A stretch of 64,000 nucleotides of DNA from assembly GCA_963812945.1 (NCBI GenBank), contig CAWEXD010000008.1:2604001-2668000 (forward strand), given 5' to 3'. Under the pieces are notes generated by a model that saw nothing but the letters and a program-made list of their open reading frames with translations, was not told where the DNA came from and searched no databases. Positions 1 to 64,000 of the stretch are shown in pieces. Within the stretch, counting starts at the first letter, position 1, and each line of letters begins with the position of its first letter. The position numbers were made by a program, and so were the translations under genes. The stretch is from DASRDR01 sp963812945 [NCBI: uncultured Candidatus Rokubacteria bacterium]. GTDB taxonomy: Bacteria; Methylomirabilota; Methylomirabilia; Rokubacteriales.

Positions 1-396
1 CCGCCGCATCGGGGGCACGCAGAGCCGCACGGCGCGGATCGCCGCGAAGAGCTTCAGCTCGAGATCGGCCTGCCAGGCCGCGTCGTCGACGGTCTCGAAG
101 CCGCGCGCGTCCGAGGTGCCGGCATTGTTGACGAGGATGTCGATCCGCCCGAGCCGCTCCTGCGTCGTCGACACCAGCCGCTCGAGATCGCTCGGCTGCG
201 TGACGTCGGCCGGCACGGCCAGGACCTCCGCGCCGCCTGCCTGGAGCTTCTCGGCAGCCTCGTGCAGGCGGGTCTTGTCGCGGCCGCAGATCGCGACGGC
301 CGCCCCCTCCGCGGCGAGCCGCCGCGCCGTCGCGAGCCCGAGCCCGTCGCTGCCGCCGGTGATGATCGCCACCTTGCCCTGGAGCCCGAGGTCCAT
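1..396 (-). CDS. SDR-family NAD(P)-dependent oxidoreductase, C-terminus cut by window edge
   Basis: The reading frame begins at an ATG on the minus strand (396) and runs off the left edge, so about 132 N-terminal residues are present. It opens with MDLGLQGKVAIITGGSDGLG, the Rossmann cofactor loop TGGSxGxG of classical short-chain dehydrogenases, then has an NNAGT segment. The catalytic Ser/Tyr-x-x-x-Lys part lies outside the window. It is the last gene of the minus-strand series that starts with the peptide-type ABC transporter and lies 151 bp beyond the cupin gene, so co-transcription is plausible but not shown. Substrate cannot be inferred. Confidence 0.85.
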   Translation of the reverse strand, partial: MDLGLQGKVAIITGGSDGLGLATARRLAAEGAAVAICGRDKTRLHEAAEKLQAGGAEVLAVPADVTQPSDLERLVSTTQERLGRIDILVNNAGTSDARGFETVDDAAWQADLELKLFAAIRAVRLCVPPMRR

Positions 397-547
397 CCCG
401 CCCTCCCCGCCGCGCCTCGCTCCGAAGCGAGCGCAGGAGGAATAGACCATCCTCCCGTGTGGCCCGTCAAGGCGCGCCGCCGCGCGGTCTCGGCCGGAAG
501 CTCGACTCGGCGGCGAGGACGGCGCGTGCGCGTGGCCTCGTGGCGCG

Positions 548-928
548 TCACGGGTCGCTCGCTCCCGGCCACGCCCGCTCGTAGGCCGCGCGAAAGTCGA
601 CGGGTGGCGATGTCACCGAGATGTACTCGAAGTCGGATTCGCCCGTGTTTTCGAAACCGTGGAGGTCGCCGTCCTCGAAGCGCGCGACGTCGCCCTCGGT
701 GAACGGCAGCGCGCGACCATCCAGGAGGAGCTGCCCGGTCCCGCGCAGGGCAATCCACACCTGCTCGGACGTCGCGTGCCGATGCGGAGGATTCCTTGCG
801 CCCGGCCGTACCGTGACCCGGGTGATGGTCAGCTGCACCGAGGACGAATTCTCGGGAAACAGCAGCTGGCCCGACGTCACGCCCGAGTTGGAGAAGCTCT
901 GCGTGTCTGCGGCGCGGATCAGCTCCAT
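548..928 (-). CDS. Small single-domain cupin protein
   Basis: A 126-residue protein made of one cupin barrel. Residues about 35-105 carry the two conserved cupin stretches: PGARNPPHRHATSEQ, whose HRH and downstream Glu are the usual metal-binding positions, and the second block GDVARFEDGDLHGFENTG with its His. No signal peptide is visible, so it is probably cytoplasmic. Cupins of this size act as isomerases, dioxygenases or ligand sensors and the sequence does not say which. It lies 35 bp downstream of the creatininase-like gene on the same strand, suggesting a role in processing the compound imported by the upstream transporter (inference). Confidence 0.8.
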   Translation of the reverse strand: MELIRAADTQSFSNSGVTSGQLLFPENSSSVQLTITRVTVRPGARNPPHRHATSEQVWIALRGTGQLLLDGRALPFTEGDVARFEDGDLHGFENTGESDFEYISVTSPPVDFRAAYERAWPGASDP

Positions 929-963
929 CGGCGTCTCCTCGGTGGTCCGGACGAGCCCCGCGG

Positions 964-1722
964 TCAGCGGAGGTCCGGATGCAGAGCGAGCAGGCCCTCC
1001 ACCAGCTCGCGCGTGATCTCGGCAAGGGCGGCCTCGCCGGTCTCTCGGGTCGCGAGCGAGGGATCGCCACGCGCCCCGATCCGGCTCCAGTCGGGGCCGG
1101 ATGCCGGGTCCCCGTCGAAGACGACCGGCTGGTAGAACACGCTCTTGGGGGCGTCGGCCGCGTGGCCGTAGTCCGGCTCCGCCCGCTCCATCCGGACCGC
1201 ATCGGGGTCGATGGCGAGGACGAGCGACGTCTCGAGCTCGTCGGCGTGCCCGCCGAGCTTCTGGCGGAGACGAGGCTTGACGGCCCGTCCGAGCGAGGCC
1301 AGGTCGGCCACCGCGACCCGCAGGCCATGCTCCGCGTAGAAGTCTCGCACGACGACCCGGAGCGGCGCCTCGGTGGACACGCCGGTGTTGATGATCGCCA
1401 GTCGCCGCGCGCCCTGGCGGGCGAATCCGGTCAGCACGTCGGTGACCAGCGCCATGAACGTCTCGGCGCGGAGGTGCTGGCTCCCGGGGTACCGGACGAA
1501 CGCCGGATAGTAGCCGAACGAGATGACCGGGGCGACGAGCACCGGAAGCGCCTCGGCCACGCGCCGCCCGAGCTCGCGAGCGACCAGGTAGTCGGTCCGG
1601 AGCGGGAGGTGCGGCCCGTGCTCCTTCGCGGCGGCGCCGACCGGCAGCACGACGACGGCGTCGGCCGCGATGCGAGCGCCGGCCTCCGGCCAGGTCAAAT
1701 CCTCGAGAAACGCGCCCCGCAT
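964..1722 (-). CDS. Creatininase-family amidohydrolase lacking the usual central His motif
   Basis: A 252-residue protein of creatininase-family length. The N-terminal metal site is recognisable: residues 33-44 read KEHGPHLPLRTD, matching the Glu, His and Asp ligands of the family. A later HADELETS stretch (about 159-166) matches the conserved H-A-x-x-x-E-T-S region. The central N-G-H-G-G-N block, which supplies another ligand, is replaced by NTGVST at 112-117. The start has a GGAGGTG ribosome site 5 bp away, and only 4 bp separate it from the hydrolase stop, so the two are translationally coupled. Members cleave cyclic or linear amides; the actual substrate is unknown and the altered site makes activity uncertain. 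Confidence 0.8.
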   Translation of the reverse strand: MRGAFLEDLTWPEAGARIAADAVVVLPVGAAAKEHGPHLPLRTDYLVARELGRRVAEALPVLVAPVISFGYYPAFVRYPGSQHLRAETFMALVTDVLTGFARQGARRLAIINTGVSTEAPLRVVVRDFYAEHGLRVAVADLASLGRAVKPRLRQKLGGHADELETSLVLAIDPDAVRMERAEPDYGHAADAPKSVFYQPVVFDGDPASGPDWSRIGARGDPSLATRETGEAALAEITRELVEGLLALHPDLR

Positions 1723-1726
1723 CGGG

Positions 1727-2812
1727 TCACCTCCCCTGCATCCATCGGTCCAGGAATGCCCGCACGAACGGCCCCCAGATCGGCGCCCCGTTCTGGAAGA
1801 AGAGATGCCCCTCGTCCGCCGTGAGGCCGAACGCCGGGAACACGCGCGCCGCGTGAACCTTGCCGTGCCGCTCGAGCTCGGCGGCGAGCGCCCGCGTCGG
1901 CGCGGTGCTGTAGTCGTTCTCGGCCTGGACGAGACAGAGCGGCACCGTGAGCTCCCGGGCAGCCTCGAGCAGCGTCGCGCGAAGCGCCGGCGTCCGCTCC
2001 CAGTTCATCGCCGCGCCGGCGAAGTCCACCGCGCACCGGAGCTCGGGGCAGCGCGCGGCGGCCAGGAGCGCCATCACGCCACCGAACGAGCTCCCGATCA
2101 CCCCGACCCGGTCCGCGGCCACCTCGGGACGCGTCGCCAGCCAGCCGACGGCGCCGGCCACGTCCTCCGCCTCGCGCTCGAGACGCGCCGCCAGCGCCCG
2201 GTCGTACTCGGCGGTGCCGAACTCGGCCGTCACCTCGTGGCGCCAGGTCGGTCCCTCGGAGTTGCCGTATCCGTGGCGATGCGGGAGGAGGACGGCGTAG
2301 CCCCACGCGGTGAGCACGGCGGCCGTGCCGGGCCGGCAAAAGTCGCTCGTGCCCGGATGGATCGTGCTTCCGTGATTGAGCACGAGACCGGGGAACGGCC
2401 CGCCGCCCGGCGGGACGTAGAGGTACGCCGCCAGCGAGCGCCCGCCCCTCGGGATGCGGACCTCGATGGGCACGATCGGTCCGAGCGCGTCCGGCCCGAT
2501 CGCCCCCGGCTCGTCGTCGGCCGTCAGAACGAGACGCTCGAACCGCTCGAGGAGCGTCGTCATCCGCGCCCGCACGGCCGAGAACTCCGGGCTCCGGTCA
2601 CGAGCCTCGAGGTCCCGCGCGTGGGCGGCCGCGTCCGGGAACGCGCACTCCCAGGTCACGTCGGGGCCGTCTCCCGCGGCATCGGTCTTGGTGAGGATCC
2701 GGCCACGCGGGAGGCCGAGGGCCACGCGGACCTCCGACGCGCGTCGCCGCGTGGCGAGCACGTCCCCGGCGCGGCCGGGCTTGGCGTGGTAGTGGGTGCG
2801 CTCGACGAGCAT
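1727..2812 (-). CDS. Alpha/beta hydrolase (dienelactone-hydrolase type) with an N-terminal NIPSNAP-like domain
   Basis: A 361-residue two-part protein. Residues 1-95 (MLVERTHYHAKPG onward, ending in LLERFERLVL) look like a NIPSNAP/ABM ferredoxin-fold domain. From about 110 an alpha/beta hydrolase follows, with the oxyanion strand LVLNHGS, the nucleophile elbow GSSFGG (Ser in the middle), a late Asp in QAENDYS and a C-terminal His in DEGHLFF, a complete Ser-Asp-His triad. No signal peptide is visible. It sits 4 bp after the ABC ATPase stop and 4 bp before the creatininase gene, so it is part of the transporter operon and probably acts on an imported ester or lactone (inference). Confidence 0.85.
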   Translation of the reverse strand: MLVERTHYHAKPGRAGDVLATRRRASEVRVALGLPRGRILTKTDAAGDGPDVTWECAFPDAAAHARDLEARDRSPEFSAVRARMTTLLERFERLVLTADDEPGAIGPDALGPIVPIEVRIPRGGRSLAAYLYVPPGGGPFPGLVLNHGSTIHPGTSDFCRPGTAAVLTAWGYAVLLPHRHGYGNSEGPTWRHEVTAEFGTAEYDRALAARLEREAEDVAGAVGWLATRPEVAADRVGVIGSSFGGVMALLAAARCPELRCAVDFAGAAMNWERTPALRATLLEAARELTVPLCLVQAENDYSTAPTRALAAELERHGKVHAARVFPAFGLTADEGHLFFQNGAPIWGPFVRAFLDRWMQGR

Positions 2813-2816
2813 GCGG

Positions 2817-3779
2817 TCAGGCCGAGCGCGCCAGAGGCGCGGGCTCCGGGAAGTAGCAGCGCAACCAGCGGCCGGGCGCCTCCTCCGTCAGCTCCGGCTC
2901 CGCGGCGCGGCAGCGCGCCTCGGCTCGGGGGCAGCGCGTCTGGAACCGGCAGCCCGTCGGTGGATCGAGCGGGCTCGGGATCTCGCCCGGTAGGACCGCG
3001 GGCGGCCGAGCGTCGGGGCCGGCCTCCGGGACGGCCTCCAGGAGCGCCCGCGTGTACGGGTGGCGGGGATGCTCGAAGAGGGCGCCTTCCGGCGCCACCT
3101 CGACGAGCTGCCCGAGATACATGACGGCGACCCGGTGGCTCACGTGGCGGACCACCGCCAGGTTGTGCGAGATGAACAGGAGCGCGAGGCCCAGCTGGCG
3201 CTGGAGGTCGGCGAGCAGGTTCAGGATCTGCGCCTGGACCGAGACGTCGAGCGAGGACACGGCCTCGTCGCACACGAGGAGGCGCGGGCCGAGGGCGAGC
3301 GCCCGGGCGATCCCGATGCGCTGCCGCTGCCCGCCGCTGAAAGCGTGCGGATACCGGTCCATGTACGCGGGGGGCAGGCCGACCGTGTCGAGGAGCTCGC
3401 TCACCCGCGCGGCGGCCGCGCGGCGAGTGGCGCCGAAGTTCCGGAGCGGCTCCCCGACGATGTCGCGAACGGTGAGGCGCGGGTTGAGGGACGAGTAGGG
3501 GTCCTGGAAGACCACCTGCACCGCCCGGCGGAACTCCCGGAGGCGGCGCTCGGGGACCTGGGTCACGTCCTGGCCGTCGAACACGATCCGCCCGGCCGTC
3601 ACCGGCAGGAGCCGCAGGATCAGGCGCCCGACCGTCGTCTTCCCGCACCCACTCTCGCCGACGAGCCCGAGCGTCTCTCCCGGACCGACGTGGAACGTGA
3701 CGTCGTCCACCGCCCGGAGCACCCCTGCACCCACTCGGAACTCCCGCACCAAGCCCTCGACAGCAAGGAGTGGGGTCAG
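2817..3779 (-). CDS. Peptide-type ABC transporter ATP-binding protein (DppF/OppF-like), probable CTG start
   Basis: Second ATPase of the transporter. Walker A is GESGCGKTT, the Q-loop [12 protein letters not shown], the signature [15 protein letters not shown], Walker [13 protein letters not shown] and the H-loop SHNLAVV. The C-terminal oligopeptide-transporter domain ends [15 protein letters not shown], with the Cys pair typical of DppD/DppF. No ATG, GTG or TTG precedes the first beta strand. The nearest in-frame codon keeping the whole domain is CTG at 3779, inside the palindromic repeat; TTG at 3752 or GTG at 3749 would cut the strand. I annotate CTG as the likelier start, about 320 residues. 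The coding sequence itself is unmistakable. Confidence 0.85.
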
Positions 3780-3844
3780 ACTTTGACTTCGGGACAAGTG
3801 TCGCTCCGCCTCGTCGAATTGTCCGGAAGTCAAAGTCTGACCCC
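3772..3844. repeat. REP-like palindromic element, copy 1, between the two ABC ATPase genes
   Basis: A 73-bp imperfect palindrome. The left arm 3772-3790 is GGGGTCAGACTTTGACTTC and the right arm 3826-3844 is its exact reverse complement. With one mismatch and six more pairs the arms reach 26 bp (3772-3797 and 3819-3844). In the RNA this gives a long hairpin. It contains the stop codon of the upstream dppD-like gene (3830-3832) and the only plausible full-length start of the downstream gene. A near-identical copy lies at 19018 and a variant at 33275. No REP-associated transposase gene is visible in the window. Confidence 0.9.
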
Positions 3845-4828
3845 TTCGGTGGCGCGCCAGCAGCGGACACGGCGGCCGGGCTCGTGCGCCTCGAGAGCGG
3901 GGGCGGCCTCCCGGCAGAGCGGAATCGCGTCGGGACACCGGGGGTGGAAGCGGCAGCCGACGGGTCGCGCCGACGGCGCCGGGATGCTCCCCGCAATCGC
4001 CGACAGTCGGGCGCGTTTCTCCCGGACGCTCGGGGCCACGGCCAGGAGGAGGCGCGTGTACGGGTGGCGCGGCTCCCGGAACAGCTCGCGCGTGGGCGCC
4101 TCCTCGACGACCTCCCCGGCGTACATGACGATCACGCGGCTCGCCATCGCGGCCACCACGCCAAGGTCGTGGCTGATCAGCAGCACTGCCGTGCCCGCCG
4201 CCTGGCCGAGGTCCCGCAGGAGCGCCAGAATCTGGGCCTGGATGGTCACGTCGAGCGCGGTCGTCGGCTCGTCGCCGATCAGGAGCCGGGGCCGGCAGGC
4301 CATCGCCATCGCAATCACGACGCGCTGGCGCATCCCACCCGAGAGCTGGTGGGGGTAGTCGTCCACGCGGCGCGCCGCATCGGGGATGCCGACGTCCCGG
4401 AATCGCTCGACGGCCTGCCGGAGGGCTTCCCGGCGCCCGAGGCCGAGATGCTCTTCGAGGACCTCGGCCACCTGGAAGCCGACCGGCAGGAGGGGGTTCA
4501 GGCTGGTCATCGGCTCCTGGAACACCATCGCGATCTGGCGCCCTCGCACGCCGAGCCACTCGCGTTCGGGCAGCGGCACGAGGTCCCGCCCCTGGAACAC
4601 GATCTGCCCCGCGTCGATCCGGCCCTGCTCCCCGAGGAGCCCGAGGATCGAAAGCGCGGTGACCGACTTGCCGGACCCGCTCTCGCCCACCAGCCCCACG
4701 ACCTCGCCTTCCCGGACCGTCAGCGACACCCCGTCGAGCGCGGTGACGCGATCCCGTGACGTCGCGAACGAGACCGACAGGTCGCGGACGTCCAGCAGGG
4801 CGGCTTCGCTCCCGGTCACCGGGCTCAA
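3830..4828 (-). CDS. Peptide-type ABC transporter ATP-binding protein (DppD/OppD-like)
   Basis: A 332-residue ATPase of the DppD/OppD type. Walker [15 protein letters not shown]-loop [11 protein letters not shown], signature [15 protein letters not shown], Walker [13 protein letters not shown] and H-loop SHDLGVV are all intact. The C-terminal domain [15 protein letters not shown] carries the paired Cys of this subfamily. It energises import through the two permeases encoded just upstream, working as a heterodimer with the neighbouring ATPase. The last four residues, Gly-Val-Arg-Leu, and the stop codon come from the palindromic element; the same tail ends the unrelated ATPase at 19032. The gene begins 19 bp after the dppC stop. 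Confidence 0.92.
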
Positions 4829-4847
4829 CTTGGCTACCCTGGCTCCC

Positions 4848-5735
4848 TCACCGGTCGCGCACCCGCGGGTCCAGGAGGTCGCGGAGCCCGTCGCCGAGGA
4901 GGTTGAAGCCGACGATGGTGACGCCGAGGGCGGCGCTCGCCGACAGGGCGAGGTACGGCTCCGTCCGGAGGGCGACCAGGCCGTCCCGGATCATCCCGCC
5001 CCAGGTCGGCAGGGGCTCCTGGACGCCGATGCCGAGAAAGCTCAGCGTCGCCTCCGCCATCACGATGAAGCCGACGCCGATGGAAGCGCGGACGATGAGC
5101 GGCGGCAGGATGTTGGGCAGGACGTGGCGGAGGAGGATCCGCATGGGCCGGGTGGCGCTGACCACCGCGGCATCGACGAAGAGCTCGGTCCGGAGCGAGA
5201 GCGTGAGGGCCCGCGTCAGCCGGGCGATCCCGGGCCACCAGACGATCGCGAGGGCGACGATCACCGTCGGCGTCCCCGGCCCCAGCATCGCCGCGACCAG
5301 GATCGCGAGGATCAGCTCGGGGAAGGCGAAGACGATGTCGGCCCCTCGCATGAGCACCGTGTCGATCCACCCGCCGAAGTACCCGGCAACCATCCCCGCC
5401 AGCGTGCCGACCGTCAGCGTCAGCGCGAGGACGGACACGGCGATCAGCAGCGACACCCGGGCGCCCACGATGAGGCGGCTCAGCACGTCGCGTCCGAGGG
5501 CGTCCCTGCCGAGCACGTGGGCGCGCGAGGGCTCGGCCCAGACGGCCAGGAGATCGGTATCTCCATAGTCATAGGGCGCGAGCCACGGCGTTCCCAGCGC
5601 CGCGCCCGTGACGAGAACGACCAAGGCCCCGCCGAGGCAGGCGTTGCGACTCCGCCGGAAGCGGCGCCAGAAGTCCCCGCCCGCGCGCTCGTCGAGCGCG
5701 GCCAGCGCCGCCACGGGCGCCCCGGCCCCCGTCAC
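4848..5735 (-). CDS. Peptide-type ABC transporter permease, DppC-like
   Basis: Inner-membrane permease of about 295 residues. It has the DppC N-terminal layout: a cytoplasmic stretch, a first membrane segment (LGGALVVLVTGAALGTPWLAP), a periplasmic loop containing LGRDALGRDVLSRLIVGAR, five further membrane spans, and the short family tail LLDPRVRDR. The GTG start at 5735 is chosen because it overlaps the dppB stop as GTGA, the usual coupling in these operons, and leaves a normal N-terminus. It pairs with the DppB-like permease to form the substrate channel. Confidence 0.9.
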   Translation of the reverse strand: MTGAGAPVAALAALDERAGGDFWRRFRRSRNACLGGALVVLVTGAALGTPWLAPYDYGDTDLLAVWAEPSRAHVLGRDALGRDVLSRLIVGARVSLLIAVSVLALTLTVGTLAGMVAGYFGGWIDTVLMRGADIVFAFPELILAILVAAMLGPGTPTVIVALAIVWWPGIARLTRALTLSLRTELFVDAAVVSATRPMRILLRHVLPNILPPLIVRASIGVGFIVMAEATLSFLGIGVQEPLPTWGGMIRDGLVALRTEPYLALSASAALGVTIVGFNLLGDGLRDLLDPRVRDR

Positions 5736-6679
5736 GCCCGTCCCGCCCGACCGGTGCTCAGGCGGATCCGGGGATCGATCACCCCGTAGAGGAGATCCAC
5801 CACCAGGTTGATCCCGGTGTAGAAGAACGTGAAGAGGAGCACGATGGCCATCGTCACCGGATAGTCGCGGGCGAAGATCGCCTGGATCGCCATCCGCCCG
5901 AGCCCGGGGATGTTGAAGAGCGTCTCCACGACGAACGTGCCCGACAGGAGCCCGCCGAGGATGATGCCGATCGTGGTCAGGAGCGGCACCAGCGTGTTGC
6001 GGAGCGCGTGGCGGTAGATCACGAGCCGGCGGCTCAGACCCTTCGCGCGGGCCGTGCGGATGTAGTCTTGCTGGAGGACCTCCAGCATGTAGGTGCGCGA
6101 CAGCCGTGCCACGTAGGCGGTCGGCGGGATCGCCAGCAGGAGCATCGGCAGGACCGCCTGCGAGAGGCCGCCCCAGCCCGCCACCGGGAGCCATCCGAGC
6201 CGGACGCTGAGCAGGTAGACGAGGAACGCGGCCATGGCGAAGTTCGGGATCGAGGTCCCCGCCACGAGCCCGAGGACCACGAGGGTGTCCCAGAGCGAGT
6301 TCCGCCGAAGGGCCGCGAACGTCCCCAGGGCCACGCCGAGCGGCACCGCGAGCAGGAGGGCCCCCGCGGCCAGGAGCGGGGTCACCAGGAGCCCCGGCGC
6401 GATGACGTCGATCACCGGCGTGCTGGCGAACCGGAACGAGAGCCCGAAGTCGCCCCGGACGATGCCGCCCACGTAGGTCACGAACTGTCGCCAGAGCGGC
6501 CGGTCGAGGCCGTACTCCGCGCGGAGCCGCGCCTCGAGCGCGGCGTCCCCCGACTTGTCGCTCAGGAGCGTCATGATCGGGTCGCCGGGGACGAATTGGT
6601 TGGCGACGAACGTCAGGACGACGGCCGTCATCAGGACGGGCAGGAGCCCGAGCACGCGGCGGAGCGCATATTTCCTCAC
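5732..6679 (-). CDS. Peptide-type ABC transporter permease, DppB-like
   Basis: A 315-residue permease. The opening MRKYALRRVLGLLPVLMTAVVLTF is the diagnostic first membrane segment of DppB proteins, followed by FVPGDPIM, a periplasmic domain, WRQFVTYVGGIVRGDFG, and further membrane segments. The cytoplasmic EAA-type loop reads QDYIRTARAKGLS, the contact surface for the ATPases. The stop overlaps the GTG of dppC by four bases. It lies 66 bp after the binding-protein gene. Together with dppC, D and F it forms a complete five-component importer; substrate could be peptides, nickel or other small cations or amides. Confidence 0.92.
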   Translation of the reverse strand: MRKYALRRVLGLLPVLMTAVVLTFVANQFVPGDPIMTLLSDKSGDAALEARLRAEYGLDRPLWRQFVTYVGGIVRGDFGLSFRFASTPVIDVIAPGLLVTPLLAAGALLLAVPLGVALGTFAALRRNSLWDTLVVLGLVAGTSIPNFAMAAFLVYLLSVRLGWLPVAGWGGLSQAVLPMLLLAIPPTAYVARLSRTYMLEVLQQDYIRTARAKGLSRRLVIYRHALRNTLVPLLTTIGIILGGLLSGTFVVETLFNIPGLGRMAIQAIFARDYPVTMAIVLLFTFFYTGINLVVDLLYGVIDPRIRLSTGRAGRA

Positions 6680-6745
6680 CCGCGCGTCCTCATTCCGGCC
6701 GAGGGGCCCGCGGTCAGCCGAGACGTCCCGCCGCCCCCCGGGCTC

Positions 6746-8308
6746 TCAGTCGAGCTTGACGGTCTTGAAGGGCAGGAACCGGAAGGGCGTCAGGTGCACG
6801 CCCTGCACGTTCGGCTTCCGGAGCGCGATCTGCATCCGCACCACGAGAGGGCAAGTCCCCCAGTCGGAGAGGAGCACCTGCTCGGCGTCATGGTAGAGCT
6901 TGTACCGCGCCGGCGCGTCCGCCGTGGCCTGGGCCCGGACGATCAGCTGGTCGAACTCGGCGTTCTTCCAGCGGGCCCGGTTGTAGGGGCTCGGCCCGTA
7001 CCAGACCTGGGAGAGGAAGTACATCGCGTCCGGGTACCCGGCCGTCCAGCCCCACGGGAAGAACGGCACCTCGCCGGCGTTCATCCGCTTGATGAACGTG
7101 CCGCGCTCCTGGATCTCGATCTCGACCGGCATGCCGAGCACCTTCTTGAACTGATCCGCGTAGTACGCCAGCTCGTCCTTGAAGGTGGGCTCGCAGGTGA
7201 TCTTGACCGGGGGCAGGCCCTTGCCGTCGGGATAGCCCGCGTCGGCCATGAGCCGCTTCGCCCGGGCCGGGTCGTACGGGATCGGCTTGACGTTCGGGTT
7301 GTAGCCGGCGACACCCGGCGTCATCTGGCCGTAAAGGGGCGCCCCGGCGCCGCCGTAGAGCCCCTTGACCATGCCCTCGCGGTCGAACGACAGACAGATC
7401 GCCTCCCGGACCCGCTTGTCCTTGAAGGGCTCGTAGAGGTTCTGGTTCATGCCCAGGAAGCGAATCTGGGCCGCCGGCACCGCCAGGATCTGGTCCTTGA
7501 ACTGCGGGTCCTTCAGCACGCGGCGGGCCTGGATCGCCTCGAGCTCGATCACGTCGAGGGCGTTGGCCTCGTACATCGACACCGCCGTGTCGTAGCTCGG
7601 CACGACCAGCATCGCGACCTCGTCGACGAGCGGCGCGCCGCCCCAGTACTCCTTGTGGGCCGCGAGCCGGACCTCCTGCCCGCGCTTCCAGTGCACGAAC
7701 TTGAAGGGACCGGTCCCGGCCGACGCCTTCGTGTGCCAGTCGGCCCCGTGCTCGGCCACGATCCCGCTGTCCATGAACTGGAACGGATAGATCGGGAAGA
7801 GGACGTCGGGGCTCACGAACCGCACCTCGACCGTGTACGGGTCGATGACCTTGACGCCCGAGAGCTGCGTGGCCTTGCCGTCCTGGATGTCCTTCGCCCC
7901 CTCCAGGTCCTTCAGGTAGGTGAGCGTGAGCCCGCCCTTGTTCCCCGGCAGGAGGATCTGCTCGAAGGTCCACTTGACGTCCTTCGCCGTGAACTCCCGG
8001 CCGCTGTGGAACTTCACGCCCTTGCGGAGCTGGAACCGGAAGCCCTTGTTGTCCGGATGGGCCTCCCACCGGACGGCCAGGGCGGGGACCACGTTCCCGT
8101 CCTTGTCGGTGTCGGTGAACCCCTCGTAGAGATTCTTCATCACGTCACCGGCCACCAGCTCCGAGTACGTCACCGGGTCGACCATCGCCGGGTCCGCGCG
8201 GAGGTTCGTGCGCAGCACCTTCCCCTCCGCCGGCGCCAGGGCGACGATCGCGAAGAGTGCGCTCGCGAGACCGGTCAGGCCGACACGGACCAGGCTTCCC
8301 AGGTTCAT
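6746..8308 (-). CDS. Peptide-type ABC transporter substrate-binding protein (SBP family 5)
   Basis: A 520-residue secreted protein. The first 30 residues form a signal peptide with hydrophobic core VGLTGLASALFAIVALAP. The mature part shows the family-5 fold: RADPAMVDPVTYSELVAGDVMKNL near the N-terminus, the FRLRKGVKFHSG-like segment (FQLRKGVKFHSGREFTAKDV), then a long second lobe. The start is preceded by GGGAGG seven bases upstream. It is first in the operon and presumably sets its specificity. No lipobox is seen, consistent with a free periplasmic protein in a diderm. Confidence 0.92.
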   Translation of the reverse strand: MNLGSLVRVGLTGLASALFAIVALAPAEGKVLRTNLRADPAMVDPVTYSELVAGDVMKNLYEGFTDTDKDGNVVPALAVRWEAHPDNKGFRFQLRKGVKFHSGREFTAKDVKWTFEQILLPGNKGGLTLTYLKDLEGAKDIQDGKATQLSGVKVIDPYTVEVRFVSPDVLFPIYPFQFMDSGIVAEHGADWHTKASAGTGPFKFVHWKRGQEVRLAAHKEYWGGAPLVDEVAMLVVPSYDTAVSMYEANALDVIELEAIQARRVLKDPQFKDQILAVPAAQIRFLGMNQNLYEPFKDKRVREAICLSFDREGMVKGLYGGAGAPLYGQMTPGVAGYNPNVKPIPYDPARAKRLMADAGYPDGKGLPPVKITCEPTFKDELAYYADQFKKVLGMPVEIEIQERGTFIKRMNAGEVPFFPWGWTAGYPDAMYFLSQVWYGPSPYNRARWKNAEFDQLIVRAQATADAPARYKLYHDAEQVLLSDWGTCPLVVRMQIALRKPNVQGVHLTPFRFLPFKTVKLD

Positions 8309-8516
8309 CGGGGACCTCCCGGGGTTGGACGGGTTCGAGCGTCTTCGGGCGCCAGCACGGCGACGGCGCCATTCTCGGCAGCGGCTCCGGACAAGTCAAG
8401 GCGGGCCTCGGGCGCGGCCGAGGCGACGGCCGTCACCTGTGAGAGAGTAAGGGCGAGCCGGCTCCGCTCATGGGGACGCGGCCTCGACATCGACCCCCGC
8501 TCCGAGGAGGCAGGAC

Positions 8517-9356
8517 ATGGAAATCGGCGCTTTCATCTTCCCGACCGAGTACTCGATCCGCATCGACGAGCTGGCGCGGGCCCTCGAGGAGCGGGGCTTC
8601 GAGTCTCTCTTCGTGACCGAGCACACGCACATCCCGGTGAGCCGGCGGACGCCCTGGCCGAGTGGCGGAGACCTGCCCAAGGAGTACGCGCACACCCTCG
8701 ACCCCTTCATCGGGCTCATGGCCGCCGCGGCGGCGACGTCGCGGCTTCGGGTCGGCACCGGGATCTGCCTGGTCATCGAGCACGACCCGATCGTGCTGGC
8801 CAAGGTCGTCGCCAGCCTGGACCTCCTGTCGAATGGGCGCGTCCTCTTCGGCGTCGGCGCCGGCTGGAACGCCGAGGAGATGGAGCACCACGGGACGGCC
8901 TTCCCCACGCGCTTCCGCGTGATGCGCGAGCGGGTCCTGGCGATGAAGGCGATCTGGACCCAGGACGAGGCCGAGTTCCACGGCGAGTTCGTGCGCTTCG
9001 ATCGCATCTGGTCCTATCCGAAGCCGGTCCAGCGGCCGCACCCGCCCGTCCTCCTCGGCGGGGAGGGGCCGCACACGCTGCGGCGCGTGGTCGATTTCTG
9101 CGACGGATGGTTCCCGCGCGGCCGCGCGGGCGTCGACACGGTCCTGGCCCAGCTGGGAGAGCTCCGGGCCGAGGCCAGGCGCGCGGGGCGCGACCCGAAG
9201 ACGATCTCGGTCTCGGTGTTCGGGGGGAAGGCCGACGCATCGACCGTCGAGCGATACCGCGAGGCGGGAATCGACCGCGTCGTGGTCCCGCTCCCGTCCG
9301 AGGGTCGCGAGCGGGTGCTGCCGCTCCTCGACCAGCACGCCGCGCTTCTCCGCTGA
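8517..9356 (+). CDS. LLM-class (luciferase-like) flavin oxidoreductase
   Basis: A 279-residue TIM-barrel protein of the bacterial luciferase-like superfamily, of the F420-dependent-type subgroup. It starts MEIGAFIFPTEYSIRIDELA, then has ESLFVTEHTHIP, the RVGTGICLVIEHDPIVLAK strand-turn, and LDLLSNGRVLFGVGAGWNAEEMEHHG, the classic cofactor-binding signature, followed by VLLGGEG. AGGAGG lies six bases before the ATG. It diverges from the transporter operon across a 208-bp gap, which therefore should hold both promoters; I see no near-consensus pair there. Whether it uses F420 or FMN cannot be decided from sequence alone. Confidence 0.9.
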   Translation: MEIGAFIFPTEYSIRIDELARALEERGFESLFVTEHTHIPVSRRTPWPSGGDLPKEYAHTLDPFIGLMAAAAATSRLRVGTGICLVIEHDPIVLAKVVASLDLLSNGRVLFGVGAGWNAEEMEHHGTAFPTRFRVMRERVLAMKAIWTQDEAEFHGEFVRFDRIWSYPKPVQRPHPPVLLGGEGPHTLRRVVDFCDGWFPRGRAGVDTVLAQLGELRAEARRAGRDPKTISVSVFGGKADASTVERYREAGIDRVVVPLPSEGRERVLPLLDQHAALLR

Positions 9357-9397
9357 CGGGACGCAGGCGCGAACGAGCCGGCGCCGGGGCCGAGACA

Positions 9398-10180
9398 CTA
9401 CCGAGAGAGGGACGGTCTCCCCTCGACCAGGCGGTGGTAGTCGCCCCGAAGGTAGCGACCCATGAGCTTCAGCACGGCGAGGCCGTACGGGATCGGCCGG
9501 AGGTACGACCGCTCCCCCGCGTAGCGCGTGGGAATCGGCAGGTCGACCACCCGGAGGCCCAGGATCCGGGCCGCCACGAGCATCTCCTGGTCGAAGACGA
9601 ACCCCCGCGTCGTGAAGCGCCGGAAGGGGATGGCCTCGAGGGCAGCCCGGCGGTACAGCATGTAGCCGCTGTGGTACTCGGCCAGCCCGAGCCCGAAGAT
9701 CCGGTTCTCCATCCAGGTCAGCCCGCGATTGGCGACGTACTTGTACAGGGGCATTCCGCCCTCGAGGGCTCCGCCTCCCCGCAAGCGCGAGCCCTGGACG
9801 ATGTCCGCGCGGCCGGCGTCCAGCGGGGCCAGGAGCGCAGGGATCGACTCCGGCGCGTATTGCCCGTCACCGTGAAGCCAGACGACGAGGTCCGCCCCGA
9901 GCTCCAGCGCTCGCTCGAGCCCGCTCTGCGCGGCTCCCCCGTAGCCTCGGTTCTCCGGGTGCTCGATCAGGTCGAGGGTCGGGAAGCGCGACCGGAGTCG
10001 GCGCGCCACGGCCGCGGTCGCGTCCGTGCTGCCGTCGTCGACGACGACGTAGTGGGCCGTGCGAGCGACGATCTCGGGCGGGATACGGGCGAAGACGCTC
10101 TCGAGGGTCTCGGCGGCGTTGTACGCGGGAATCGCGATGGCGAGCCGGCGCGCGCCCGGGGCCGGCTCCCCGGCACCCAT
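9398..10180 (-). CDS. Family 2 glycosyltransferase (polyprenyl-phosphate sugar transferase type)
   Basis: About 260 residues with a GT-A fold. The N-terminal strand LAIAIPAYNAAETL, the DDGSTDAT motif, the ENRGYGGA loop and LHGDGQYAPESI (a DxD-like nucleotide site) are typical of the DPM/ArnC-like GT2 group. There are no C-terminal transmembrane helices, so it is a soluble or peripheral enzyme. The ATG at 10180 overlaps the stop of the epimerase gene (TGATG), which fixes the start. The pairing with an ArnA-type epimerase suggests that a modified sugar is made and transferred to a lipid or envelope acceptor (inference). Confidence 0.88.
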   Translation of the reverse strand: MGAGEPAPGARRLAIAIPAYNAAETLESVFARIPPEIVARTAHYVVVDDGSTDATAAVARRLRSRFPTLDLIEHPENRGYGGAAQSGLERALELGADLVVWLHGDGQYAPESIPALLAPLDAGRADIVQGSRLRGGGALEGGMPLYKYVANRGLTWMENRIFGLGLAEYHSGYMLYRRAALEAIPFRRFTTRGFVFDQEMLVAARILGLRVVDLPIPTRYAGERSYLRPIPYGLAVLKLMGRYLRGDYHRLVEGRPSLSR

Positions 10181-11253
10181 CAGGGGGCGGCGCCGGAGGC
10201 GTAAGGGGCGAACCCCACCATGCTCCGTTCGATGGTCTCGTCGAGGTCGTACTTCGGTCGCCAGCCGAGCAGGGTCCAGGCCTTGGTGATGTCCGGGATC
10301 CGGCGGTCCGAGTCCTCGTACCCCTCGCCGTAGAAGTCGCGGTCGTCGACGTCCACGAGGTCCGGCAGGCGCTGGCCGGGCTTCCGGAACTTCCTGTCGT
10401 AGAGGTCGCGCATCCGCTCGGCCAGCTCGCGGATCGACAGCTCGTTCTGCGGGCTGCCCACGTTGAAGATCTGCCGGTCGCACACCCCGCCCGGGTTCGC
10501 GACGATCCGCTCGATGCAGTCGACCGCGTCGTCGATGTAGGTGTAGCAGCGCCGGTGGCGGCCGCCGTTGACCAGCTTCATCTGGGTGCCCTCGAGGAGG
10601 GCGGTCATGAAGTGGGAGAACACCCGGGGGTTGCCGTCCTGGTCCGTCGTGAGGTAGTCGATCCGGGGCCCGATGAAGTTGAAGGGCCGGACCACCGACC
10701 AGTTCAATCCTTCCCGGAGACCGTACGCGTGGATCACCCGCTCGAGGAGCTGCTTGGCGCAGCTGTAGATCCAGCGATGCTTGCCCACCGGACCAAGGAT
10801 GAAGTCGGTCGTGTCCTCGTTGAACAGCGCGTGCCGGATGTCATCGGGGTCCGCGAGCTCGTCGGGCGCCACCGCGGCCAGGGTCTTGCCGTAGACCTCG
10901 CAGGAGGAGAACTGCACGAGGCGCTTGCCCTTCTCGACACAGGCCTCGGCGATGTGGAGGTTCTCCATGAAGTTCAGCTCGAAGACCTCCAGCGGCTTCG
11001 CCACGTAGAGGCTCGGCGTCGCGTGGGCGATCAGGTCGACCACCACGTCGGCGCGGTCGATCATGGCCCGCATGGTGTCGCGCTCGTGCCGGATGTCGCC
11101 CCGGACGAACGTGAACTTCGGCAGGAAGCGGGCCGATTCGAGCTTCTCGTCGCTGAGGTCGAGGCCCTCGACCTCGTAGCTCGGCTCGCTGAGCAATCGG
11201 TCGACGAGATGCGAGCCGATGAAGCCGCCCACCCCGAGCAGGAGAACCCGCAT
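10180..11253 (-). CDS. NAD-dependent epimerase/decarboxylase resembling the ArnA C-terminal domain
   Basis: A 357-residue extended SDR. MRVLLLGVGGFIGSHLVDRLL is the GxxGxxG NAD loop, SSCEVYG and IYSCAKQLLERVIHAYG supply the Ser and YxxxK catalytic groups, and VVRPFNFIGPRIDYL and GGRHRRCYTYIDDAVD closely follow the UDP-glucuronate decarboxylase domain of ArnA. ArnA-type enzymes oxidise and decarboxylate UDP-glucuronate to the 4-keto-pentose. The formyltransferase half of ArnA is absent. I chose the ATG at 11253, with GGGAGG five bases upstream, over an in-frame GTG at 11277. It precedes a GT2 gene with overlapping codons. Confidence 0.88.
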   Translation of the reverse strand: MRVLLLGVGGFIGSHLVDRLLSEPSYEVEGLDLSDEKLESARFLPKFTFVRGDIRHERDTMRAMIDRADVVVDLIAHATPSLYVAKPLEVFELNFMENLHIAEACVEKGKRLVQFSSCEVYGKTLAAVAPDELADPDDIRHALFNEDTTDFILGPVGKHRWIYSCAKQLLERVIHAYGLREGLNWSVVRPFNFIGPRIDYLTTDQDGNPRVFSHFMTALLEGTQMKLVNGGRHRRCYTYIDDAVDCIERIVANPGGVCDRQIFNVGSPQNELSIRELAERMRDLYDRKFRKPGQRLPDLVDVDDRDFYGEGYEDSDRRIPDITKAWTLLGWRPKYDLDETIERSMVGFAPYASGAAP

Positions 11254-11404
11254 CCGCACCTCCCGGCGGCCCGCCACGTGGTGGCCGCCCGGCCGCGATG
11301 ACGCAGGATCGCGGCTACTCGATTATCGACGGTGGCCGGGCAAGGTCCGTTGTCAGGCAAAGCCCGACGACTCCCCCACGACGGCGAAGTCTGCCGAGCG
11401 CTCC

Positions 11405-13063
11405 TCAGAACCGCGAGGCGGAGAGCGTCACGTCGGCGCGGGCCCAGGCCTTCTGGAAGCGCGCCTCGACAGCGGCGGCCTCGGCCGTCTTGCCCTGGGC
11501 CCGAAGGCTCCGGGCCAGCCCGTAGAGCGACCACCCGTTCTCGGGGTTCCGCTTGAGGTCGTCCCGGTACACCGCCTCGGCCTCGACGGCACGCCCGCCG
11601 GCCAGGAGCGCCGCGCCGAGTGACTGCCGCACGGGGAAATACCAGACCGGCGGCTCGCTGAACCAGTGGCCGTCCTGCTCGGCCACCGCGGCGAGGAGGT
11701 GTCTGACGGCCACGTCGGTCTGCCCCGACCGCGCGGCGATCTCCCCCGCGAGGACGTTGACCGCGAGCGCGAGGATCGACTTCGTCTTGAAGAAGCCCGC
11801 GAGCGCCCGGTCGGCCGGTGTGCGGTCCGCAACCTGGCGGAGCGCGGCCAGCTCCGCCTCGGCCTCGGCCCGGCGCCCCGTGGCGACGAACGCGAGCCCC
11901 CGCGTGTAGCGCCAGGCCCCCGTCACGTAGGGGAGCTCCGCGGGCGGCGCCGGCTGGCGGAGGATCTCCTCCCAGCGTCCGAACCGGGCCAGCGCGAACA
12001 GCGGGGCCGAGGGCGCGGTCTCCATGTCCGGCATCTCACGAAGCATGGCCGGCGGCACGGACTCCGCGAACTCGCGCGCGGCCCGGATCGTCTCCGCCCC
12101 CCGCCCGTCCATGCTGGCCGCCTGCCAGAGCATGTCGAGGTTGTGCGGGTAGTAGAGCCCGCCCACCATGGGATTCGTCCTGCCCTTCGCCAGGTACGCT
12201 CGGTCCGCCTTCACCGCTCCGACGTTGACGTCCACGGCGTCGGCATAGCGACCGATCCGCAGGTAGATGTGGGACGGCATGTGGACGATGTGCCCGACGC
12301 CGGGCATGAGCGGCGCCAGCCGGTCGGCCGCGGCCTCGCCCCGGCGCGGGTCGGGGCCGGCCTCGACGGCGTGGATGTAGAGGTGCAGCGCGCCCGGATG
12401 GTCGGGGTTGGCCCGCATCACGCGCTCGAGCGTCGCGAGGATCTCCGGGGTCTCCGGCTGCATGCTGCCGTCCGGCTTCCACAGGTCCCACGGACGGAGA
12501 TTCATCAGCGCGTCGGCGAAGAGCGTGGCGGCGTCGAGGTCGTCGGGGAAGCGCTGCGACACGTCGCGCATCGCGTCGGCGTACGCGCGGTCGAGCGCGG
12601 CGCGGTCGGCGGGCGGCGTGTCCGCGTGCCGCTTCGCGAGAGCCTCGATGGTCGCTCGCTCGCGGTCCGTGACGCGGCCGGCCAGCACCACGGCCCGCTG
12701 GATGGCCGTGAAGGCGGCCTTCTCCCGCTCGGGATCGGTCGGGCTGTTGTAGTTCGATCCGTGGGTGAGCGCGATGCCCCAGTAGCACATCGCGCACTCG
12801 GGATCGAGGCGTGTCGCCTCGCGGAAGGCGCGCTCGGCCTCGAGGTGGTTGAAGCCGTACACGAGCCGGAGCCCCTGGTCGAAGTACGCCTGGGCGTCGC
12901 GCGAGGTCGTCGTGATGGTCTGGTGGTGGCGGCCGAGACCGTCGAGGAGCATCGGCGGCGCGGCCGCGGCGGCCCCGGCGTGGTGGTGCCCGGCCGGCTG
13001 CCCGGAGCAGGCCGCCAGGGTGAGCGCGAGAAGTCCCAGGATCGTGTGGACCCGACGAGTCAT
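11405..13063 (-). CDS. Tetratricopeptide-repeat lipoprotein
   Basis: About 552 residues. The signal MTRRVHTILGLLALTLAACSG ends in a lipobox (L-A-A-C), so the mature protein is likely membrane-anchored. A His-rich spot (GHHHAG) follows. Helical repeats follow: AQAYFDQGLRLVYGFNHLEAERAFREATRLDPECAMCYWG is a TPR pair, and the C-terminal third has another array ending GWSLYGLARSLRAQGKTAEAAAVEARF. A central HMPSHIYLRIGRYADAVDVN segment is characteristic of this large TPR group found in soil bacteria. The start has AAGGAG nine bases upstream. TPR proteins are scaffolds; no enzymatic motif is evident. It follows a small putative lipoprotein by 16 bp. Confidence 0.85.
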   Translation of the reverse strand: MTRRVHTILGLLALTLAACSGQPAGHHHAGAAAAAPPMLLDGLGRHHQTITTTSRDAQAYFDQGLRLVYGFNHLEAERAFREATRLDPECAMCYWGIALTHGSNYNSPTDPEREKAAFTAIQRAVVLAGRVTDRERATIEALAKRHADTPPADRAALDRAYADAMRDVSQRFPDDLDAATLFADALMNLRPWDLWKPDGSMQPETPEILATLERVMRANPDHPGALHLYIHAVEAGPDPRRGEAAADRLAPLMPGVGHIVHMPSHIYLRIGRYADAVDVNVGAVKADRAYLAKGRTNPMVGGLYYPHNLDMLWQAASMDGRGAETIRAAREFAESVPPAMLREMPDMETAPSAPLFALARFGRWEEILRQPAPPAELPYVTGAWRYTRGLAFVATGRRAEAEAELAALRQVADRTPADRALAGFFKTKSILALAVNVLAGEIAARSGQTDVAVRHLLAAVAEQDGHWFSEPPVWYFPVRQSLGAALLAGGRAVEAEAVYRDDLKRNPENGWSLYGLARSLRAQGKTAEAAAVEARFQKAWARADVTLSASRF

Positions 13064-13079
13064 CTGCAGAACTCCTTGA

Positions 13080-13247
13080 TCACGGACCCATGCGGCCGCC
13101 GCGATAGCGCCAGCAAGGGTCACGAACCGGATTGCCCCAGTGTTCCGGCGGGATCGCCTCCGCGAAGGTGCGATTGCGGAAGCACGCCTCGTCCTCCTGC
13201 TGCAGCCACTCCGGTCGGGGGCTGGCGCACCCGGCGAGGAGCGGCAT
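13080..13247 (-). CDS. Possible small lipoprotein, start uncertain
   Basis: A short open frame with a coherent C-terminal segment, LQQEDEACFRNRTFAEAIPPEHWGNPVRDPCWRYRGG shortened here to its features: two Cys, several aromatics and a basic tail. Just upstream is MPLLAGCASP, which looks like the end of a lipoprotein signal (L-A-G-C). The ATG at 13247 gives too short a signal; an upstream non-ATG start near 13271 would add RGCLLLG and make a better one. The frame stays open to 13367 but that part overlaps the divergent dioxygenase start. The stop lies 16 bp before the TPR lipoprotein start, suggesting coupling. Function unknown. Confidence 0.4.
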   Translation of the reverse strand: MPLLAGCASPRPEWLQQEDEACFRNRTFAEAIPPEHWGNPVRDPCWRYRGGRMGP

Positions 13248-13357
13248 CCCGAGCAGCAGGCAGCCACGAATCGCTGCATCGACGCCATGATACCCTGACC
13301 GGGCGGCTCCGGTCCCGAGGCCGAGAGCCTCGGCCGCCGCGGCGAGGAGGGCCCGGG

Positions 13358-14308
13358 ATGACGTCACCGTCCGGAAGAGCTGTCAACGCGGCTCACGGCC
13401 TCGCGCCCGGCGTGTGCTGGACGCAGGGGCGGCCGCTCCCCGACGCGCGCGTCGGCGAGCTTCGGGAGAGCAGCGCGGCGGCCGCCAGCGAGGAGCTCGG
13501 GCGGCGGCTCGCCGAGGACGGCTACGTGTTCCTGCGCGGCGCCCTCGACGTGGCCGACGTGCAGGCCGCCCGGGTCGAGGTGCTCGAGCGGCTCGTCGAC
13601 GTCGGCGAGATCCGGCCGCCGGCCGCCGAGGGGATCGCGACCGGCGAGAGCCGGCGGGCCGAGCTGGTCGGCGATCTGGGCGCGTTCTGGAAGTCGGTCA
13701 GCGAGGGGCCGGCTCTCCGCCGGGTGACCCACGGCACGCGGCTCCACGCCGCCCTCGCCCGGATCGCGGGGGCGCCGGTCCGCGCCCACGACTACATGTT
13801 CCTCCGCGCGGCCCCCGTCGGCCGCACGACCGGCCTCCACTTCGACGCCCCGTTCTTCGCGCGAGCCACCCCGCGCGTCTACACCGCATGGGTGCCGCTC
13901 GGCGACGTCCCGGCGACCGACGGACCCCTCGTGATCGCGGAGGGGTCGCACCGCTTCACCGACCTGCACGACGGGGTCCAGGGGTTCGACGTCGTGTACG
14001 ACACCTCGCGCCGCGCCCAGCTGGCGGCCGACTTCGCCGAGTTCGCCGAGAGCCGCGACTGCCGCCTTCTGACCGCGGACTTCCGGGCCGGCGACGTCTG
14101 CGTCTTCGGCATGCTCACGTTGCACGGCTCGCTGGACAACCACTCGCCGCTCGGGCGGGTGCGGCTCTCCTGCGACGTCAGGTACCAGCCCGCGGCCGAG
14201 CCGATCGACCCGCGCTACTTCGGGCCGAACCCCGGCGGGACGACCGGCGCCGGCTACGGGGAGTTGAACGGCGCCAAGCCCCTCACCCAGGCCTGGCACG
14301 TCCGCTGA
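13358..14308 (+). CDS. Phytanoyl-CoA dioxygenase-family Fe(II)/2-oxoglutarate oxygenase
   Basis: A 316-residue PhyH-family protein. An early DGYVFLRGALDVADV segment is the usual entry to the jelly roll. The iron site is visible as the His-x-Asp in GLHFDAPFF and a distal His in MLTLHGSLDNHS, followed by an Arg (RVRLSCDVRYQ) that typically salt-bridges 2-oxoglutarate. The triad is therefore complete. Such enzymes hydroxylate lipids, amino acids or secondary metabolites; the substrate cannot be deduced. The start ATG follows GAGGAGGGCCCGGG. It converges on the SDR gene downstream. Confidence 0.88.
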   Translation: MTSPSGRAVNAAHGLAPGVCWTQGRPLPDARVGELRESSAAAASEELGRRLAEDGYVFLRGALDVADVQAARVEVLERLVDVGEIRPPAAEGIATGESRRAELVGDLGAFWKSVSEGPALRRVTHGTRLHAALARIAGAPVRAHDYMFLRAAPVGRTTGLHFDAPFFARATPRVYTAWVPLGDVPATDGPLVIAEGSHRFTDLHDGVQGFDVVYDTSRRAQLAADFAEFAESRDCRLLTADFRAGDVCVFGMLTLHGSLDNHSPLGRVRLSCDVRYQPAAEPIDPRYFGPNPGGTTGAGYGELNGAKPLTQAWHVR

Positions 14309-14332
14309 CCCGGCGCCGGCGGCCGGGACGGC

Positions 14333-15091
14333 TCACCCGCGTCCGACGTACGGCATCTTGGTCGCCATGACGGTGACGAAGAGGACGTTCGCGTCCAGCG
14401 GCAGGCTCGCCATGTGGAGCACGGTGTCGGCCACGTACTGGACGTCCATCAGGGGCTCGACGGCCGTCCGGCCGTCGGCTTGCGGCACACCCTGCGCCAT
14501 CCGGGCCGCCATCTCGGTGAGGGCGTTGCCGACGTCGATCTGTCCGCACGCGATGTCGTACTTCCGGCCGTCGAGCGACGTGACCTTGGTGAGACCCGTG
14601 ACGGCGTGCTTCGTCGCCGTGTAGGGGGCGGAGTTCGGCCGCGGCGTGTGCGCCGAGATCGAGCCGTTGTTGATGATCCGGCCCCCGCGCGGAGTCTGCG
14701 CCTTCATCATCCGGAACGCCTCCTGCGTGCACAGGAAGACGCCCGTCAGGTTCACGTTGACGACCTTCAGCCACTGCTCGTAGGTCAGGTCCTCGAGCGG
14801 GATGCCGGGAGCGTTGCCGCCCGCGTTGTTGAACAGGAGGTCGAGCCGTCCGAACCGCTCCTTCGTCCGGGCGAAGAGCGCGTGCACGGAGGCCGGGTCG
14901 GCGACGTCGGTCGGCACCGCGAGCGCCCGCGCGCCGTCCGGCCCCGCTTCCTTGATCGCCTGCGCGAGGGCGTCCGCGCGACGCCCGGCCAGCGCGACGG
15001 AGTAGCCGTTCTTCAAGAGCGTGACCGCGCTGGCCTTGCCGATGCCGCTCCCCGCGCCGGTGACGATCGCAATCTTGCCATTCGAGCTCAT
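14333..15091 (-). CDS. SDR-family oxidoreductase
   Basis: A 252-residue classical short-chain dehydrogenase. It has TGAGSGIG for NAD(P) binding, NNAGGN, the catalytic Ser in NNGSISAH and the YTATK pair of Tyr and Lys, in the expected order. The ATG at 15091 is chosen because GGAG sits six bases upstream; an ATG six bases earlier would have the ribosome site touching it. It converges with the PhyH-type dioxygenase gene, a combination seen in oxidation of hydroxylated substrates but not proof of a shared pathway. Confidence 0.9.
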
Positions 15092-15267
15092 GCCCATCTC
15101 CTCTTGTCGAGTACCCGCGGTTGTCGATGGCCGGTCCGGCACGGGCCGCCGGTCATGGTCCCGCATCATAGCAGGGCGACGGGGCGGCGCGGGTCGGCCG
15201 GCACCGCCCCGCGGTGGTCGCGCGGCGCGTTCCGGGTGTACGGTAGGGCCATGGAGCGGCAGCCACG

Positions 15268-15633
15268 ATGAGCGCCGGCCGGGTGGGCTCGATCCTCGGG
15301 GTGCTCCTGCTCCTGGCGCTCCTGGTCGTCGGGCTCTACCTGTGGGGCGCCCTGTCCTGGGCCTACTCGGAGGGCGAGCGGGCCGGGATCCTCCAGAAGT
15401 TCTCGAGCAAGGGCTGGATCTGCAAGACGTACGAGGGCGAGCTCGCGATCTCCATCGTCCCGGGCGTCACTCCGGTCATCTGGGAGTTCAGCGTGCGGGA
15501 CGAGAGCCTCACGCCGAAGATCAACGACGCGCTCGGGAAGCGCGTCGTCGTGCACTACCGCGAGCATCGCGGCCTCCCGAGGTGCTTCGGGGAGACCAGC
15601 TACTTCGTCACCGGCATTCGCACGGCAGAGTGA
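15268..15633 (+). CDS. Small membrane-anchored protein of unknown function
   Basis: A 121-residue protein with one N-terminal membrane helix (residues about 9-29, [19 protein letters not shown]) and a soluble domain of about 85 residues containing [23 protein letters not shown] and [11 protein letters not shown] recognise it as a type often mislabelled 6-phosphogluconate dehydrogenase in other genomes, but it has neither the length nor the motifs of that enzyme. It stands alone between a divergent SDR gene and the downstream binding-protein gene. Upstream Shine-Dalgarno sequence is weak. Confidence 0.75.
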
Positions 15634-15680
15634 TCGTCGTGCGCGCGGCCGCGCTCGATGCCGACGCCAGCCGGGCGCGT

Positions 15681-15709
15681 TTGACGATGTCGACGCTCGC
15701 CGATAGACT
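15681..15709 (+). promoter_or_regulatory. Probable sigma70-type promoter for the family-3 binding protein
   Basis: TTGACG at 15681-15686 and TAGACT at 15704-15709 are separated by exactly 17 bases. Each differs from the consensus hexamer by one or two bases, in a GC-rich background where such boxes are rare. The first base of the transcript would lie near 15716, about 60 bases before the ATG at 15776. Not tested. Confidence 0.5.
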
Positions 15710-15775
15710 ACGGGCACCAAGCGCGGTTCCGGTACGACGAACCTCGAATCGATCGGGTCAGACTGGGAGGCTCCG

Positions 15776-16642
15776 ATGCAGCGACGCGCGGTGATCGCTC
15801 TCGCGGTGATGGCGATGGTCCTGGCGGGCGCGACGAGCCAGGCGCAGACGCTCACGGGCACACTCAAAAAAGTCAAGGACAGCGGCACCCTGACCATGGG
15901 CTTCCGCCAGAACTCCCTCCCCTTCTCCTTCGTCGGCACGGACGGGAAGCCGACCGGCTACTCGATCGACCTCTGCCAGGAGATCGCGGTGGCGGTGCAG
16001 AACGAGCTGAAGCTCGGAAGTCTCGCCGTGCGCTGGGAGCCCGTCACGCCCGAGAACCGCGTCGACGCGGTGGCCAACGGCACCGTCGACATCGAGTGCG
16101 GCTCGACGACGGCGTCCTTGTCCCGGCAGGAGAAGGTCGACTTCACGATGATGACCTTCGTCGACGGCGCCAGCCTGCTCATCGTCGAGGGCTCGGGCGT
16201 CCGCACGCTGGGCGACATGGCCGGGAAGCGGATCGGCGTCGTCCCGGGGACGACGACCGAGCGGGCGCTCGCCGACTTCCTGCGCACGACGTCCCTCGCG
16301 GCGACGGTCGTGCCCATGAAGGACCACGACGAGGGGCTCGCGGGGCTCCAGACTTCCAAGATCGAGGCCTACGCGTCCGACCGCACCATCCTGGTCGGGC
16401 TGGTGCTCCAGGCCCGTGGCACGGCCCGCTACGCGCTGATCTCGGAGGACCTCTCGTACGAGCCCTACGGGTTCATGGTGCGGCGCGACGACTCGGCGTT
16501 CCGCCTCGTCGCCAACCGGGCTCTGGCCCGCATCTACCGCTCCGGGGCGATCGGCGCGATCTACGCCAAGTGGTTCGGCGCCATCGGCAAGCCGACCCCG
16601 GCCCTGGTCCTGATGTACGCGCTCCAGGGGCTGCCGGAGTAG
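15776..16642 (+). CDS. Amino-acid-type ABC transporter substrate-binding protein (SBP family 3)
   Basis: A 288-residue secreted protein. Signal peptide MQRRAVIALAVMAMVLAGATSQAQ ends with an A-x-A-like cleavage site. The mature part starts DSGTLTMGFRQNSLPFSF and has GYSIDLCQEIAVAVQ, RVDAVANGTVDIECGSTT, and GKRIGVVPGTTTE, the recurring blocks of glutamate/aspartate-binding proteins (GltI group). GGGAGG lies five bases before the start. No permease or ATPase gene for it is adjacent, and a strong hairpin follows it, so it appears to be a single-gene transcription unit whose transporter partners lie elsewhere. Confidence 0.9.
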   Translation: MQRRAVIALAVMAMVLAGATSQAQTLTGTLKKVKDSGTLTMGFRQNSLPFSFVGTDGKPTGYSIDLCQEIAVAVQNELKLGSLAVRWEPVTPENRVDAVANGTVDIECGSTTASLSRQEKVDFTMMTFVDGASLLIVEGSGVRTLGDMAGKRIGVVPGTTTERALADFLRTTSLAATVVPMKDHDEGLAGLQTSKIEAYASDRTILVGLVLQARGTARYALISEDLSYEPYGFMVRRDDSAFRLVANRALARIYRSGAIGAIYAKWFGAIGKPTPALVLMYALQGLPE

Positions 16643-16646
16643 CCGG

Positions 16647-16690
16647 GCCAGCGCTCGCGCTCCTCCGGGAGGCGGAGCGCGAGCGCTGGC
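16647..16690 (+). terminator. Strong hairpin terminator after the binding-protein gene
   Basis: A perfect 17-bp inverted repeat, left arm 16647-16663 and right arm 16674-16690, with a 10-base loop, beginning four bases after the stop codon of the binding-protein gene. It is followed by TCCCC rather than a T-run, so it may need Rho or act as an mRNA 3' stabiliser. It separates that gene from the MacAB-like unit. Confidence 0.65.
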
Positions 16691-16828
16691 TCCCCGACAG
16701 AGCCCGATCCCCTCGAGCCGCGCCGGCGTGACCCCGGGGGCCCCCTGCCCCGGCGGCGTGACGGACCCGCCATGGGCCCTGTGGCACACTGAGAGAGTCC
16801 CTCGCGGTGGGCCGAGGCCCTCGAATCC

Positions 16829-18304
16829 ATGGACACGTCGGACCTGCTCAAGCAGCTGCGCATCGACAAGGACGCGCGCGCGCCGCGCGCCCGGACGGGC
16901 CGGCTCGTCCTGGCCTGCGTGGCGCTCCTGACGCTCGCCGGCGGCCTGCTCTGGCTCACCCTGGCGCGGTCCGCCCCGCCCACCGTGCGCACGGCCACGG
17001 CGCGGGCGGCCAGCCAGGGCGCGGACGGGAGCTCCGTGCTGGATGCCAGCGGCTACGTGACCGCACGGCGACAGGCCACCGTGTCGGCCAAGGTGACCGG
17101 CAAGGTGACCGAGGTGCTGATCGAGGAGGGCATGCGGGTCGAGGAGGGCGCCGTGCTGGCCCGGCTCGACGACACGGAGGCCAAGGCGCAGCTCGCCCTC
17201 GCGCGGGCGCAGCTCGGCGCCGCCCGGTCGCAGGTGGCCGAGATCCAGGCCCAGCTCGACCAGGCCGAGCGGGAGCACGAGCGGCAGCGTGACCTCTTCG
17301 CGCGCCAGGCGCAGCTCGCGACGGCGCGGGCGCAGTTGGCTGCCGCCCGGTCGCAGGTGGCCGAGATCCAGGCCCAGCTCGAGCAGGCCGAACGGGAGCA
17401 CGAGCGGCAGCGCGAGCTCTTCGAGCGCCAGCTCGTCGCGGCGCAGTCGCTCGACACCGCGCGGGCCCAGCGCGACGCCCTGCGGGCCCGGCTCGCGGCC
17501 GGCAACGAGCAGGTCCGAGTCGCCCAGGAATCGGTCGCGGTGGCCGAGGTGACCACCCCGCAGGCCCTCGACACCGCGCGCGCCCAGCGTGACATGCTCC
17601 GGGCCCGGCTGGTCGCCGCCGGCGAGCAGATCCGGGTGGCCCAGGAGGCGGTGGCGGTCGCCGACGTGCAGGTGGCCAACACCGTGATCCGTGCGCCGTT
17701 CAGCGGCATGGTCGTCGCGAAGTCGGCCCAGCCCGGGGAGATGATCTCGCCGATCTCCGCCGGCGGCGGCTTCACCCGCACCGGCATCGGCACCATCGTC
17801 GACATGGACTCGCTCGAGATCCAGGTGGACGTCAACGAGGCCTTCATCAACCGCGTCAAGCCGGGACAGCCGGTCGAGGCGACGCTGAACGCCTACCCTG
17901 ACTCCAGGATCCCGGCCGAGGTGATCGCCATCATCCCGACCGCCGATCGCAGCAAGGCCACGGTCAAGGTCCGGATCGCCCTCAAGCAAAGGGACCCGCG
18001 GATCGTGCCCGACATGGGCGCGCGCGTCCAGTTCCTGGAGCGGGCGCGGCCCGAGGCGCCGGGTGGCGTGCCGGCGCGGACCGGCGTCCTCGTGCCCGCC
18101 GAGGCGGTGCGGCCCGACGGCGACCAGGCGGTCGTGTTCGTCTACGCCGAGGGCAAGGTGGAGCGGCGGCGCGTGGCGCCGGGCCAGACCGTCGGGGCGG
18201 ACCGCCAGGTACTGAGCGGCCTCCGGCCCGGCGAGCGCGTCGTCGTGTCCCCTCCGGACTCGCTCCGGGACGGCGCCGCCGTCAGGCTGAGCGAGGGGGG
18301 ATAG
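16829..18304 (+). CDS. Efflux periplasmic adaptor (MacA/HlyD type) with a duplicated coiled coil
   Basis: A 491-residue membrane-fusion protein. One N-terminal membrane helix (about 26-47) anchors it. Then comes a lipoyl half (SAKVTGKVTEVLIEEGMRVEEG), a long helical hairpin at about 120-285, the second lipoyl half (VIRAPFSGMVVAKSAQPGEMISP), and beta-barrel and membrane-proximal domains. The hairpin is built from two tandem 41-residue copies in the ascending helix (120-160, 161-201) and two 39-residue copies in the descending one (208-246, 247-285). It is followed by a LolD/MacB-type ATPase and two FtsX-like permeases, so it should link that exporter to the outer membrane. Confidence 0.9.
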   Translation: MDTSDLLKQLRIDKDARAPRARTGRLVLACVALLTLAGGLLWLTLARSAPPTVRTATARAASQGADGSSVLDASGYVTARRQATVSAKVTGKVTEVLIEEGMRVEEGAVLARLDDTEAKAQLALARAQLGAARSQVAEIQAQLDQAEREHERQRDLFARQAQLATARAQLAAARSQVAEIQAQLEQAEREHERQRELFERQLVAAQSLDTARAQRDALRARLAAGNEQVRVAQESVAVAEVTTPQALDTARAQRDMLRARLVAAGEQIRVAQEAVAVADVQVANTVIRAPFSGMVVAKSAQPGEMISPISAGGGFTRTGIGTIVDMDSLEIQVDVNEAFINRVKPGQPVEATLNAYPDSRIPAEVIAIIPTADRSKATVKVRIALKQRDPRIVPDMGARVQFLERARPEAPGGVPARTGVLVPAEAVRPDGDQAVVFVYAEGKVERRRVAPGQTVGADRQVLSGLRPGERVVVSPPDSLRDGAAVRLSEGG

Positions 18305-18351
18305 GCGGGGCGCCGGCCGCTGGCCCCGGGCCCGGCATCCCCTCCGTCACG

Positions 18352-19032
18352 ATGGCCCTGGTCGAGATCCGCGGCGTCACGAAGACCTACCAGCGCGGCA
18401 GCGAGCGGATCGAAGTCCTCCACGGCGTCGATCTCGACATCCCCGCGGGCGACTTCCTCGCGCTGATGGGACCGTCGGGCTCCGGCAAGACCACCTTGCT
18501 CAACCTCATCGGCGGGCTGGACACCCCCAGCGGCGGACAGATCGTCGTCGGCGGCGAGCGCATCGACCAGCTCTCGAGGGGAGACCTGACCCGCTGGCGG
18601 GCGGCCCACGTCGGCTTCGTCTTCCAGTTCTACAACCTCATGCCCGTGCTCTCGGCGCAGCGGAACGTCGAGCTGCCGCTCCTCCTGACCTCGCTGTCAG
18701 CGGCCGAGCGGCGGCGCCGCGCCGGCATCGCGCTCACGCTCGTCGGGCTCGCCGACCGCGCGAGCCACAAGCCGCGGGAGCTCTCGGGCGGGCAGGAGCA
18801 GCGGGTCGCCATTGCCAGGGCCATCGTGTCCGATCCGACGCTCCTCATCTGCGACGAGCCGACCGGCGACCTCGATCGCGCGACGGCCGCCGAGATCCTG
18901 AGCCTCTTGCAGATGCTGAACCGGGAGCACGGCAAGACGGTCGTGATGGTCACGCACGACCCCAAGGCCGCGGAGTACGCCCGCCGCCGGCTCCTGCTCG
19001 ACAAGGGCACGCTGAACGGGGTCAGACTTTGA
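18352..19032 (+). CDS. MacB/LolD-type ABC transporter ATP-binding protein
   Basis: A 226-residue ATPase. Walker A GPSGSGKTTLLN, Q-loop FVFQFYNLMPVLSA, signature LSGGQEQRVAIARA (Glu in place of the usual Gln at the fifth position), Walker B LLICDEPTGDLD and H-loop VTHDPKA are intact. The Q-loop FQFYNL is diagnostic of the LolD/MacB group. It powers export or lipoprotein handling with the two permeases downstream. Its last residues, Gly-Val-Arg-Leu, and its stop codon are contributed by the palindromic element starting at 19018, exactly as in the dppD-like gene at 3830. Confidence 0.92.
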   Translation: MALVEIRGVTKTYQRGSERIEVLHGVDLDIPAGDFLALMGPSGSGKTTLLNLIGGLDTPSGGQIVVGGERIDQLSRGDLTRWRAAHVGFVFQFYNLMPVLSAQRNVELPLLLTSLSAAERRRRAGIALTLVGLADRASHKPRELSGGQEQRVAIARAIVSDPTLLICDEPTGDLDRATAAEILSLLQMLNREHGKTVVMVTHDPKAAEYARRRLLLDKGTLNGVRL

Positions 19033-19098
19033 CTTCCGCAGACTTCCGTTCCCGCGTGCCCCCTGGCCCGAACTGTCCGGAAGTCAAAGTCTGACCCC
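19018..19098. repeat. REP-like palindromic element, copy 2, between ATPase and permease
   Basis: An 81-bp palindrome with perfect 21-bp arms, 19018-19038 (beginning GGGGTCAGACTTTGACTTCC) and 19078-19098. The outer 19 bases equal those of copy 1; the loop differs. It carries the stop codon of the upstream ATPase gene (19030-19032) and ends three bases before the ATG of the permease. The hairpin would sit inside the operon mRNA and could adjust expression of the two permeases relative to the adaptor and ATPase. Confidence 0.9.
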
Positions 19099-19101
19099 AC
19101 G

Positions 19102-20268
19102 ATGCGCTACCTTCCCCTCCTCTGGGCCGGGCTCTTCCGCCGGAAGACGCGCACGGTCCTGACGCTCCTGTCCGTGTTCGTCGCCTTCCTGCTCTTCGGC
19201 CTGCTCCAGGCCGTGACCGTCGCCTTCGAGTCGGGCGCCGACAGCGCGGACGCCAAGCGCCTCCTCACCACCGCGCGCTATTCCATCATCGAGCTCCTGC
19301 CCATCTCGCATCTGCGGCAGATCGAGCAGGTGCCGGGCGTCGTCGGAGTGGCCAGCGCCGAGTGGTTCGGCGCCAAGTACCAGAACGAAAGCAACGCGTT
19401 CCCCGTCTTCGCGGTCGACCCCCAGCGCTATCTCGACATGTACCCGGAGTTCACGATCGCGGCCGACCAGCGCGACGCCTTCATCCGGACGCGCAGCGGC
19501 GCGGTGGCGGGCGTACGCCTCGTCCAGCGCTATGGCTGGAAGGTCGGACAGAAGCTGCCGATGAGCTCCGAGATCCACGCCAAGACGGACGGCACCCTTA
19601 CCTGGGAGTTCGACCTGGTCGGGACGCTCGACGCCGAGGACCCCGCGGTTCGCGCCAACACCGACGTCGTGCTCATCAACGTCGCCTACTTCGACGAGGC
19701 GCGCGGCCTGGGCAAGGGCAAGACCGGCTGGTACATCGTGCGGATCGCCGACGCGACCCAGGCCCGGGCCGTCTCGGCCGCGATCGACGGGCGATTCTCG
19801 AACTCCCCGGACGAGACCAAGACCCAGCCGGAGAAGGAGTTCGCCGTCGGCTTCGCCAAGCAGATCGGCGACCTGGGGGCCCTCGTCACCCGCATCCTGG
19901 CCGCGGTGTTCTTCACCATCCTGATCATGACCGGCAACACGATGGCTCAGTCCGTCCGCGAGCGCCTCCCGGAGCTGGCCATCCTGAAGACCCTCGGCTT
20001 CTCGGACGGCAAGGTCACGGCGCTCGTGCTGGGGGAGGCGCTGTTCCTGCTCGGCCTGGCCGGCGGGCTGGGCATGCTGGTGGCCACCGGCGTGCTGCCC
20101 GCTCTCAATCGGGCCATCGGCGCCCGTTTTCCCCCGCTCCACGTGACGCCGGGCACCTGGCTGACCGGCGCGGCGATCGTCCTCGCGCTCGCGCTCGCCG
20201 TCGGGCTGCCCCCCGCGCTCAGGGCGAGGCGGCTCCGGATCGTCGACGCGCTGGCCGGGCACCGCTGA
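19102..20268 (+). CDS. FtsX-like ABC transporter permease (first of two)
   Basis: A 388-residue MacB/FtsX-type permease. One membrane helix follows the basic start MRYLPLLWAGLFRRKTRT, then a periplasmic domain of about 220 residues, then three C-terminal membrane segments with the motif SVRERLPELAILKTLGFSDGKV, which is the coupling loop of the family, and a basic C-terminus (ALRARRLRIVDALAG). The start is the first ATG after the palindromic element, and no clear ribosome site precedes it because the hairpin arm occupies that space. It should form a heterodimer with the next gene product. Confidence 0.9.
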   Translation: MRYLPLLWAGLFRRKTRTVLTLLSVFVAFLLFGLLQAVTVAFESGADSADAKRLLTTARYSIIELLPISHLRQIEQVPGVVGVASAEWFGAKYQNESNAFPVFAVDPQRYLDMYPEFTIAADQRDAFIRTRSGAVAGVRLVQRYGWKVGQKLPMSSEIHAKTDGTLTWEFDLVGTLDAEDPAVRANTDVVLINVAYFDEARGLGKGKTGWYIVRIADATQARAVSAAIDGRFSNSPDETKTQPEKEFAVGFAKQIGDLGALVTRILAAVFFTILIMTGNTMAQSVRERLPELAILKTLGFSDGKVTALVLGEALFLLGLAGGLGMLVATGVLPALNRAIGARFPPLHVTPGTWLTGAAIVLALALAVGLPPALRARRLRIVDALAGHR

Positions 20269-20273
20269 CCGCC

Positions 20274-21467
20274 ATGCGCTCGCTCCACCAGATCGCGGCG
20301 ATCACGCTGCTCAACCTGCGCACCCTGCCCCAGCGCGTCGGGCCGTCGCTGGTGGTGGTCGTCGGGATCGCCGGCGTCGTGGGCGTGCTGGTGTCGGTGC
20401 TCGCGATGTCCGAAGGCTTCCGGCACACGCTGGCCAGCACCGGCCGCCCGGATCGGGTCATCCTCCTGCGGGCCGGCTCGGACGCCGAGCTCTCGAGCGG
20501 CGTGCCGCGGGACGCCGCCGTGCTCCTCGCGACGCTCCCCGGCGTCGCGCGCGACCCCGCGGGGCAGCCGCTCGCGTCGGCCGAGCTGGTGGTGATGGTC
20601 GACCTCCCGCGGCACGGGGAGACCGAGCCCAACAACGTCCCGTTCCGCGGCGTCCAGCCAACCGCGTTCGGCGTGCGGGACGAGGTCCGGATCGTGGAGG
20701 GGCGGCCGTTCGAGCGCGGCCTCCGCGAGGTCATCGTCGGCCGGAAAGCGGCGCGCCAGTTCGCCGGGCTCGACGTCGGCGCCCGGATCGCCTTCCGGGA
20801 CAGCGACTGGACCGTGGTCGGCCACTTCGCGAGCGGCGGGGACGTGCACGAGTCGGAGATCTGGGGGGACGCCGAGGTCACCATGTCGGCGTTCCGGCGC
20901 ACGGGGTACCAGTCCGTGACCGCGCGGCTCGGCGACGGCTCGGCCGCCGGACTCCGGGCCTTCCGGAACTCGATCAGCGCCGACCGCCGCTTCTCGATCA
21001 CCGCGTTGCGGGAGCCCGAGTACTACGCGAAGCAGGCCACCGTCCTGTCGAACCTGATCAACGTGCTGGGCTACACCGTCTCCGGGTTCATGGCGATCGG
21101 CGCGACGTTCGGCGCGCTCAACTGCATGTACTCCGCGATCGCGAGCCGCCAGGTCGAGATCGCCACGCTGCGGGCCATCGGGTTCGGGGGCCTGCCGGTG
21201 GTCGTCTCGGTGCTGATCGAAGCGCTCGTCCTGGCGACGGTGGGAGGCGTCGTCGGCGGGACCCTCGCCTACCTCTACTGCGACGGGTTCTCGCTCTCCA
21301 CGCTCAACTTCAACACCTTCTCGCAGGTCGCGTTCGACTTCCGCGTGACGCCGGCCCTCCTGGCCCAGGGCTTCGTGTGGGCGCTCGGCATCGGCCTCCT
21401 GGGCGGGCTCCTGCCCGCGTTGCGCGTCGCCCGCCTGCCGGTGACGGAGGCGCTCCGGACGGGGTAG
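20274..21467 (+). CDS. FtsX-like ABC transporter permease (second of two)
   Basis: A 397-residue permease of the same architecture: an N-terminal helix (PSLVVVVGIAGVVGVLVSVLAM), a large periplasmic domain, and three C-terminal helices around ASRQVEIATLRAIGFGGLPVVVSVLIEAL, the coupling segment. The C-terminus PALRVARLPVTEALRTG is standard for the family. It begins five bases after the previous stop. Two separate permease genes plus one ATPase and an adaptor form a MacAB-type tripartite machine with an asymmetric membrane part; cargo is unknown. Confidence 0.9.
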   Translation: MRSLHQIAAITLLNLRTLPQRVGPSLVVVVGIAGVVGVLVSVLAMSEGFRHTLASTGRPDRVILLRAGSDAELSSGVPRDAAVLLATLPGVARDPAGQPLASAELVVMVDLPRHGETEPNNVPFRGVQPTAFGVRDEVRIVEGRPFERGLREVIVGRKAARQFAGLDVGARIAFRDSDWTVVGHFASGGDVHESEIWGDAEVTMSAFRRTGYQSVTARLGDGSAAGLRAFRNSISADRRFSITALREPEYYAKQATVLSNLINVLGYTVSGFMAIGATFGALNCMYSAIASRQVEIATLRAIGFGGLPVVVSVLIEALVLATVGGVVGGTLAYLYCDGFSLSTLNFNTFSQVAFDFRVTPALLAQGFVWALGIGLLGGLLPALRVARLPVTEALRTG

Positions 21468-21642
21468 GCGCCTCGGCGCCACTCACGGGGACCGCCGCTA
21501 CGCGCCGGTGAGCATCAGTTCACAGACCGTGCGGGAGCACCTCCAACGGATTCGGAGCCACATCATGACCCTCAGGCTCTCAGCCCACATCCAGCCTTCG
21601 ACCTGTGAGACGATCGACAAGGAGGGCCGGACGCGGAGGACC

Positions 21643-22356
21643 ATGCAACTCGACGGACTGACGGATCGCCTACGAAGGACGCGCCGCCGCCCTTCATGGC
21701 ACGTGACGGGCGGAATCGTTCTCCCTTACCTGGTAGCTGGGGCCCTCGTCTCGGGATGTGCCACGTCCGTCAAGGTGGGAAAGATCCTGCTGACAGACTC
21801 GTTCGACAATCCCGCAGCAGGTCGATTGTCGAGCCAATCGGATGATCCCGCCATCGAGCAAGGCTACGTCGGAGGTGAGTACCACCTGCGGCTATCGCCC
21901 GCGGCCAAGCCCGTTCGAGCGGTAGCCGCCAGCTCCGTGCTTGCCGATCTCCAGGTGGCTGTCGATGCCCGCCTGGCGGAAGGCACCGAAGGGCGTTGGG
22001 TTGGCGTCGCCTGTCGCATGAACCCCAGAGACGGTACGGCTCAGTTCTATGCCCTTCTCGCGGTTCCCGCGACGGGCCAGTTCGCTCTGAGCAATTTCGA
22101 TGGCCATCGGTGGATCCACCTGGTCCCATTCCAATCCTCGGACGCCGTCCGACGTGGGAATGCGTCGAACCATCTCGAGCTCACCTGCGTTGGGTCTACC
22201 CTCAGCGCCCGGATCAACGGAACCGAGGTGGCGTCGGCTCAGGACGGCACATACGGCAGCGGCTATGTGGCCGTCGTGGTCAGCCGTGACGAAGGCACTC
22301 CCCTCGAGGCCCGCTTCGATAACCTGATCGTGAGGGAAGCGCGACGATCCCGATGA
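21643..22356 (+). CDS. Putative lipoprotein with a concanavalin-like sandwich domain
   Basis: About 237 residues. I use the ATG at 21643, which has GGAGG four bases upstream, instead of an upstream ATG in the same frame. The N-terminus holds a basic stretch, a hydrophobic core (GGIVLPYLVAGALVSGCATS) and a lipobox (V-S-G-C). The mature part begins LLTDSFDNPAAGRL and continues with YVGGEYHLRL, HLELTCVGSTLSARING and ARFDNLIV, the beta-strand pattern of LamG/DUF1080-like sandwiches, including the closing FDN-L-V-R strand. Its base composition is less GC-rich than its neighbours. A glycan-binding role is possible, not shown. Confidence 0.75.
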   Translation: MQLDGLTDRLRRTRRRPSWHVTGGIVLPYLVAGALVSGCATSVKVGKILLTDSFDNPAAGRLSSQSDDPAIEQGYVGGEYHLRLSPAAKPVRAVAASSVLADLQVAVDARLAEGTEGRWVGVACRMNPRDGTAQFYALLAVPATGQFALSNFDGHRWIHLVPFQSSDAVRRGNASNHLELTCVGSTLSARINGTEVASAQDGTYGSGYVAVVVSRDEGTPLEARFDNLIVREARRSR

Positions 22357-22498
22357 TTGACCCCAAGTGGAGACTGCCGAACGGCAACTGACCGGGGCGA
22401 CAAGCGGCTGACCGGAGCTGCCGATACTGCGGGGACCCGCGTCAGAACGGTGGTGGCTCCGACGCGGGGACGAGCCCCGGCGACGGGGAGCGAGAAAC

Positions 22499-22648
22499 GT
22501 GGCTAGGAGTTCCTACGTTCTCACGGCGGCCGATCTGCAGGCGCTGGACGACATCGGTGGTTCGGGTGTGTCGCTCACTGGCTTAGCGAACCTCTCTCCC
22601 GATCGCCATGTTCGCCGAGTAGTCAACGACACAGCTCCCATGCGTTAA
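22499..22648 (+). CDS. Possible 49-residue ORF of unknown function
   Basis: A short frame from GTG at 22499 to TAA at 22648, with GGGGAG nine bases upstream. It would encode a peptide containing SSYVLTAADLQALDDIGG and a basic C-terminal part (SPDRHVRRVVND). The composition is protein-like rather than random, but no family is recognised and the end overlaps the convergent gene by four bases. It could be the C-terminal stump of a larger decayed gene. The rest of 22357-22644 shows nothing else I can support. Confidence 0.25.
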   Translation: MARSSYVLTAADLQALDDIGGSGVSLTGLANLSPDRHVRRVVNDTAPMR

Positions 22649-23097
22649 CGTACACATTTCTCGACTTTATTAAAGTCTAATCCAACACCTATGTAAGGCG
22701 TAGGAAAATCGTTGCTCTCTATTACATAGTAGGCTCCCGCAATGCGGTTCATAGACAGCTTTCCTAGGAAAATATTCGGTCCAGACATCGAGTTGTCAGA
22801 GGGCAGTGGCAGTGTAAAAAAACCCACCTGGGATTGATCTTGACAAAAATAACCCGACACTAGGTCGCCATGAGAAGTGGCTACTGAAGTAGAGAGCATT
22901 GCGGAAAACGCGGCGCATTTCTTCGGCGTCGGGCGAGAGTCAACTATAGGAACCAAAGGTTCCGTGATTTGTAAGCAAAATTTGTGTCCACGTGTTTCCC
23001 CCTGCCACGTGGACGGAGATTTTGGGAAATCTTGGGCCGCAGCAATCTGTTGGATTGGAAAGAGTGCCAAAAAAGTCAGGATGGTTGCGTTTCTCAT
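22645..23097 (-). CDS. Secreted protein of unknown function in an AT-rich segment
   Basis: A 150-residue protein with a clear signal peptide (MRNATILTFLALFPIQQIAAAQ). The mature part has four Cys spaced as possible disulphide pairs (HKFCLQI, KKCAAF, YFCQD and the terminal EKCVR). AGGAG lies seven bases before the ATG. I do not recognise a family. The segment is markedly AT-richer than the rest of the window, and codon use is accordingly different, with many A/T-ending codons. It lies beside a tRNA 3' fragment, which supports arrival by horizontal transfer. Confidence 0.65.
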   Translation of the reverse strand: MRNATILTFLALFPIQQIAAAQDFPKSPSTWQGETRGHKFCLQITEPLVPIVDSRPTPKKCAAFSAMLSTSVATSHGDLVSGYFCQDQSQVGFFTLPLPSDNSMSGPNIFLGKLSMNRIAGAYYVIESNDFPTPYIGVGLDFNKVEKCVR

Positions 23098-23236
23098 TTG
23101 ACCACTCCTGACTTTTCTATGGTACCAAGGTGCATTTCTGCCTCTTTCGTCGATCGCCTACGACGGGCAACATCTTCTGAGGAGCTATATCGCCATCCCG
23201 GCGAGTTGTCAATTGTCTCTTGTAATAGTAAAGCCG

Positions 23237-23266
23237 TGGTGTCCCCGACGGGATTCGAACCCGTGC
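23237..23266 (-). pseudogene. 3' fragment of a tRNA gene (T arm, acceptor strand and CCA), probably tRNA-Glu
   Basis: Read on the minus strand, 23266 to 23237 gives the T stem-loop ACGGG-TTCGAAT-CCCGT, then CGGGGAC, a discriminator A and CCA. This is the 3' part of a tRNA whose acceptor needs a 5' strand GTCCCCG. No such sequence lies within a normal tRNA length upstream, so the anticodon and D arms are missing. The remnant resembles the 3' end of bacterial tRNA-Glu. Such 3' stubs are the classic leftovers of site-specific integration. Surrounding positions 23098-23236 and 23267-23350 hold no gene I can support. Confidence 0.6.
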
Positions 23267-23352
23267 TTGAATCGCGATCACGCTTTCGCCAGTCAACTTG
23301 CAAGGCTACGCGCTGTTAGTTAGGTTCCGAACAAGGAGACGGGACTCAAACC

Positions 23353-23535
23353 TCAGACCGTGCCAATTCCGGTCGCAATCAGACTCACAGATGGGGAACT
23401 GACACCTTCCACCCGACACCGGGGCTCGGCAGCCACCTGCTGGTAGACGTAGCCCACGAGGCCGACGTGGCAGTGCTCCGACAGGAACGGGGACGCGCCC
23501 CAATCTCGCGCCGGCAAGCCGGATTGCGTAGACTG
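23353..23535 (-). pseudogene. Remnant of an outer-membrane SphA/MetA-pathway-type transporter gene
   Basis: One minus-strand frame, ending at a TGA at 23353, reads LPARDWGASPFLSEHCHVGL then VGYVYQQVAAEP and RCRVEGV. This resembles the conserved late segment of the Phenol_MetA_deg/SphA family of outer-membrane channel proteins (D-W-A, H-V-G-L-V-G-Y, Y-Q-Q, S-R-V-x-G). There is no start codon, no signal and no C-terminal strand, and both ends are abrupt. I therefore call it a gene remnant. The family match is from memory of conserved motifs and is tentative. Confidence 0.3.
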
Positions 23536-23564
23536 TGAGGCCTGACCCCTTTCAGGAGGCGACG

Positions 23565-24548
23565 ATGGCGCACGCGAGCACCATGAGCTACGAGGTCGTC
23601 GAGGGCTGGGAGCAGCTGCCCGCCGGCTGGGAGCACCGGGACGTGGCCGGGGTCGCCGTAGACGCGGAGAGCCGCGTCTACCTGATCTGCCGCGGCGAGC
23701 ACCCGATCATCGTCTACGACACCCAGGGGAACTTCATTCGCTCATGGGGCGAGGGCGACTTCACCCTGCGGACGCATGGCATCACGGTCGGCCCCGACGG
23801 GACCGTCTACGCCACCGATGACGGCAACCACACGGTGCGGCAGTTCACTCCCGGCGGGAAGCTGCTGATGACGCTGGGAACGCTGAACACCCCCTCCGAC
23901 ACCGGGTACGACGGCAAGAGCACGGTCACCGCAAACAGGCCCGGAGGGCCCTTCAATCGCCCGACCAACGTGGCGATCGGACCCCGGGGCGACGTCTACG
24001 TCTCCGACGGCTACGGGAACTGCCGGGTCCACCGCTTCTCGCCCACCGGCGAGCTGAAGCGCTCGTGGGGCGCGGCCGGCCAGGACCCCGGCGAGTTCTT
24101 CCTGCCCCACGGCATCGCGGTGGCGGCAGACGGGCGCGTGTTCGTCTGCGACCGGGAGAACGACCGCATCCAGATCTTCAGCCCCGACGGCGAGTATCTC
24201 GCCGAGTGGACCGACACCCGGCGGCCGACGCACCTCGTGTTCGACGGCCAGGGCCGAGCCTACGTCTCCGAGCTGTGGTGGCAGCCGGGCCAGACCTCCC
24301 GACGCTACGGACCGGCCGGGGACGTCCGCGCGGGCCGCGTCAGCGTGTACGACCGGGAAGGACGTGTGCTCGCGCGCTGGGGCGGGCCGGACCCGGTCGC
24401 GGCCGGCAGCTTCGCGGCTCCCCACGGCATCGCCGTGGATTCGAAGAATGACGTGTACGTGAGCGAGGTCACCTGGACGTTCGCGGCCAGCCGCGGCCAC
24501 GTGCCGGCGGGCTGCCATACGTTCCAGAAGTTCGCGCTACGGGGGTAG
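23565..24548 (+). CDS. NHL-repeat beta-propeller protein (peptidyl-amidating-lyase-like)
   Basis: A 327-residue protein composed of NHL repeats: VAGVAVDAESRVYLICRGEHP, THGITVGPDGTVYATDDGNH, PTNVAIGPRGDVYVSDGYGN, PHGIAVAADGRVFVCDRENDR and PHGIAVDSKNDVYVSEV, each a propeller blade. The ordered HGI-V and C-D-R-E-N-D-R motifs match the peptidyl-alpha-hydroxyglycine alpha-amidating lyase-like group. No signal peptide is present with this start (AGGAGG eight bases before the ATG at 23565). The upstream flank contains an isolated half-site of the palindromic repeat. It converges on, and overlaps by 12 bp, the repaired end of the EamA gene. Confidence 0.88.
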   Translation: MAHASTMSYEVVEGWEQLPAGWEHRDVAGVAVDAESRVYLICRGEHPIIVYDTQGNFIRSWGEGDFTLRTHGITVGPDGTVYATDDGNHTVRQFTPGGKLLMTLGTLNTPSDTGYDGKSTVTANRPGGPFNRPTNVAIGPRGDVYVSDGYGNCRVHRFSPTGELKRSWGAAGQDPGEFFLPHGIAVAADGRVFVCDRENDRIQIFSPDGEYLAEWTDTRRPTHLVFDGQGRAYVSELWWQPGQTSRRYGPAGDVRAGRVSVYDREGRVLARWGGPDPVAAGSFAAPHGIAVDSKNDVYVSEVTWTFAASRGHVPAGCHTFQKFALRG

Positions 24549-25398
24549 GCGCTCGGGGGCGCCGACGGCGATCCCGCCCAGGATCAGGCACGATCGCCGC
24601 GACGAGCGACGGGGTCAGCGCCTCGCCGAGCCACAGGGTCGCCACGACGACACCAACGACTGGGGTCGCCAGCAGCCCCAGCGCCGTGACGACGGCCGGC
24701 AGGTCCCGGCTGGCCATCGCCGTCGCCCAGTACGCCAGGGCGGTGCCGGGGATCGCGGCGAAGAGCAGCAGCGCGACGAAGCGGCCGGTCCACTCGGCGG
24801 CCGGCGGACCCGTCGCGAGCGCCAGCGGCGTGAAGAGGGTCGTTGCCAGGAGCATCTCCCACGGCACCAGGTCGAACGGGGTCGACTGCCAGGCGTGACC
24901 GCGGATGTGCAGGATGCTCGCGGCCCACAGGAAGGCGGCGAGCACGATGGCGCCGTTGCCCAGGAGCGCGTCCCGGTCGGTCCAGTCGAACGCGAGGGGA
25001 TTGAACAGGACGGCGAGGCCAAGGAGGCCGACGGCCACCCCCCCGAGCCGCCGGAGCGTGAGCCGCTCGCCCAGGAAGAGGCGGGCGCCCGGGATGACCC
25101 AGAGCGGCGTGGTGTACGCCAGCACCACCGAGCGCCCGGTGGGGACCAGCCGCAAGCCCCAGGCGGCCAGCAGCCCGAAGCCCACGATGTGGAGCAGGGT
25201 GATGCTCAGCAGCACCGGCAGGTCGGCGCGCGGTGGCGCCGCCAGCCGGCCGCGGGCAACCGCGACGGCGAACAGCACGGCGGTGGCGATGGCCGAGCGC
25301 AGGGCCATCAGCCAGAGGGGCGGCAGACTCTCGAGGAGGAGCTTGTTCACGGGCCACGTCAGGCCCCAGGCGAGGACGACCGCGACCAGGAAGATCAT
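24537..25398 (-). CDS. EamA/DMT-family transporter with a C-terminal frameshift
   Basis: A ten-helix drug/metabolite-type transporter of about 290 residues. It has the two EamA halves: VAVVLAWGLTWPVNKLLLESLPPLWLMALR in the first, and NGAIVLAAFLWAAS in the second, with VVVATLWLGEALTPSLVAAIV near the end. After AAIV the frame changes to a Pro/Arg-rich tail ending at 24469. Removing one G from the pair at 24587-24588 restores LILGGIAVGAPERLPP and a TAG at 24537, the normal last helix. So the coordinates given are those of the repaired gene. Its start lies 10 bp from the insertion-sequence end. Confidence 0.8.
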
Positions 25399-25400
25399 GG

Positions 25401-25478
25401 GCTGATAGGCCAGGTGCCACAGCCTCTCGGTCAGAGATCATACGATTCGTAGGGAAGTGCCATAGCCTCTCGGTCACT
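25401..25478. repeat. Left end of the insertion sequence: target duplication and two inverted-repeat copies
   Basis: GCTGATA at 25401-25407 is the left copy of the target duplication. The outer terminal repeat is 25408-25433 (GGCCAGGTGCCACAGCCTCT and six more bases), matched perfectly in reverse at 26730-26755. A second, inner copy lies at 25457-25478 (GTGCCATAGCCTCTCGGTCA plus CT). The two copies share the core GTGCCA-nAGCCTCTCGGTCA, 26 bases apart, resembling paired transposase-binding sites. Confidence 0.85.
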
Positions 25479-26755
25479 CGTGAAAGGGTTTGAGTGGGAG
25501 GACATAGGGCGCCTCATGCAAGAGCGGCTGGTCATTCGGCGTCCGTCGACGAAGCGCATGGAAGCGGACGGTCCGGGCGCTGAGATCCATCTCGCAGCGC
25601 ACCAGACGGTGAGGCCAGCCGGGGTCTACCGCGAAGGGCCGGCCGAGCAGGCGCACCGTGCCCGTCTCCGAGGTGCGTCGGATGAAGATGACCATCCCGT
25701 GAGGTGGAGCCTGCAGATTGGCCTGCCACGAGTCGGGGAAGAAACGGCGGGGCGGTGCGGCCTCAATGCGGCCGGCGGCGCGCGCGCGGTACGCGCGGAC
25801 ATAGCGCTGGGAGCGCTCTTGGAGGGTGCCGAGCGAATCGTGATGGAAGCGCGTCCAGACCTTGGCTTGCCAGCGGCCGTTGAAGCTTTCGATGGCGGCC
25901 TGGAAGCCGCTTTCCTGCGGCGGCGCAAAGACGGGAATGACCCCGAGGTGCAGGCACGTCCGCACCACGCGCCCCAGGGCATCTTGCCAACGGTGGGTGC
26001 CGCGGAAGATGGTGTCGTTGTCGAACTGGGCGTAGGCGGGCAGCCCGACCTGGCGCCAGTGCTCCACGAGGGCCGCCACCGCGGTTTTCGCGGTCACCAG
26101 AGGTTGCGGCCAGGCGTTGGGCAACCCTCCGTGCACGGAGACGACGGTGAGGACCTCGAGCTGGACACCTCCCTCAAGCGCCAACCCCTCGATCGTGTCG
26201 AAGCTGTCGAGTTCGGCCTGCCGCAACGCCAGCGGGGGGAGGTACCACCCCGGCGGGGGCGGCGGGCGGCGGATCCGTCGCCCCGCATCCAGCGCGCCCC
26301 GTCGTTCCAGGATGCGGCCGATCGTCCGCACCGACGGCATCCGCGCGGGCGCACGCGCCACGAGTGCCCGGTGGATGGCCCGGGCACCGTACTCCCCCAG
26401 GTCGCTGGTCGTCTTCAGCTCGCGACGCAGGGCGAGCACGAAGTCTTCGACGGCCGAGTCGGTCCGCTGGATCTTCTCGGCGAGCGGGGACCGATTACTC
26501 CAATCGACCCGATCCAGGGCCAGCTCGCCAGCGCGGCGAGCCCACCACTGCACCGTGGAGAGGCTCACCGCATGCGCGCGGGCGACCGCTCGCATCGACG
26601 AGCCGGCCCTCACCGCCGCGATCATCGCGCGCCGCTTCTCTTCCCGCCGTGGAGCTTTTTACCCATCGCTTCTCCCTCCCAGGACCTTTACCCCAGCATC
26701 ATAGTGACTGAGAGGGTCTGGCACCTCAGTGACCGAGAGGCTGTGGCACCTGGCC
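25408..26755 (-). mobile_element. Complete 1348-bp insertion sequence with DDE transposase and 7-bp target duplication
   Basis: Perfect 26-bp terminal inverted repeats (25408-25433 and 26730-26755) enclose one transposase gene. The element is flanked by direct repeats GCTGATA at 25401-25407 and 26756-26762. Each end carries a second inner copy of the repeat. It lies between the start codons of divergent EamA and Ldh2-type genes; without it only about 21 bp would separate them. The perfect arms and target duplication indicate a fairly recent, intact insertion. The family is of the IS3/IS481 rve-integrase type; exact assignment needs a database. Confidence 0.88.
25474..26625 (-). CDS. Transposase with helix-turn-helix and rve-type DDE integrase core
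   Basis: A 383-residue transposase. The N-terminal part (MIAAVRAGSSMRAVARAHAV SLSTVQWWARR split here) is a helix-turn-helix. The catalytic core begins with Asp in ELDSFDTIEG, has a second Asp in YAQFDNDTIF, and Glu in GFQAAIESFNGRWQ, about 41-43 residues after the second Asp. It is followed by a C-terminal beta segment with TVRLLGRPFAVDP. All three acidic residues are present and the frame is open, so it is probably active. ATG at 26625 is the earliest in-frame start; a TAA lies 36 bp upstream in the same frame. Confidence 0.88.
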   Translation of the reverse strand: MIAAVRAGSSMRAVARAHAVSLSTVQWWARRAGELALDRVDWSNRSPLAEKIQRTDSAVEDFVLALRRELKTTSDLGEYGARAIHRALVARAPARMPSVRTIGRILERRGALDAGRRIRRPPPPPGWYLPPLALRQAELDSFDTIEGLALEGGVQLEVLTVVSVHGGLPNAWPQPLVTAKTAVAALVEHWRQVGLPAYAQFDNDTIFRGTHRWQDALGRVVRTCLHLGVIPVFAPPQESGFQAAIESFNGRWQAKVWTRFHHDSLGTLQERSQRYVRAYRARAAGRIEAAPPRRFFPDSWQANLQAPPHGMVIFIRRTSETGTVRLLGRPFAVDPGWPHRLVRCEMDLSARTVRFHALRRRTPNDQPLLHEAPYVLPLKPFHE

Positions 26756-26762
26756 GCTGATA
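26703..26762. repeat. Right end of the insertion sequence: two inverted-repeat copies and target duplication
   Basis: The inner repeat at 26703-26726 (AGTGACTGAGAGGGTCTGGC plus ACCT) matches the left inner copy in reverse with three mismatches over 22 bases. The outer repeat at 26730-26755 is a perfect reverse match to 25408-25433. GCTGATA at 26756-26762 is the right copy of the target duplication. Confidence 0.85.
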
Positions 26763-26774
26763 GAATCACACACG

Positions 26775-27884
26775 ATGAGTGCGGGCAGCACGCGAGTCCC
26801 CGCCCCGCGGATCCGCGCGCAGATCGTGAGCGTCCTGCGCGCCTGGTCCATGGCGGACGCGCACGCGCAGACGACGGCCGAGATGATGGTGGAGACCGAC
26901 CTGCGCGGGGTGGACTCCCACGGCATCTCGATGCTGCCCACCTACGATCGCGAGCGTCGCGCCGGCCGGCTGAACATGCGGCCGGTCTTCCGGACCGTGC
27001 GCGAGGGACCGGCGTTCGCGCTGATCGACGGTGACGCGACGCTCGGTCATCCGGTGGCCGTCCAGGCCATGAATCTCGCCGTCGACAAGTGCCGGGCGAG
27101 CGGCGTGGCGGCGGTATCGGTGTTCAACTCGCACCACTTCGGGGCGGCGGGCTGCTACGCGCGGATCGCCGCCGACCGCGGGGTGATCGGCCTGGTCACC
27201 GCGTCCACCCGCGGCGTGACGCTGGTGCCGACGTTCGCCGCCGAGCCGGTGCTGGGCACCAATCCGCTGGCCTTCGCGGCGCCGGCCGGCCGCAACGCCC
27301 CCTTTCTGCTGGACATGGCGACGACCACGGTCGCCGCCGGCCAGGTCAAGGTGCACCGGCTGAACCACCGCGCGCTGCCGGCCGGCTGGGTCGTCGACGG
27401 GGAGGGCCGGACGGTGACCGACGCCGACGCGGCGTTCGGCTACGTCTTCGACCGGCCGGAGGGCGGGATCACGCCGCTCGGCGGCTCGCGGGAGGGCGGC
27501 GGCCACAAGGGCTACGGGCTGGCGATGATGGTCCACATCCTGGCCGGCACCCTGAGCGGCGCCTCGTTCTCGCCGATCCGCAATCGCACGCAGAAGCCCT
27601 TCGAGCCGCACAACATCGGCCACTTCTTCCTCGCCATCGATCCGCGCGCCTTCCGGGCGGAGGGCGCGTTCGAGGACGACCTCGACCAGGTGATCGACGT
27701 CCTCCGCGGGGCCCGCCGGGCCGACCCCGCCCAGCCGGTGCTGGTGGCCGGGGACCCCGAGCTGGCGACGCGGGCGGAGCGGCTCCGTGACGGGGTGCCG
27801 GTCCCGGAGGACCTGCTGGCGCAGCTACGGGAGGTGGCAGGCGACGCCGGCGTGCAGTTCGTGCTGATGGGAGGCGACGGATGA
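26775..27884 (+). CDS. Ldh2-family malate/L-lactate-type dehydrogenase
   Basis: A 369-residue NAD(P)-dependent dehydrogenase of the malate/L-sulfolactate/L-lactate (Ldh2, YlbC-like) family. Diagnostic blocks are DLRGVDSHGISMLPTYDRE near residue 41, ALIDGDATLGHPVA, VFNSHHFGAAGCYAR with the catalytic His, GTNPLAFAAPA, LDMATTTVAAGQV and GGGHKGYGLAMMV. These enzymes reduce or oxidise 2-oxo/2-hydroxy acids in the cytoplasm. Only 12 bp separate the target duplication of the insertion sequence from the ATG and no convincing ribosome site is visible, so its native promoter has probably been displaced. Confidence 0.92.
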   Translation: MSAGSTRVPAPRIRAQIVSVLRAWSMADAHAQTTAEMMVETDLRGVDSHGISMLPTYDRERRAGRLNMRPVFRTVREGPAFALIDGDATLGHPVAVQAMNLAVDKCRASGVAAVSVFNSHHFGAAGCYARIAADRGVIGLVTASTRGVTLVPTFAAEPVLGTNPLAFAAPAGRNAPFLLDMATTTVAAGQVKVHRLNHRALPAGWVVDGEGRTVTDADAAFGYVFDRPEGGITPLGGSREGGGHKGYGLAMMVHILAGTLSGASFSPIRNRTQKPFEPHNIGHFFLAIDPRAFRAEGAFEDDLDQVIDVLRGARRADPAQPVLVAGDPELATRAERLRDGVPVPEDLLAQLREVAGDAGVQFVLMGGDG

Positions 27885-27914
27885 ACGACAACGCGTGCGG
27901 CACAGGTCCTCCCG

Positions 27915-27962
27915 GCTCGGCAGCTCCAGCCCGAGGGATGCCAGCTTGGCCTCGACGCTCAC
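27915..27962 (-). pseudogene. Possible N-terminal stub of a RidA-family gene
   Basis: From GTG at 27962 the minus strand reads VSVEAKLASLGLELPS, strongly reminiscent of the opening of RidA/YjgF-family proteins, which often start M-S-V-E-A-R-L then L-G-L-E-L-P. After about 16 residues the similarity ends and the frame enters the antisense of the Ldh2-type gene. It looks like a gene start whose body has been deleted. Recognition rests on a short motif and is tentative. Confidence 0.3.
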
Positions 27963-27993
27963 CGGGCTACCCTGGCTCTGCGCGAGTTGATCG

Positions 27994-28012
27994 GACGGCC
28001 TTCGGCCTGTGG
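27994..28012. repeat. Short hairpin repeat, copy A
   Basis: GACGGCCTTCGGCCTGTGG occurs here and again, identical over all 19 bases, at 34395-34413. The centre GGCC-TTC-GGCC forms a small stem-loop. This copy lies downstream of the Ldh2-type gene and of the convergent serine hydrolase, in an intergenic position. Confidence 0.6.
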
Positions 28013-28028
28013 GCTCATGCGCGCATCT

Positions 28029-28871
28029 TCATCGACGTCCCAGGTCGTCGTAGCACCGGCGCGCCATGCGGCCGATGAGCTGGTAGGCGGCGGCAAAGCC
28101 CGGCGTGCCGTCCGCGAGGGTGTCGGGGACGTCGAAGGTGTAGGCGGTCAGAATGCACAGCGGCCGGTCCCCCTTGAAGATGATGCCGGCGTCGTTGTAG
28201 CAGCGACGCCCGGTCCCGGTCTTGTGGGCGACCTTCGTCCCAAGGGGCAGGAGCGAGGGCAGCCGCGTCTTGAGCTTCTGCCAGGAAAGGATGTCGAGGC
28301 CCAGCCGACACAGCGCCGGCGCGCACTGGAGGCGTGCGGCCACCGCCGGGTCCTCGGCTCCCCGCAAGATCAGCTCGAGCAGGAGCCCCTGGTCGTTCGG
28401 CGTCGTCGTCGTGACCCGGTCGAGCGCGTCGTCGGCGCCACCCCTCGGCGGGATCCCGTAGCGATGGATCGTTCCGGTCAGACCGACCGCTTCGGTGTAG
28501 CGCTGGACGTTCTCGAGCCCCACGAGGTCGACGACGGTGCCCGTGCACGTGTTGTCGCTGACGATGATCATCATCACCATCGCGTCCCGCAGCGTGATCC
28601 AGAACCCGGGCGTCAGGTGCTGGAACGTGCCCGAGTCGTTGTCCTGGTACCGGGCGTCGATGGTCACCTTCTGATCGAGCGCGAGCTTCCCGGCGTGGAC
28701 CGCCGCCAGCGCGGCCATCATGATCGAGATCTTCCGCGTGCTGGCCGACGGCACGGGCACGCCGCCGAGCCGACGGGCGCTGGCGCCCGTCGCGAGATCC
28801 TTCAAGTACCAGCTAGCCTGGAAGCCCGCAGCGTCACACATCTCGTCGAGCCGCCTCACGGTCTCACGCAT
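28029..28871 (-). CDS. Class-A beta-lactamase-fold serine hydrolase
   Basis: A 280-residue protein with the three serine-penicilloyl-enzyme motifs in order: S-x-x-K at 44-47 (PSASTRKIS), S-D-N at 105-107 (IIVSDNTC) and K-T-G at 217-219 (HKTGTG). The TTTTP stretch before helix eight is also typical of class A. The omega-loop Glu needed for beta-lactam deacylation (E-x-x-x-N) is not apparent in the LTGTIHRYGIPPRGGADDAL interval, and no signal peptide is present with the ATG used. So it is more likely an esterase or peptidase-like relative than a resistance enzyme. It lies downstream of the TAXI-TRAP operon on the same strand, 95 bp away. Confidence 0.85.
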   Translation of the reverse strand: MRETVRRLDEMCDAAGFQASWYLKDLATGASARRLGGVPVPSASTRKISIMMAALAAVHAGKLALDQKVTIDARYQDNDSGTFQHLTPGFWITLRDAMVMMIIVSDNTCTGTVVDLVGLENVQRYTEAVGLTGTIHRYGIPPRGGADDALDRVTTTTPNDQGLLLELILRGAEDPAVAARLQCAPALCRLGLDILSWQKLKTRLPSLLPLGTKVAHKTGTGRRCYNDAGIIFKGDRPLCILTAYTFDVPDTLADGTPGFAAAYQLIGRMARRCYDDLGRR

Positions 28872-28966
28872 CGACAGCCTCCTCTCTGGGGTTCTCCGAG
28901 AGCACCGCGGAATTGCGCCGCGGTTGCCGCAGAGCGGCGCGTGCGTTGACCCGCCGAGACCGCTCT

Positions 28967-29062
28967 TCAGAAGGCGTAGAGCCGAAGGACGCCGTACGCG
29001 ACCGTCCCCGCGATGAGCGCCGCCGCGATGAGGGTCAGCGCCGCGTGCTGGGCGGGGCTCAT
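28967..29062 (-). CDS. 31-residue single-helix membrane protein coupled to the TRAP permease
   Basis: An ATG at 29062 overlaps the stop codon of the TRAP fusion permease as ATGA and opens a 31-codon frame ending TGA at 28967. The product is MSPAQHAALTLIAAALIAGT then VAYGVLRLYAF. It has a polar N-terminus, a hydrophobic stretch of about 21 residues and a short aromatic tail, i.e. a single transmembrane helix. The exact coupling, absence of rare codons and sensible amphipathy argue for a real gene. It may be a small accessory subunit stabilising the transporter. No family is recognised. Confidence 0.65.
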   Translation of the reverse strand: MSPAQHAALTLIAAALIAGTVAYGVLRLYAF

Positions 29063-31116
29063 GGCACCGCCCGGGCGACGATCGGGTCAGGCCGCCGGAG
29101 CTTCTGTCCGAGGAGGACGGCGCCGAGCAGCCCGAGGCCGAGGAGATCGGTCACGAGCTGGGGGTCGATGAGCAACAGCGCCGCGGCGAGCAGGAGGCCC
29201 CGCTCGAGCCAGGTCGCGTTGCGGAGAAGGTAGCCTTCGAGGCCGGCCGCGAGCGCGACCACCCCGATCCCGCCCGTCACGACCGCCAGGGCGATCTCCC
29301 CCCAGGGCCCCTGGAAGAGAAGGGCCGGGTAATAGATGAAGAAGTACGGCACCACGAAGCCCGCGGCGGCGAACTTCACGGCCTGCCACCCGGCGCGCCA
29401 GACACTGCACCGCGCGATCGAGGCCGCCGCGTAGACGGCGAGGCACTCCGGCGGGGTGATCGCGCTCAGACAGCCGAAGTAGAACGCGAACATGTGGGCG
29501 GCCATCGGCGGCACCCCCAGCTTGATCAGCGCGGGGATGAGAAGCGCCGCCAGCATGATGTAGGCCGGCGTCGTCGGCAATGCCGTGCCGAGGATGATCG
29601 CGGCGATCATCGTGATGACCAGCGCGACGATGAGCGAGCCGCCCGCGAAGTCGACGAGGAAGCTCGTGAACCGGATCGCGAGCCCCGTCTGCAGGATGAT
29701 CCCGATCATGATGCCCGCGGCGGCCGTCGCCATCGCGACCGGGACCGTCTGGAAGGCGCCGTCCCGGAGTGCGAGCGGCGCGTCGCGCCGCAGGAGGTCC
29801 CGGACAGCCCTCGGGCCGCCGGGACGGGCCAGGGCCCCGGCCAGGCCGACCGCCGCCAGCCCGACCCAGCCCCAGACGCCCGCGCCCCCGGTCCAGAGCA
29901 TCGCGCCGGCGATCAGGAGCGGCCAGACCCAGAGCCCCAGCAGCCACGCGTAGATGACCGCGAGCGTCGCGACCAGGGCGGCGTACGTGGCCGTGAACCC
30001 CTGGAGCAGCAGCAGGAAGATCACCACGACCGGCGCGAGCAGGTGGCCGTGGCTCCACAGCACGTCGCGGAGCCGCGGCAGCTCCTCCTTCGGCAGGCCG
30101 CGGAGCCCGGCCCGCGACGCGTTGAAGTGGATCGCCGCGAACAGCGCGCCGTAGTAGAAGAGCGCCGGGATCGCGGCGGCGACCATGACGTGCCAGTACG
30201 GGACGCCGAGGAACTCCGCCATCACGAAGGACGCGGCGCCCATCACCGGCGGCATGATCTGCCCCCCGGTCGACGCGGTCGCCTCGATCGCGGCGGCGGC
30301 CTCCGGCTTGAACCCGGTGCGCTTCATCATGGGGATCGTGAGCCACCCGTCGACCATGACGTTGGCGACGGCGGAGCCGGAGATCGTGCCGAAGAGGCTC
30401 GACGACACCACGGCGACCTTCCCGGGACCGCCCCGCTGCGCCCCGGCCACGGCGTTGGCCAGATGCATGAAGAACTGGCCGGCCCCGGACTTCTCGAGGA
30501 ACGCCCCGAAGATGATGAACAGGATGACGTACGAGGCGGCGACGCCCAGCGGGATGCCGAAGAGACCCTCGGTCGTGAAGGCCGTCTGGTCGATCAGGAT
30601 CTCGTACGTGAGCCCCTTGTGGCGGAGCGGGCCCGGCATCCAGGGACCCAGGAGACCGTAGGCGATGAAGATCAGGCACAGCACCGGCAGGGCCGGGCCG
30701 AGCGTCCGCCGGGTGGCCTCGAGCACGAGGAGCACGACGACCGTCCCGACGACCATGTCGAGCGGGCTGAGGGGGTGGGCGGTCGGGAACCGCGTGGTGA
30801 CGTACTCGTAGAAGACGAAGAAGTAGGCCATCGTGGCGATGGACAGCGCCGCCAGGCCGAGATCGCCCCAGGGGATCGTCGACGGCGCGGCGGCGCCCTC
30901 CGTGTCCTCGAGCCGCGTGCTCTCCTCGTCCAGGGGGGCCGTCGCCTGGCGCGGAAACAGCAGGAAGGCGAGCGTCAGGCAGAATGCCAGCGCGATCATC
31001 CGGAGGATGAGCGTGTCGGGAGCCGCCGGGGTGAGCCGGGCGTAGACGTGGTAGAGGGCCATCACGCCCCCTACCACGCCGACGACGAGAGCTGCGTAGC
31101 CGGTGAGCTTGCGCAC
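29059..31116 (-). CDS. TAXI-type TRAP transporter permease, fused small and large subunits
   Basis: A 685-residue polytopic protein. The N-terminal part (about 1-110) carries four membrane segments equivalent to the DctQ small subunit. The rest is the DctM-like large subunit with about twelve to fourteen segments. Recognisable blocks include GIPLGVAASYVILFIIFGAF, SSLFGTISGSAVANVMVDGW and GGQIMPPVMGAASFVMAEF, the conserved TRAP scoop region, and GTALPTTPAYIMLAAL. It starts 9 bp after the TAXI binding-protein stop. TRAP transporters use a sodium or proton gradient, not ATP, to import organic acids. Coupled at its end to a 31-residue ORF. Confidence 0.93.
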   Translation of the reverse strand: MRKLTGYAALVVGVVGGVMALYHVYARLTPAAPDTLILRMIALAFCLTLAFLLFPRQATAPLDEESTRLEDTEGAAAPSTIPWGDLGLAALSIATMAYFFVFYEYVTTRFPTAHPLSPLDMVVGTVVVLLVLEATRRTLGPALPVLCLIFIAYGLLGPWMPGPLRHKGLTYEILIDQTAFTTEGLFGIPLGVAASYVILFIIFGAFLEKSGAGQFFMHLANAVAGAQRGGPGKVAVVSSSLFGTISGSAVANVMVDGWLTIPMMKRTGFKPEAAAAIEATASTGGQIMPPVMGAASFVMAEFLGVPYWHVMVAAAIPALFYYGALFAAIHFNASRAGLRGLPKEELPRLRDVLWSHGHLLAPVVVIFLLLLQGFTATYAALVATLAVIYAWLLGLWVWPLLIAGAMLWTGGAGVWGWVGLAAVGLAGALARPGGPRAVRDLLRRDAPLALRDGAFQTVPVAMATAAAGIMIGIILQTGLAIRFTSFLVDFAGGSLIVALVITMIAAIILGTALPTTPAYIMLAALLIPALIKLGVPPMAAHMFAFYFGCLSAITPPECLAVYAAASIARCSVWRAGWQAVKFAAAGFVVPYFFIYYPALLFQGPWGEIALAVVTGGIGVVALAAGLEGYLLRNATWLERGLLLAAALLLIDPQLVTDLLGLGLLGAVLLGQKLRRPDPIVARAVP

Positions 31117-31125
31117 CGGCGTCGG

Positions 31126-32100
31126 CTACTTCAGGAGACCGGCCTCACGGTAGTAGCGCTCCGCTCCGGGGTGCATGGGCAGCCCGTGGTTCTGCGCCAT
31201 GTCCTTCGCGCTCACGCCCTTCATCGCGGCCGTCACCCGCCCGAAGTCCTCGCGGCTCTCGACCACCGCCTTCGCGACCCTGTAGATCACGTCGGCCGGC
31301 GTCTTGGCGCTCGCGATCAGGATCGTGGGCGCCTGGACGGTCTTCACGTCCTCGTCCACTCCATACTGGGCGTACGTGGCCTTCGGGATGACATGCTGGA
31401 CGAACCCAGCGTTGAGCTCCTTCAGCCCCTTGAACTCCTCGTCGGAGACGTGCACCATGCGCAGCTTCATCGACGTGCCGAGGTCGAGCATGAACGAGGC
31501 CGGGACCGTGGTGAACCAGCCCATGCCGACCGCCTGGCGGTTCCGGATGGCCTCGGCGTTCTCGGTCAGCGAGCCGTAGCTCTTCGTGCCGAGGTCGTCG
31601 AACTTCAAGCCGTTGACCTTGAGCAGCCACTCCCAACCCTCGGCGAGGCTCGTGTTGCCACGGGGCGGCAGGCCGACCGCCTTGCCCTTGAGGTCCTTGA
31701 GGGACTTGACCCCGCTGTCCTGCGTCACCGCCAGCTGCCACACGTTCGGGTAGTAGTTCGCGACGAACAGCGGCTTGTCCGTCTGCTTGCCCTTCCAGCT
31801 GTTGGTGCCCGCGCGGGCGTCGGCGACGACGGTCGTCATCGACCAGGCGATGTCCGCCTTGTCGTTGCGCATCTTCTCCATGTTGACGAGCGCCGCGCCA
31901 GGCTCCACCAGCACGTCGAGCTCGGGAAACTTCCGCTTGATGACCTCGGCGGTGGCGGCCGCCATGGGCGTCCACGTCCCGCCGGTCGGGCCGGCCGAGA
32001 AGATGACCTGCGCTTTCTGCTGCGCGTCTCCCGGCGAGGCGACGAGCACGGTGAGCACGGCGACCAGTGCCAGGACGGCCAGCGTCTTCACGCGATGCAT
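31126..32100 (-). CDS. TAXI-family TRAP transporter solute-binding protein
   Basis: A 324-residue periplasmic protein. Signal peptide MHRVKTLAVLALVAVLTVLVASPGDAQQ. The mature start VIFSAGPTGGTWTPMAAATAEVI is the TAXI-family ligand pocket (G-G-T-W/Y), followed by VEPGAALVNMEKMRNDKADIAWSM. The ATG at 32100 has AAGGAGG nine bases upstream. It delivers a ligand, often glutamate or another carboxylate, to the fused TRAP permease encoded next. It follows the TIM-barrel gene by 74 bp and is probably co-transcribed with it. Confidence 0.93.
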   Translation of the reverse strand: MHRVKTLAVLALVAVLTVLVASPGDAQQKAQVIFSAGPTGGTWTPMAAATAEVIKRKFPELDVLVEPGAALVNMEKMRNDKADIAWSMTTVVADARAGTNSWKGKQTDKPLFVANYYPNVWQLAVTQDSGVKSLKDLKGKAVGLPPRGNTSLAEGWEWLLKVNGLKFDDLGTKSYGSLTENAEAIRNRQAVGMGWFTTVPASFMLDLGTSMKLRMVHVSDEEFKGLKELNAGFVQHVIPKATYAQYGVDEDVKTVQAPTILIASAKTPADVIYRVAKAVVESREDFGRVTAAMKGVSAKDMAQNHGLPMHPGAERYYREAGLLK

Positions 32101-32174
32101 GCTCGACCTCCTTGTTCTGTCGTGTCGTCCCTGGCTTCGTCCAGGGCGTTGCCTTGCCACGGTGTGGCTCTCGT

Positions 32175-33071
32175 TCAGCGCGCGCTCCCGCGGGCGCGGG
32201 AAGGCCCCCGGATCGCCGCGCGGCGGGACGGCCGCGCCGCCGTGCGGCCACGCGCGCGTCGCCGACCATTCTCCGAGAGGAGGGCGAGCAGCCGGCGGTG
32301 GCTCGCGAGCTTCTTCGGAACGTCGAACAGCTCGATGATCAGCGGCCCGGCGAAGCGGATGCGCTCGAGGGCGCCCAGCACCCGCCGGAAATCGATCGTC
32401 CCCTCCCCGATCGTCATGTGCTCGTCGACCCGCCCGCGGTTGTCCGAGAGCTGGGCGGAGTGGATGCGATCCGGGAAGGCCCGGACGAACGGCGGGGTCC
32501 CGCCGGGCAGGAGCTCGCAATGCGCCACGTCCAGCGCGAGCCCGAGGTAGGGCGAGCGGATCCGGTCGAAGAGCCGCTGGAACTCGTCGACGCGCACGCC
32601 CAGGTACTGGAACTCCGAGTCGCCCGGGAGCTGGTTCATGTTCTCGATGACCAGCGGCACGCGGCGGCGCTCGCCGTACTCGACCGAGCGGGCCATCGTC
32701 TCGTAGAGCGCGGCGTGCACGGTGTCGAGGTACGCGCTGAAGTGGAAGCCGCAGTGGACGACCAGGTACTCGCAGCCGAGGGCGGCCGTGAGATCGACGT
32801 ACTCCCGCAGATGCGCGGCGGCCGCCTTCCGGACCGTGGGCATGATCTCGGCGGTGTTGACGAAGGACGCCGAGTGGAGCCCGCAGCGGATCCCCGACCG
32901 CTCGATCAGCGCGCGGACGCGGCGGATCCGCGCCCGGTCGAACGTCTGGGGAAAGTTCACCGGGTTCTGGCAGGAGAACTCGAGCCAGCTGACGGAGTGT
33001 CGGCGGGCGAGCGGGAAGTAGCGCTCGACCGGTCCGGAGGAGGCGGCGTAGCCGATCTGGGCGGGCTGCAT
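32175..33071 (-). CDS. Sugar-phosphate isomerase/epimerase-like TIM-barrel protein
   Basis: A 298-residue xylose-isomerase-like/AP-endonuclease-2 fold protein. Metal-site signatures are visible as EYLVVHCGFHF, VPLVIENMNQL, YLGLALDVAHCEL, RIHSAQLSDNRGRVDEHMTIGEGTIDF and PLIIELF; these provide the His, Glu and Asp ligands of the barrel. The C-terminus is an Arg-rich tail of about 35 residues. The family isomerises or epimerises sugars and inositol derivatives. Being first in the TAXI-TRAP operon, it may process the imported ligand (inference). Upstream at 33275 is a palindromic element. Confidence 0.88.
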   Translation of the reverse strand: MQPAQIGYAASSGPVERYFPLARRHSVSWLEFSCQNPVNFPQTFDRARIRRVRALIERSGIRCGLHSASFVNTAEIMPTVRKAAAAHLREYVDLTAALGCEYLVVHCGFHFSAYLDTVHAALYETMARSVEYGERRRVPLVIENMNQLPGDSEFQYLGVRVDEFQRLFDRIRSPYLGLALDVAHCELLPGGTPPFVRAFPDRIHSAQLSDNRGRVDEHMTIGEGTIDFRRVLGALERIRFAGPLIIELFDVPKKLASHRRLLALLSENGRRRARGRTAARPSRRAAIRGPSRARGSAR

Positions 33072-33274
33072 CGCTACCGCTTCCGCGGGCGCTCCGGAGC
33101 GACGCTCTCGATCACGCGATCCCCTCCCCTCTCGGTGACCACTGCCGGGATAGCCGGGCGACCAGGCGGCCAGAGACGCCAGCCACTGGGCGGCGGCTGG
33201 CCGGCCCCATCCGCGCGATGCGGATGCCCTGGTTCCTACACTGGCGCTCGCCGCGGTGTCAACCGTCGTCAAAT

Positions 33275-33350
33275 GGGGTCAGGCCCCGACTTTGACTTCC
33301 AGCGCGGACGGAGCGGGATTGCCGCGAAGTCAAAGTCAAGGCCTGACCCC
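33275..33350. repeat. REP-like palindromic element, copy 3 (variant arms), after tctC
   Basis: A 76-bp palindrome. The left arm GGGGTCAGGCCCCGACTTTG and following ACTTC matches the right arm in reverse with two mismatches over 24 bases (33275-33298 and 33327-33350). The outer GGGGTCAG and inner GACTTTGACTTC are shared with copies 1 and 2, but a five-base GCC-plus-two insert distinguishes it. It lies 4 bp beyond the stop codon of the TctC gene, again exactly at a gene end. It may terminate or stabilise the tctBAC transcript. Confidence 0.85.
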
Positions 33351-33354
33351 AGTT

Positions 33355-34344
33355 TTACTTCTTCCGGAGCCCGAGCTCGTCCACCAGCGGGACGAATCGG
33401 GCTTCCTCCGCGGCCAGGAACGCGCGGAACTCGGCCGGGCCCAGGAACAGATCGACCGACTGGGTGCGCTCGCGGAAGGTCTTCCAGCTGTCGGTGCCGA
33501 GCGCCTTCTGGAAGGCGTCGGCCAAGGTCTTGATCCGGTCCGCGGGGGTGCCCTTGGGAGCGAGGACCCCGCGCCACTGCGCCAGCACCACGTCCCAGCC
33601 CTTCTCCTTGAGCGTGGGCACGTCGGGGTAGATCGGGCTCCGCTTCTCGCTGGCCACGGCGACCGGGAACATCCGCTTGGCCTCCAGATTGGCCACGCTG
33701 TCGGAGACGTTCCCGACCAGCATGTCGACGTTGCCGCCGAGGAAGCTGAGCGTGGCCGGACCGCCGCCCTCGAACGGGACGTAGGTGACGTCGATACCGG
33801 CCACCTTCTCCCACGTGAGGATGACGAAGCTGTCGATCCCGCCGACCGCCGAGCCGCCCACGCGGAACTTCCCGGGGTTCTGCTTGGCGAAGGCGGCGAC
33901 CTCGTCGATGGTCTTCCACTGGGACCCGGGCCGGAGGAAGAGGAACTCCTCCTCGCCCTGGACCCGGGCCACGGGCTCGAACGCGTCCCACTTGAGATTC
34001 GGCGTGTTGCCGATGGTGGGCGTCAGGATGGTCGAGCCCGCGTGGCCGAAGAGGAGCGTGTAGCCGTCCGGCGCGCGGCCCATCGCGTAGGCCGCCGCGT
34101 TGGTGCCGCCGGCCCCCGGCCGGTTCTCGACGACCAGCGGGCGAGGCAGCGTGGTCTTCGCCGCGTCCGCGAGGGCTCGCCCGAAGACGTCGGCGCCGCC
34201 ACCGGGCGCGAAGCCCACGACGAGGGTGATGGGACGGGCCGGGAACGTCTCCTGGGCCAGACCAACCGAGACGCCGGCCAGGAGGGCGAGGATACCCACC
34301 GCCACGACGGACGGCCACGAGGTGACCCCGAGCAGACGAGGCAT
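33355..34344 (-). CDS. Tripartite tricarboxylate transporter binding protein, TctC-like
   Basis: A 329-residue periplasmic protein. The signal region VVAVGILALLAGVSVGLAQ is followed by FPARPITLVVGFAPGGGADVFGR, the TctC/Bug signature, then PLVVENRPGAGGTNAAAYAMGRAPDGYTLLF and SPIYPDVPTLKEKGWD. I use the second Met (34344), which has AAAGGAG eight bases upstream. It is the last gene of the tctB-A-C series. Bug-type proteins bind mono-, di- or tricarboxylates and related anions; ligand cannot be specified. Immediately followed by a palindromic element. Confidence 0.92.
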   Translation of the reverse strand: MPRLLGVTSWPSVVAVGILALLAGVSVGLAQETFPARPITLVVGFAPGGGADVFGRALADAAKTTLPRPLVVENRPGAGGTNAAAYAMGRAPDGYTLLFGHAGSTILTPTIGNTPNLKWDAFEPVARVQGEEEFLFLRPGSQWKTIDEVAAFAKQNPGKFRVGGSAVGGIDSFVILTWEKVAGIDVTYVPFEGGGPATLSFLGGNVDMLVGNVSDSVANLEAKRMFPVAVASEKRSPIYPDVPTLKEKGWDVVLAQWRGVLAPKGTPADRIKTLADAFQKALGTDSWKTFRERTQSVDLFLGPAEFRAFLAAEEARFVPLVDELGLRKK

Positions 34345-34394
34345 GAGTCGTTCTCCTTTCATCTCGGCCGGCGCGCCTCAGGCCTGCGCCGTTC

Positions 34395-34413
34395 GACGGC
34401 CTTCGGCCTGTGG
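34395..34413. repeat. Short hairpin repeat, copy B
   Basis: Identical in all 19 bases to 27994-28012 (GACGGCCTTCGGCCTGTGG). It lies in the 105-bp gap between the tctA and tctC genes, on the intra-operon side, where a small stem-loop could influence mRNA stability. Confidence 0.6.
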
Positions 34414-34449
34414 CGAGACGCGGCGGCCTCTGGTCATGTCGGATCTGTC

Positions 34450-35982
34450 TTACGCCGACACGGTCTCCGCGGGCGGCCGCGGCCCCCGGCCGGTCGCGGC
34501 GCCGGCCGCCCGCACGCGCGACACGAGTGGCCTCAGCAGGACGATCGCGGTCAGACCTACCAGCGTGGCGGCGATCGGCCGGGAGAGAAAGATCATCGGA
34601 CTGCCGAACGACATCATCAGCGAGCGGCGGAACTCGCCCTCCATGGTGAAGCCGAGGACCATGCCGAGGACGACCGCCGGGATCGGGAAGCCGAAGCGCT
34701 GCATGAGGCACCCCACCACGCCGAAGATGAGCGCGTGCACCGCCTCGGCGAGGCTCAGGTTGCCCGCGTAGGCCCCGAGCGTGGACAGGGCGAGCACGCC
34801 GGCGACCAGGACCGGCGGGGGCACGATCACCGCGCGCATGCAGAGCCGCTGGAGCGCGATGCCCACCGGCACCATGAGCACCGTGTTGACCAGGAGGAGC
34901 GCGGCGAAGAACGTCCAGAGGAGGTCCGCCCGCTGCTGCATCAGGAACGGGCCCGGGCGCACGCCGTGGAGGATCAGCGCGGCCAGGATCACGGCGGCCG
35001 AGGCCGACCCGGGCACCCCGAACAGCAGGGTCGGCACCAGCGCCGTCCCCTGGTCCGAGTTGTTGGCCGTCTCCGGCGCCGCCACGCCCTCCATCGAGCC
35101 CTTCCCGAACAGCTCCGGGCGCTTGGACCACCGCCGGGCCTCGCCGTAGGCCACGAACGACGAGACCGGCCCCCCCGCCCCAGGGATCATCCCGATGATC
35201 ATGCCCACCACGCTCCCCACCATCGTGGCCCGCCAGAGGCCGCGCAGCTCCCGCAGCGTGGGGAGCGAGGTGCCGACCTTCCGGTCCACCAGCTCGGGGG
35301 CGGTGGCGGGATAGGCGAGCTGGTAGAGCATCTCGCCGATGCCGAAGAAGCCCACGAGCACCGCGCTCAGGTCGAACCCCCCGAGCAGGTCGATCCGGCC
35401 GAAGGTGAACCGGGGGGAGCCCGCGATCTGGTCGAGGCCGACCGTCGTGAGGAGGAGACCGAAGGCTCCGGCCGCGACGCCCTTCGCCACGCTCGGCCCC
35501 GCGAGGCTCGACATCACCGTGAGCCCGAAGAGCGTCGTGGCGAAGATCTCGGGCGAGCCGAACGCGAGGACGGCGGATCCGAGCGGCACCAGCAGCACCA
35601 TCAGCACGAGCACGCTCATGAGCCCGCCGACGCAGCCGCAGATCAGCGAGACCCCGAGGGCCTTGGCGCCGTGCCCCTGGAGCGTGAGCGCGTAGCCGTC
35701 GGCGATGCAGGCGGCGCTCGACGGGGCGCCGGGCACGCGGATCAGGATCGACGGGATCGATCCTCCGTAGTTGGCGCCCGTCCACACGCCGGCGAGCAGC
35801 ATCAGCGCGAGGCCGGTGTCCATTCCGTAGGTGAACGGCAGCAGCACCGCCATCGAGAACGGCCCGCTCACCCCGGGGAGGGCGCCCCCGATCATTCCCC
35901 AGGTCAGACCGATCAGCATCGCCACCAGGCTGTCCGGGCGCAGCGCGACCGCGAAGCCGGCGCCGAGCGATTGCCAATCCAT
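34450..35982 (-). CDS. tctA: Tripartite tricarboxylate transporter large permease, TctA
   Basis: A 510-residue integral membrane protein with about twelve segments. Two copies of the family's G-x-x-P-G-x-x-G motif are visible: GGALPGVSGP near residue 35 and GMIPGAGGPVSSFVAYGEARR near 268, plus GANYGGSIPSILIRVPGAPSSAA. These are diagnostic of TctA (DUF112). It forms the transport path, driven by an ion gradient, with the small TctB and the periplasmic TctC. It starts three bases after the tctB stop. Confidence 0.94.
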   Translation of the reverse strand: MDWQSLGAGFAVALRPDSLVAMLIGLTWGMIGGALPGVSGPFSMAVLLPFTYGMDTGLALMLLAGVWTGANYGGSIPSILIRVPGAPSSAACIADGYALTLQGHGAKALGVSLICGCVGGLMSVLVLMVLLVPLGSAVLAFGSPEIFATTLFGLTVMSSLAGPSVAKGVAAGAFGLLLTTVGLDQIAGSPRFTFGRIDLLGGFDLSAVLVGFFGIGEMLYQLAYPATAPELVDRKVGTSLPTLRELRGLWRATMVGSVVGMIIGMIPGAGGPVSSFVAYGEARRWSKRPELFGKGSMEGVAAPETANNSDQGTALVPTLLFGVPGSASAAVILAALILHGVRPGPFLMQQRADLLWTFFAALLLVNTVLMVPVGIALQRLCMRAVIVPPPVLVAGVLALSTLGAYAGNLSLAEAVHALIFGVVGCLMQRFGFPIPAVVLGMVLGFTMEGEFRRSLMMSFGSPMIFLSRPIAATLVGLTAIVLLRPLVSRVRAAGAATGRGPRPPAETVSA

Positions 35983-35985
35983 TCG

Positions 35986-36480
35986 CTAGAAGCCCCGGAG
36001 GAGCGGCTCGAGGGGGCCGGGCGGGAGCGGCACGCGCATCGCCACCGCGAAGAGGACGTAGAGGACGGCGGGGACCCCGACAACCGTCAGCACGAACGCG
36101 CGGGGCGCGACGCGTCCCTGGATCAGGAGCAGCGCCGCGAGATAGGGTGGCGTCGCGAGGAGATAGCCCGCCGGCTCGAGCACCGCGAGGTAGGCGGCGG
36201 TGAGCCCGATGGCCCCGAAGAGTGGACGTAGCGCCAGTGCGCCTCGCGCCTCGGCGTCCCCCTCCGGCGCGATGGCCGACCGAGCACGTCCTGGCGCGAC
36301 TCCGAGCGCCACGCCGCAGGCCAGCATGACGAGCCCGAGCAGCGCCGGGAAGCCGCGGGGTCCGACCGGATCCGCCGCGGTCGCCGGCGGCAGTCCGAAG
36401 GCGAGGACGAGCACGCCGAGGCCCAGGCCGACCAGGACCAGGGCGACCGCGCGATCGACCCACACCGGGTCGGCTCTCAC
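35986..36480 (-). CDS. tctB: Tripartite tricarboxylate transporter small permease, TctB-like
   Basis: About 164 residues with four predicted membrane segments: AVALVLVGLGLGVLVLAFGL, a second around GLVMLACGVALGVAPG, a third at LFGAIGLTAAYLAVL, and the last at VVGVPAVLYVLFAVAM. The segment DPVGPRGFPALLG is the conserved P-R-x-F-P motif of TctB. I use GTG at 36480 because it gives a normal length; the frame remains open to 36552. GGAGGC is close upstream, so the real start could be a few codons in. First gene of tctBAC. Confidence 0.85.
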   Translation of the reverse strand: MRADPVWVDRAVALVLVGLGLGVLVLAFGLPPATAADPVGPRGFPALLGLVMLACGVALGVAPGRARSAIAPEGDAEARGALALRPLFGAIGLTAAYLAVLEPAGYLLATPPYLAALLLIQGRVAPRAFVLTVVGVPAVLYVLFAVAMRVPLPPGPLEPLLRGF

Positions 36481-36681
36481 GCCTCCGACTCTAGCAGATT
36501 CACCAGCGGGCGGGCGCACGTGGGCCCCTCGACGCGAGCCGGCCAGCTCCACCCGGCGCGGCCACCGCCCTGCCCCGTCACCGCGGGCACGAAGCTCACC
36601 CGCGATCGCGCGTCGGACCGGCCCGGAGCCTCCCCGGGATCGCTCGCGTCAAGTCGCGGCCCGCCGCCCGGGAAGCGGCGC

Positions 36682-37965
36682 TCAGTCCAGAAGCACCCGC
36701 GGCAGCCAGAGTGACAGCTCGGGCAGGTACGTGACGAGCAGCAGCACGATCAGCATCGGCACGTAGAACACCAAGATGCTCCGCGACACGGCCTCCATCG
36801 TCACCTTGCCGATCGCGCACCCCACGGCCAGCGTGGGTCCGACCGGCGGCGTGAGTAGTCCGATCCCGAGGTTCAGGATCATGATGATCCCGAAGTGCAC
36901 CGGGTCGATGCCGAACTTCGTGACGATCGGCAGGAAGATCGGCGTGCAGATCAGGAGCATGGGCGCCAGATCCATGAAGGTGCCGAGGAACAGGAGGAGC
37001 ACGTTGATCAGGAGCAGGAGCGTGTACTTGTCATCGGCGATCGCGAGGAAGACCTCGCTCGCCTTCGCCGGCACCCGCATCAGCGCCATCATGTAGCCGA
37101 ACGCGACCGAGAAGCCGATCATGATCATGACCATGCCCACCGTCCGGACGACCCGGCCCAGCAACTTCGGCAGATCGCTCCACTTGTAGTCGCGGTAGAT
37201 GAACATGGTGACGAGGAAGGCGTACAGGCAGGCGACGGCGGCGGACTCCGTCGGGGTGAAGATCCCGCTCAGGATGCCACCCAGGATGATGATGACGGTC
37301 AGCATGCCCCAGAAGGCGTCGACGGCGATCTTCACGGCGCGGCGGAACGGGATGACCTCGCCCCGGGGGAAGTTCTGCCGCCTGGCGATGATGAGGCACA
37401 GCACCATCAGGGACAGACCGAGCAGGACGCCGGGGATCACGCCGGCGATGAAGAGGTGCGCGATCGAGATGGACCCGCCCGCCGCGAGGGAGTAGATCAC
37501 GGCGTTGTGGGACGGCGGGATCAGGAGCGGCTGCAGCGAGCCGGCGATCGTGACGTTGACGGCGAACAGGCGCGGGTAGCCGTTCCGGATCATCTGGGGA
37601 ATCATCACGGAGCCGATCGACGCGGTGTCGGCGACCGACGACCCCGAGATGCAGCCGAAGAAGGTCGACGCCAGGATGTTGACCAGGGCGAGCCCGCCGC
37701 GGATGAATCCGACGAAGATCCGGGCGAGGTTGACCAGCCGCTCCGCCATGCCTCCCTCGGCCATGATCGCGCCGGCGAGGATGAAGAACGGGATGGCCAG
37801 CAGCGCGAAGTCGTCGGTGCCGTCGGACACCTTCAGCATCACCGCCTCGAGCGGGATGTCGATCCAGATCGCTCCGAGGATCGCGGCGAGGCCCAGAGAG
37901 TAGGCGACCGGCACGCCGAGGGCGCAGAAGACCGTGAAGCCGCCGACCAGAACGAGGACGTCCAT
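36682..37965 (-). CDS. dctM: TRAP transporter large permease, DctM-like
   Basis: A 427-residue permease with about twelve membrane segments. Typical DctM blocks are present: LLAIPFFILAGAIMAEGGMAERLVNLA, STFFGCISGSSVADTASIGSVMIPQM, the PPSHNAVIYSLAAGG segment, TPTESAAVACLYAF and TPPVGPTLAVG. It starts six bases after the dctQ stop. It catalyses ion-coupled uptake together with the DctQ small subunit and DctP binding protein. C4-dicarboxylates are the archetypal substrates but this family takes many organic acids. Confidence 0.94.
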   Translation of the reverse strand: MDVLVLVGGFTVFCALGVPVAYSLGLAAILGAIWIDIPLEAVMLKVSDGTDDFALLAIPFFILAGAIMAEGGMAERLVNLARIFVGFIRGGLALVNILASTFFGCISGSSVADTASIGSVMIPQMIRNGYPRLFAVNVTIAGSLQPLLIPPSHNAVIYSLAAGGSISIAHLFIAGVIPGVLLGLSLMVLCLIIARRQNFPRGEVIPFRRAVKIAVDAFWGMLTVIIILGGILSGIFTPTESAAVACLYAFLVTMFIYRDYKWSDLPKLLGRVVRTVGMVMIMIGFSVAFGYMMALMRVPAKASEVFLAIADDKYTLLLLINVLLLFLGTFMDLAPMLLICTPIFLPIVTKFGIDPVHFGIIMILNLGIGLLTPPVGPTLAVGCAIGKVTMEAVSRSILVFYVPMLIVLLLVTYLPELSLWLPRVLLD

Positions 37966-37971
37966 GCCGCG

Positions 37972-38490
37972 CTACTCGGTCGAGACCGCCGCCACGGCAC
38001 CCTCGTCGGGCTGCTCGAAGAACCGTCCCGTCCACAGCCGCTCGACCACGAACAGCGCGACGATCATCCCGCCCACGGGAACCGGGAGATACGACATCCC
38101 GGTCGACACGAACTGGAAGTCCGCGATGACCTGGAACCAGGTGGTCCGCACGAGCTTCACGCCCCAGTGGAGCATGAAGAGGCTGACAACCATCATGCAG
38201 ACCTCGACGATCCAGCCGAGCGCGCGGCGCCGCCCTTCGGACAGGAGGCTCGGCAGCACCCCGACCCCGATGTGCAGGCCCTCCCGGTAGCACACCGCGG
38301 CCGAGACGAACGAGAACCAGATCATGAGGAGCACGGCCATGGGCTCCGGCCACGACGACCCGTAGTTCAGGACGTAGCGCGTGAACACCCCCCACGGGAT
38401 GATCACGGTGATGACCACCAGGCACGTCGCGGCCACGACCAGACACGCGCGCTGGAGGGCATCCATGGCGCGAACGTAGCGTTCCCGCAT
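37972..38490 (-). CDS. dctQ: TRAP transporter small permease, DctQ-like
   Basis: A 172-residue protein with four membrane segments. AACLVVAATCLVVITVIIPWGVFTRYVLN is the first, with the conserved F-x-R-Y; SSWPEPMAVLLMIWFSFVSAAVCYREGLHIGV carries the W-x-E and G-x-H-I/G motifs of DctQ. It lies between the dctP and dctM genes, six bases before dctM. A 12-bp-stem hairpin sits in the gap between it and dctP. It stabilises the large permease and may dock the binding protein. Confidence 0.92.
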   Translation of the reverse strand: MRERYVRAMDALQRACLVVAATCLVVITVIIPWGVFTRYVLNYGSSWPEPMAVLLMIWFSFVSAAVCYREGLHIGVGVLPSLLSEGRRRALGWIVEVCMMVVSLFMLHWGVKLVRTTWFQVIADFQFVSTGMSYLPVPVGGMIVALFVVERLWTGRFFEQPDEGAVAAVSTE

Positions 38491-38511
38491 CGCTATCTCC
38501 CGCAGGCAAGG

Positions 38512-38553
38512 GAGAGGCCGGCCTGGCGTCCCGGCGGCGTCGGCCGGCCTCTC
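38512..38553 (-). promoter_or_regulatory. Intra-operon stem-loop between dctP and dctQ
   Basis: GAGAGGCCGGCC at 38512-38523 is perfectly complementary to GGCCGGCCTCTC at 38542-38553, with an 18-base loop. It lies 18 bp after the dctP stop and 21 bp before the dctQ start. Hairpins in this position commonly stabilise the binding-protein portion of the message and reduce read-through into permease genes, giving excess binding protein. No T-run follows, so it is unlikely to be a full terminator. Confidence 0.5.
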
Positions 38554-38571
38554 GAGCGCGAGTGCCGAGCC

Positions 38572-39576
38572 CTACTTGACGTCCTGGATGCGAGCGATCA
38601 GCTCGGTGTGAGCCTTACCGTACTTCTCCCAGACGGGCTTGACGGCGTCCTGGAGCGCCTTCTTGTCGTCGACCTTGACGATTTCGACGCCCGCCTCGCG
38701 GATCTGCTTGATCGACTTCTCCTCCATCTCGTACCAGAGTTTCCGCTGCTCCTGCTGCGCCTCCTTGGAGAGCTTCGCGATCAGCGTCCGGTCCTCCGGG
38801 GAGAGGGTGCTCCACGTCTTCTTCGAGAAGACGAGGATCTCCGGGATCATCAGGTGCTCGGTGAGGGAATAGTACTTGGCGTAGCGGTAGTGCTGGCCGC
38901 TGGCGTAGGTGGGGTAGTTGTTCTCGGCGCCGTCGACGACACCGGTCTGGAGGGCGTTGATGAGCTGGTCGAAGCCCATCGAGACCCCGTTGCCGCCGAG
39001 GGCGTTCATGGTGTCGACGAACAGCGGGTTCCCCATCATGCGGATCTTCAGGCCCTTGAGGTCGGCCATGGACCGGATGGGGCGCTTGCTGTTGTAGACG
39101 CTCCGCGTGCCGGCGTTCATCCAGCACAGCCCGATGAGCCCGGCGGTCGGATGGTCGGAGAGCTTCTTCAGCATCTCGTCGCCGATCGGCCCGTCGATCA
39201 CCTTCTCCATGTGCGGCGTGTCCCGGAACATGAACGGCAGGTTGAAGACGTTCATCTCCGGCACGATCTGGCCCATCGGGCCCACGCTGATGCGGGCGAT
39301 GGCGAGTGCCCCCACCTGGGCCTGCTCGATCATCTCCTTCTCGCCGCCGAGCTGCATCGACGGGAACATCTGGATGCTGAGGCGCCCCTGGGTCGCCTGC
39401 TCCAGCTTCTTGCCCATGCGCTCCACCGCCTCGACGGTCGGGTAGCCGAGCGGGTGGACGTCGGTGGCCTTCAGCACCATCTTGCCCTGCGCCCCGGCGG
39501 TTCGGACCGGCAGGCCAGCGGTGGCGCCGGCGCCGAGGGTGATCAGGCTCATCTTCAAGACGTCGCGTCTCTTCAT
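38572..39576 (-). CDS. dctP: TRAP transporter substrate-binding protein, DctP-like
   Basis: A 334-residue protein. Its N-terminus MKRRDVLKMSLITLGAGATA has an Arg pair followed by a hydrophobic core and an A-x-A site (AGA-Q), resembling a Tat signal. The mature domain begins VLKATDVHPLGYPTVEAVERM and has QVGALAIARISVG, GLIGLCWMNAGTRSVYNSKRPI, and DLKGLKIRMMGNPLFVDTMNALGGN, where the Arg of I-R-M is the carboxylate-binding residue of DctP. GGGAGGAG precedes the ATG at 39576. First gene of the dctPQM operon and divergent to a FadR-type regulator. Confidence 0.93.
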   Translation of the reverse strand: MKRRDVLKMSLITLGAGATAGLPVRTAGAQGKMVLKATDVHPLGYPTVEAVERMGKKLEQATQGRLSIQMFPSMQLGGEKEMIEQAQVGALAIARISVGPMGQIVPEMNVFNLPFMFRDTPHMEKVIDGPIGDEMLKKLSDHPTAGLIGLCWMNAGTRSVYNSKRPIRSMADLKGLKIRMMGNPLFVDTMNALGGNGVSMGFDQLINALQTGVVDGAENNYPTYASGQHYRYAKYYSLTEHLMIPEILVFSKKTWSTLSPEDRTLIAKLSKEAQQEQRKLWYEMEEKSIKQIREAGVEIVKVDDKKALQDAVKPVWEKYGKAHTELIARIQDVK

Positions 39577-39685
39577 GTCGTCTCCTCCCTGGTCGGCTCG
39601 CTCAGCGGCGACACCGCCCGAACGGAATCCCGATGCTGCGCCCCTTGGATCGCGGGCCACGCTTGAACGCATCCTGCGTCGGTGC

Positions 39686-39696
39686 TACAAGTTGTA
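39686..39696. promoter_or_regulatory. Candidate operator for the FadR-type regulator
   Basis: TACAAGTTGTA is a perfect 11-base palindrome located between the divergent dctP and regulator genes, ending three bases before the regulator ATG. GntR/FadR-type proteins bind short palindromes of similar size. Position suggests autoregulation plus control of dctPQM. No second copy was seen in the gap, and binding is untested. Confidence 0.45.
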
Positions 39697-39698
39697 CG

Positions 39699-40583
39699 AT
39701 GACCCGATATCCGGGGAATCTAGCATCCGCCCGGAGTCCTGGCAAGCTCTCGCTGCTCCGCCCCATCCGCCCCGCGCGCAACCTGACCGCCGAGGTGGTC
39801 GACCGGATCGCCGCCGAGATCGGAAGCGGCCGGATCCCGCCCGGCTCCAGGCTGCCGACGGAGCAGGCGCTTGTGGCGGCGCTCGGCGTCAGCCGGACCG
39901 TCGTCCGCGAGGCCGTCGCCGCCCTGCGGGCGGAGGGGCTGGTGATCACGCGCCAGGGGGCGGGCGCGTTCGTGGCCGTCGACCGGAGCCGCGTGCCGTT
40001 CCGCATCGACCCCGACGGCCTGAGCTCGATCGACGACGTGCTCCGGGTGATGGAGCTGCGCGCGGCGATCGAGATCCAGGCGGCGACGCTGGCGGCGGAG
40101 CGGGTCACACGCGCGGGCCTCCAGCGGATCGAGGAGGCCCTTGCCGCCCTCGAGGCCGCGATCTCCCGCGGGGAGGCCGGCGTCAACGAGGACTTCGCCC
40201 TCCACCGGGCGATCTCCCTGGGCACCGGCAACCCGCGGTTCGCGGAGTTCCTCGAGTTCCTCGGGCGGCACGTGATCCCGCGGCAGAGCATCCGGGTGTC
40301 CCTCAACACGCCCGCGGAGCAGCGCCGCTATCTGGCCCGCATCCAGCGGGAGCACCGGAAGATCTGCGCGGCCATCCGACAGAGGGACCCGGCGAGCGCC
40401 CGCCGGGCCATGCGCACGCACCTCACGCGCAGCCTGGAGCGCTATCGCCGGCTCGCCGAGCGCCGAACCGCAGGATCGTCGTCCTCGGCCGAGCCGGTCG
40501 GTCGGCCGTCCCACCCCCGACCGGCCGTGGCTCCGAAGGTTCGCGCCCGCTCCGCCCCGGACACGCCGCCCGCCACCCGCTGA
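39699..40583 (+). CDS. FadR-subfamily GntR transcriptional regulator
   Basis: About 294 residues from the ATG at 39699. The winged-helix domain spans roughly residues 25-95 with SRLPTEQALVAALGVSRTVV then REAVAALRAEGLV, the GntR recognition helix. The FCD ligand domain follows (MELRAAIEIQAATLAAERV; DFALHRAISLGTGNPRFAEF; HRKICAAIRQRDPASARRAMRTHL), including Asp and His positions used for metal and carboxylate binding. A Pro/Arg-rich tail of about 45 residues follows. It diverges from dctPQM and most likely controls it in response to the transported acid. An upstream in-frame Met at 39633 would place the candidate operator inside the gene. Confidence 0.9.
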   Translation: MTRYPGNLASARSPGKLSLLRPIRPARNLTAEVVDRIAAEIGSGRIPPGSRLPTEQALVAALGVSRTVVREAVAALRAEGLVITRQGAGAFVAVDRSRVPFRIDPDGLSSIDDVLRVMELRAAIEIQAATLAAERVTRAGLQRIEEALAALEAAISRGEAGVNEDFALHRAISLGTGNPRFAEFLEFLGRHVIPRQSIRVSLNTPAEQRRYLARIQREHRKICAAIRQRDPASARRAMRTHLTRSLERYRRLAERRTAGSSSSAEPVGRPSHPRPAVAPKVRARSAPDTPPATR

Positions 40584-40683
40584 GCGCTCGCCGGGCTCCC
40601 GCGGCACCAGCCTCGACCGCCGCCACCGGTCCGTCGCGAAGATCCCGCGGGAACCCGTGCGTGCACCGCGCCACCAGGGACCC

Positions 40684-40712
40684 TTGACACCGCGGGGCCA
40701 CAGACGAATAAT
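40684..40712 (+). promoter_or_regulatory. Sigma70-type promoter for the sugar ABC operon
   Basis: TTGACA at 40684-40689 is a perfect -35 box and AATAAT at 40707-40712 a one-mismatch -10 box, separated by 17 bases. The transcript would begin near 40719, leaving a leader of about 135 bases before the first annotated ATG. The remainder of the 270-bp gap 40584-40853 holds no gene I can support. Confidence 0.6.
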
Positions 40713-40853
40713 CGCGCCAACTCGAACGTTTTCGCCGCTGCGCCACGTGCGAGCCGGCGACAATCGAGTGGCATCGGGCCCGGCGACATCTGGAGGGAGA
40801 CCCTGGCGACGCTTCAGGCAAACCGGAGCGAGACGTACCAGAACGGCCTGCTG

Positions 40854-41768
40854 ATGGGTCGCCCGGCCGCGGCGATGCGGCGCGGCCAGCCCTCGGCGCA
40901 TCGCCGCGAGGCGAGACTCGCCTACTGGATCCTGAGCCCGACCCTCCTGGTCATCCTGTTCTGCGTCGGGTACCCGTTCTTCGCCGCCATCGTCCTGTCC
41001 CTCCACAGCAAGATGGTCGGCTCGCCGGCCCGGTTCGTCGCCTTCGCGAACTACGTCGAGCTGTTCGGCGACGAGGTGTTCCTGCGCACCGCCTGGAACA
41101 GCGTCGTCTACACCGGGGTGGGCGTCGCCATCAAGTTCGTCATCGGGCTGACGATGGCCCTCATCCTCGACCAGGAGCGCCGCTTCAACAACTTCTTCCG
41201 CACGCTCCTGTTCGTGCCGTGGGCGGTCCCGGTGGTCATCGTCGCCCTGAACTGGCGCTGGATCTTCGACGACCTCTCCGGCTTTCTCAACAACTTCCTG
41301 ATCACGTTCCGCATCACGACGGACATCATCTCCTGGCTCTCGGACCCAGCCCTCGCGATGGGATGCGTCATCGCCGTCGTCGTGTGGGCGGGCACGCCCT
41401 TCTACGCCATGACCTTCCTCGCCGGCCTCCAGGCGATCCCGAAGGAGCTGTACGAGGCCGCCGAGATCGACGGGGCGTCGGTCGTCCAGCAGTTCTTCTA
41501 CGTGACCGTGCCGCGTCTCAAGACGATCTTCCTGACAACCGTGATGCTCTCGACGATCTGGACCGCCACCAACCTCCAGTTCGTCCTGGTCCTGACCCGC
41601 GGCGGACCGGCGAACCGGACGGAGATCTTCCCGCACCTCGCGTACCAGACCAGCCTGATGGCGCGCCGGCTGGGTATGGGCGCCGCCGTCACGCTGGTCT
41701 TCTTCCCGGTCCTGGTCGTCCTCATCATCCTGCTGACGCGGCGGATGCTCCGCCCGGCGGACGAGTAG
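40854..41768 (+). CDS. Sugar ABC transporter permease, MalF/UgpA type
   Basis: A 304-residue permease with six membrane segments. Start of the fold is EARLAYWILSPTLLVILFCVGYPFF; the cytoplasmic EAA loop reads LYEAAEIDGASVVQQFFYVTVP, the ATPase contact of the MalF-type family. ATG at 40854 has no good ribosome site. The same frame is open upstream to CTG 40803 just after GGAGGGAGACC, so translation might start there and add 17 residues. It is followed at five bases by the MalG-type partner. No ATPase gene is in the operon. Confidence 0.9.
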   Translation: MGRPAAAMRRGQPSAHRREARLAYWILSPTLLVILFCVGYPFFAAIVLSLHSKMVGSPARFVAFANYVELFGDEVFLRTAWNSVVYTGVGVAIKFVIGLTMALILDQERRFNNFFRTLLFVPWAVPVVIVALNWRWIFDDLSGFLNNFLITFRITTDIISWLSDPALAMGCVIAVVVWAGTPFYAMTFLAGLQAIPKELYEAAEIDGASVVQQFFYVTVPRLKTIFLTTVMLSTIWTATNLQFVLVLTRGGPANRTEIFPHLAYQTSLMARRLGMGAAVTLVFFPVLVVLIILLTRRMLRPADE

Positions 41769-41773
41769 CGGCG

Positions 41774-42616
41774 ATGCGGTCGATCTCGGGGACGCGACGG
41801 CTCCTCAAGTGGACGGGCAACCTCCTGCTGGTCGTGATGCTGATCTGGACGCTGGTGCCGTTCTACTGGATGGTGGCGACGTCCCTCAAGAAGGACAAGG
41901 AGATCTACGGCTTCGAGGCGACGCTGATCCCGCGCCAGCCCACGCTCGACGCCTACCACCGGGTCCTCACCAAGACGCCCTTCGTCAAGTACGTGCGGAA
42001 CTCCACGATCATCGCGGTCACCACGACGCTCGCGTCCCTGGTCTTCGGGTGTCTGGGCGCTTACGCCCTCGCCCGGCTTCGCTTCCCCGGCCGGGCGCTG
42101 ATCGCCCGCGGTCTCGTCTTCACGTACCTGGTGCCGCCCGCGCTCCTCTTCATCCCGCTCTTCGCCGTCATGTCGGTCCTCCGACTGACCGACACGCACG
42201 AGGGCCTCATCCTGGCCTACCTCGGGTTCACGGTGCCGTTCAGCACCTGGCTCCTCATGGGGTACTTCCGGTCGGTGCCGGTGGAGCTGGAAGAGGCGGC
42301 CCAGGTGGACGGCTGCTCGCGCATGGGAACCCTCATCCGGATCATCCTGCCGATGTCGCTCCCGGCGCTGGCGGTGGTCGCGTTCTTCTCGTTCACCCAG
42401 TCCTGGAACGAGTTCCTCTACGCGAACGTGTTCGTGAACAGCGTCGAGGTCCGGACGATCACCACCGGCCTCACCCTGTTCATCGTCGAGGACGTCTTCT
42501 TCTGGGGGCCGATGATGGCGGCGTCGTTCCTCTCCACGATTCCTCCGGTGGCGCTCTACCTCGTCTTCCAGCGCTGGGTGGTGAAGGGGCTCACGCTGGG
42601 CGGAGTGAAGGGCTAG
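41774..42616 (+). CDS. Sugar ABC transporter permease, MalG/UgpE type
   Basis: A 280-residue permease with six membrane segments. LLLVVMLIWTLVPFYWMVATSLKKDKEI is the standard first segment of MalG-type permeases, followed by a periplasmic loop and GCLGAYALARLRFPGR. The EAA loop is ELEEAAQVDGCSRMGTLIRIILP. It starts five bases after the preceding permease stop and 43 bp before the binding-protein gene. It forms the heterodimeric channel; the energising MsmK-like ATPase must be encoded elsewhere. Confidence 0.92.
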   Translation: MRSISGTRRLLKWTGNLLLVVMLIWTLVPFYWMVATSLKKDKEIYGFEATLIPRQPTLDAYHRVLTKTPFVKYVRNSTIIAVTTTLASLVFGCLGAYALARLRFPGRALIARGLVFTYLVPPALLFIPLFAVMSVLRLTDTHEGLILAYLGFTVPFSTWLLMGYFRSVPVELEEAAQVDGCSRMGTLIRIILPMSLPALAVVAFFSFTQSWNEFLYANVFVNSVEVRTITTGLTLFIVEDVFFWGPMMAASFLSTIPPVALYLVFQRWVVKGLTLGGVKG

Positions 42617-42659
42617 CGCCGGACCGTCCACACACAGCCGGGCAAAGGAGAACAGCACG

Positions 42660-43985
42660 ATGGCAGCACGGGTATCGCGACGACAGGTCCTGAAGGCGGC
42701 GGCCGCGACCGGCATCGCCACGACGAGCCCGTGGTGGCTGGTCAACAAGAGCCACGCCCAGCGGGCGAAGAAGATCGTATTCTGGCACATCCCGAACTTC
42801 ACGCCCAAGGCGGACGACCTCCAGAAGGAGCAGGTCTACGAGTTCGCCAAGCAGGCCGGGGTCAAGGAGAACGAGGTCGAGTACGCGGTCGTCGCCAACG
42901 AGCAGATGCAGGCCAAGCTGGCGGCCTCCATCGAGGCCGGCAACCCGCCGGACGTGACGCGCCTCTACGAGTCGAACGTCCAGTTCTACGCCGCCGGGGG
43001 CCATCTTCTGGACGTGACCGACGTCGTCGACAAGATGCGGAAGGAGCCCAAGGGCATCTTCGAATCGGCCCTGGTCTCGGTCATCTACAAGGGTCGCGCG
43101 ATGGGCGCGCCGCTCGCGGTCAACCCGTGGCCGATGCACGCGCGGATCGATCTCCTCGAGCAGGCCAAGGTGGACTACCCGAAGACGTGGGACGAGTTCA
43201 TCGAGACGTCGAAGAAGATCCAGTCGCCGCCCCGGCTGTTCGCGTTCGGCATGTGTCTCGGCCTCGTCGAGGACACCACCGACAACCTGATGAACATCCT
43301 CTGGTGCTACGGCGGCAAAACGGTCGAGGCCGACAACAAGACGGTTGTCTTCAACTCAGCCGAGAACGTGGCGGGCGTGAAGGTCGTCGAGGCGATGTTC
43401 AAGACGCACAAGATCATCCCGCCCGGCACGATCTCCTGGGACAACTCCGGGAACAACAAGGCGTACCAGTCCAAGCAGGCGGCCTTCGTCATGAACCCCA
43501 CGTCCGTGTACGCCTACCTCGACGGCAACGACAAGGACCTCCAGAAGGCCACCGGGCTCTTCCCGGTCCCGGCCGGGCCCAAGGGGACCGTGAACCAGAT
43601 CGACACCTGGGCGTTGGCCGCCTTCAAGAAGACCCCCTACCCCGACCTGGCCAAGGGGCTGATCGACTACCTCATGCAGCCCCAGAACTACGACAAGATC
43701 ATCCAGTCCACGGGCGGCCGCTGGGTGCCGGTCTACAAGCGCCTGTTCGACAGCCCGTTCTGGAGGGAGAAGCCCGCCTTCAAGCACTTCATCCAGATGG
43801 CGGAGACGGGGGTGCCCGTGAGCTACGCGGGGGCGCCGACGCCGGCGGCGGGCGAGGTGCTGAATACGCAGGTCATCCCGAAGATGATCCAGCGGGTCCT
43901 GGTCGAGAACTGGGCCGCCGAGAAGGCCGTCGAGGAGTGCCACAAGAAGATCGCGGAGATCTACGACCGGCACAACAAGGGCTAG
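42660..43985 (+). CDS. Sugar ABC transporter substrate-binding protein (SBP family 1)
   Basis: A 441-residue exported protein. The N-terminus VSRRQVLKAAAATGIATTSP is a twin-arginine signal (S-R-R-Q-V-L-K), so export is probably by Tat. The mature part has KIVFWHIPNF, ANEQMQAKLAASIEAGNPPDVTRLYESN, YKGRAMGAPLAVNPWPMHARIDLLEQA and TWDEFIETSKKIQ, typical of family-1 binding proteins. AAAGGAG lies nine bases before the ATG. It is last in the operon and is followed by a strong terminator. Confidence 0.92.
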   Translation: MAARVSRRQVLKAAAATGIATTSPWWLVNKSHAQRAKKIVFWHIPNFTPKADDLQKEQVYEFAKQAGVKENEVEYAVVANEQMQAKLAASIEAGNPPDVTRLYESNVQFYAAGGHLLDVTDVVDKMRKEPKGIFESALVSVIYKGRAMGAPLAVNPWPMHARIDLLEQAKVDYPKTWDEFIETSKKIQSPPRLFAFGMCLGLVEDTTDNLMNILWCYGGKTVEADNKTVVFNSAENVAGVKVVEAMFKTHKIIPPGTISWDNSGNNKAYQSKQAAFVMNPTSVYAYLDGNDKDLQKATGLFPVPAGPKGTVNQIDTWALAAFKKTPYPDLAKGLIDYLMQPQNYDKIIQSTGGRWVPVYKRLFDSPFWREKPAFKHFIQMAETGVPVSYAGAPTPAAGEVLNTQVIPKMIQRVLVENWAAEKAVEECHKKIAEIYDRHNKG

Positions 43986-44016
43986 GGCGCCCGCGACGGC
44001 GCGCGTTTCCTGCGAG

Positions 44017-44042
44017 AAGGGGGAGCCCCGCGGCTCCCCCTT
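44017..44042. terminator. Bidirectional hairpin terminator between convergent genes
   Basis: AAGGGGGAGCC (44017-44027) and GGCTCCCCCTT (44032-44042) form a perfect 11-bp stem with a CCGC loop. It lies 31 bp after the binding-protein stop and 30 bp from the stop of the convergent cyclase gene, so it can serve both. T-tracts are minimal in either direction. Confidence 0.7.
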
Positions 44043-44072
44043 CGAGCGTCTACCGCGCGCGGGGGCGATCGA

Positions 44073-45005
44073 TCAGAACACGGCGAGCGGATTGGCCGGC
44101 GAGCCCGTGCCGCCGACCACCGGGAGCGGCGCGATCACCAGCATGAACTCGTCGCGGCCTTCCTCCTGGCACGCGCGGGCGAGCGGCTCCAGGAGCGCGT
44201 TGTCGAGGAGCGGCATCCCGTAGGCGAAGAGCGCCGCGTGCACCGACCACGGGATGTCGTAGCCGATGGGCAGGTGGTCGAGCATGTCCCACACGAGGAG
44301 CGCCACGTCGTGGTCCCGGAGAAAGGGCAAGCACGACACGTGGAGCCCCGGGCGGGCGACGGGGCCGCCGCCGAACGGACGGCCGTAGGGCGTCTCCGGG
44401 TTCGCCGCCTGCCAGGCCTCGCGCCCGGAGTAGACGACGACCGCGTCGCCCGGCTCGAGGGTGAGGCCGCGGGCCGCCAGGATCTCCTCGAGCTCCCAGC
44501 CGTGGACCGGGCGGTCGTGCGTCACCGAGGGCAGGCCGCGGTGCCGCGGCACGTCCAGGAGCACGCCCCGCGTCAGGATGCCCTCGCTCCAGTGCTCCAC
44601 CGATCCGAACGTCGCCCCGTCGAAGGTGATCTCCCGCTTCGGGTCCCGGCCGTTCCACATCGCGCGGTCGTCCCACGTGTGGCAGAGCGCGTCGAGATGG
44701 GTCGAGGCGACGCCGTGGTAGAAAATGCCGTAGAAGTCGGCGGCGAATCCGCCCGTCCCCCGCGGCACCGTCCTCATGAAGTGCTGGGCCGGGAAGGCGT
44801 TGTTGATCCCGGGCTCCTTGGGGAACGGGCGCGACAGCGACACGCTGCGGCCCGTCCTGACCAGCCGCGCCGCGGCCGCGCGCTTGGCGGGCGTGATCAG
44901 GTTGATCGTGCCCCGCTGGTCGTCCTGGCCCCATCGGCCCCAGTTGCTCCGCTCCCGGATCCAGCCGCGCACCTCGGTCTCGCTCGGCAGCCGTCGTTCG
45001 GTCAT
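44073..45005 (-). CDS. Cyclase-family protein (kynurenine-formamidase-like hydrolase)
   Basis: About 310 residues. The family metal motif is recognisable as YHGVASTHLDALCHTW (H-x-x-x-S-T-H-x-D-x-x-x-H), equivalent to the HGTHxDxPxHF of formamidase-type cyclases. Other family blocks are WGQDDQRGTINLITPAKR near the N-terminus, LEPGDAVVVYSG and LLVWDMLDHLP. ATG at 45005 has GAGG five bases upstream. The gene overlaps or abuts the GntR regulator stop at 45008, indicating translational coupling. It probably opens an amide or lactone of an imported compound. Confidence 0.88.
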   Translation of the reverse strand: MTERRLPSETEVRGWIRERSNWGRWGQDDQRGTINLITPAKRAAAARLVRTGRSVSLSRPFPKEPGINNAFPAQHFMRTVPRGTGGFAADFYGIFYHGVASTHLDALCHTWDDRAMWNGRDPKREITFDGATFGSVEHWSEGILTRGVLLDVPRHRGLPSVTHDRPVHGWELEEILAARGLTLEPGDAVVVYSGREAWQAANPETPYGRPFGGGPVARPGLHVSCLPFLRDHDVALLVWDMLDHLPIGYDIPWSVHAALFAYGMPLLDNALLEPLARACQEEGRDEFMLVIAPLPVVGGTGSPANPLAVF

Positions 45006-45007
45006 CG

Positions 45008-45811
45008 TCACCTCATCGCGTTGGCGTTCAGTGGCTCGCGCCCCCTGCCCGGTCGCCTCGCCCTGCCGGCCGCCGCCGGGGGCTCCTGGGCGGCGACGTG
45101 GAACTTCACCCGGTCGATACGATAGCAGCGCTCGCTTCGCGAGACCGGCACACCGTCCTTCGAGTACGCCGTCGCCCGGCTGGCGACGACCAGGACCCCC
45201 GAGGTGATCCCGAGCGCCCGGGCGACCTCCGGCGCGCTGGGCAGGATCTCGATCTCCCAGTCCAGCCGGCCGAGGCGGACCCTGGCCCGATCGCGCAGCA
45301 CCTCCAGCAAGGGATCCCCGACCTCCTCCGGCTTGAAGCGAGCGGCGAGCGGCGTCGGCACCCAGGCGCGGTCGTGCGCGATGACCTGGCCGTCGACCAG
45401 CCGCAGGAGCTCCACCACCGCCACGCGGCTCCGCCGGCGCAGCCGGAGCCGCTCGCGGACGGGGTCGGGCGCCTCGGTGGCGGGCTCGTAGCGCAGCACG
45501 CGGGTCTCGAGCTCGAGCCCCTGCCGGCGGAGATCCTCCTCCAGCGTGTAGAGCGGCGCGAGGAGCCGGCTGATCTTGGGGGGGCTGACGCTCGTCCCTC
45601 GCCCCCGCTGCCGCGACACGAGCCCGCTCCGCTCGAGGACCCCGAGGGCGCGCCGGAGGGTCAGCCGGCTCACGCCGAATCGCCGCGCGAGCTGCTGCTC
45701 GGTTGCCAGGATGGTGTTCGGCGCCGCCGCCGCGATCTCCGCCCGCAGCGCCTCCATGACCGCGAGGTACCGCGGGGCTCGCCCGGATCGCGAGCCGGCG
45801 TCCGCCGTCAC
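45008..45811 (-). CDS. GntR-family regulator of the HutC (UTRA) subgroup
   Basis: A 267-residue regulator. Residues about 10-75 form the winged helix (APNTILATEQQLARRFGVSR then LTLRRALGVLERSGLVSRQRGRGT). The rest is a UTRA effector domain, with LETRVLRYEPATEAP, VVELLRLVDGQVIAHDRAWVP and the closing SRATAYSKDGVPVSRSERCYR. It starts at GTG 45811; a normal-length N-terminus supports that choice. It sits within the second peptide-transporter operon, before the cyclase gene, and likely controls the operon in response to its substrate. Confidence 0.88.
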   Translation of the reverse strand: MTADAGSRSGRAPRYLAVMEALRAEIAAAAPNTILATEQQLARRFGVSRLTLRRALGVLERSGLVSRQRGRGTSVSPPKISRLLAPLYTLEEDLRRQGLELETRVLRYEPATEAPDPVRERLRLRRRSRVAVVELLRLVDGQVIAHDRAWVPTPLAARFKPEEVGDPLLEVLRDRARVRLGRLDWEIEILPSAPEVARALGITSGVLVVASRATAYSKDGVPVSRSERCYRIDRVKFHVAAQEPPAAAGRARRPGRGREPLNANAMR

Positions 45812-45845
45812 GGCCCCGTCTCCGCCGCCCGCCCGCCGCCTCGCG

Positions 45846-47000
45846 TCACGCCGGGCGCCGCCAGAGCGCGTCGCTGGCCCGCTGCGCCCCCTCGCCGAGC
45901 GCCGAGAGCTTCGCCCAGGCGATCCGGGGATCGACCCAGTCGTTGTCGGCGAACGTGCCGAACCCGCAATCGGTCCCGGCGATGACGTTCTCGCGCCCCA
46001 CGACCTCCGCGTAGCGCACGATCCGGTCGGCCACGAGCTCCGGGTGCTCGATGAAGTTGGTCGTGGAGTCGATGACACCCGGGACGAGCACCTTCCCGGC
46101 CGGCAGCCCGATCTCCTTCCAGATCTTCCACTCGTGCTCGTGACGCGGGTTGGCGCCCTCGAACGAGATCCCGGCCGGCCGGGCCCGCAGGACGAGGTCG
46201 ACGATGTCCCGGAAAGGGACGTCCAGGTGGTGCGGGCCCTCGTAGTTCCCCCAGCAGAGGTGGAGCCGCATCCGCTCGGGCGGGATCGCCCGGGTGGCCT
46301 CGTTGAGGACCTCGACGTGCAGCGCGACGATCTTCCGGAAGTCCTCGAGGCTCATGTCGTTGAACCGGTTGTGGCGGCTCATCGCCAGGTCCGGACAGTC
46401 CAGCTGGAGCACGAACCCGGCCGCGTGGATCGCCTCGTACTCGTCCCGCATGACGCGCGCGATCGCCTCCAGGTACGTCTCGCGGCTCGGGTAGTACTCG
46501 TTGGCCATGAAGATCGAGACCACCCCGGGCGACGCGGCGGTCATGAACACCTCCTCCGCTCCGGCCCCGCTCGCGGCCGCCTTCAGCGTGTCGATGTCCC
46601 GCTTCACGGCCGCGAAGTCCCGCCAGGCGATGGGCCCGTCACAGACCGGGCGCTGGAAGCTCGACCGGGTGTTCCCGGTTCGGCGCGCCACGTACTCCGG
46701 GAAGTCCTGCGCCTCGGCCCAGGTGGTCGTGACGCGGCTCTGGCCCCCGAACCCCGTCACGCGGGACTTGATGTACGTGGCGTATCCGGGCTTGCCCTGC
46801 TCCCCGTCGTTGACGACGGCGATCCCCGCGTCCACCTGACGCCGCACGGCGTCCGCCACGGCCGCTCGCACCGCGTCGTCGAGCGCCCCGCCGTCCACGG
46901 GCTCGCCGGCGTCGTCGCGCCGGAGCAGCTCGACCAGCTCGGCCGGCCGGGGCAGGCTTCCGGTGTGGGTCGTGAGGATCCGGTCCGTGCTCCGCCTCAT
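45846..47000 (-). CDS. MetE-C-terminal-like (cobalamin-independent methionine synthase family) enzyme
   Basis: A 384-residue one-domain relative of the catalytic half of MetE. It starts THTGSLPRP, the family entry motif, and keeps the zinc ligands: His-x-Cys in RLHLCWGNYEGPHH, a Glu in GISFEGANPRHEHE, and Cys in IAGTDCGFGTF. Full MetE is about twice as long, so this is a stand-alone methyl- or coenzyme-M-type transferase or lyase homologue. The ATG at 47000 has GGGAGG four bases upstream. It lies in the second peptide-type transporter operon; a demethylation or thiol-transfer reaction on an imported compound is possible. Confidence 0.88.
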   Translation of the reverse strand: MRRSTDRILTTHTGSLPRPAELVELLRRDDAGEPVDGGALDDAVRAAVADAVRRQVDAGIAVVNDGEQGKPGYATYIKSRVTGFGGQSRVTTTWAEAQDFPEYVARRTGNTRSSFQRPVCDGPIAWRDFAAVKRDIDTLKAAASGAGAEEVFMTAASPGVVSIFMANEYYPSRETYLEAIARVMRDEYEAIHAAGFVLQLDCPDLAMSRHNRFNDMSLEDFRKIVALHVEVLNEATRAIPPERMRLHLCWGNYEGPHHLDVPFRDIVDLVLRARPAGISFEGANPRHEHEWKIWKEIGLPAGKVLVPGVIDSTTNFIEHPELVADRIVRYAEVVGRENVIAGTDCGFGTFADNDWVDPRIAWAKLSALGEGAQRASDALWRRPA

Positions 47001-47057
47001 TCGTCGTCCTCCCAGGAGGTTCGGTCGTCGTGCCCGTTCATTCTTCGATCGCACCGA

Positions 47058-47900
47058 TCACCGCAGGCGGGGGTCCATCGCGTCGCGCACCGCGTCTCCC
47101 AGGAGGTTGAACGCGAACACCCCCAGGCTGATCGCGATGCCGGGCGCCAGCGGAAGCCACGGCGCCGCCTCGGCATACTGGCCCGCGAAGTCCCGCAGCA
47201 TGACCCCCCAGGCCGGGGTCGGCTCGACCACGCCCAGCCCAAGGAAGCTCAGGCTCGCCTCCAGCACGATCACCTCGGCGAGGAATGCCGTGAGCATCAC
47301 CACGTACGGCGCGGCCACGTTCGGCGCCACGTGGCGGCCGATGACCCGCAGGGCGCCGACCCCCGTGCTGTGCGCGGCCTCGATGTACGGCATCTGCCGG
47401 ATCGCCAGCGCGCTCGCCCGCACCACGCGTGTCGCCCGCGGCAGCATGGGCACGATGATGGCCAGAATGACCTGGAGCGTCCCGGCGCCGAGCACGGCCA
47501 CCACGGCGATGGCCAGGATGATCAGCGGGAAGGACAAGAGGATGTCGATCACGCGCTGCACGATCAGGTCGACCCGCCCGCCGACGTAGGCGGTCGTCAC
47601 CCCGACCAGGGACCCGAGCGTCGCGCTGACGATCGACGACACCAGGCCGACGAAGAGCGCCGTGCGAGCGCCGAAGATGAGACGGCTCAGCACGTCGCGA
47701 CCGAACTGGTCGGTCCCCAGGAGGTGCGCGCCACTCGGCGGGCGCACCACCATGCTGTAGTTGGTCTCCAGCGGGTCGTAGGGCGCGAGCCACGGGGCGA
47801 ACGCGGCGGCGGCCAGCATGGCGCCGAGGACGACGGCGCCGAACGCGCCGAGCGGATACGCGCGGACGAGTCGCCACGCGCGCGCGCCTCGCGCCGGCAC
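47058..47900 (-). CDS. Peptide-type ABC transporter permease, DppC-like (second system)
   Basis: About 280 residues. AYPLGAFGAVVLGAMLAAAAFAP is the first membrane segment, followed by LLGTDQFGRDVLSRLIFGAR, the standard DppC loop, then five further segments and the ATPase-contact loop PYIEAAHSTGVGALRVIGRHV. It ends in FNLLGDAVRDAMDPRLR. No ATG fits; GTG at 47900 gives the expected N-terminus, 17 bp after the partner permease stop. No ATPase genes accompany this system in the window. Confidence 0.88.
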   Translation of the reverse strand: MPARGARAWRLVRAYPLGAFGAVVLGAMLAAAAFAPWLAPYDPLETNYSMVVRPPSGAHLLGTDQFGRDVLSRLIFGARTALFVGLVSSIVSATLGSLVGVTTAYVGGRVDLIVQRVIDILLSFPLIILAIAVVAVLGAGTLQVILAIIVPMLPRATRVVRASALAIRQMPYIEAAHSTGVGALRVIGRHVAPNVAAPYVVMLTAFLAEVIVLEASLSFLGLGVVEPTPAWGVMLRDFAGQYAEAAPWLPLAPGIAISLGVFAFNLLGDAVRDAMDPRLR

Positions 47901-47917
47901 GGGGCCGGCGGCGCCTG

Positions 47918-48871
47918 CTAGCGATACCGGATGCGGGGATCGAGCCACGCGTAGCACAGGTCGACCACGAGGTTCATCACCACGAAGGCCGACGCCGAGA
48001 GCATGACGAGCGCCTGGGTCAGCGTGTAGTCGCGCCGGGTCACCGCCTCCAGGAGCAGCTTGCCGAGGCCGTTCAGGTTGAACACCTGCTCCGTGACGAC
48101 CAGGCCGCCGAGGATCACGGCCGACTCCAGTCCGACGACGGTGATCACCGGCAAGAGCGCGTTCCGCACCGCGTGGCGCCGCACCACTGCCTGCTCGGCG
48201 AGGCCCTTCGCCCGCGCGGTTCGGATGTAGTCGTCGCCCAGGACGTCGAGGAGCGCGGACCGCATCATGCGCGCGGCCAGGGCCGCGCTGCGAAACCCGA
48301 CCACGAGCGCCGGCCAGATGAGCTGGCTCAGGTTCGCGACCGGGTCCTCCCAGATCGAGGTGAAGGTCAGCGGCGGGCTCCAGCGGAACACGCGCAGGAG
48401 CAGGAGCACGAGCATGACCCCGACCCAGAAGGACGGCATGGAGAGCCCCGAGAGCGTGAACACGCGCAGGAGATAGTCGAGCCACGTCGCGCGACGCACC
48501 GCCGCCAGGATGCCGAGCGGGATCGCGACGGCCGCGGCCAGGAGCGTCGCCAGGATCGTCAGCTCGAGGCTCAGGCTGAGCCGGATCCGGATCTCCTGCG
48601 CCACCGGGCGCCCCGTCCACATGGAGAGGCCGAAATCGCCGCGGCCAAGGCCCCACATCCAGTCCAGGTACTGCCGCCAGAGGGCCTGGTCCAGCCCGAG
48701 CCGAATCCGCTCCGCCCGGAGCACGTCGTCGGCCACCCGGCCCCCCTCCCCGGCCAGGCGAAGGAGCACGACGTCGCCGGGAAGGACCCGGAGCAGCAGG
48801 AAGACGATGGTCGCGACGCCGAGCAACGTGGGGACCATCAGGAGGAGCCGCTTCAGCACGTAGGTCCGCAT
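47918..48871 (-). CDS. Peptide-type ABC transporter permease, DppB-like (second system)
   Basis: A 317-residue permease beginning MRTYVLKRLLLMVPTLLGVATIVFLLLR, the diagnostic DppB first helix, then LPGDVV. WRQYLDWMWGLGRGDFGLSM and the coupling loop GDDYIRTARAKGLAEQAVV are standard. I use the Met at 48871; the frame extends upstream with an Arg/Pro-rich stretch unlike the family. It follows the binding-protein gene by 116 bp. Confidence 0.9.
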   Translation of the reverse strand: MRTYVLKRLLLMVPTLLGVATIVFLLLRVLPGDVVLLRLAGEGGRVADDVLRAERIRLGLDQALWRQYLDWMWGLGRGDFGLSMWTGRPVAQEIRIRLSLSLELTILATLLAAAVAIPLGILAAVRRATWLDYLLRVFTLSGLSMPSFWVGVMLVLLLLRVFRWSPPLTFTSIWEDPVANLSQLIWPALVVGFRSAALAARMMRSALLDVLGDDYIRTARAKGLAEQAVVRRHAVRNALLPVITVVGLESAVILGGLVVTEQVFNLNGLGKLLLEAVTRRDYTLTQALVMLSASAFVVMNLVVDLCYAWLDPRIRYR

Positions 48872-48987
48872 CTCAGACGGCCGCCGCTCAGGTGACGGGG
48901 AAGAGCGCGCACTCCCCGGGCGCGGCCGCGTCACGGTGAGCGCGGCCGTCCCGGAGAGTCACGCGCCGGCCACCACCCGGCTGCGCG

Positions 48988-50592
48988 CTAGCGCGCGAGC
49001 CAGACGGTCCCGAGGTCCTGGTTGAGGTAGTGCGACGGTGTCACCTTCCAGCCCTTCACGTGGTCCCAGTGCGCCACCGCCCGCACCTGGCCGAGGATGA
49101 TCACCTGGTGCGCCATCTCGCCGAGGAGCCGGCGCTCGAACTCCCAGACGAGCTGCTTGCGGCGCTCGACATTCTGCTCGCGGCTCTGGCGCTCGAAGAG
49201 CTCGTCGAGCGTGGGATCCGAGTACTTCGCGTAGTTGATCGGCGTCTTGTCCGACGACAGGTACTTCGTCAGCTGGAGGTCCGGCTCGTCGGCGAAATCG
49301 CACGAGAAGTCGACCGACGCCTCGTAGTCCCCGGACCGGAGCGCGGTGAAGTACGGCCCGGTCTCCAGCACCCGGTGGTTGGCGTTGACCCCGATCTTGC
49401 GCCACTGGTCGATGACGTACACGCCGACCCGCTGGGCGCCGGTGATGGAGCGGTTCGTGAACGCGAACGAGAACGAGTCGGGGACCCCGGCCTCCTTCAG
49501 GAGCTTCTTCGCCTCGGTGCGGCTCTTCTCGATGTCCGGCCAGTAGCCGGGCACCTTCTCCAGCTCCGCCGGCGGCATGGCATAGGGCGCGCCGGGCTGG
49601 CTGATGCCGGCCACCGTGCCGTACTCGGTGAAGTCGTTCAGGACGCGCGCCGCCTCCCGGCGGTCCAGGGCGAGGCTGAGGGCGCGGCGGACCCGCGGGT
49701 CGTCGAACGGCTTCTTCTCGTGGTTGAACGCGATCGTGAGCACGCACGTCCAGTTGCTCTTCTGGATGACCAGCTTGTCGCCCATGGCCTGCTTCAGGCT
49801 GGCCTGGTCGAGCACCGGCGTCGCGCCGACAAAGTCCACGGAGACGCGTCCCCCGCGAAGGGCGGCGACCCGCGCGGCCCCGTCGGGGATGAAGAGCGCC
49901 CGGAACCCGTCGAGGTAGGGCAGTCCCTTCATGAAGTAGTCGGGGTTCTTCTTGCCGGTGACGTGCGACCCGGGCACGTACTCGCCGAACTTGAACGGCC
50001 CGGTGCCCATGACGTTCTTCTTGAACCAGTGCGGGTCCTTCTCGAGCAGGTCGGCCTTGTAGACGTAGTTCCACGGCGAGGCCAGAAACGTCAGCATGGC
50101 CGGCTGCGCGCGCTTCAATCGGACGCGCACCGTGCGGGGATTCGGCGCCTCCACCGCCTCGACCTGCGCGTAGACGGCCCGCCGGGGGCTGGTCACGCCG
50201 GTCGGCGGGGAGATGACGTGGTCGAGGCTCGCCTTGACGTCGCGGGACGTGAGCGCGGAGCCGTCGTGGAACTTTACGCCGTCCCGGAGCCTGAACTCGT
50301 AGACGCGGCCGTCCGGCGACACGGTCCAGGACTCGGCCAGGTCGGGCACGATCTTCGGGTACTCGAACGGGTCGAACCGCACGAGCAAGCTGTAGAAGGG
50401 CGCCGTCGTGTGGGGGACAGCGAAGGTCGCCTCCTGGTGGGCGTCGAAGGAGGGCGGCTCGGCCAGGACCGAGTACAGGAGCTCGCCCCCGGGCCGCGGC
50501 GTCTCCTGCGCGCGAGCCGTCCCGTCCAGGAGCCACACCCCGAGCGAGGTGACCAGGACGGCCAGTCCCAGAACGGCCAGGACTCTCTTCAT
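48988..50592 (-). CDS. Peptide-type ABC transporter substrate-binding protein (second system, SBP family 5)
   Basis: A 534-residue exported protein with signal MKRVLAVLGLAVLVTSLGVW and cleavage near TARAQ. The mature start GGELLYSVLAEPPSFDAHQEATFAV and YEFRLRDGVKFHDGSALTSRDVKASLDHV are family-5 landmarks. AAGGAGG lies five bases before the ATG. It leads the operon that continues with dppB, dppC, MetE-like, GntR and cyclase genes. It differs clearly from the first system's binding protein, so the two importers probably have different ligands. Confidence 0.92.
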   Translation of the reverse strand: MKRVLAVLGLAVLVTSLGVWLLDGTARAQETPRPGGELLYSVLAEPPSFDAHQEATFAVPHTTAPFYSLLVRFDPFEYPKIVPDLAESWTVSPDGRVYEFRLRDGVKFHDGSALTSRDVKASLDHVISPPTGVTSPRRAVYAQVEAVEAPNPRTVRVRLKRAQPAMLTFLASPWNYVYKADLLEKDPHWFKKNVMGTGPFKFGEYVPGSHVTGKKNPDYFMKGLPYLDGFRALFIPDGAARVAALRGGRVSVDFVGATPVLDQASLKQAMGDKLVIQKSNWTCVLTIAFNHEKKPFDDPRVRRALSLALDRREAARVLNDFTEYGTVAGISQPGAPYAMPPAELEKVPGYWPDIEKSRTEAKKLLKEAGVPDSFSFAFTNRSITGAQRVGVYVIDQWRKIGVNANHRVLETGPYFTALRSGDYEASVDFSCDFADEPDLQLTKYLSSDKTPINYAKYSDPTLDELFERQSREQNVERRKQLVWEFERRLLGEMAHQVIILGQVRAVAHWDHVKGWKVTPSHYLNQDLGTVWLAR

Positions 50593-50710
50593 CGGGTCCT
50601 CCTTGGGTTGGCTTGGGTGTTGAGCTTGGCTTGGGCTTGAGTCAGGCGCCCGTCCACCTGGCCGGCGGCCGGCGGGGCTCGCCGGGCCCGGTCTCCGGGT
50701 CGCGTCCCTC

Positions 50711-51505
50711 CTAGTTGTCGGTGTACGACGGCTTCCGCTTCTCGAGGAAGGCGCGGATGCCCTCCTTGGCGTCCTTGGTGACCGTCAGGTCCGCGCTCTT
50801 CGCCTGCGAGAGCTTGTAGGCCTCGGTCCAGTTCATCGTCTCCGACGCGTTGTTGCAGAGCTTGTTGGCCTTCAGCGCCGCCAGGCTCTTGCCCGCGATG
50901 ACCACCGCCAGCTCCATCGCCTTGGGCATCACCTGGTCCTTCGGCACGATGTAGTTGAAGAAGCCCGTGTTCTCCTGCATCTCGTCCGCCATGAACCGCC
51001 GGCCCGTGTAGATCATCTCGCGGATGCGGCCCGACGGCATGTTCAGCCGCGTGAAGAACGAGCCCCCGCCCGCCAGCACCCCCCGGTCGATCTCCGGGCA
51101 CGCGAAGAACGCGTCCTTGGAAGCCACGCGCAGGTCGCAGAACGCGGCGAGCACCAGGCCGACCCCCACGGCGTGGCTGTTGATCGCGCCGATGACGGGG
51201 CGGTCCAGGTTGTAGAAGCGCGGCAGGCACTCGTTGATCATGGCGTACCGCGCCATACGGCTCGCGTGGTCGAGAGGCAGGAAGTCCCGCACGTCCGCGC
51301 CCCCGCACCACGCCCGGGAGCCTGGCGGCGAGGTGAGCACGACGACCCGCGTCTCGTCCGTCGACTCGATGATCTCGCAGAGATCCCGGATGTCCGGGTA
51401 CACGTCGAACGAGACGGCGTTCACCGGCGGCCGATCGAAGGTGACGGTGGTGATGCCCCGGCTGTCGGTCTCCATCCGGAAAAACTTGAGCTTCTTGCTG
51501 GCCAT
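50711..51505 (-). CDS. Enoyl-CoA hydratase/isomerase-family protein
   Basis: A 264-residue crotonase-fold protein. The oxyanion-hole elements are SRAWCGGADVRDF and NSHAVGVGLVLAAFCDLRVAS, and PEIDRGVLAGGGSFFTRL provides the first conserved Glu. The position of the second hydratase Glu is less clear, so an isomerase, hydrolase or decarboxylase activity is also possible. It diverges from the CaiB-type CoA-transferase gene over a 265-bp region holding two back-to-back promoters; together they suggest catabolism of a CoA-activated acid. Confidence 0.9.
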   Translation of the reverse strand: MASKKLKFFRMETDSRGITTVTFDRPPVNAVSFDVYPDIRDLCEIIESTDETRVVVLTSPPGSRAWCGGADVRDFLPLDHASRMARYAMINECLPRFYNLDRPVIGAINSHAVGVGLVLAAFCDLRVASKDAFFACPEIDRGVLAGGGSFFTRLNMPSGRIREMIYTGRRFMADEMQENTGFFNYIVPKDQVMPKAMELAVVIAGKSLAALKANKLCNNASETMNWTEAYKLSQAKSADLTVTKDAKEGIRAFLEKRKPSYTDN

Positions 51506-51628
51506 CTCGGAACCTGCCCTCCGTCTATCGCGTGGTGGGGTGTCGGCGCGCGGCCCGCGACGCCTCCGCCGGGACCCGGTGTCGGCTCGTGACCCGCCCC
51601 GGCGAGGCCCGGCGAGACGTCACCGCGG

Positions 51629-51657
51629 ACGATAGGAGGTCTTTACACCCTTGTCAA
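51629..51657 (-). promoter_or_regulatory. Sigma70-type promoter for the enoyl-CoA hydratase gene
   Basis: On the minus strand TTGACA (51657-51652) and TATCGT (51634-51629) are separated by 17 bases. The -35 box is perfect; the -10 differs at two positions. Its -35 forms half of an inverted repeat with the -35 of the divergent promoter. Confidence 0.55.
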
Positions 51658-51665
51658 TACCAGGA

Positions 51666-51694
51666 TTGACAGGTCCGCGCCTTTTCTCTACGAT
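51666..51694 (+). promoter_or_regulatory. Sigma70-type promoter for the CoA-transferase gene
   Basis: TTGACA at 51666-51671 and TACGAT at 51689-51694 with a 17-base spacer. The transcript would begin near 51701, about 70 bases before the ATG at 51771. Together with the minus-strand promoter it forms TGTCAAT-six bases-ATTGACA (51652-51671), so one protein could contact both -35 regions. Confidence 0.6.
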
Positions 51695-51770
51695 CCCCGC
51701 GGATCACGGGCGGGCGGCGCGCCGACCACACGCGCTCGACCCGGGCCGGCGAGTCCGGAGGACTCTCACG

Positions 51771-52973
51771 ATGACGGGAGGCGCCCCGCGCCCCTTCGAC
51801 GGGATTCGCATCCTGGACCTGACCCACGTCCTGGCCGGTCCCTTCTGCACGTACCAGCTCGCCGTGCTGGGGGCCGAGACGATCAAGATCGAGGAGCCCG
51901 GCACGGGCGACATCGCCCGCCAGACGGGGGCCGACAAGGCGCTCAACCGGCAGCTCATGGGCACCGGCTACCTGACCCAGGGCGCCAACAAGCGGTGTCT
52001 CACCCTCGACCTGAAGGACCCGCGTGGCCGGGAGATCCTGAAGCGCCTGGTCGCCGGGGCCGACGTCCTCGTGGAGAACTTCCGGGCGGGGGCCATGGCC
52101 GCGCTGGGCCTCGGCTACGAGGACCTCCGCGCGATCAACCCGAGGCTCGTCTATTGCTCCATGACCGGCTTCGGCCAGGAAGGGCCCAAGGCCCAGCACA
52201 ACGCCTACGACTGCGTCATCCAGGCCATCTCGGGCCTCATGAGCACGACCGGCTGGCCGGCGATGCCGCCGCTCAAGACGGGCGCCCCGGTCATCGACTA
52301 CGCGAGCGGTCTGAGCGCCGCGTTCGCGATCTCCTGCGCCCTGTTCCAGCGCGAGCGTACGGGGCGGGGGCAGCGCGTCGACTGCGCGATGCTCGACGCG
52401 GCCCTCATGCTGATGAGCTCGCAGGTCACGGCGTACCTGTGGAGCGGCGTGGCGCCGAAGCCCCGCGGCAACGACCTCGAGTACGCGGGCGTGAGCGCCT
52501 ACGAGACCAAGGACGGCGTCCTCATGCTCGGGTCGTTCCGGGAGGGCCAGCACCGGCGGCTCTGGACGGCGCTCGGGCGACCGGACCTGGCGGCGCTCTG
52601 GACGGTGCAGGACCAGGAAGAGCACCGGGAGGTCATGGCCGCCGCGCTCCGCGAGGCCATGCTCACGCGGACCGCGGCGGAATGGGAGGAGTTCCTGGCC
52701 GGCATCCACGTCCCCGCCGCCCGTGTCCGGAACCTCGCCGAGACGCTCTCGCTCGAGCAGCTCACGCGCCGCAACCTGCTGCATCGCTTCGAGACGGTCC
52801 CCGGCCTCGAGCGGCCGGTCACCGTGCCGGTGGCCGCGTTCCGGTTCGCCGACGGCGGCCCTTCCGTGGACACGCCGCCCCGGGCGCTCGGCGCCGATAC
52901 CGACGCGGTCCTCGCGGAGCTGGGGCTCACGAGGGCGGAGATCGGCGCGCTGCGCGAGGCCCACGTCGTCTGA
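51771..52973 (+). CDS. CaiB/BaiF-family (class III) CoA-transferase
   Basis: A 400-residue class III CoA-transferase. FDGIRILDLTHVLAGPFCTYQLAVLGAETIKIEEPGTGD shortened to its marks: the N-terminal L-D-L-x-x-x-L-A-G-P and G-A-x-x-I-K-I-E/V-E-P blocks. LVENFRAGAMAALGLGYEDL and the catalytic Asp in HNAYDCVIQAISGLMSTTG are present. The ATG has CGGAGG ten bases upstream. These enzymes exchange CoA between carboxylates (formate, succinate, cinnamate, carnitine types). Probably activates an acid further processed by the divergent crotonase-fold protein. Confidence 0.92.
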   Translation: MTGGAPRPFDGIRILDLTHVLAGPFCTYQLAVLGAETIKIEEPGTGDIARQTGADKALNRQLMGTGYLTQGANKRCLTLDLKDPRGREILKRLVAGADVLVENFRAGAMAALGLGYEDLRAINPRLVYCSMTGFGQEGPKAQHNAYDCVIQAISGLMSTTGWPAMPPLKTGAPVIDYASGLSAAFAISCALFQRERTGRGQRVDCAMLDAALMLMSSQVTAYLWSGVAPKPRGNDLEYAGVSAYETKDGVLMLGSFREGQHRRLWTALGRPDLAALWTVQDQEEHREVMAAALREAMLTRTAAEWEEFLAGIHVPAARVRNLAETLSLEQLTRRNLLHRFETVPGLERPVTVPVAAFRFADGGPSVDTPPRALGADTDAVLAELGLTRAEIGALREAHVV

Positions 52974-53102
52974 CGGACCTACCGCGCGGAAGACGCCCGC
53001 GAGCTCCTGGCCGGCGCCCGGCTGGACGCCGACGCCCTCGTCCCCCGGGGGGACGGCGAGTTCATGAGCGTCTTCGTCCGGGCCCGGAAGCCGGCCGCGT
53101 GA
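52974..53102 (+). pseudogene. Possible C-terminal remnant of another gene, overlapped by the glycosyltransferase
   Basis: Directly after the CoA-transferase TGA the same frame continues RTYRAEDARELLAGARLDAD and ALVPRGDGEFMSVFVRARKP before a TGA at 53102. The segment is protein-like and resembles the end of a small SAM-dependent methyltransferase, but it has no start. It is antisense to the Ser/Arg-rich last 40 codons of the glycosyltransferase gene. I read it as the tail of a gene truncated by a rearrangement; the family suggestion is weak. Confidence 0.3.
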
Positions 53103-54298
53103 ACCGCCTCTCGAATGAGGCCGGCGTACCCGTCGGCGGCGCGCTCGGGTGAGAATCGCCGCGCGATCGTCCGTCTGGCCTGCCGGCCAAGCGCTCTGAG
53201 CCGGCCCGGATTGCCGAGGGCCGCCAAGGCCGCGTGCGCCAGGCCGCCGACGTCGTCCGGATCGAACAGCAGGCCATCGTGCCCGTGGGTGATCACCTCG
53301 GGGATGAAGCACCGATTGGAGGCCAGGATCGGGACCGCCGCGGCCATCGCGTCGAAGACCGCCCAGTTGCCCGCCCCTTCGAAGATCGGAAACACGATCA
53401 GATCCATCGCCTGGAGGTACCGGGTGAATTCGCCGTGCGGCGCGAACGGCTTGAAGGTGATCGCGCCTTCGCCCAGGCGCTCGGTCTCGAGGACATGCTG
53501 CTTGAACGACTTGTCGCCCAGGTACGTCGTCTCGTTGCCGTAGAGGGTCCCCTCGTCGCCCAGGGCCAGGAACTGGACGTCGGGGCGGGCCCGGCGAATC
53601 GCCTTGGCCATCCTCACGAACACGTCGAAGCCGCGGACCGCCTCGAGCGTCCGGCCCGCGAATCCGACCACCGGCCCCGATCCTGGCAGGCCAAGATCCC
53701 GCCGGAGCGCGGCCGTGTCGCTCACGAGCGCCGGGAGGCCGAAGCCCTCCGGCTGGACACGAACCTTCTGCCGCAGCTCCGCGGGGAACAGGTCCTTGGC
53801 ATGCTGCGACGGGACGAGGCACAGATCCGACTGCAGGACGCTGGCGTGGATCAGGGCCCGCAGCGAGACATCCATCAGGTCCTGGGGAAACTGGGCCGGA
53901 AACTCGTCGCGGCAGTACACCGGCAGGTACCCCGGTAGCTCCACGTACGCCAGCACCGGGATGCGGAGCAGCCTCCGGACGAAGAACGTCGTGCCGAACG
54001 ACGCGTGTCCGACGACCACGTCCACGTCGCCGGCGGCGTGCAACTGGGCCAGCGCCTCGACGACCGCCTTCCCGCACCGGATGCCGTCCTCCACGCACTG
54101 CGTGTAGTAGTTGCCCGAGGCGGGGTCGGGCTCCTCGCGGAAGCCGTAGTACGCGATCGGCGGATCGTCCCGCCGCACGGAGTCCGTGAACCGCTCGTCC
54201 ACGAGGCATGCGCAGTCCCAGCCCTCACGCTGCGACAGCGTGTGGGCGACCCGCGTGAACTGGTTGGGATAGGACGGGTGAACGAAGACCACCTTCAT
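52979..54298 (-). CDS. Family 4-type glycosyltransferase coupled to the injection-system operon
   Basis: A 439-residue GT-B protein. MKVVFVHPSYPNQFTRVAHT is the N-terminal strand and loop; the donor half has VVGFAGRTLEAVRGFDVFVRMAKAI, YLGDKSFKQHV, DLIVFPIFEGAGNWAVFDAMAAAVPILAS, the E-x7-E-like region, and GHDGLLFDPDD. The ATG at 54298 overlaps the stop of the DUF6519-type gene as ATGA, so it is translated with the tail-like cluster. The last 40 codons are Ser/Arg/Ala-rich and lie antisense to a plus-strand remnant, so the natural end is probably near 53100. Acceptor unknown; a tail or fibre component or surface glycan is possible. Confidence 0.85.
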   Translation of the reverse strand: MKVVFVHPSYPNQFTRVAHTLSQREGWDCACLVDERFTDSVRRDDPPIAYYGFREEPDPASGNYYTQCVEDGIRCGKAVVEALAQLHAAGDVDVVVGHASFGTTFFVRRLLRIPVLAYVELPGYLPVYCRDEFPAQFPQDLMDVSLRALIHASVLQSDLCLVPSQHAKDLFPAELRQKVRVQPEGFGLPALVSDTAALRRDLGLPGSGPVVGFAGRTLEAVRGFDVFVRMAKAIRRARPDVQFLALGDEGTLYGNETTYLGDKSFKQHVLETERLGEGAITFKPFAPHGEFTRYLQAMDLIVFPIFEGAGNWAVFDAMAAAVPILASNRCFIPEVITHGHDGLLFDPDDVGGLAHAALAALGNPGRLRALGRQARRTIARRFSPERAADGYAGLIREAVHAAGFRARTKTLMNSPSPRGTRASASSRAPARSSRASSAR

Positions 54299-56649
54299 GG
54301 TGGCGGGGCCAGCCGCTTCGCCGCCTCGACGAGCGCGGCGGCCTTCGCGCGGTCCCGCAGCGCCAGGGCGGCCGCGACGTCGCGCGGGTCGGAGGCGGCC
54401 AGCGCCCCGGCATCCCGAATCCCCGCCGCCTGGAGCTTCCCGGCCTGGGCGCGCGAGAGTCCCTTCACCGCGCTGAGCGGCCGCGACGCCGCCGGGCGAC
54501 GACCCGGCCTGGGCGGGACGATCACGGTGGGGCCGCCGCGAACGGGGGCGCGGATGGGTCCCGCGATGGTCGCGATGGTCGCGATCGTCGCGATCGTCGG
54601 CCGCGTCAGCGTCGGCCGCGTGAACGTGAGGGTGGGACCCACCGTCGCCGTCAGGGTCGGGCGCGTGACGGTCGCCGTCACCGTTGGGGTCGTGACGGTC
54701 GGCGTCGGCTCCCGAGCCGCCAGCCAGAACCACATCTCGAAGTTGCCGCCGCGTCGCCCGTCCCCGCTCGGCAGGGAGATCGCGGTCCCCTGGTCGCCTT
54801 GCACGCCGAACGTGTCGCCGTCCAGGTACTCCTCGCGGTCCGCTCGTCCCCAGATGAAGTTGCCCTCGAGGGTCAGGCGGGCCAGCACCCGTTCGATCTG
54901 ACCGTGCGTCTGGGCGAGGACCACGCTCAGCACGCTGTCCGCCAGCCACTGCTGCACGTTGTTCGGCGCCTGCGTGACCGGGGCCCAGAAGATGTCGCTG
55001 CCGTCCGAATTGACGCTCGCGGCCAGCGTCGTGGGCTGGAACCCGACGATGCCGAAGTTGCCGACCTTCCATATCTCGCGCTCCGTGCCGGTGATCGGCC
55101 ACGGCAGGTCCAGCGTGACCCGGCAGACCGGGTTGGGGAGGCCGTTCGGATTCCGCACGCTGTCCTGGAAGGGCGGGCGATCGCACGTGATCCGGAGCCC
55201 TCGCGAGAGCTCCTGGGGGTCCACGAGCGAGTCGTTCTCGAGCGGCCGGCCGCTCATGAGCCGGACGCTCCGGATGTGGATGCCCGGCTCGACGCCGCCC
55301 GTCCCCCGGCACAGAGTGTCGATCGCCTCCTGCACGGTCCGTACGTCGCCCAGATTGGCGCAGGCGGCGGGATCGTACGAGACGTCCGAGGCCGCGATGG
55401 CGGTCAGCGGCGGAAAGAGGTCCCGGCAGTCGAGAGGATTGGCGAACGAGCCCCCGGCGAAGTCCGCCACCGCCAGCAGGCAATAGTGGTGCACGGTGCC
55501 ATGGCGGCTCTGGAAGACCGGCGCGGGCGGGGAGCCGCCGTTCCTTGGCCACTCGACCTTGCCGGTCAGCGTCCGCGCGGGAATCAGCCAGTAGTCGCCG
55601 CTGGCGAACGTCCCGCCGTCGAGCTCGATCTGGACGCCGTCCTCCAGCTCGATCGGAGTGTTCGCGGCGATCGTCCCCCGACCATCCCATCGCCGCAGCG
55701 TGGGGTTCGTCCCCGCGGCCAGGCTCAGGTTGCCGGGGTTCAGGATCGTCACCGACGTCCCGGTCACCGTCAGCACCTGGACCAGAACGCCTGGCACCCC
55801 CCGGAGCGCGCGCTCCTCGTCGCCGAGCTCGACCCACTTCGCGCCGGCGAAGCCGAGCGCCTCGTCGCGACCGGGGTCCTCGACCACGATGGTGAGGGCG
55901 TTGGCGTCGATCGCCTTCACCTTCGAGACGACGCTGCCGTTGTCACGCGACCACTTGAACGTCGTGGGCCCTTGTCCGGTGTCGTGGATCTCGACGCGAT
56001 AGAGCTGGTTCTCCAGCCGCCGGTATCCCCCGCCCGCCGGGACGAGACAGTCGCTCACGGGAGCGCTGGCCTTGATCTCCTGTGCCCGGAGCCGGCCGGT
56101 CGGCGCCGAGGGCTTCGTGAAGGCGTCGCAGCTCTTGCTCTGGATCGGCGCGAGCTTCACCTGCCACACGACGCGCGTGCGCGTCGCCGTGTCGGGTCCG
56201 CTCAGCGCGGACTCCCGGAGGAGCGGGAAGTCGTCGCCGTGCTGATCGACCGCCGTCAGGTGCCGCTCCCACACGTCGAGGTAGATGGCCTGGGGCCCGT
56301 TCGCGGTCGGAAGCGCGGCGCCGGGGAGATCCGCCTGGCCGGTGTAGAGGGTCCCGTTCGCCTCGTCGTTCTCGCACAGGATCCCGTCGACGTAGATCCG
56401 TCCGGCGGCGATGCGGAGGTCCCGGCCGTTCGGCGCGACGGTCACCGCGAAGTTGGCCGGCTGGCTCGGGGCATGCTTGGGCGCCCCACAGGCGCCGATG
56501 ACATCGCCAGCCGTCGTCCGATCCACGTGCATGCCGATGTCGGTGCTCTCGTTCCACTCGGCATCGAGCAGCACGCGTCCCTGCTGCAGGCGGACGCTGC
56601 TGTAGTGGTTGGACGGCCGGTACGTCGAGCGGCTCAGATCCCCGTTCAT
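54295..56649 (-). CDS. DUF6519-type tail/baseplate-associated protein with Thr-rich linker and helix-hairpin-helix tail
   Basis: A 784-residue protein. The N-terminus MNGDLSRSTYRPSNHYSSVR then LQQGRVLLDAEWNE is the hallmark of DUF6519 proteins found in contractile-injection clusters. The middle is beta-rich (FKWSRDNGSVVSKV; PNLTLRRWDG-like LRRWDGRGTI). From about residue 645 comes a Thr/Pro/Val linker (TVTTPTVTATVTRPTLTATV and more), a TIATIATIA repeat, a Pro/Arg stretch, and a final domain VKGLSRAQAGKLQAAGIRDA then GALAASDPRDVAAAL, a helix-hairpin-helix/DUF4332-like fold. The linker looks like a flexible extracellular stalk. ATG has GGGAG six bases upstream. Confidence 0.8.
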   Translation of the reverse strand: MNGDLSRSTYRPSNHYSSVRLQQGRVLLDAEWNESTDIGMHVDRTTAGDVIGACGAPKHAPSQPANFAVTVAPNGRDLRIAAGRIYVDGILCENDEANGTLYTGQADLPGAALPTANGPQAIYLDVWERHLTAVDQHGDDFPLLRESALSGPDTATRTRVVWQVKLAPIQSKSCDAFTKPSAPTGRLRAQEIKASAPVSDCLVPAGGGYRRLENQLYRVEIHDTGQGPTTFKWSRDNGSVVSKVKAIDANALTIVVEDPGRDEALGFAGAKWVELGDEERALRGVPGVLVQVLTVTGTSVTILNPGNLSLAAGTNPTLRRWDGRGTIAANTPIELEDGVQIELDGGTFASGDYWLIPARTLTGKVEWPRNGGSPPAPVFQSRHGTVHHYCLLAVADFAGGSFANPLDCRDLFPPLTAIAASDVSYDPAACANLGDVRTVQEAIDTLCRGTGGVEPGIHIRSVRLMSGRPLENDSLVDPQELSRGLRITCDRPPFQDSVRNPNGLPNPVCRVTLDLPWPITGTEREIWKVGNFGIVGFQPTTLAASVNSDGSDIFWAPVTQAPNNVQQWLADSVLSVVLAQTHGQIERVLARLTLEGNFIWGRADREEYLDGDTFGVQGDQGTAISLPSGDGRRGGNFEMWFWLAAREPTPTVTTPTVTATVTRPTLTATVGPTLTFTRPTLTRPTIATIATIATIAGPIRAPVRGGPTVIVPPRPGRRPAASRPLSAVKGLSRAQAGKLQAAGIRDAGALAASDPRDVAAALALRDRAKAAALVEAAKRLAPPP
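54563..54598. repeat. Tandem 9-bp repeat encoding a Thr-Ile-Ala run
   Basis: Four head-to-tail copies of GCGAT(G/C)GTC: 54563-54571, 54572-54580, 54581-54589 and 54590-54598. They lie inside the DUF6519-type gene and encode repeated Thr-Ile-Ala on the minus strand. Copy number could vary by slippage without breaking frame. Confidence 0.8.
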
Positions 56650-56679
56650 CGCTGCTCCCGCGTGTGCGGTTCGCGCACC

Positions 56680-58746
56680 CTATCGATTCGTGAGCGGATC
56701 CTGCGGGCCGAAGAACACGCCGGCCTCGAGGCCGAAGCGCAGATACTCGTCGAGCGCCAGCCGGAGGTTGCGCACGCGCTGGGGCGCCTGCAGGAAGTGC
56801 CAGGCGCCCATCTCCCCTTCGTCGTCCGCGCCCGTCGCGATCTCGGGTGCGCATGCCGCGGCGAGCATCGCGTAGCCGGGATCGCCGAACGTCGTGGAGG
56901 TGAACTGCGGGACCACGGAGGCGGCGCCCGGCTCGGACGTCGGCTGGCACTGAAAGCGACGGGGCGCCTCCGACTCGAGCGGGAGGAAGCTGAAGCGCAC
57001 GCACCCCGACTGCCGCCGCTCGACCTGGACGCGGCCGACGAAGATGGCATTGCTCGCCTCGAGCGTCCGCGCCTTCGTCCGGCCCAGGACCGTGCATCCG
57101 TCGATCGTCAGCGCCAGGGTGTCCACGTCGCCGTCCACGATGCTTTCGACCAGGCGCAGAGACCGCGCCCCCGCGCCGGGCTCGAGATCCCCGCAGATCA
57201 CCCGCGTGAAAGTGAGCGCCGGCCCGGCGGTGCCCTGGCAGGCGAAAGCCGTCGCCTGCGGGGGGAGCGTACAGTGCGCGACCTCGAGCTCGGCGAGGTT
57301 GCCCGGCAGCACGCGCACGCTTCCCTCGAACACCAGGCCGTTCAGCACCAGGCGCCCGGGGGCCGGGCTGTTCGGCGGGGCCGTGCCGGCGACGTCGATG
57401 GCGCCCCTCAGGTGCGGCCGCACGGCCGTCGGCGTGACGCGCCCGGTCAGCCGCGCCACCGGCCGCAGAGGATCGCCCGTCTCCTCTTCCGGCCATTGCG
57501 CGGCCACGACGACCAGCTGGCTCCCGGCCGGCACCCGGATCCGCGTCGTCGCGGTGTTCAGGTTCTCCTCGTACGTCCTGCTGTCCATCAGGACGATCAC
57601 GCCGCGCGCGCCGGGCGGCTGCTGATTCCACTCCGTCACCGCGGCGGTCAGCGTGGCCTTGATCTGCGTCTGCCCCGCGGGCGGATTCCGCATGACCCCG
57701 ACCTGCCAGGTGGTGCCGCCCTTCAGCGCGGCAGCCAGGGAGGCGCGGCGGTCGTACGGCCCTCCGCCCAGGTCGCCGCCGAACCCCTGGGCGAAGCTCA
57801 CCAGCACCTCCTGGCCCGGCGCGTCGGCGAACACGATGCGGCCCAGCTGCGGGTCGAGCGCGATCTTCCCGGCCGGCGCGTCGTGCGCCCACTGGCCGGC
57901 GGTCGCATCCGACAGGTCGCACACGACCACCCGATCGACGGTCTGAACCGCCGACCCGATCCGCACCCGAAGACTGTTCACGTCGTCGGGCGTCCCGTAG
58001 TAGCGGGCCAGATCCCGGTGGAGCGTGCGCCGCGTGAGCGGCATCGGGACGTTGAACGGCTCGGCGAGGTGCGTCAGGCCCGTCTCGGTCTCCGGGACGT
58101 TGAACAGCGTCCGCCGGCCGCCGAGCGGATCGAAGGTGAAGCGCCGAGCGTCGACGCGACGCGCGGCGACGTCGGTCAGCAGATAGCTCTGCAAGCGCCA
58201 GAGGAAGAGCCCGATGTGCGGGACGTTGTACCGGCCGCGCCCGTTGTCCACGTGCCGGACCTCGCCCGTATGCATCGCGGTTTCGAACGGCGTGCCGACG
58301 AGTTGCGCCGCGTGCGCGCTCCGGACGTCGACCGTGGCCGGCGCGGCCAGCCGGACGTGATTCACGTGCTGCGTGGTCGCGAGTCGCGCGAAGAACTCGA
58401 CCGCGCGCGCCGGCCAGCCGGTGAGGTCTCGCGCCAGCTGCTCCAGCACCGCGGCCGTGCCCTTCCGGCGCCGGTAGGCCAGCGTGTTCGCGACGTAGCC
58501 GCGCTGGCTGAACGCGCCCCCGGTGGTCGTCAGGAGGCCGCGCACGCCGAGCAGATCGCCGATGTACGGCACGACCCACGCATCGCACGTCTCGATGAAC
58601 CAGTTTTCGTAGAGCCCGGCGATATCCCCTTCGATCCGGTCCGCCTCGCCCTCGATCACGGCCAGCAGCGCGCGCAGGGGGTCGCCCTGAGCGCGGTCCC
58701 GCACGCGATGGACCGCCGGCAGGAGCGCGAAGAGACGCCCGCTCAC
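56680..58746 (-). CDS. Phage tail protein I-like baseplate component with beta-helix-like C-terminal region
   Basis: A 688-residue protein. The N-terminus (LPAVHRVRDRAQGDPLRALL, then EGEADRIEGDIAGLYENWFI, ETCDAWVVPYIGDLLGVRGL, and YRRRKGTAAVLEQLARDLTGW) matches the tail_P2_I-type domain that sits at the baseplate periphery. The C-terminal 250 residues have short beta repeats (LVLNGLVFEGSVRVLPGNLAEL, ALTIDGCTVLG) suggestive of a beta helix, and end near FFGPQDPL. The stop is 30 bp before the next gene. The start overlaps the preceding baseplate gene as ATGA. Confidence 0.82.
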   Translation of the reverse strand: MSGRLFALLPAVHRVRDRAQGDPLRALLAVIEGEADRIEGDIAGLYENWFIETCDAWVVPYIGDLLGVRGLLTTTGGAFSQRGYVANTLAYRRRKGTAAVLEQLARDLTGWPARAVEFFARLATTQHVNHVRLAAPATVDVRSAHAAQLVGTPFETAMHTGEVRHVDNGRGRYNVPHIGLFLWRLQSYLLTDVAARRVDARRFTFDPLGGRRTLFNVPETETGLTHLAEPFNVPMPLTRRTLHRDLARYYGTPDDVNSLRVRIGSAVQTVDRVVVCDLSDATAGQWAHDAPAGKIALDPQLGRIVFADAPGQEVLVSFAQGFGGDLGGGPYDRRASLAAALKGGTTWQVGVMRNPPAGQTQIKATLTAAVTEWNQQPPGARGVIVLMDSRTYEENLNTATTRIRVPAGSQLVVVAAQWPEEETGDPLRPVARLTGRVTPTAVRPHLRGAIDVAGTAPPNSPAPGRLVLNGLVFEGSVRVLPGNLAELEVAHCTLPPQATAFACQGTAGPALTFTRVICGDLEPGAGARSLRLVESIVDGDVDTLALTIDGCTVLGRTKARTLEASNAIFVGRVQVERRQSGCVRFSFLPLESEAPRRFQCQPTSEPGAASVVPQFTSTTFGDPGYAMLAAACAPEIATGADDEGEMGAWHFLQAPQRVRNLRLALDEYLRFGLEAGVFFGPQDPLTNR

Positions 58747-61706
58747 TGGGCGGCCTCCGGCGGCAGCGAAGTGAGCGTGATGCCGAGCGGGTTGATCACC
58801 AGGAGCTCCGCGAGCGCGGCCGGCTCCGGCTGGTCATCCGCCCACTGGACCGCGTCGGGAATCAGGACGTCTTCCGGCGTCACCCCGGGCGAGACGTCGA
58901 AGCGGTGCAAGGCCTCGACGTCGACGAAGACCACGCCCGCCACGGCCTGGATCACGCGGATCACCTCGGCCTTCGTCACGGCCTGCCCGAAGAAGCGCCG
59001 CTCGAACGAGAAGGCGTCCACCAGCGCCGTCGTCACCGCCGCCTCCACGTCTGCCCAGAGATGGCGCTCGTCCACCAAGACCTTGACGCTCAGGTCGAAG
59101 AACACCGGCTGGTACGTATCCACGCGAACGCGAAGCGATGGCTCCTTGAAGCGCTCGATCGCGTCGATCAGGTTCTGTCCGAGCGCCGACGTGACGTCGA
59201 CGCGGTGGTCGGACAGCGCGGTTATCGTGCCGTCCTGGCTCGGCACGGGCGCCTCGCCGGCGACGGTCAGGTGGATCCACTCCACGCCGCTCCGCCACAG
59301 CGCGATGGCCCGCGCCTTCCCGATCCCCGCGAAAGCGCGCGCGAAATCCTCGGCGTCCTGCAGCGACACGATGCGGCCCATGGCCAGCACCGTGAGCGGC
59401 GCGTTCTCGCGGGCGCTGTCGCGGCTCTCGGGATCCGCGGCGCCGGCGGCGGGGAGCGGATTCGTGACCCCGCGAATGCCGAGGGGGCGCGTCATGAGGA
59501 GGGTCAGCTTCGCGACCCCGACCATGCCCGCCAGCCCGATGCCGCTCCGATACGTCGCTACTACGTTCCCGGCACCCGTCGGCAGGCGCGCTCCCTGCGT
59601 CCCGTCCCCGAACACCACCGAGGCCTTGCCGTCGTCTTCGTGGCGGACGACGTACGTCTCGCTCTTGCCGTCGAGACCGTACAGGTCGGGCGACTCCCAC
59701 CACAGGACGCGGTTCACTCGGACCGCGAGCGAGCTCCGCGCGCCGGACGGATCCGCCGAGGAGGTGTACGTCAGCGGAGGCTTCTTCAGGACGAACGACT
59801 GGTTGGGGCGGGCCGCGTCCCCGCCGCCGAGCACCTCGGTCACCGTGTCGCCGTGCGTCGCCGGTGCCACGTTCGCGTTGATCGTGACCGTCTTCCGGAC
59901 GTACCTGAACCGGAGTCCCGGCGACGCGAGGAACAGCGTGGTGAATCCGCCACTGTGCTGGATCGCGTCCAGAATCACGACCTCGCTCACCTTCACCCCG
60001 GGCAGGTCGTCCCGCTCGCCTGTCACCGCCACCGGCTGGCCGCCGGAGAGATTCAGGACCATGCGGTCGAGCGTCACCTGATGTTGCTCGGGGGTCCCCT
60101 TGCCGAGCGGCGCCTCGATCGGCAGCTGGACCAGGATCAGCCGGTCACTCTGGACGTGTGCGGTGCTCTTGCGGACCGTGAAGCTCTCGCTCTTGTCGGT
60201 GGTGCTGTCGCCCAGGGAGGTCCCGGTGTCGGCGGCGGCGAGCTTCAGGCCCGTCGTCTTCGCGCTGAGGCTGAACCCCGCCTGCGACGCCTCGGCCGCG
60301 GCCAGGAGCCGGAACACGGTGAACTGCTTGGTCGGCAGCTCGAGGACGACCCATCCGTTGCCCGTGAGCCCGGCCACCGATCGCTCGAGGAAGCAATCGG
60401 CGTCCTCGTAGTACGGCGCCGTGCTGGGTGGCGTGGTGCCGACCTTGAGCGACCCCCTCCAGATCGACAGCCCGCTGTCCCAGGAGTAGAAGGCCCCCTG
60501 CACGGTCGCCGTGAGGCTCGCGTAGGCCGGCGCGTTGTGGCCGAAGAAGCCCAGCCGGGTCCGGAGCGCGAAGGCGCCGGGCGCGCCGGGCGGGAGCTGC
60601 GTCTTCGGCTCCGGATAGTTGTGAGCGCCGAAGATGTACCCCACCGTGTTGCTGGCGCTCCAGCCCTGGGCGGTGAGCCAGGCAGTCAGCTGGTTGTTCG
60701 ACCACGTCTGGCCCACGATCTGCTGGTCCACGGACTGCGAGTTGAGCACCACGTGTTGAATGCTGAGCTGGGCCATCGTCACGCCGGCCAGCGCGTAGCC
60801 CGTCGAGGGCGGCGTCGGAGCGTCGAACTCCACCCGCGTGCGATTCAGGTCGTTCTCCTCCGTGACCCGCAGCACCGCCCGGACGAGGGTCCGGGTCGTG
60901 GAGCCGTCGGCCCGGCGGCCGACCAGCAGGATGACGTCGCCGCTCTTGAGATTCGTCGTCGTGCCGGCGACATAGATCGCGTTGACCTCGAGCCCGTGGA
61001 CCGTGCCCGATACCGGCACCGGGCTGGCGGCGTCGAGCGGCTCGGTCTGGGCGGCGTCGAGCGCGGTGGCGCCGGCGTCGAGGCCGACGCTCAGGCCCAG
61101 GAGATACAGCGTCGAGCCGTTGATCGCCAGCTCCTGCGGCCGCATCTGGCGCGGCCTGAGCGCGTTCCACTCGAGCCGCGCGGTGACGTCGTCGCTCGTC
61201 TCGAAGGTCTGCGGCAGCTCGTTCTGGCCGGGCACGCTCTGCACCTTGGTGCCCTTGGGGACGACGGCGCTCGTCGGCGAGCCCTCCGCGGTGTCCACGC
61301 TGAAGGCGAGATACGCGCTCGCGGCGACACCGGGGTGCAGCTCGTAGCCGATCAGGCGGGCCTGCTCCAGGATCGAGCGACGCTCGGTCGCGGTCCGGAG
61401 AAACCCTTCGTTGGCGATCCGCTCCTGGTAGAAGGCGAGCACGTCTCCGATCGTGGCCCACGCGTCCAGGAGCGCGATCGCGGGGTCGTCGGGCGAGCGC
61501 GTCGCCAGGCGGGCCAGCGGGTACCGGATCTGGTTCGGCGCGTCCTCGATCCCCTCGTGCGGCAGGTGCGCCAGCATGCGCCGCATGAAGGCGCCGTGCG
61601 TGCCGACGCGGTAGGCAAGCCAGGACAGCCCCGGCGGATTCGCGACCGTCGGCGCCGGGACGTTCGGATCACAGCACCCGCAGTTGTCCAGGTCGTGCTC
61701 GCTCAT
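58743..61706 (-). CDS. Putative baseplate assembly protein (gpJ-like), large
   Basis: A 987-residue protein of the putative baseplate assembly family. A short Cys-rich head (NCGCCDPN) precedes PGLSWLAYRVGTHGAFMRRM. Characteristic blocks are DDPAIALLDAWATIGDVLAF then YQERIANEGFLRTATERRSI, and AYLAFSVDTAEGSP. The C-terminal gpJ-like part contains RIVSLQDAEDFARAFAGIGK and the predicted VRVDTYQPVFFDLSVKVLVD fold. Such proteins form the wedge that joins tail tube and sheath to the fibres. It ends ATGA into the tail-I-type gene and starts 25 bp after the other baseplate gene. Confidence 0.85.
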   Translation of the reverse strand: MSEHDLDNCGCCDPNVPAPTVANPPGLSWLAYRVGTHGAFMRRMLAHLPHEGIEDAPNQIRYPLARLATRSPDDPAIALLDAWATIGDVLAFYQERIANEGFLRTATERRSILEQARLIGYELHPGVAASAYLAFSVDTAEGSPTSAVVPKGTKVQSVPGQNELPQTFETSDDVTARLEWNALRPRQMRPQELAINGSTLYLLGLSVGLDAGATALDAAQTEPLDAASPVPVSGTVHGLEVNAIYVAGTTTNLKSGDVILLVGRRADGSTTRTLVRAVLRVTEENDLNRTRVEFDAPTPPSTGYALAGVTMAQLSIQHVVLNSQSVDQQIVGQTWSNNQLTAWLTAQGWSASNTVGYIFGAHNYPEPKTQLPPGAPGAFALRTRLGFFGHNAPAYASLTATVQGAFYSWDSGLSIWRGSLKVGTTPPSTAPYYEDADCFLERSVAGLTGNGWVVLELPTKQFTVFRLLAAAEASQAGFSLSAKTTGLKLAAADTGTSLGDSTTDKSESFTVRKSTAHVQSDRLILVQLPIEAPLGKGTPEQHQVTLDRMVLNLSGGQPVAVTGERDDLPGVKVSEVVILDAIQHSGGFTTLFLASPGLRFRYVRKTVTINANVAPATHGDTVTEVLGGGDAARPNQSFVLKKPPLTYTSSADPSGARSSLAVRVNRVLWWESPDLYGLDGKSETYVVRHEDDGKASVVFGDGTQGARLPTGAGNVVATYRSGIGLAGMVGVAKLTLLMTRPLGIRGVTNPLPAAGAADPESRDSARENAPLTVLAMGRIVSLQDAEDFARAFAGIGKARAIALWRSGVEWIHLTVAGEAPVPSQDGTITALSDHRVDVTSALGQNLIDAIERFKEPSLRVRVDTYQPVFFDLSVKVLVDERHLWADVEAAVTTALVDAFSFERRFFGQAVTKAEVIRVIQAVAGVVFVDVEALHRFDVSPGVTPEDVLIPDAVQWADDQPEPAALAELLVINPLGITLTSLPPEAAQ

Positions 61707-61730
61707 ACCCCGTTCCGTGTCCTCTGTTCC

Positions 61731-64000
61731 CTACAATCCGCCGTCGAGCACGAACGCGAGGCGCCCGTGCTCTTGCAGGCTGGGGTCGTTGTCCAGTCGC
61801 GCGATCTCGAGGCGGTGGAGCGGGACGAAGCCCTCGTCGATCTCGCCGTGCGGGTCCTCGCCGTACCGCTGAAACCGGTCGACGCTCATCACGCTCTGCA
61901 CGCCGGGCACGTCCATCGCCCGGGCGATGACCTGGCTGAGGTACACCGGCCGACCGAACGTCAGGTTGTCGGGGTGAAAGAAGCCGCGGGAGCCGTCGGG
62001 GAGATCGCGGTTGCTGAACGCGTCCAGGAGTGCCTGCTTGACGACGGCCCGGGAGACGTGCGGCTTCAGGCAGACGGTCAGCGCGATGTCGAGCGAGACG
62101 TAGCGCGGCGAGTCGATCTCGAGATCGTAGCCCGCCATCCGGAACGACTCGAGAAACTCCCGCATGGCGTCCTCGAACGCCGGATCCACCGGCCGTCCGC
62201 CCCGGCGATCGACGGTGACGAACATCGTGTACCAGCTTCCGGTCCAGCGACGGGTGGCCGCCGCCCGCTGCACCTCGGGATGTCGCTGGGCGACTTCGGC
62301 GTAGTCCGCCTCGGTCACCGCGCGCTCCTGCCTGCGAAACGCTTGCGGCGCGTAGAGCTTCACCTCGCGGCTGGGCTCGGGATCGACCCCCCCCTCCGCG
62401 GGCATGGGGTTGCGCACCCGGACGCCGCCGAGAGGCGGAAGGAGCTGCGTCAGGGACTCCGCGCCGACGTTGCCGGCTCGCCCGTTCCCGACGCGATACG
62501 TGGCGTTGAACGACGTGCCGGGTGACGGCCGTCGCCCGAGGAGATCATCGCCGAATCGCAGGCGCGTGCCGCCGTCGTCGTCCATCTCCACGACGAAGTC
62601 GGGCGCGAAGCGGTCGCTCCCGAGCAGATCGCGGTGTGGGCGCCAGGTCTCGCCCTCGCCCCGGAGCGTGATGGCTGGCAGCACGGCGCGCATGGCCCCG
62701 CGCAGGGCGGCCATCACCGATTCCGCCTGGGCGCGTGCATGGTCGTACGGAGCCGCGTGCGTCAGCCCGGTCCCCTTCAGCAGCGGACGATAGGGCCGTC
62801 CCTCTTCCACGATGGCGGGCCGGAGATCCGCGCCGGGGACCTCCGAGCGAACCGTGGCGCCGTGATCGGCCAGCACGACGTTCCCGCGGGCCGTCGCGGC
62901 GCGCTTGACGCCGCCCGCGCCATCGTCGAACTCGTTCAGGCAGAGCGGGAACGGCAGGGCGTCCTCGCCGTGCCAGGCGATGTCGGTGAGGACCGTGCCG
63001 GTCAGGGGATCGACGCGCTCGATCGGTTCCTCGGCCAGCCGCACCGCGTGACGGTGGGTGGGGTCGGCGTCCTCCGGAAGACCGCTCTCCGCGCCGAGCA
63101 CCTCCTCCAGGACGAGCACGTCGCCCTTCGCGAGCCCGAGCAGGGCCTTCGCGCCCTCCAGCGTGGCGCGCGTCGATCCCTTCGGGAGACAGCACCGCAT
63201 GTCTCCCCACGTGTAGAACGCCATGGCGCTCCGCGCGACCCGCAGCGTCACGAGCGGATGCAGCGTCTCGAACACGATTGCGCCGCCGTCCACGGCGGTC
63301 GCGGCGGCGGCGACCCGCGTCGACGCGGGGATCGCCGGGGCCGCCGCGTTGCCGCGATCCGCTTGCGTCTCGAAGACGAGCCAGGCCCGGGCGTTCGCGC
63401 CGTCGTGCATGAAGTAGTCGACCAGCCGCGCGTGCCGCCGGACGGACGCGCGCCGCCGAGCCGTGCCCAGGTAGGCCTCCGTCGCGACCGCGTCCTGGAA
63501 GTAGCTGAGCTGGTCACCGACGTACGCCAGGAGCTCGACCAGGGTCACGCCCAGGTCGGCCTGGTTCCGCTCGCGCCAGTCCGGCATGATCGCGGCGAGA
63601 CGATCCAGGGCCAGCTGCCGGAAGCTCGCGTAGTCCTTCGCGAGATAGCTGATGTACGGCGTGGGGACGGAGAGCGGCGGGCACTCGTCGCGCGGCCCGC
63701 AGTCGAAATCGCTCTCGCAGTGGATCTTGAACGAGAAATCCACCGACGAGAGCAACGGGTCGAAGCTGGCCGGGACGTCGTCGATCACCGGCGACGTCAC
63801 CAGCCGCAGCGTGTAGATGGAGAAGTCGCCAGCCTGGTTGGTGGTCAGTGTGATGACGCGGCCGGCGGTGGCGGCGACCGTCTCGACCCGCACGTCGACG
63901 ATGCGCGCGCCGCCCTCGATGTGGAAGTTGCCCGGGGTCAACGGCGGTCCCGCCGGCACGCCGCCCCCCTGTCCGGGCAGGGCCTGGATGAAGTGCACCA
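61731..64000 (-). CDS. Putative baseplate assembly protein, second copy, N-terminus outside the window
   Basis: At least 755 residues. The first GTG in the window is at 63998 and reads VHFIQALPGQGGG, which matches the interior of related proteins, so the gene begins beyond the right edge. Diagnostic blocks are YLAKDYASFRQLALDRLAAI, NQADLGVTLVELLAYVGDQL then SYFQDAVATEAYLGTARRRA, and, near the end, VTEADYAEVAQRHPEVQRAA. It shares the architecture of the downstream baseplate gene: two paralogous gpJ-like proteins side by side are usual in extracellular contractile injection clusters. Confidence 0.85.
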   Translation of the reverse strand, partial: VHFIQALPGQGGGVPAGPPLTPGNFHIEGGARIVDVRVETVAATAGRVITLTTNQAGDFSIYTLRLVTSPVIDDVPASFDPLLSSVDFSFKIHCESDFDCGPRDECPPLSVPTPYISYLAKDYASFRQLALDRLAAIMPDWRERNQADLGVTLVELLAYVGDQLSYFQDAVATEAYLGTARRRASVRRHARLVDYFMHDGANARAWLVFETQADRGNAAAPAIPASTRVAAAATAVDGGAIVFETLHPLVTLRVARSAMAFYTWGDMRCCLPKGSTRATLEGAKALLGLAKGDVLVLEEVLGAESGLPEDADPTHRHAVRLAEEPIERVDPLTGTVLTDIAWHGEDALPFPLCLNEFDDGAGGVKRAATARGNVVLADHGATVRSEVPGADLRPAIVEEGRPYRPLLKGTGLTHAAPYDHARAQAESVMAALRGAMRAVLPAITLRGEGETWRPHRDLLGSDRFAPDFVVEMDDDGGTRLRFGDDLLGRRPSPGTSFNATYRVGNGRAGNVGAESLTQLLPPLGGVRVRNPMPAEGGVDPEPSREVKLYAPQAFRRQERAVTEADYAEVAQRHPEVQRAAATRRWTGSWYTMFVTVDRRGGRPVDPAFEDAMREFLESFRMAGYDLEIDSPRYVSLDIALTVCLKPHVSRAVVKQALLDAFSNRDLPDGSRGFFHPDNLTFGRPVYLSQVIARAMDVPGVQSVMSVDRFQRYGEDPHGEIDEGFVPLHRLEIARLDNDPSLQEHGRLAFVLDGGL

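What the first reader, a model, noticed from the sequence alone, without database searches (positions are those of the whole stretch)
3772..33350. Three long REP-like palindromes, each placed exactly at a stop codon
Copies at 3772-3844, 19018-19098 and 33275-33350 share outer arm GGGGTCAG and inner GACTTTGACTTC. Two contain the stop codon of the gene they follow and the third begins 4 bp after one. Three of three at gene ends is far from random in DNA where almost every base is coding. Either insertion is targeted to stop codons or only such insertions survive. No RAYT transposase is in the window.
Basis: partly seen in the sequence, partly recalled or inferred. Interest (0 to 1): 0.65.

Follow-up and report, generated by a model that had tools for sequence, protein, structure and literature searches.

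The report
Mobile DNA hairpins supplying stop codons
Three copies of a small hairpin-forming DNA repeat sit at the ends of genes, and in two of them the repeat itself supplies the gene's stop signal; it fits a known class of transposase-associated repeats, so it is a clear new example and not a new kind of thing.

Summary
Three palindromes (3772-3844, 19018-19098, 33275-33350) share head GGGGTCAG and inner arm GACTTTGACTTC. Copies 1 and 2 hold the stop codon of the gene they follow (GGG GTC AGA CTT TGA, tail GVRL*); copy 3 lies 4 nt past a TAA. Surrogates give none. No RAYT-like gene was detected in the window.

GGGGTCAG fits GGGGWSAS, the published motif of repeats flanking TIRYT transposase genes. 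Such palindromes occur in 32 of 250 Burkholderiales and 33 of 247 Acidobacteriota genomes. In 11 Burkholderiales genomes, 11 of 21 Y1 transposase loci carry such heads on both sides. In five of these genomes 73 of 102 non-genic copies hold a stop codon or lie within 15 nt of one, against 15-58 expected. Given the gaps they occupy, 59-71 of 100 are expected, so survival at gene ends explains most of it; targeting is not needed. At seven loci the closest relative's gene ends 0-8 residues from the element's stop. REP ends supplying stop codons is in print (PMC3733652). New member of a known kind; the window's own transposase and organism remain unseen.

The parts
3772..3844 (.). Palindrome copy 1, 73 nt; inverted arms GGGGTCAGACTTTGACTTC(C)GGACAA around a variable centre
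   Evidence: (96% complementary arms)
19018..19098 (.). Palindrome copy 2, 81 nt; same 19-nt arms
33275..33350 (.). Palindrome copy 3, 76 nt; arms with a 5-nt insert between GGGGTCAG and GACTTTGACTTC
3830..4828 (-). OppD-like ABC ATPase gene whose stop TGA (3832-3830) and last four residues GVRL are encoded by copy 1
   Evidence: profile PRK09473 (NF007010) covered to 316 of 318, PRK11022 (NF008246) to 316 of 326
2817..3797 (-). OppF-like ABC ATPase gene that starts at or inside copy 1; an in-frame TTG (3797-3795) with GGAG 6 nt upstream lies inside the hairpin. Start not certain: my gene caller chose 3749
   Evidence: the start is inference
18352..19032 (+). LolD-like ABC ATPase gene whose stop TGA (19030-19032) and last residues GVRL are encoded by copy 2
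   Evidence: profile TIGR02211 covered to 219 of 221
19102..20268 (+). FtsX-like permease gene, ATG 3 nt after copy 2
33355..34362 (-). TctC-family receptor gene; its stop TAA (33357-33355) lies 4 nt from copy 3
   Evidence: (PF03401 covered to 274 of 274)

Best explanation
The three palindromes are non-autonomous copies of a TIR/REPIN-type repeat: two inverted GGGGTCAG-headed arms of the kind that flank TIRYT-like Y1/HUH transposase genes. A transposase elsewhere in this genome, not seen here, most likely spread them (inferred from relatives). Insertions inside genes or between a promoter and its gene are lost; those at the 3' end of a gene survive. The arm reads GGG GTC AGA CTT TGA in one frame, so a gene hit in its last codons ends in the repeat and loses almost nothing. 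Hence copies are found on stop codons without a transposase that recognises them. A structured 3' end may also change translation or mRNA decay of the upstream gene; that is inference. Shown: architecture, stop substitution, shared head, bias in other genomes. Inferred: mobility here, the transposase, any effect on expression.
For: Head and palindrome recur as multi-copy families: 32 of 250 genomes of the order of G005, up to 94 copies, reversed control in 1; 33 of 247 of the phylum of G002, control in 2. All 11 genomes given to a PF01797 search have matches, 21 places; 11 places are flanked on both sides by inverted heads, 1 on one side, 9 not. In G1188 three such genes carry three arms, the arms of the palindromes listed. 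Five proteins match the REP-associated tyrosine transposase model NF047646, though below its cut-off; 7 of 7 are Y1_Tnp. Copies avoid genes (2 of 104 inside) and divergent gaps (3 of 100 against 105 of 757) and favour convergent gaps (46 of 100 against 124 of 757). With the gaps taken as given 59-71 of 100 copies near a stop are expected, 73 seen. At seven G1063 loci the closest relative ends 0-8 residues from the element's TAG. In the window profiles end close to the hairpin.
Against: No genome of the window's lineage, no transposase and no fourth copy could be examined. The exact arm was not found paired in any collection searched. Three of the five genomes (19 copies) show no significant stop excess. 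Some more distant relatives have longer proteins: by 10 residues at locus p2, by 17 and 22 at p6. Mobility of this element was not observed. The proteins' scores for NF047646 are 67.9-73.6 bits against a cut-off of 80.
Confidence: 0.75

Rival explanations
1. Targeted insertion: the transposase or its DNA guide prefers sequences or structures found at stop codons (TGA/TAG/TAA junctions, or hairpins just behind genes), so the repeats land there directly.
For: Stops lie at a few sharp offsets (1, 2, 5, 7, 8 nt). In all-gap nulls the excess is strong (73 seen; 15.3, 32.2, 43.6 or 57.9 expected with 0, 15, 30 or 60 nt of gene end tolerated). At locus p1 the gene ends exactly where its relatives end.
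Against: Offsets 1 and 2 are stop codons inside the element's own outer tag. Gap-matched nulls expect 59-71 of 100. Insertion points at the seven loci vary over 0-8 residues by closest relative. The three window copies share no flanking sequence that I could see.
Confidence: 0.15
2. Selected regulators: the repeats are kept at gene ends because a hairpin within about 15 nt of a stop codon tunes translation or mRNA stability.
For: PMC12306157 (section 8) states that an earlier study found E. [quoted passage not shown] 73 of 102 copies hold a stop or are within 15 nt of one.
Against: No expression data. The same paper finds only 446 of 4,072 predicted E. coli REPs within 15 nt. The placement is largely accounted for by gap choice.
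Confidence: 0.08
3. Chance palindromes or ordinary transcription terminators.
For: They stand behind genes and fold.
Against: Identical arms at two places and nearly so at the third, 0 in 200 surrogates; copies 1 and 2 lie inside operons and no run of T follows any copy; no Rfam match in the window at gathering cut-offs.
Confidence: 0.02

Closest known systems
TIR repeats of TIRtrons / TIRYT transposases (PMC3733652), mostly TnpA-REP subclass 2.1 (PMC6006769)
   Same: Head GGGGTCAG fits the GGGGWSAS / GGGG[AT][CG]A[CG] consensus; dispersed TIR families, often as dimers; in relatives the same head and arms flank Y1 transposase genes, sometimes overlapping the 3' end.
   Different: No transposase seen in this window; the inner arm GACTTTGACTTC is not among the arms listed; the lineage was not among the genomes that could be searched by name.
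GTAG REPs / REPINs with RAYT (PMC3733652, PMC8266576, PMC2817692)
   Same: Small inverted-pair palindromes, mostly between genes near 3' ends; [quoted passage not shown]
   Different: No GTAG at the window copies; the stop here is TGA inside the arm. Some G1063 relatives do have AAGTAGA outside the head.
Miniature inverted-repeat elements (MITEs) of DDE transposons
   Same: Short, non-autonomous, inverted repeats.
   Different: No target-site duplication visible by eye at the three sites; transposase genes with this head are Y1, not DDE.

Membership tests
TIR repeat of TIRYT (TnpA-REP subclass 2.1) | Inverted repeats with motif GGGGWSAS | tested here: met
   GGGGTCAG in all six arms; consensus read
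TIR repeat of TIRYT (TnpA-REP subclass 2.1) | Same repeat flanks a Y1/HUH transposase gene in the same genome | not testable with these tools
   No genome held for the window; none detected in the 64 kb. In other genomes with this head: both sides at 11 of 21 Y1 loci
TIR repeat of TIRYT (TnpA-REP subclass 2.1) | Dispersed family of copies | tested here: met
   Three copies in 64 kb; genome-wide number unknown
TIR repeat of TIRYT (TnpA-REP subclass 2.1) | Transposase with C-terminal HTH domain, as PMC6006769 states for the TIRYTs of subclass 2.1 | tested here: inconclusive
   Pfam on 7 relatives: Y1_Tnp in 7, HTH models only weakly and below cut-off in 2
GTAG REP / REPIN | GTAG tetranucleotide next to the palindrome | tested here: not met
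   Flanks of the three copies read and printed have no GTAG adjacent to the head
GTAG REP / REPIN | Mostly extragenic, near 3' ends of genes | tested here: met
   3 of 3 in the window
MITE of a DDE transposon | Target-site duplication | tested here: not met
   No direct repeat on the two sides of any copy by reading; no empty site of the window loci was available

The most novel reading that the evidence does not exclude
GGGGWSAS palindromes are stop-codon specialists: their arms keep an in-frame stop because the same arm ends the transposase gene it flanks (at 5 of 21 Y1 loci the gene's stop is the TGA of CTGACCCC). This makes insertion on native stop codons nearly cost-free, so the family has evolved towards, or its transposase targets, gene ends. 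In copy 1 the repeat would even supply the stop of one gene and the ribosome site and start of the next.
Probability: 0.15. Interest if true: 0.6.

Novelty: new member of a known kind. Interest (0 to 1): 0.32.

Why it matters
It turns a stop-codon association seen at three sites into one measured over 104 copies in five other genomes, and shows how much of it follows from where insertions can survive. It ties GGGGTCAG palindromes to transposase genes by matching arms, and gives a testable reason why such repeats carry stop codons. For annotation: C-terminal tails such as GVRL may be encoded by a repeat.

Tried and rejected
Finding its taxon: the TctA protein has at most 44.7% identity among the 15 listed plasmid records, 46% in 201 genomes of the phylum of G001 and 43% in 200 of the phylum of G005. 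The lineage stays unknown; Methylomirabilota/Rokubacteria was my guess from recall, untested.

Finding the window's arm elsewhere: 16 loci in genome contigs, none with a partner arm; 0 in viral contigs for the 19-mer; the two loci lie inside one phage reading frame (the second locus is the same sequence reversed) and were taken as chance; 0 of 247 genomes in each of two phyla; no blastn match of copy 1 in plasmids or phages. Poribacteria: 11 of 97 genomes match a looser pattern, but the reversed control matches 13 by my count, so chance. The phylum of G001 with a stricter pattern (T and A added outside the heads): 0 of 251.

My first gene caller called antisense frames in GC-rich DNA, seen when I read the gene ends; it was replaced and its counts (58 of 97) are superseded. 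Copies dropped before counting: those within 1000 nt of a fetched region's edge, and overlapping matches. Counted: 69 copies of G1188 (94 by the tool's pattern), 16 of G1063 (22), 9 of G1054 (23), 5 of G1141 (29), 5 of G1094 (16); regions were fetched only around listed places. The relatives test covers 7 of the 9 G1063 copies whose stop is the tag's TAG; the gene ends of the other two (L244, L245) were not in the query, and the eighth query piece (L254) was dropped after the corrected gene calling.

Terminator and chance readings were rejected. A tblastn hit of one RAYT at window 19350-19622 (27.5% over 109 residues, E 0.017) lies inside the FtsX-like permease gene and was taken as chance.

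Full report
What is there. The window holds three palindromes at the given places. Copies 1 and 2 have the arm GGGGTCAGACTTTGACTTC; copy 3 has five more bases between GGGGTCAG and GACTTTGACTTC. Over both strands the three fold at -46.6 to -54.2 kcal/mol. The middle parts differ. GGGGTCAG(25-70)CTGACCCC occurs three times in the window and not once in 200 order-2 surrogates. No further site with up to 5 mismatches to the 19-nt arm was found in the window. No Rfam family reaches its gathering score.

Gene context. Copy 1 lies between an OppD-like and an OppF-like ABC ATPase gene on the minus strand, copy 2 between a LolD-like ATPase and an FtsX-like permease gene on the plus strand, copy 3 behind a TctC gene. 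In copies 1 and 2 the upstream gene reads into the arm as GGG GTC AGA CTT TGA, so both proteins end in GVRL. Only this frame of the 19-nt arm holds a stop. The best-fitting profiles reach 316 of 318 (OppD, NF007010) and 219 of 221 (LolD, TIGR02211) before the repeat-encoded tail; another OppD profile (NF008246) reaches 316 of 326. So the repeats replaced the native stop and cut off little or nothing. Copy 2 ends 3 nt before the next ATG. Behind copy 1 the next gene has no ATG at its conserved N-terminus; an in-frame TTG inside the hairpin with GGAG 6 nt upstream could serve (inference, my gene caller put the start at 3749).

Other genomes. No genome is held for the window. A profile of 17 RAYT-like proteins finds nothing better than E 0.42 in its six frames, against 1.8e-84 for a left-out RAYT locus as control; tblastn gives at best E 0.017, inside the permease gene. 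I therefore used other genomes. The head pattern occurs in 32 of 250 genomes of the order of G005 (the genome of a Jezberella record; Burkholderiales by recall), with up to 94 copies in one, and in 33 of 247 of the phylum of G002 (a Bryobacteraceae record; Acidobacteriota by recall). The reversed control pattern hits 1 and 2 genomes. The stricter form with T and A outside gave 0 of 251 in the phylum of G001.

Link to transposases. I gave 11 of the 32 genomes to a PF01797 search: 11 of 11 match, 21 places. At 11 of 21 places the gene has inverted GGGGTCAG heads on both sides, at 1 on one side, at 9 not. In G1188 the three genes carry three arms, and the palindromes listed fall into the same three families. 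Five proteins hit NF047646, REP-associated tyrosine transposase, at 67.9-73.6 bits, below its cut-off of 80; 7 of 7 are Y1_Tnp in Pfam, with only weak HTH hits in 2. At 5 of 21 places the transposase gene's own stop is the TGA of the flanking CTGACCCC; at 6 more the head starts 3-8 nt after the stop; at one (L193) the gene reads through two heads before it stops.

The published name. PMC3733652 (sections 15 and 16 read, other passages by search) describes RAYT-like genes flanked by terminal inverted repeats that share GGGGWSAS (TIRtrons, TIRYT), with moderately abundant dispersed TIR families. [quoted passage not shown] PMC6006769 (passages) puts 20 of 26 TIRYTs in TnpA-REP subclass 2.1. GGGGTCAG fits GGGGWSAS. 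A search of papers for the arm strings found none. Of PMC12306157 I saw the abstract and section 8, of PMC8266576 the abstract and introduction, of PMC2817692 passages, of the others listings only.

Are stop codons preferred? I fetched 104 copies with surroundings from five genomes, called genes with a model that was retrained after a first faulty one, and measured distances. Two copies are inside genes. Of the other 102, 73 hold a stop codon (8) or lie within 15 nt of one. Random placement in all intergenic space expects 15.3; tolerating the last 15, 30 or 60 nt of genes expects 32.2, 43.6 and 57.9. Starts are not preferred (7, expected 12-20). Convergent gaps are over-represented (46 of 100 against 124 of 757) and divergent ones avoided (3 of 100 against 105 of 757). 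If only the gaps that hold a copy are used, 59.0 (nothing tolerated) or 70.8 (30 nt tolerated) of 100 are expected near a stop, so most of the effect is which gaps carry copies. G1188 (54 of 68) and G1063 (14 of 15) drive the result; the other three genomes (5 of 19) show no significant excess. Gene ends rest on my own gene caller.

Why the sharp offsets. In G1063 9 of 16 copies have TAG 1 nt before the head, because the outer tag AA(G/A)TAGA belongs to the element. Seven of these were compared with relatives; no head was seen beside the gene end in any listed relative. Against the closest relative the gene ends 0, 1, 5, 2, 1, 0 and 8 residues short (p1 to p7); some more distant relatives are longer, by 10 residues at p2 and by 17 and 22 at p6. 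Native stops in relatives are TGA, TAA or TAG. So the element went in at or very near the native stop and its own stop took over. The window copies do the same with the TGA of the arm.

Conclusion. A non-autonomous mobile palindrome of TIRYT type whose surviving copies sit at gene ends, where its arm ends translation. Shown: architecture, stop substitution, shared head, bias in other genomes. Inferred: mobility in this organism, its transposase, any effect on expression. Targeting of stop codons is possible but not needed. The motif and the stop-codon habit are in print, so this is a new member of a known kind.

Noticed in passing
copies in G1188, G1063, G1054, G1141 (loci L223-L302): Bases just outside the heads differ between copies of a family yet pair within a copy: at outward position 8, 51 of 90 copies pair against 25 expected from other copies. 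It may mean templated correction of palindromes or insertion into existing hairpins. The window copies show 0, 0 and 1 paired bases.
   Followed up: partly
46 convergent copies in five genomes: In 26 of 46 convergent copies both genes have their stop inside or within 15 nt of the same palindrome, in 12 one of them: one repeat ends two genes.
   Followed up: partly
L049:4578-4656 and 5238-5316: A viral contig carries two identical 79-nt GGGGTCAG palindromes 660 nt apart; no Y1 transposase was evident in the frames listed there.
   Followed up: partly
genome G380, contig C171:1628-4215: Three nearly identical GGGGTCAG palindromes about 1.0 and 1.5 kb apart in a genome of the phylum of G002, possibly around transposase genes.
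   Followed up: no
window 54295-61706: Genes for a putative baseplate assembly protein (TIGR02243, 58743-61706) and a DUF6519 protein (54295-56649), as in contractile injection systems (the link to such systems is recall).
   Followed up: no
window 17184-17429: Two adjacent 123-nt direct repeats, 89% alike, inside the HlyD-like gene 16829-18304.
   Followed up: no
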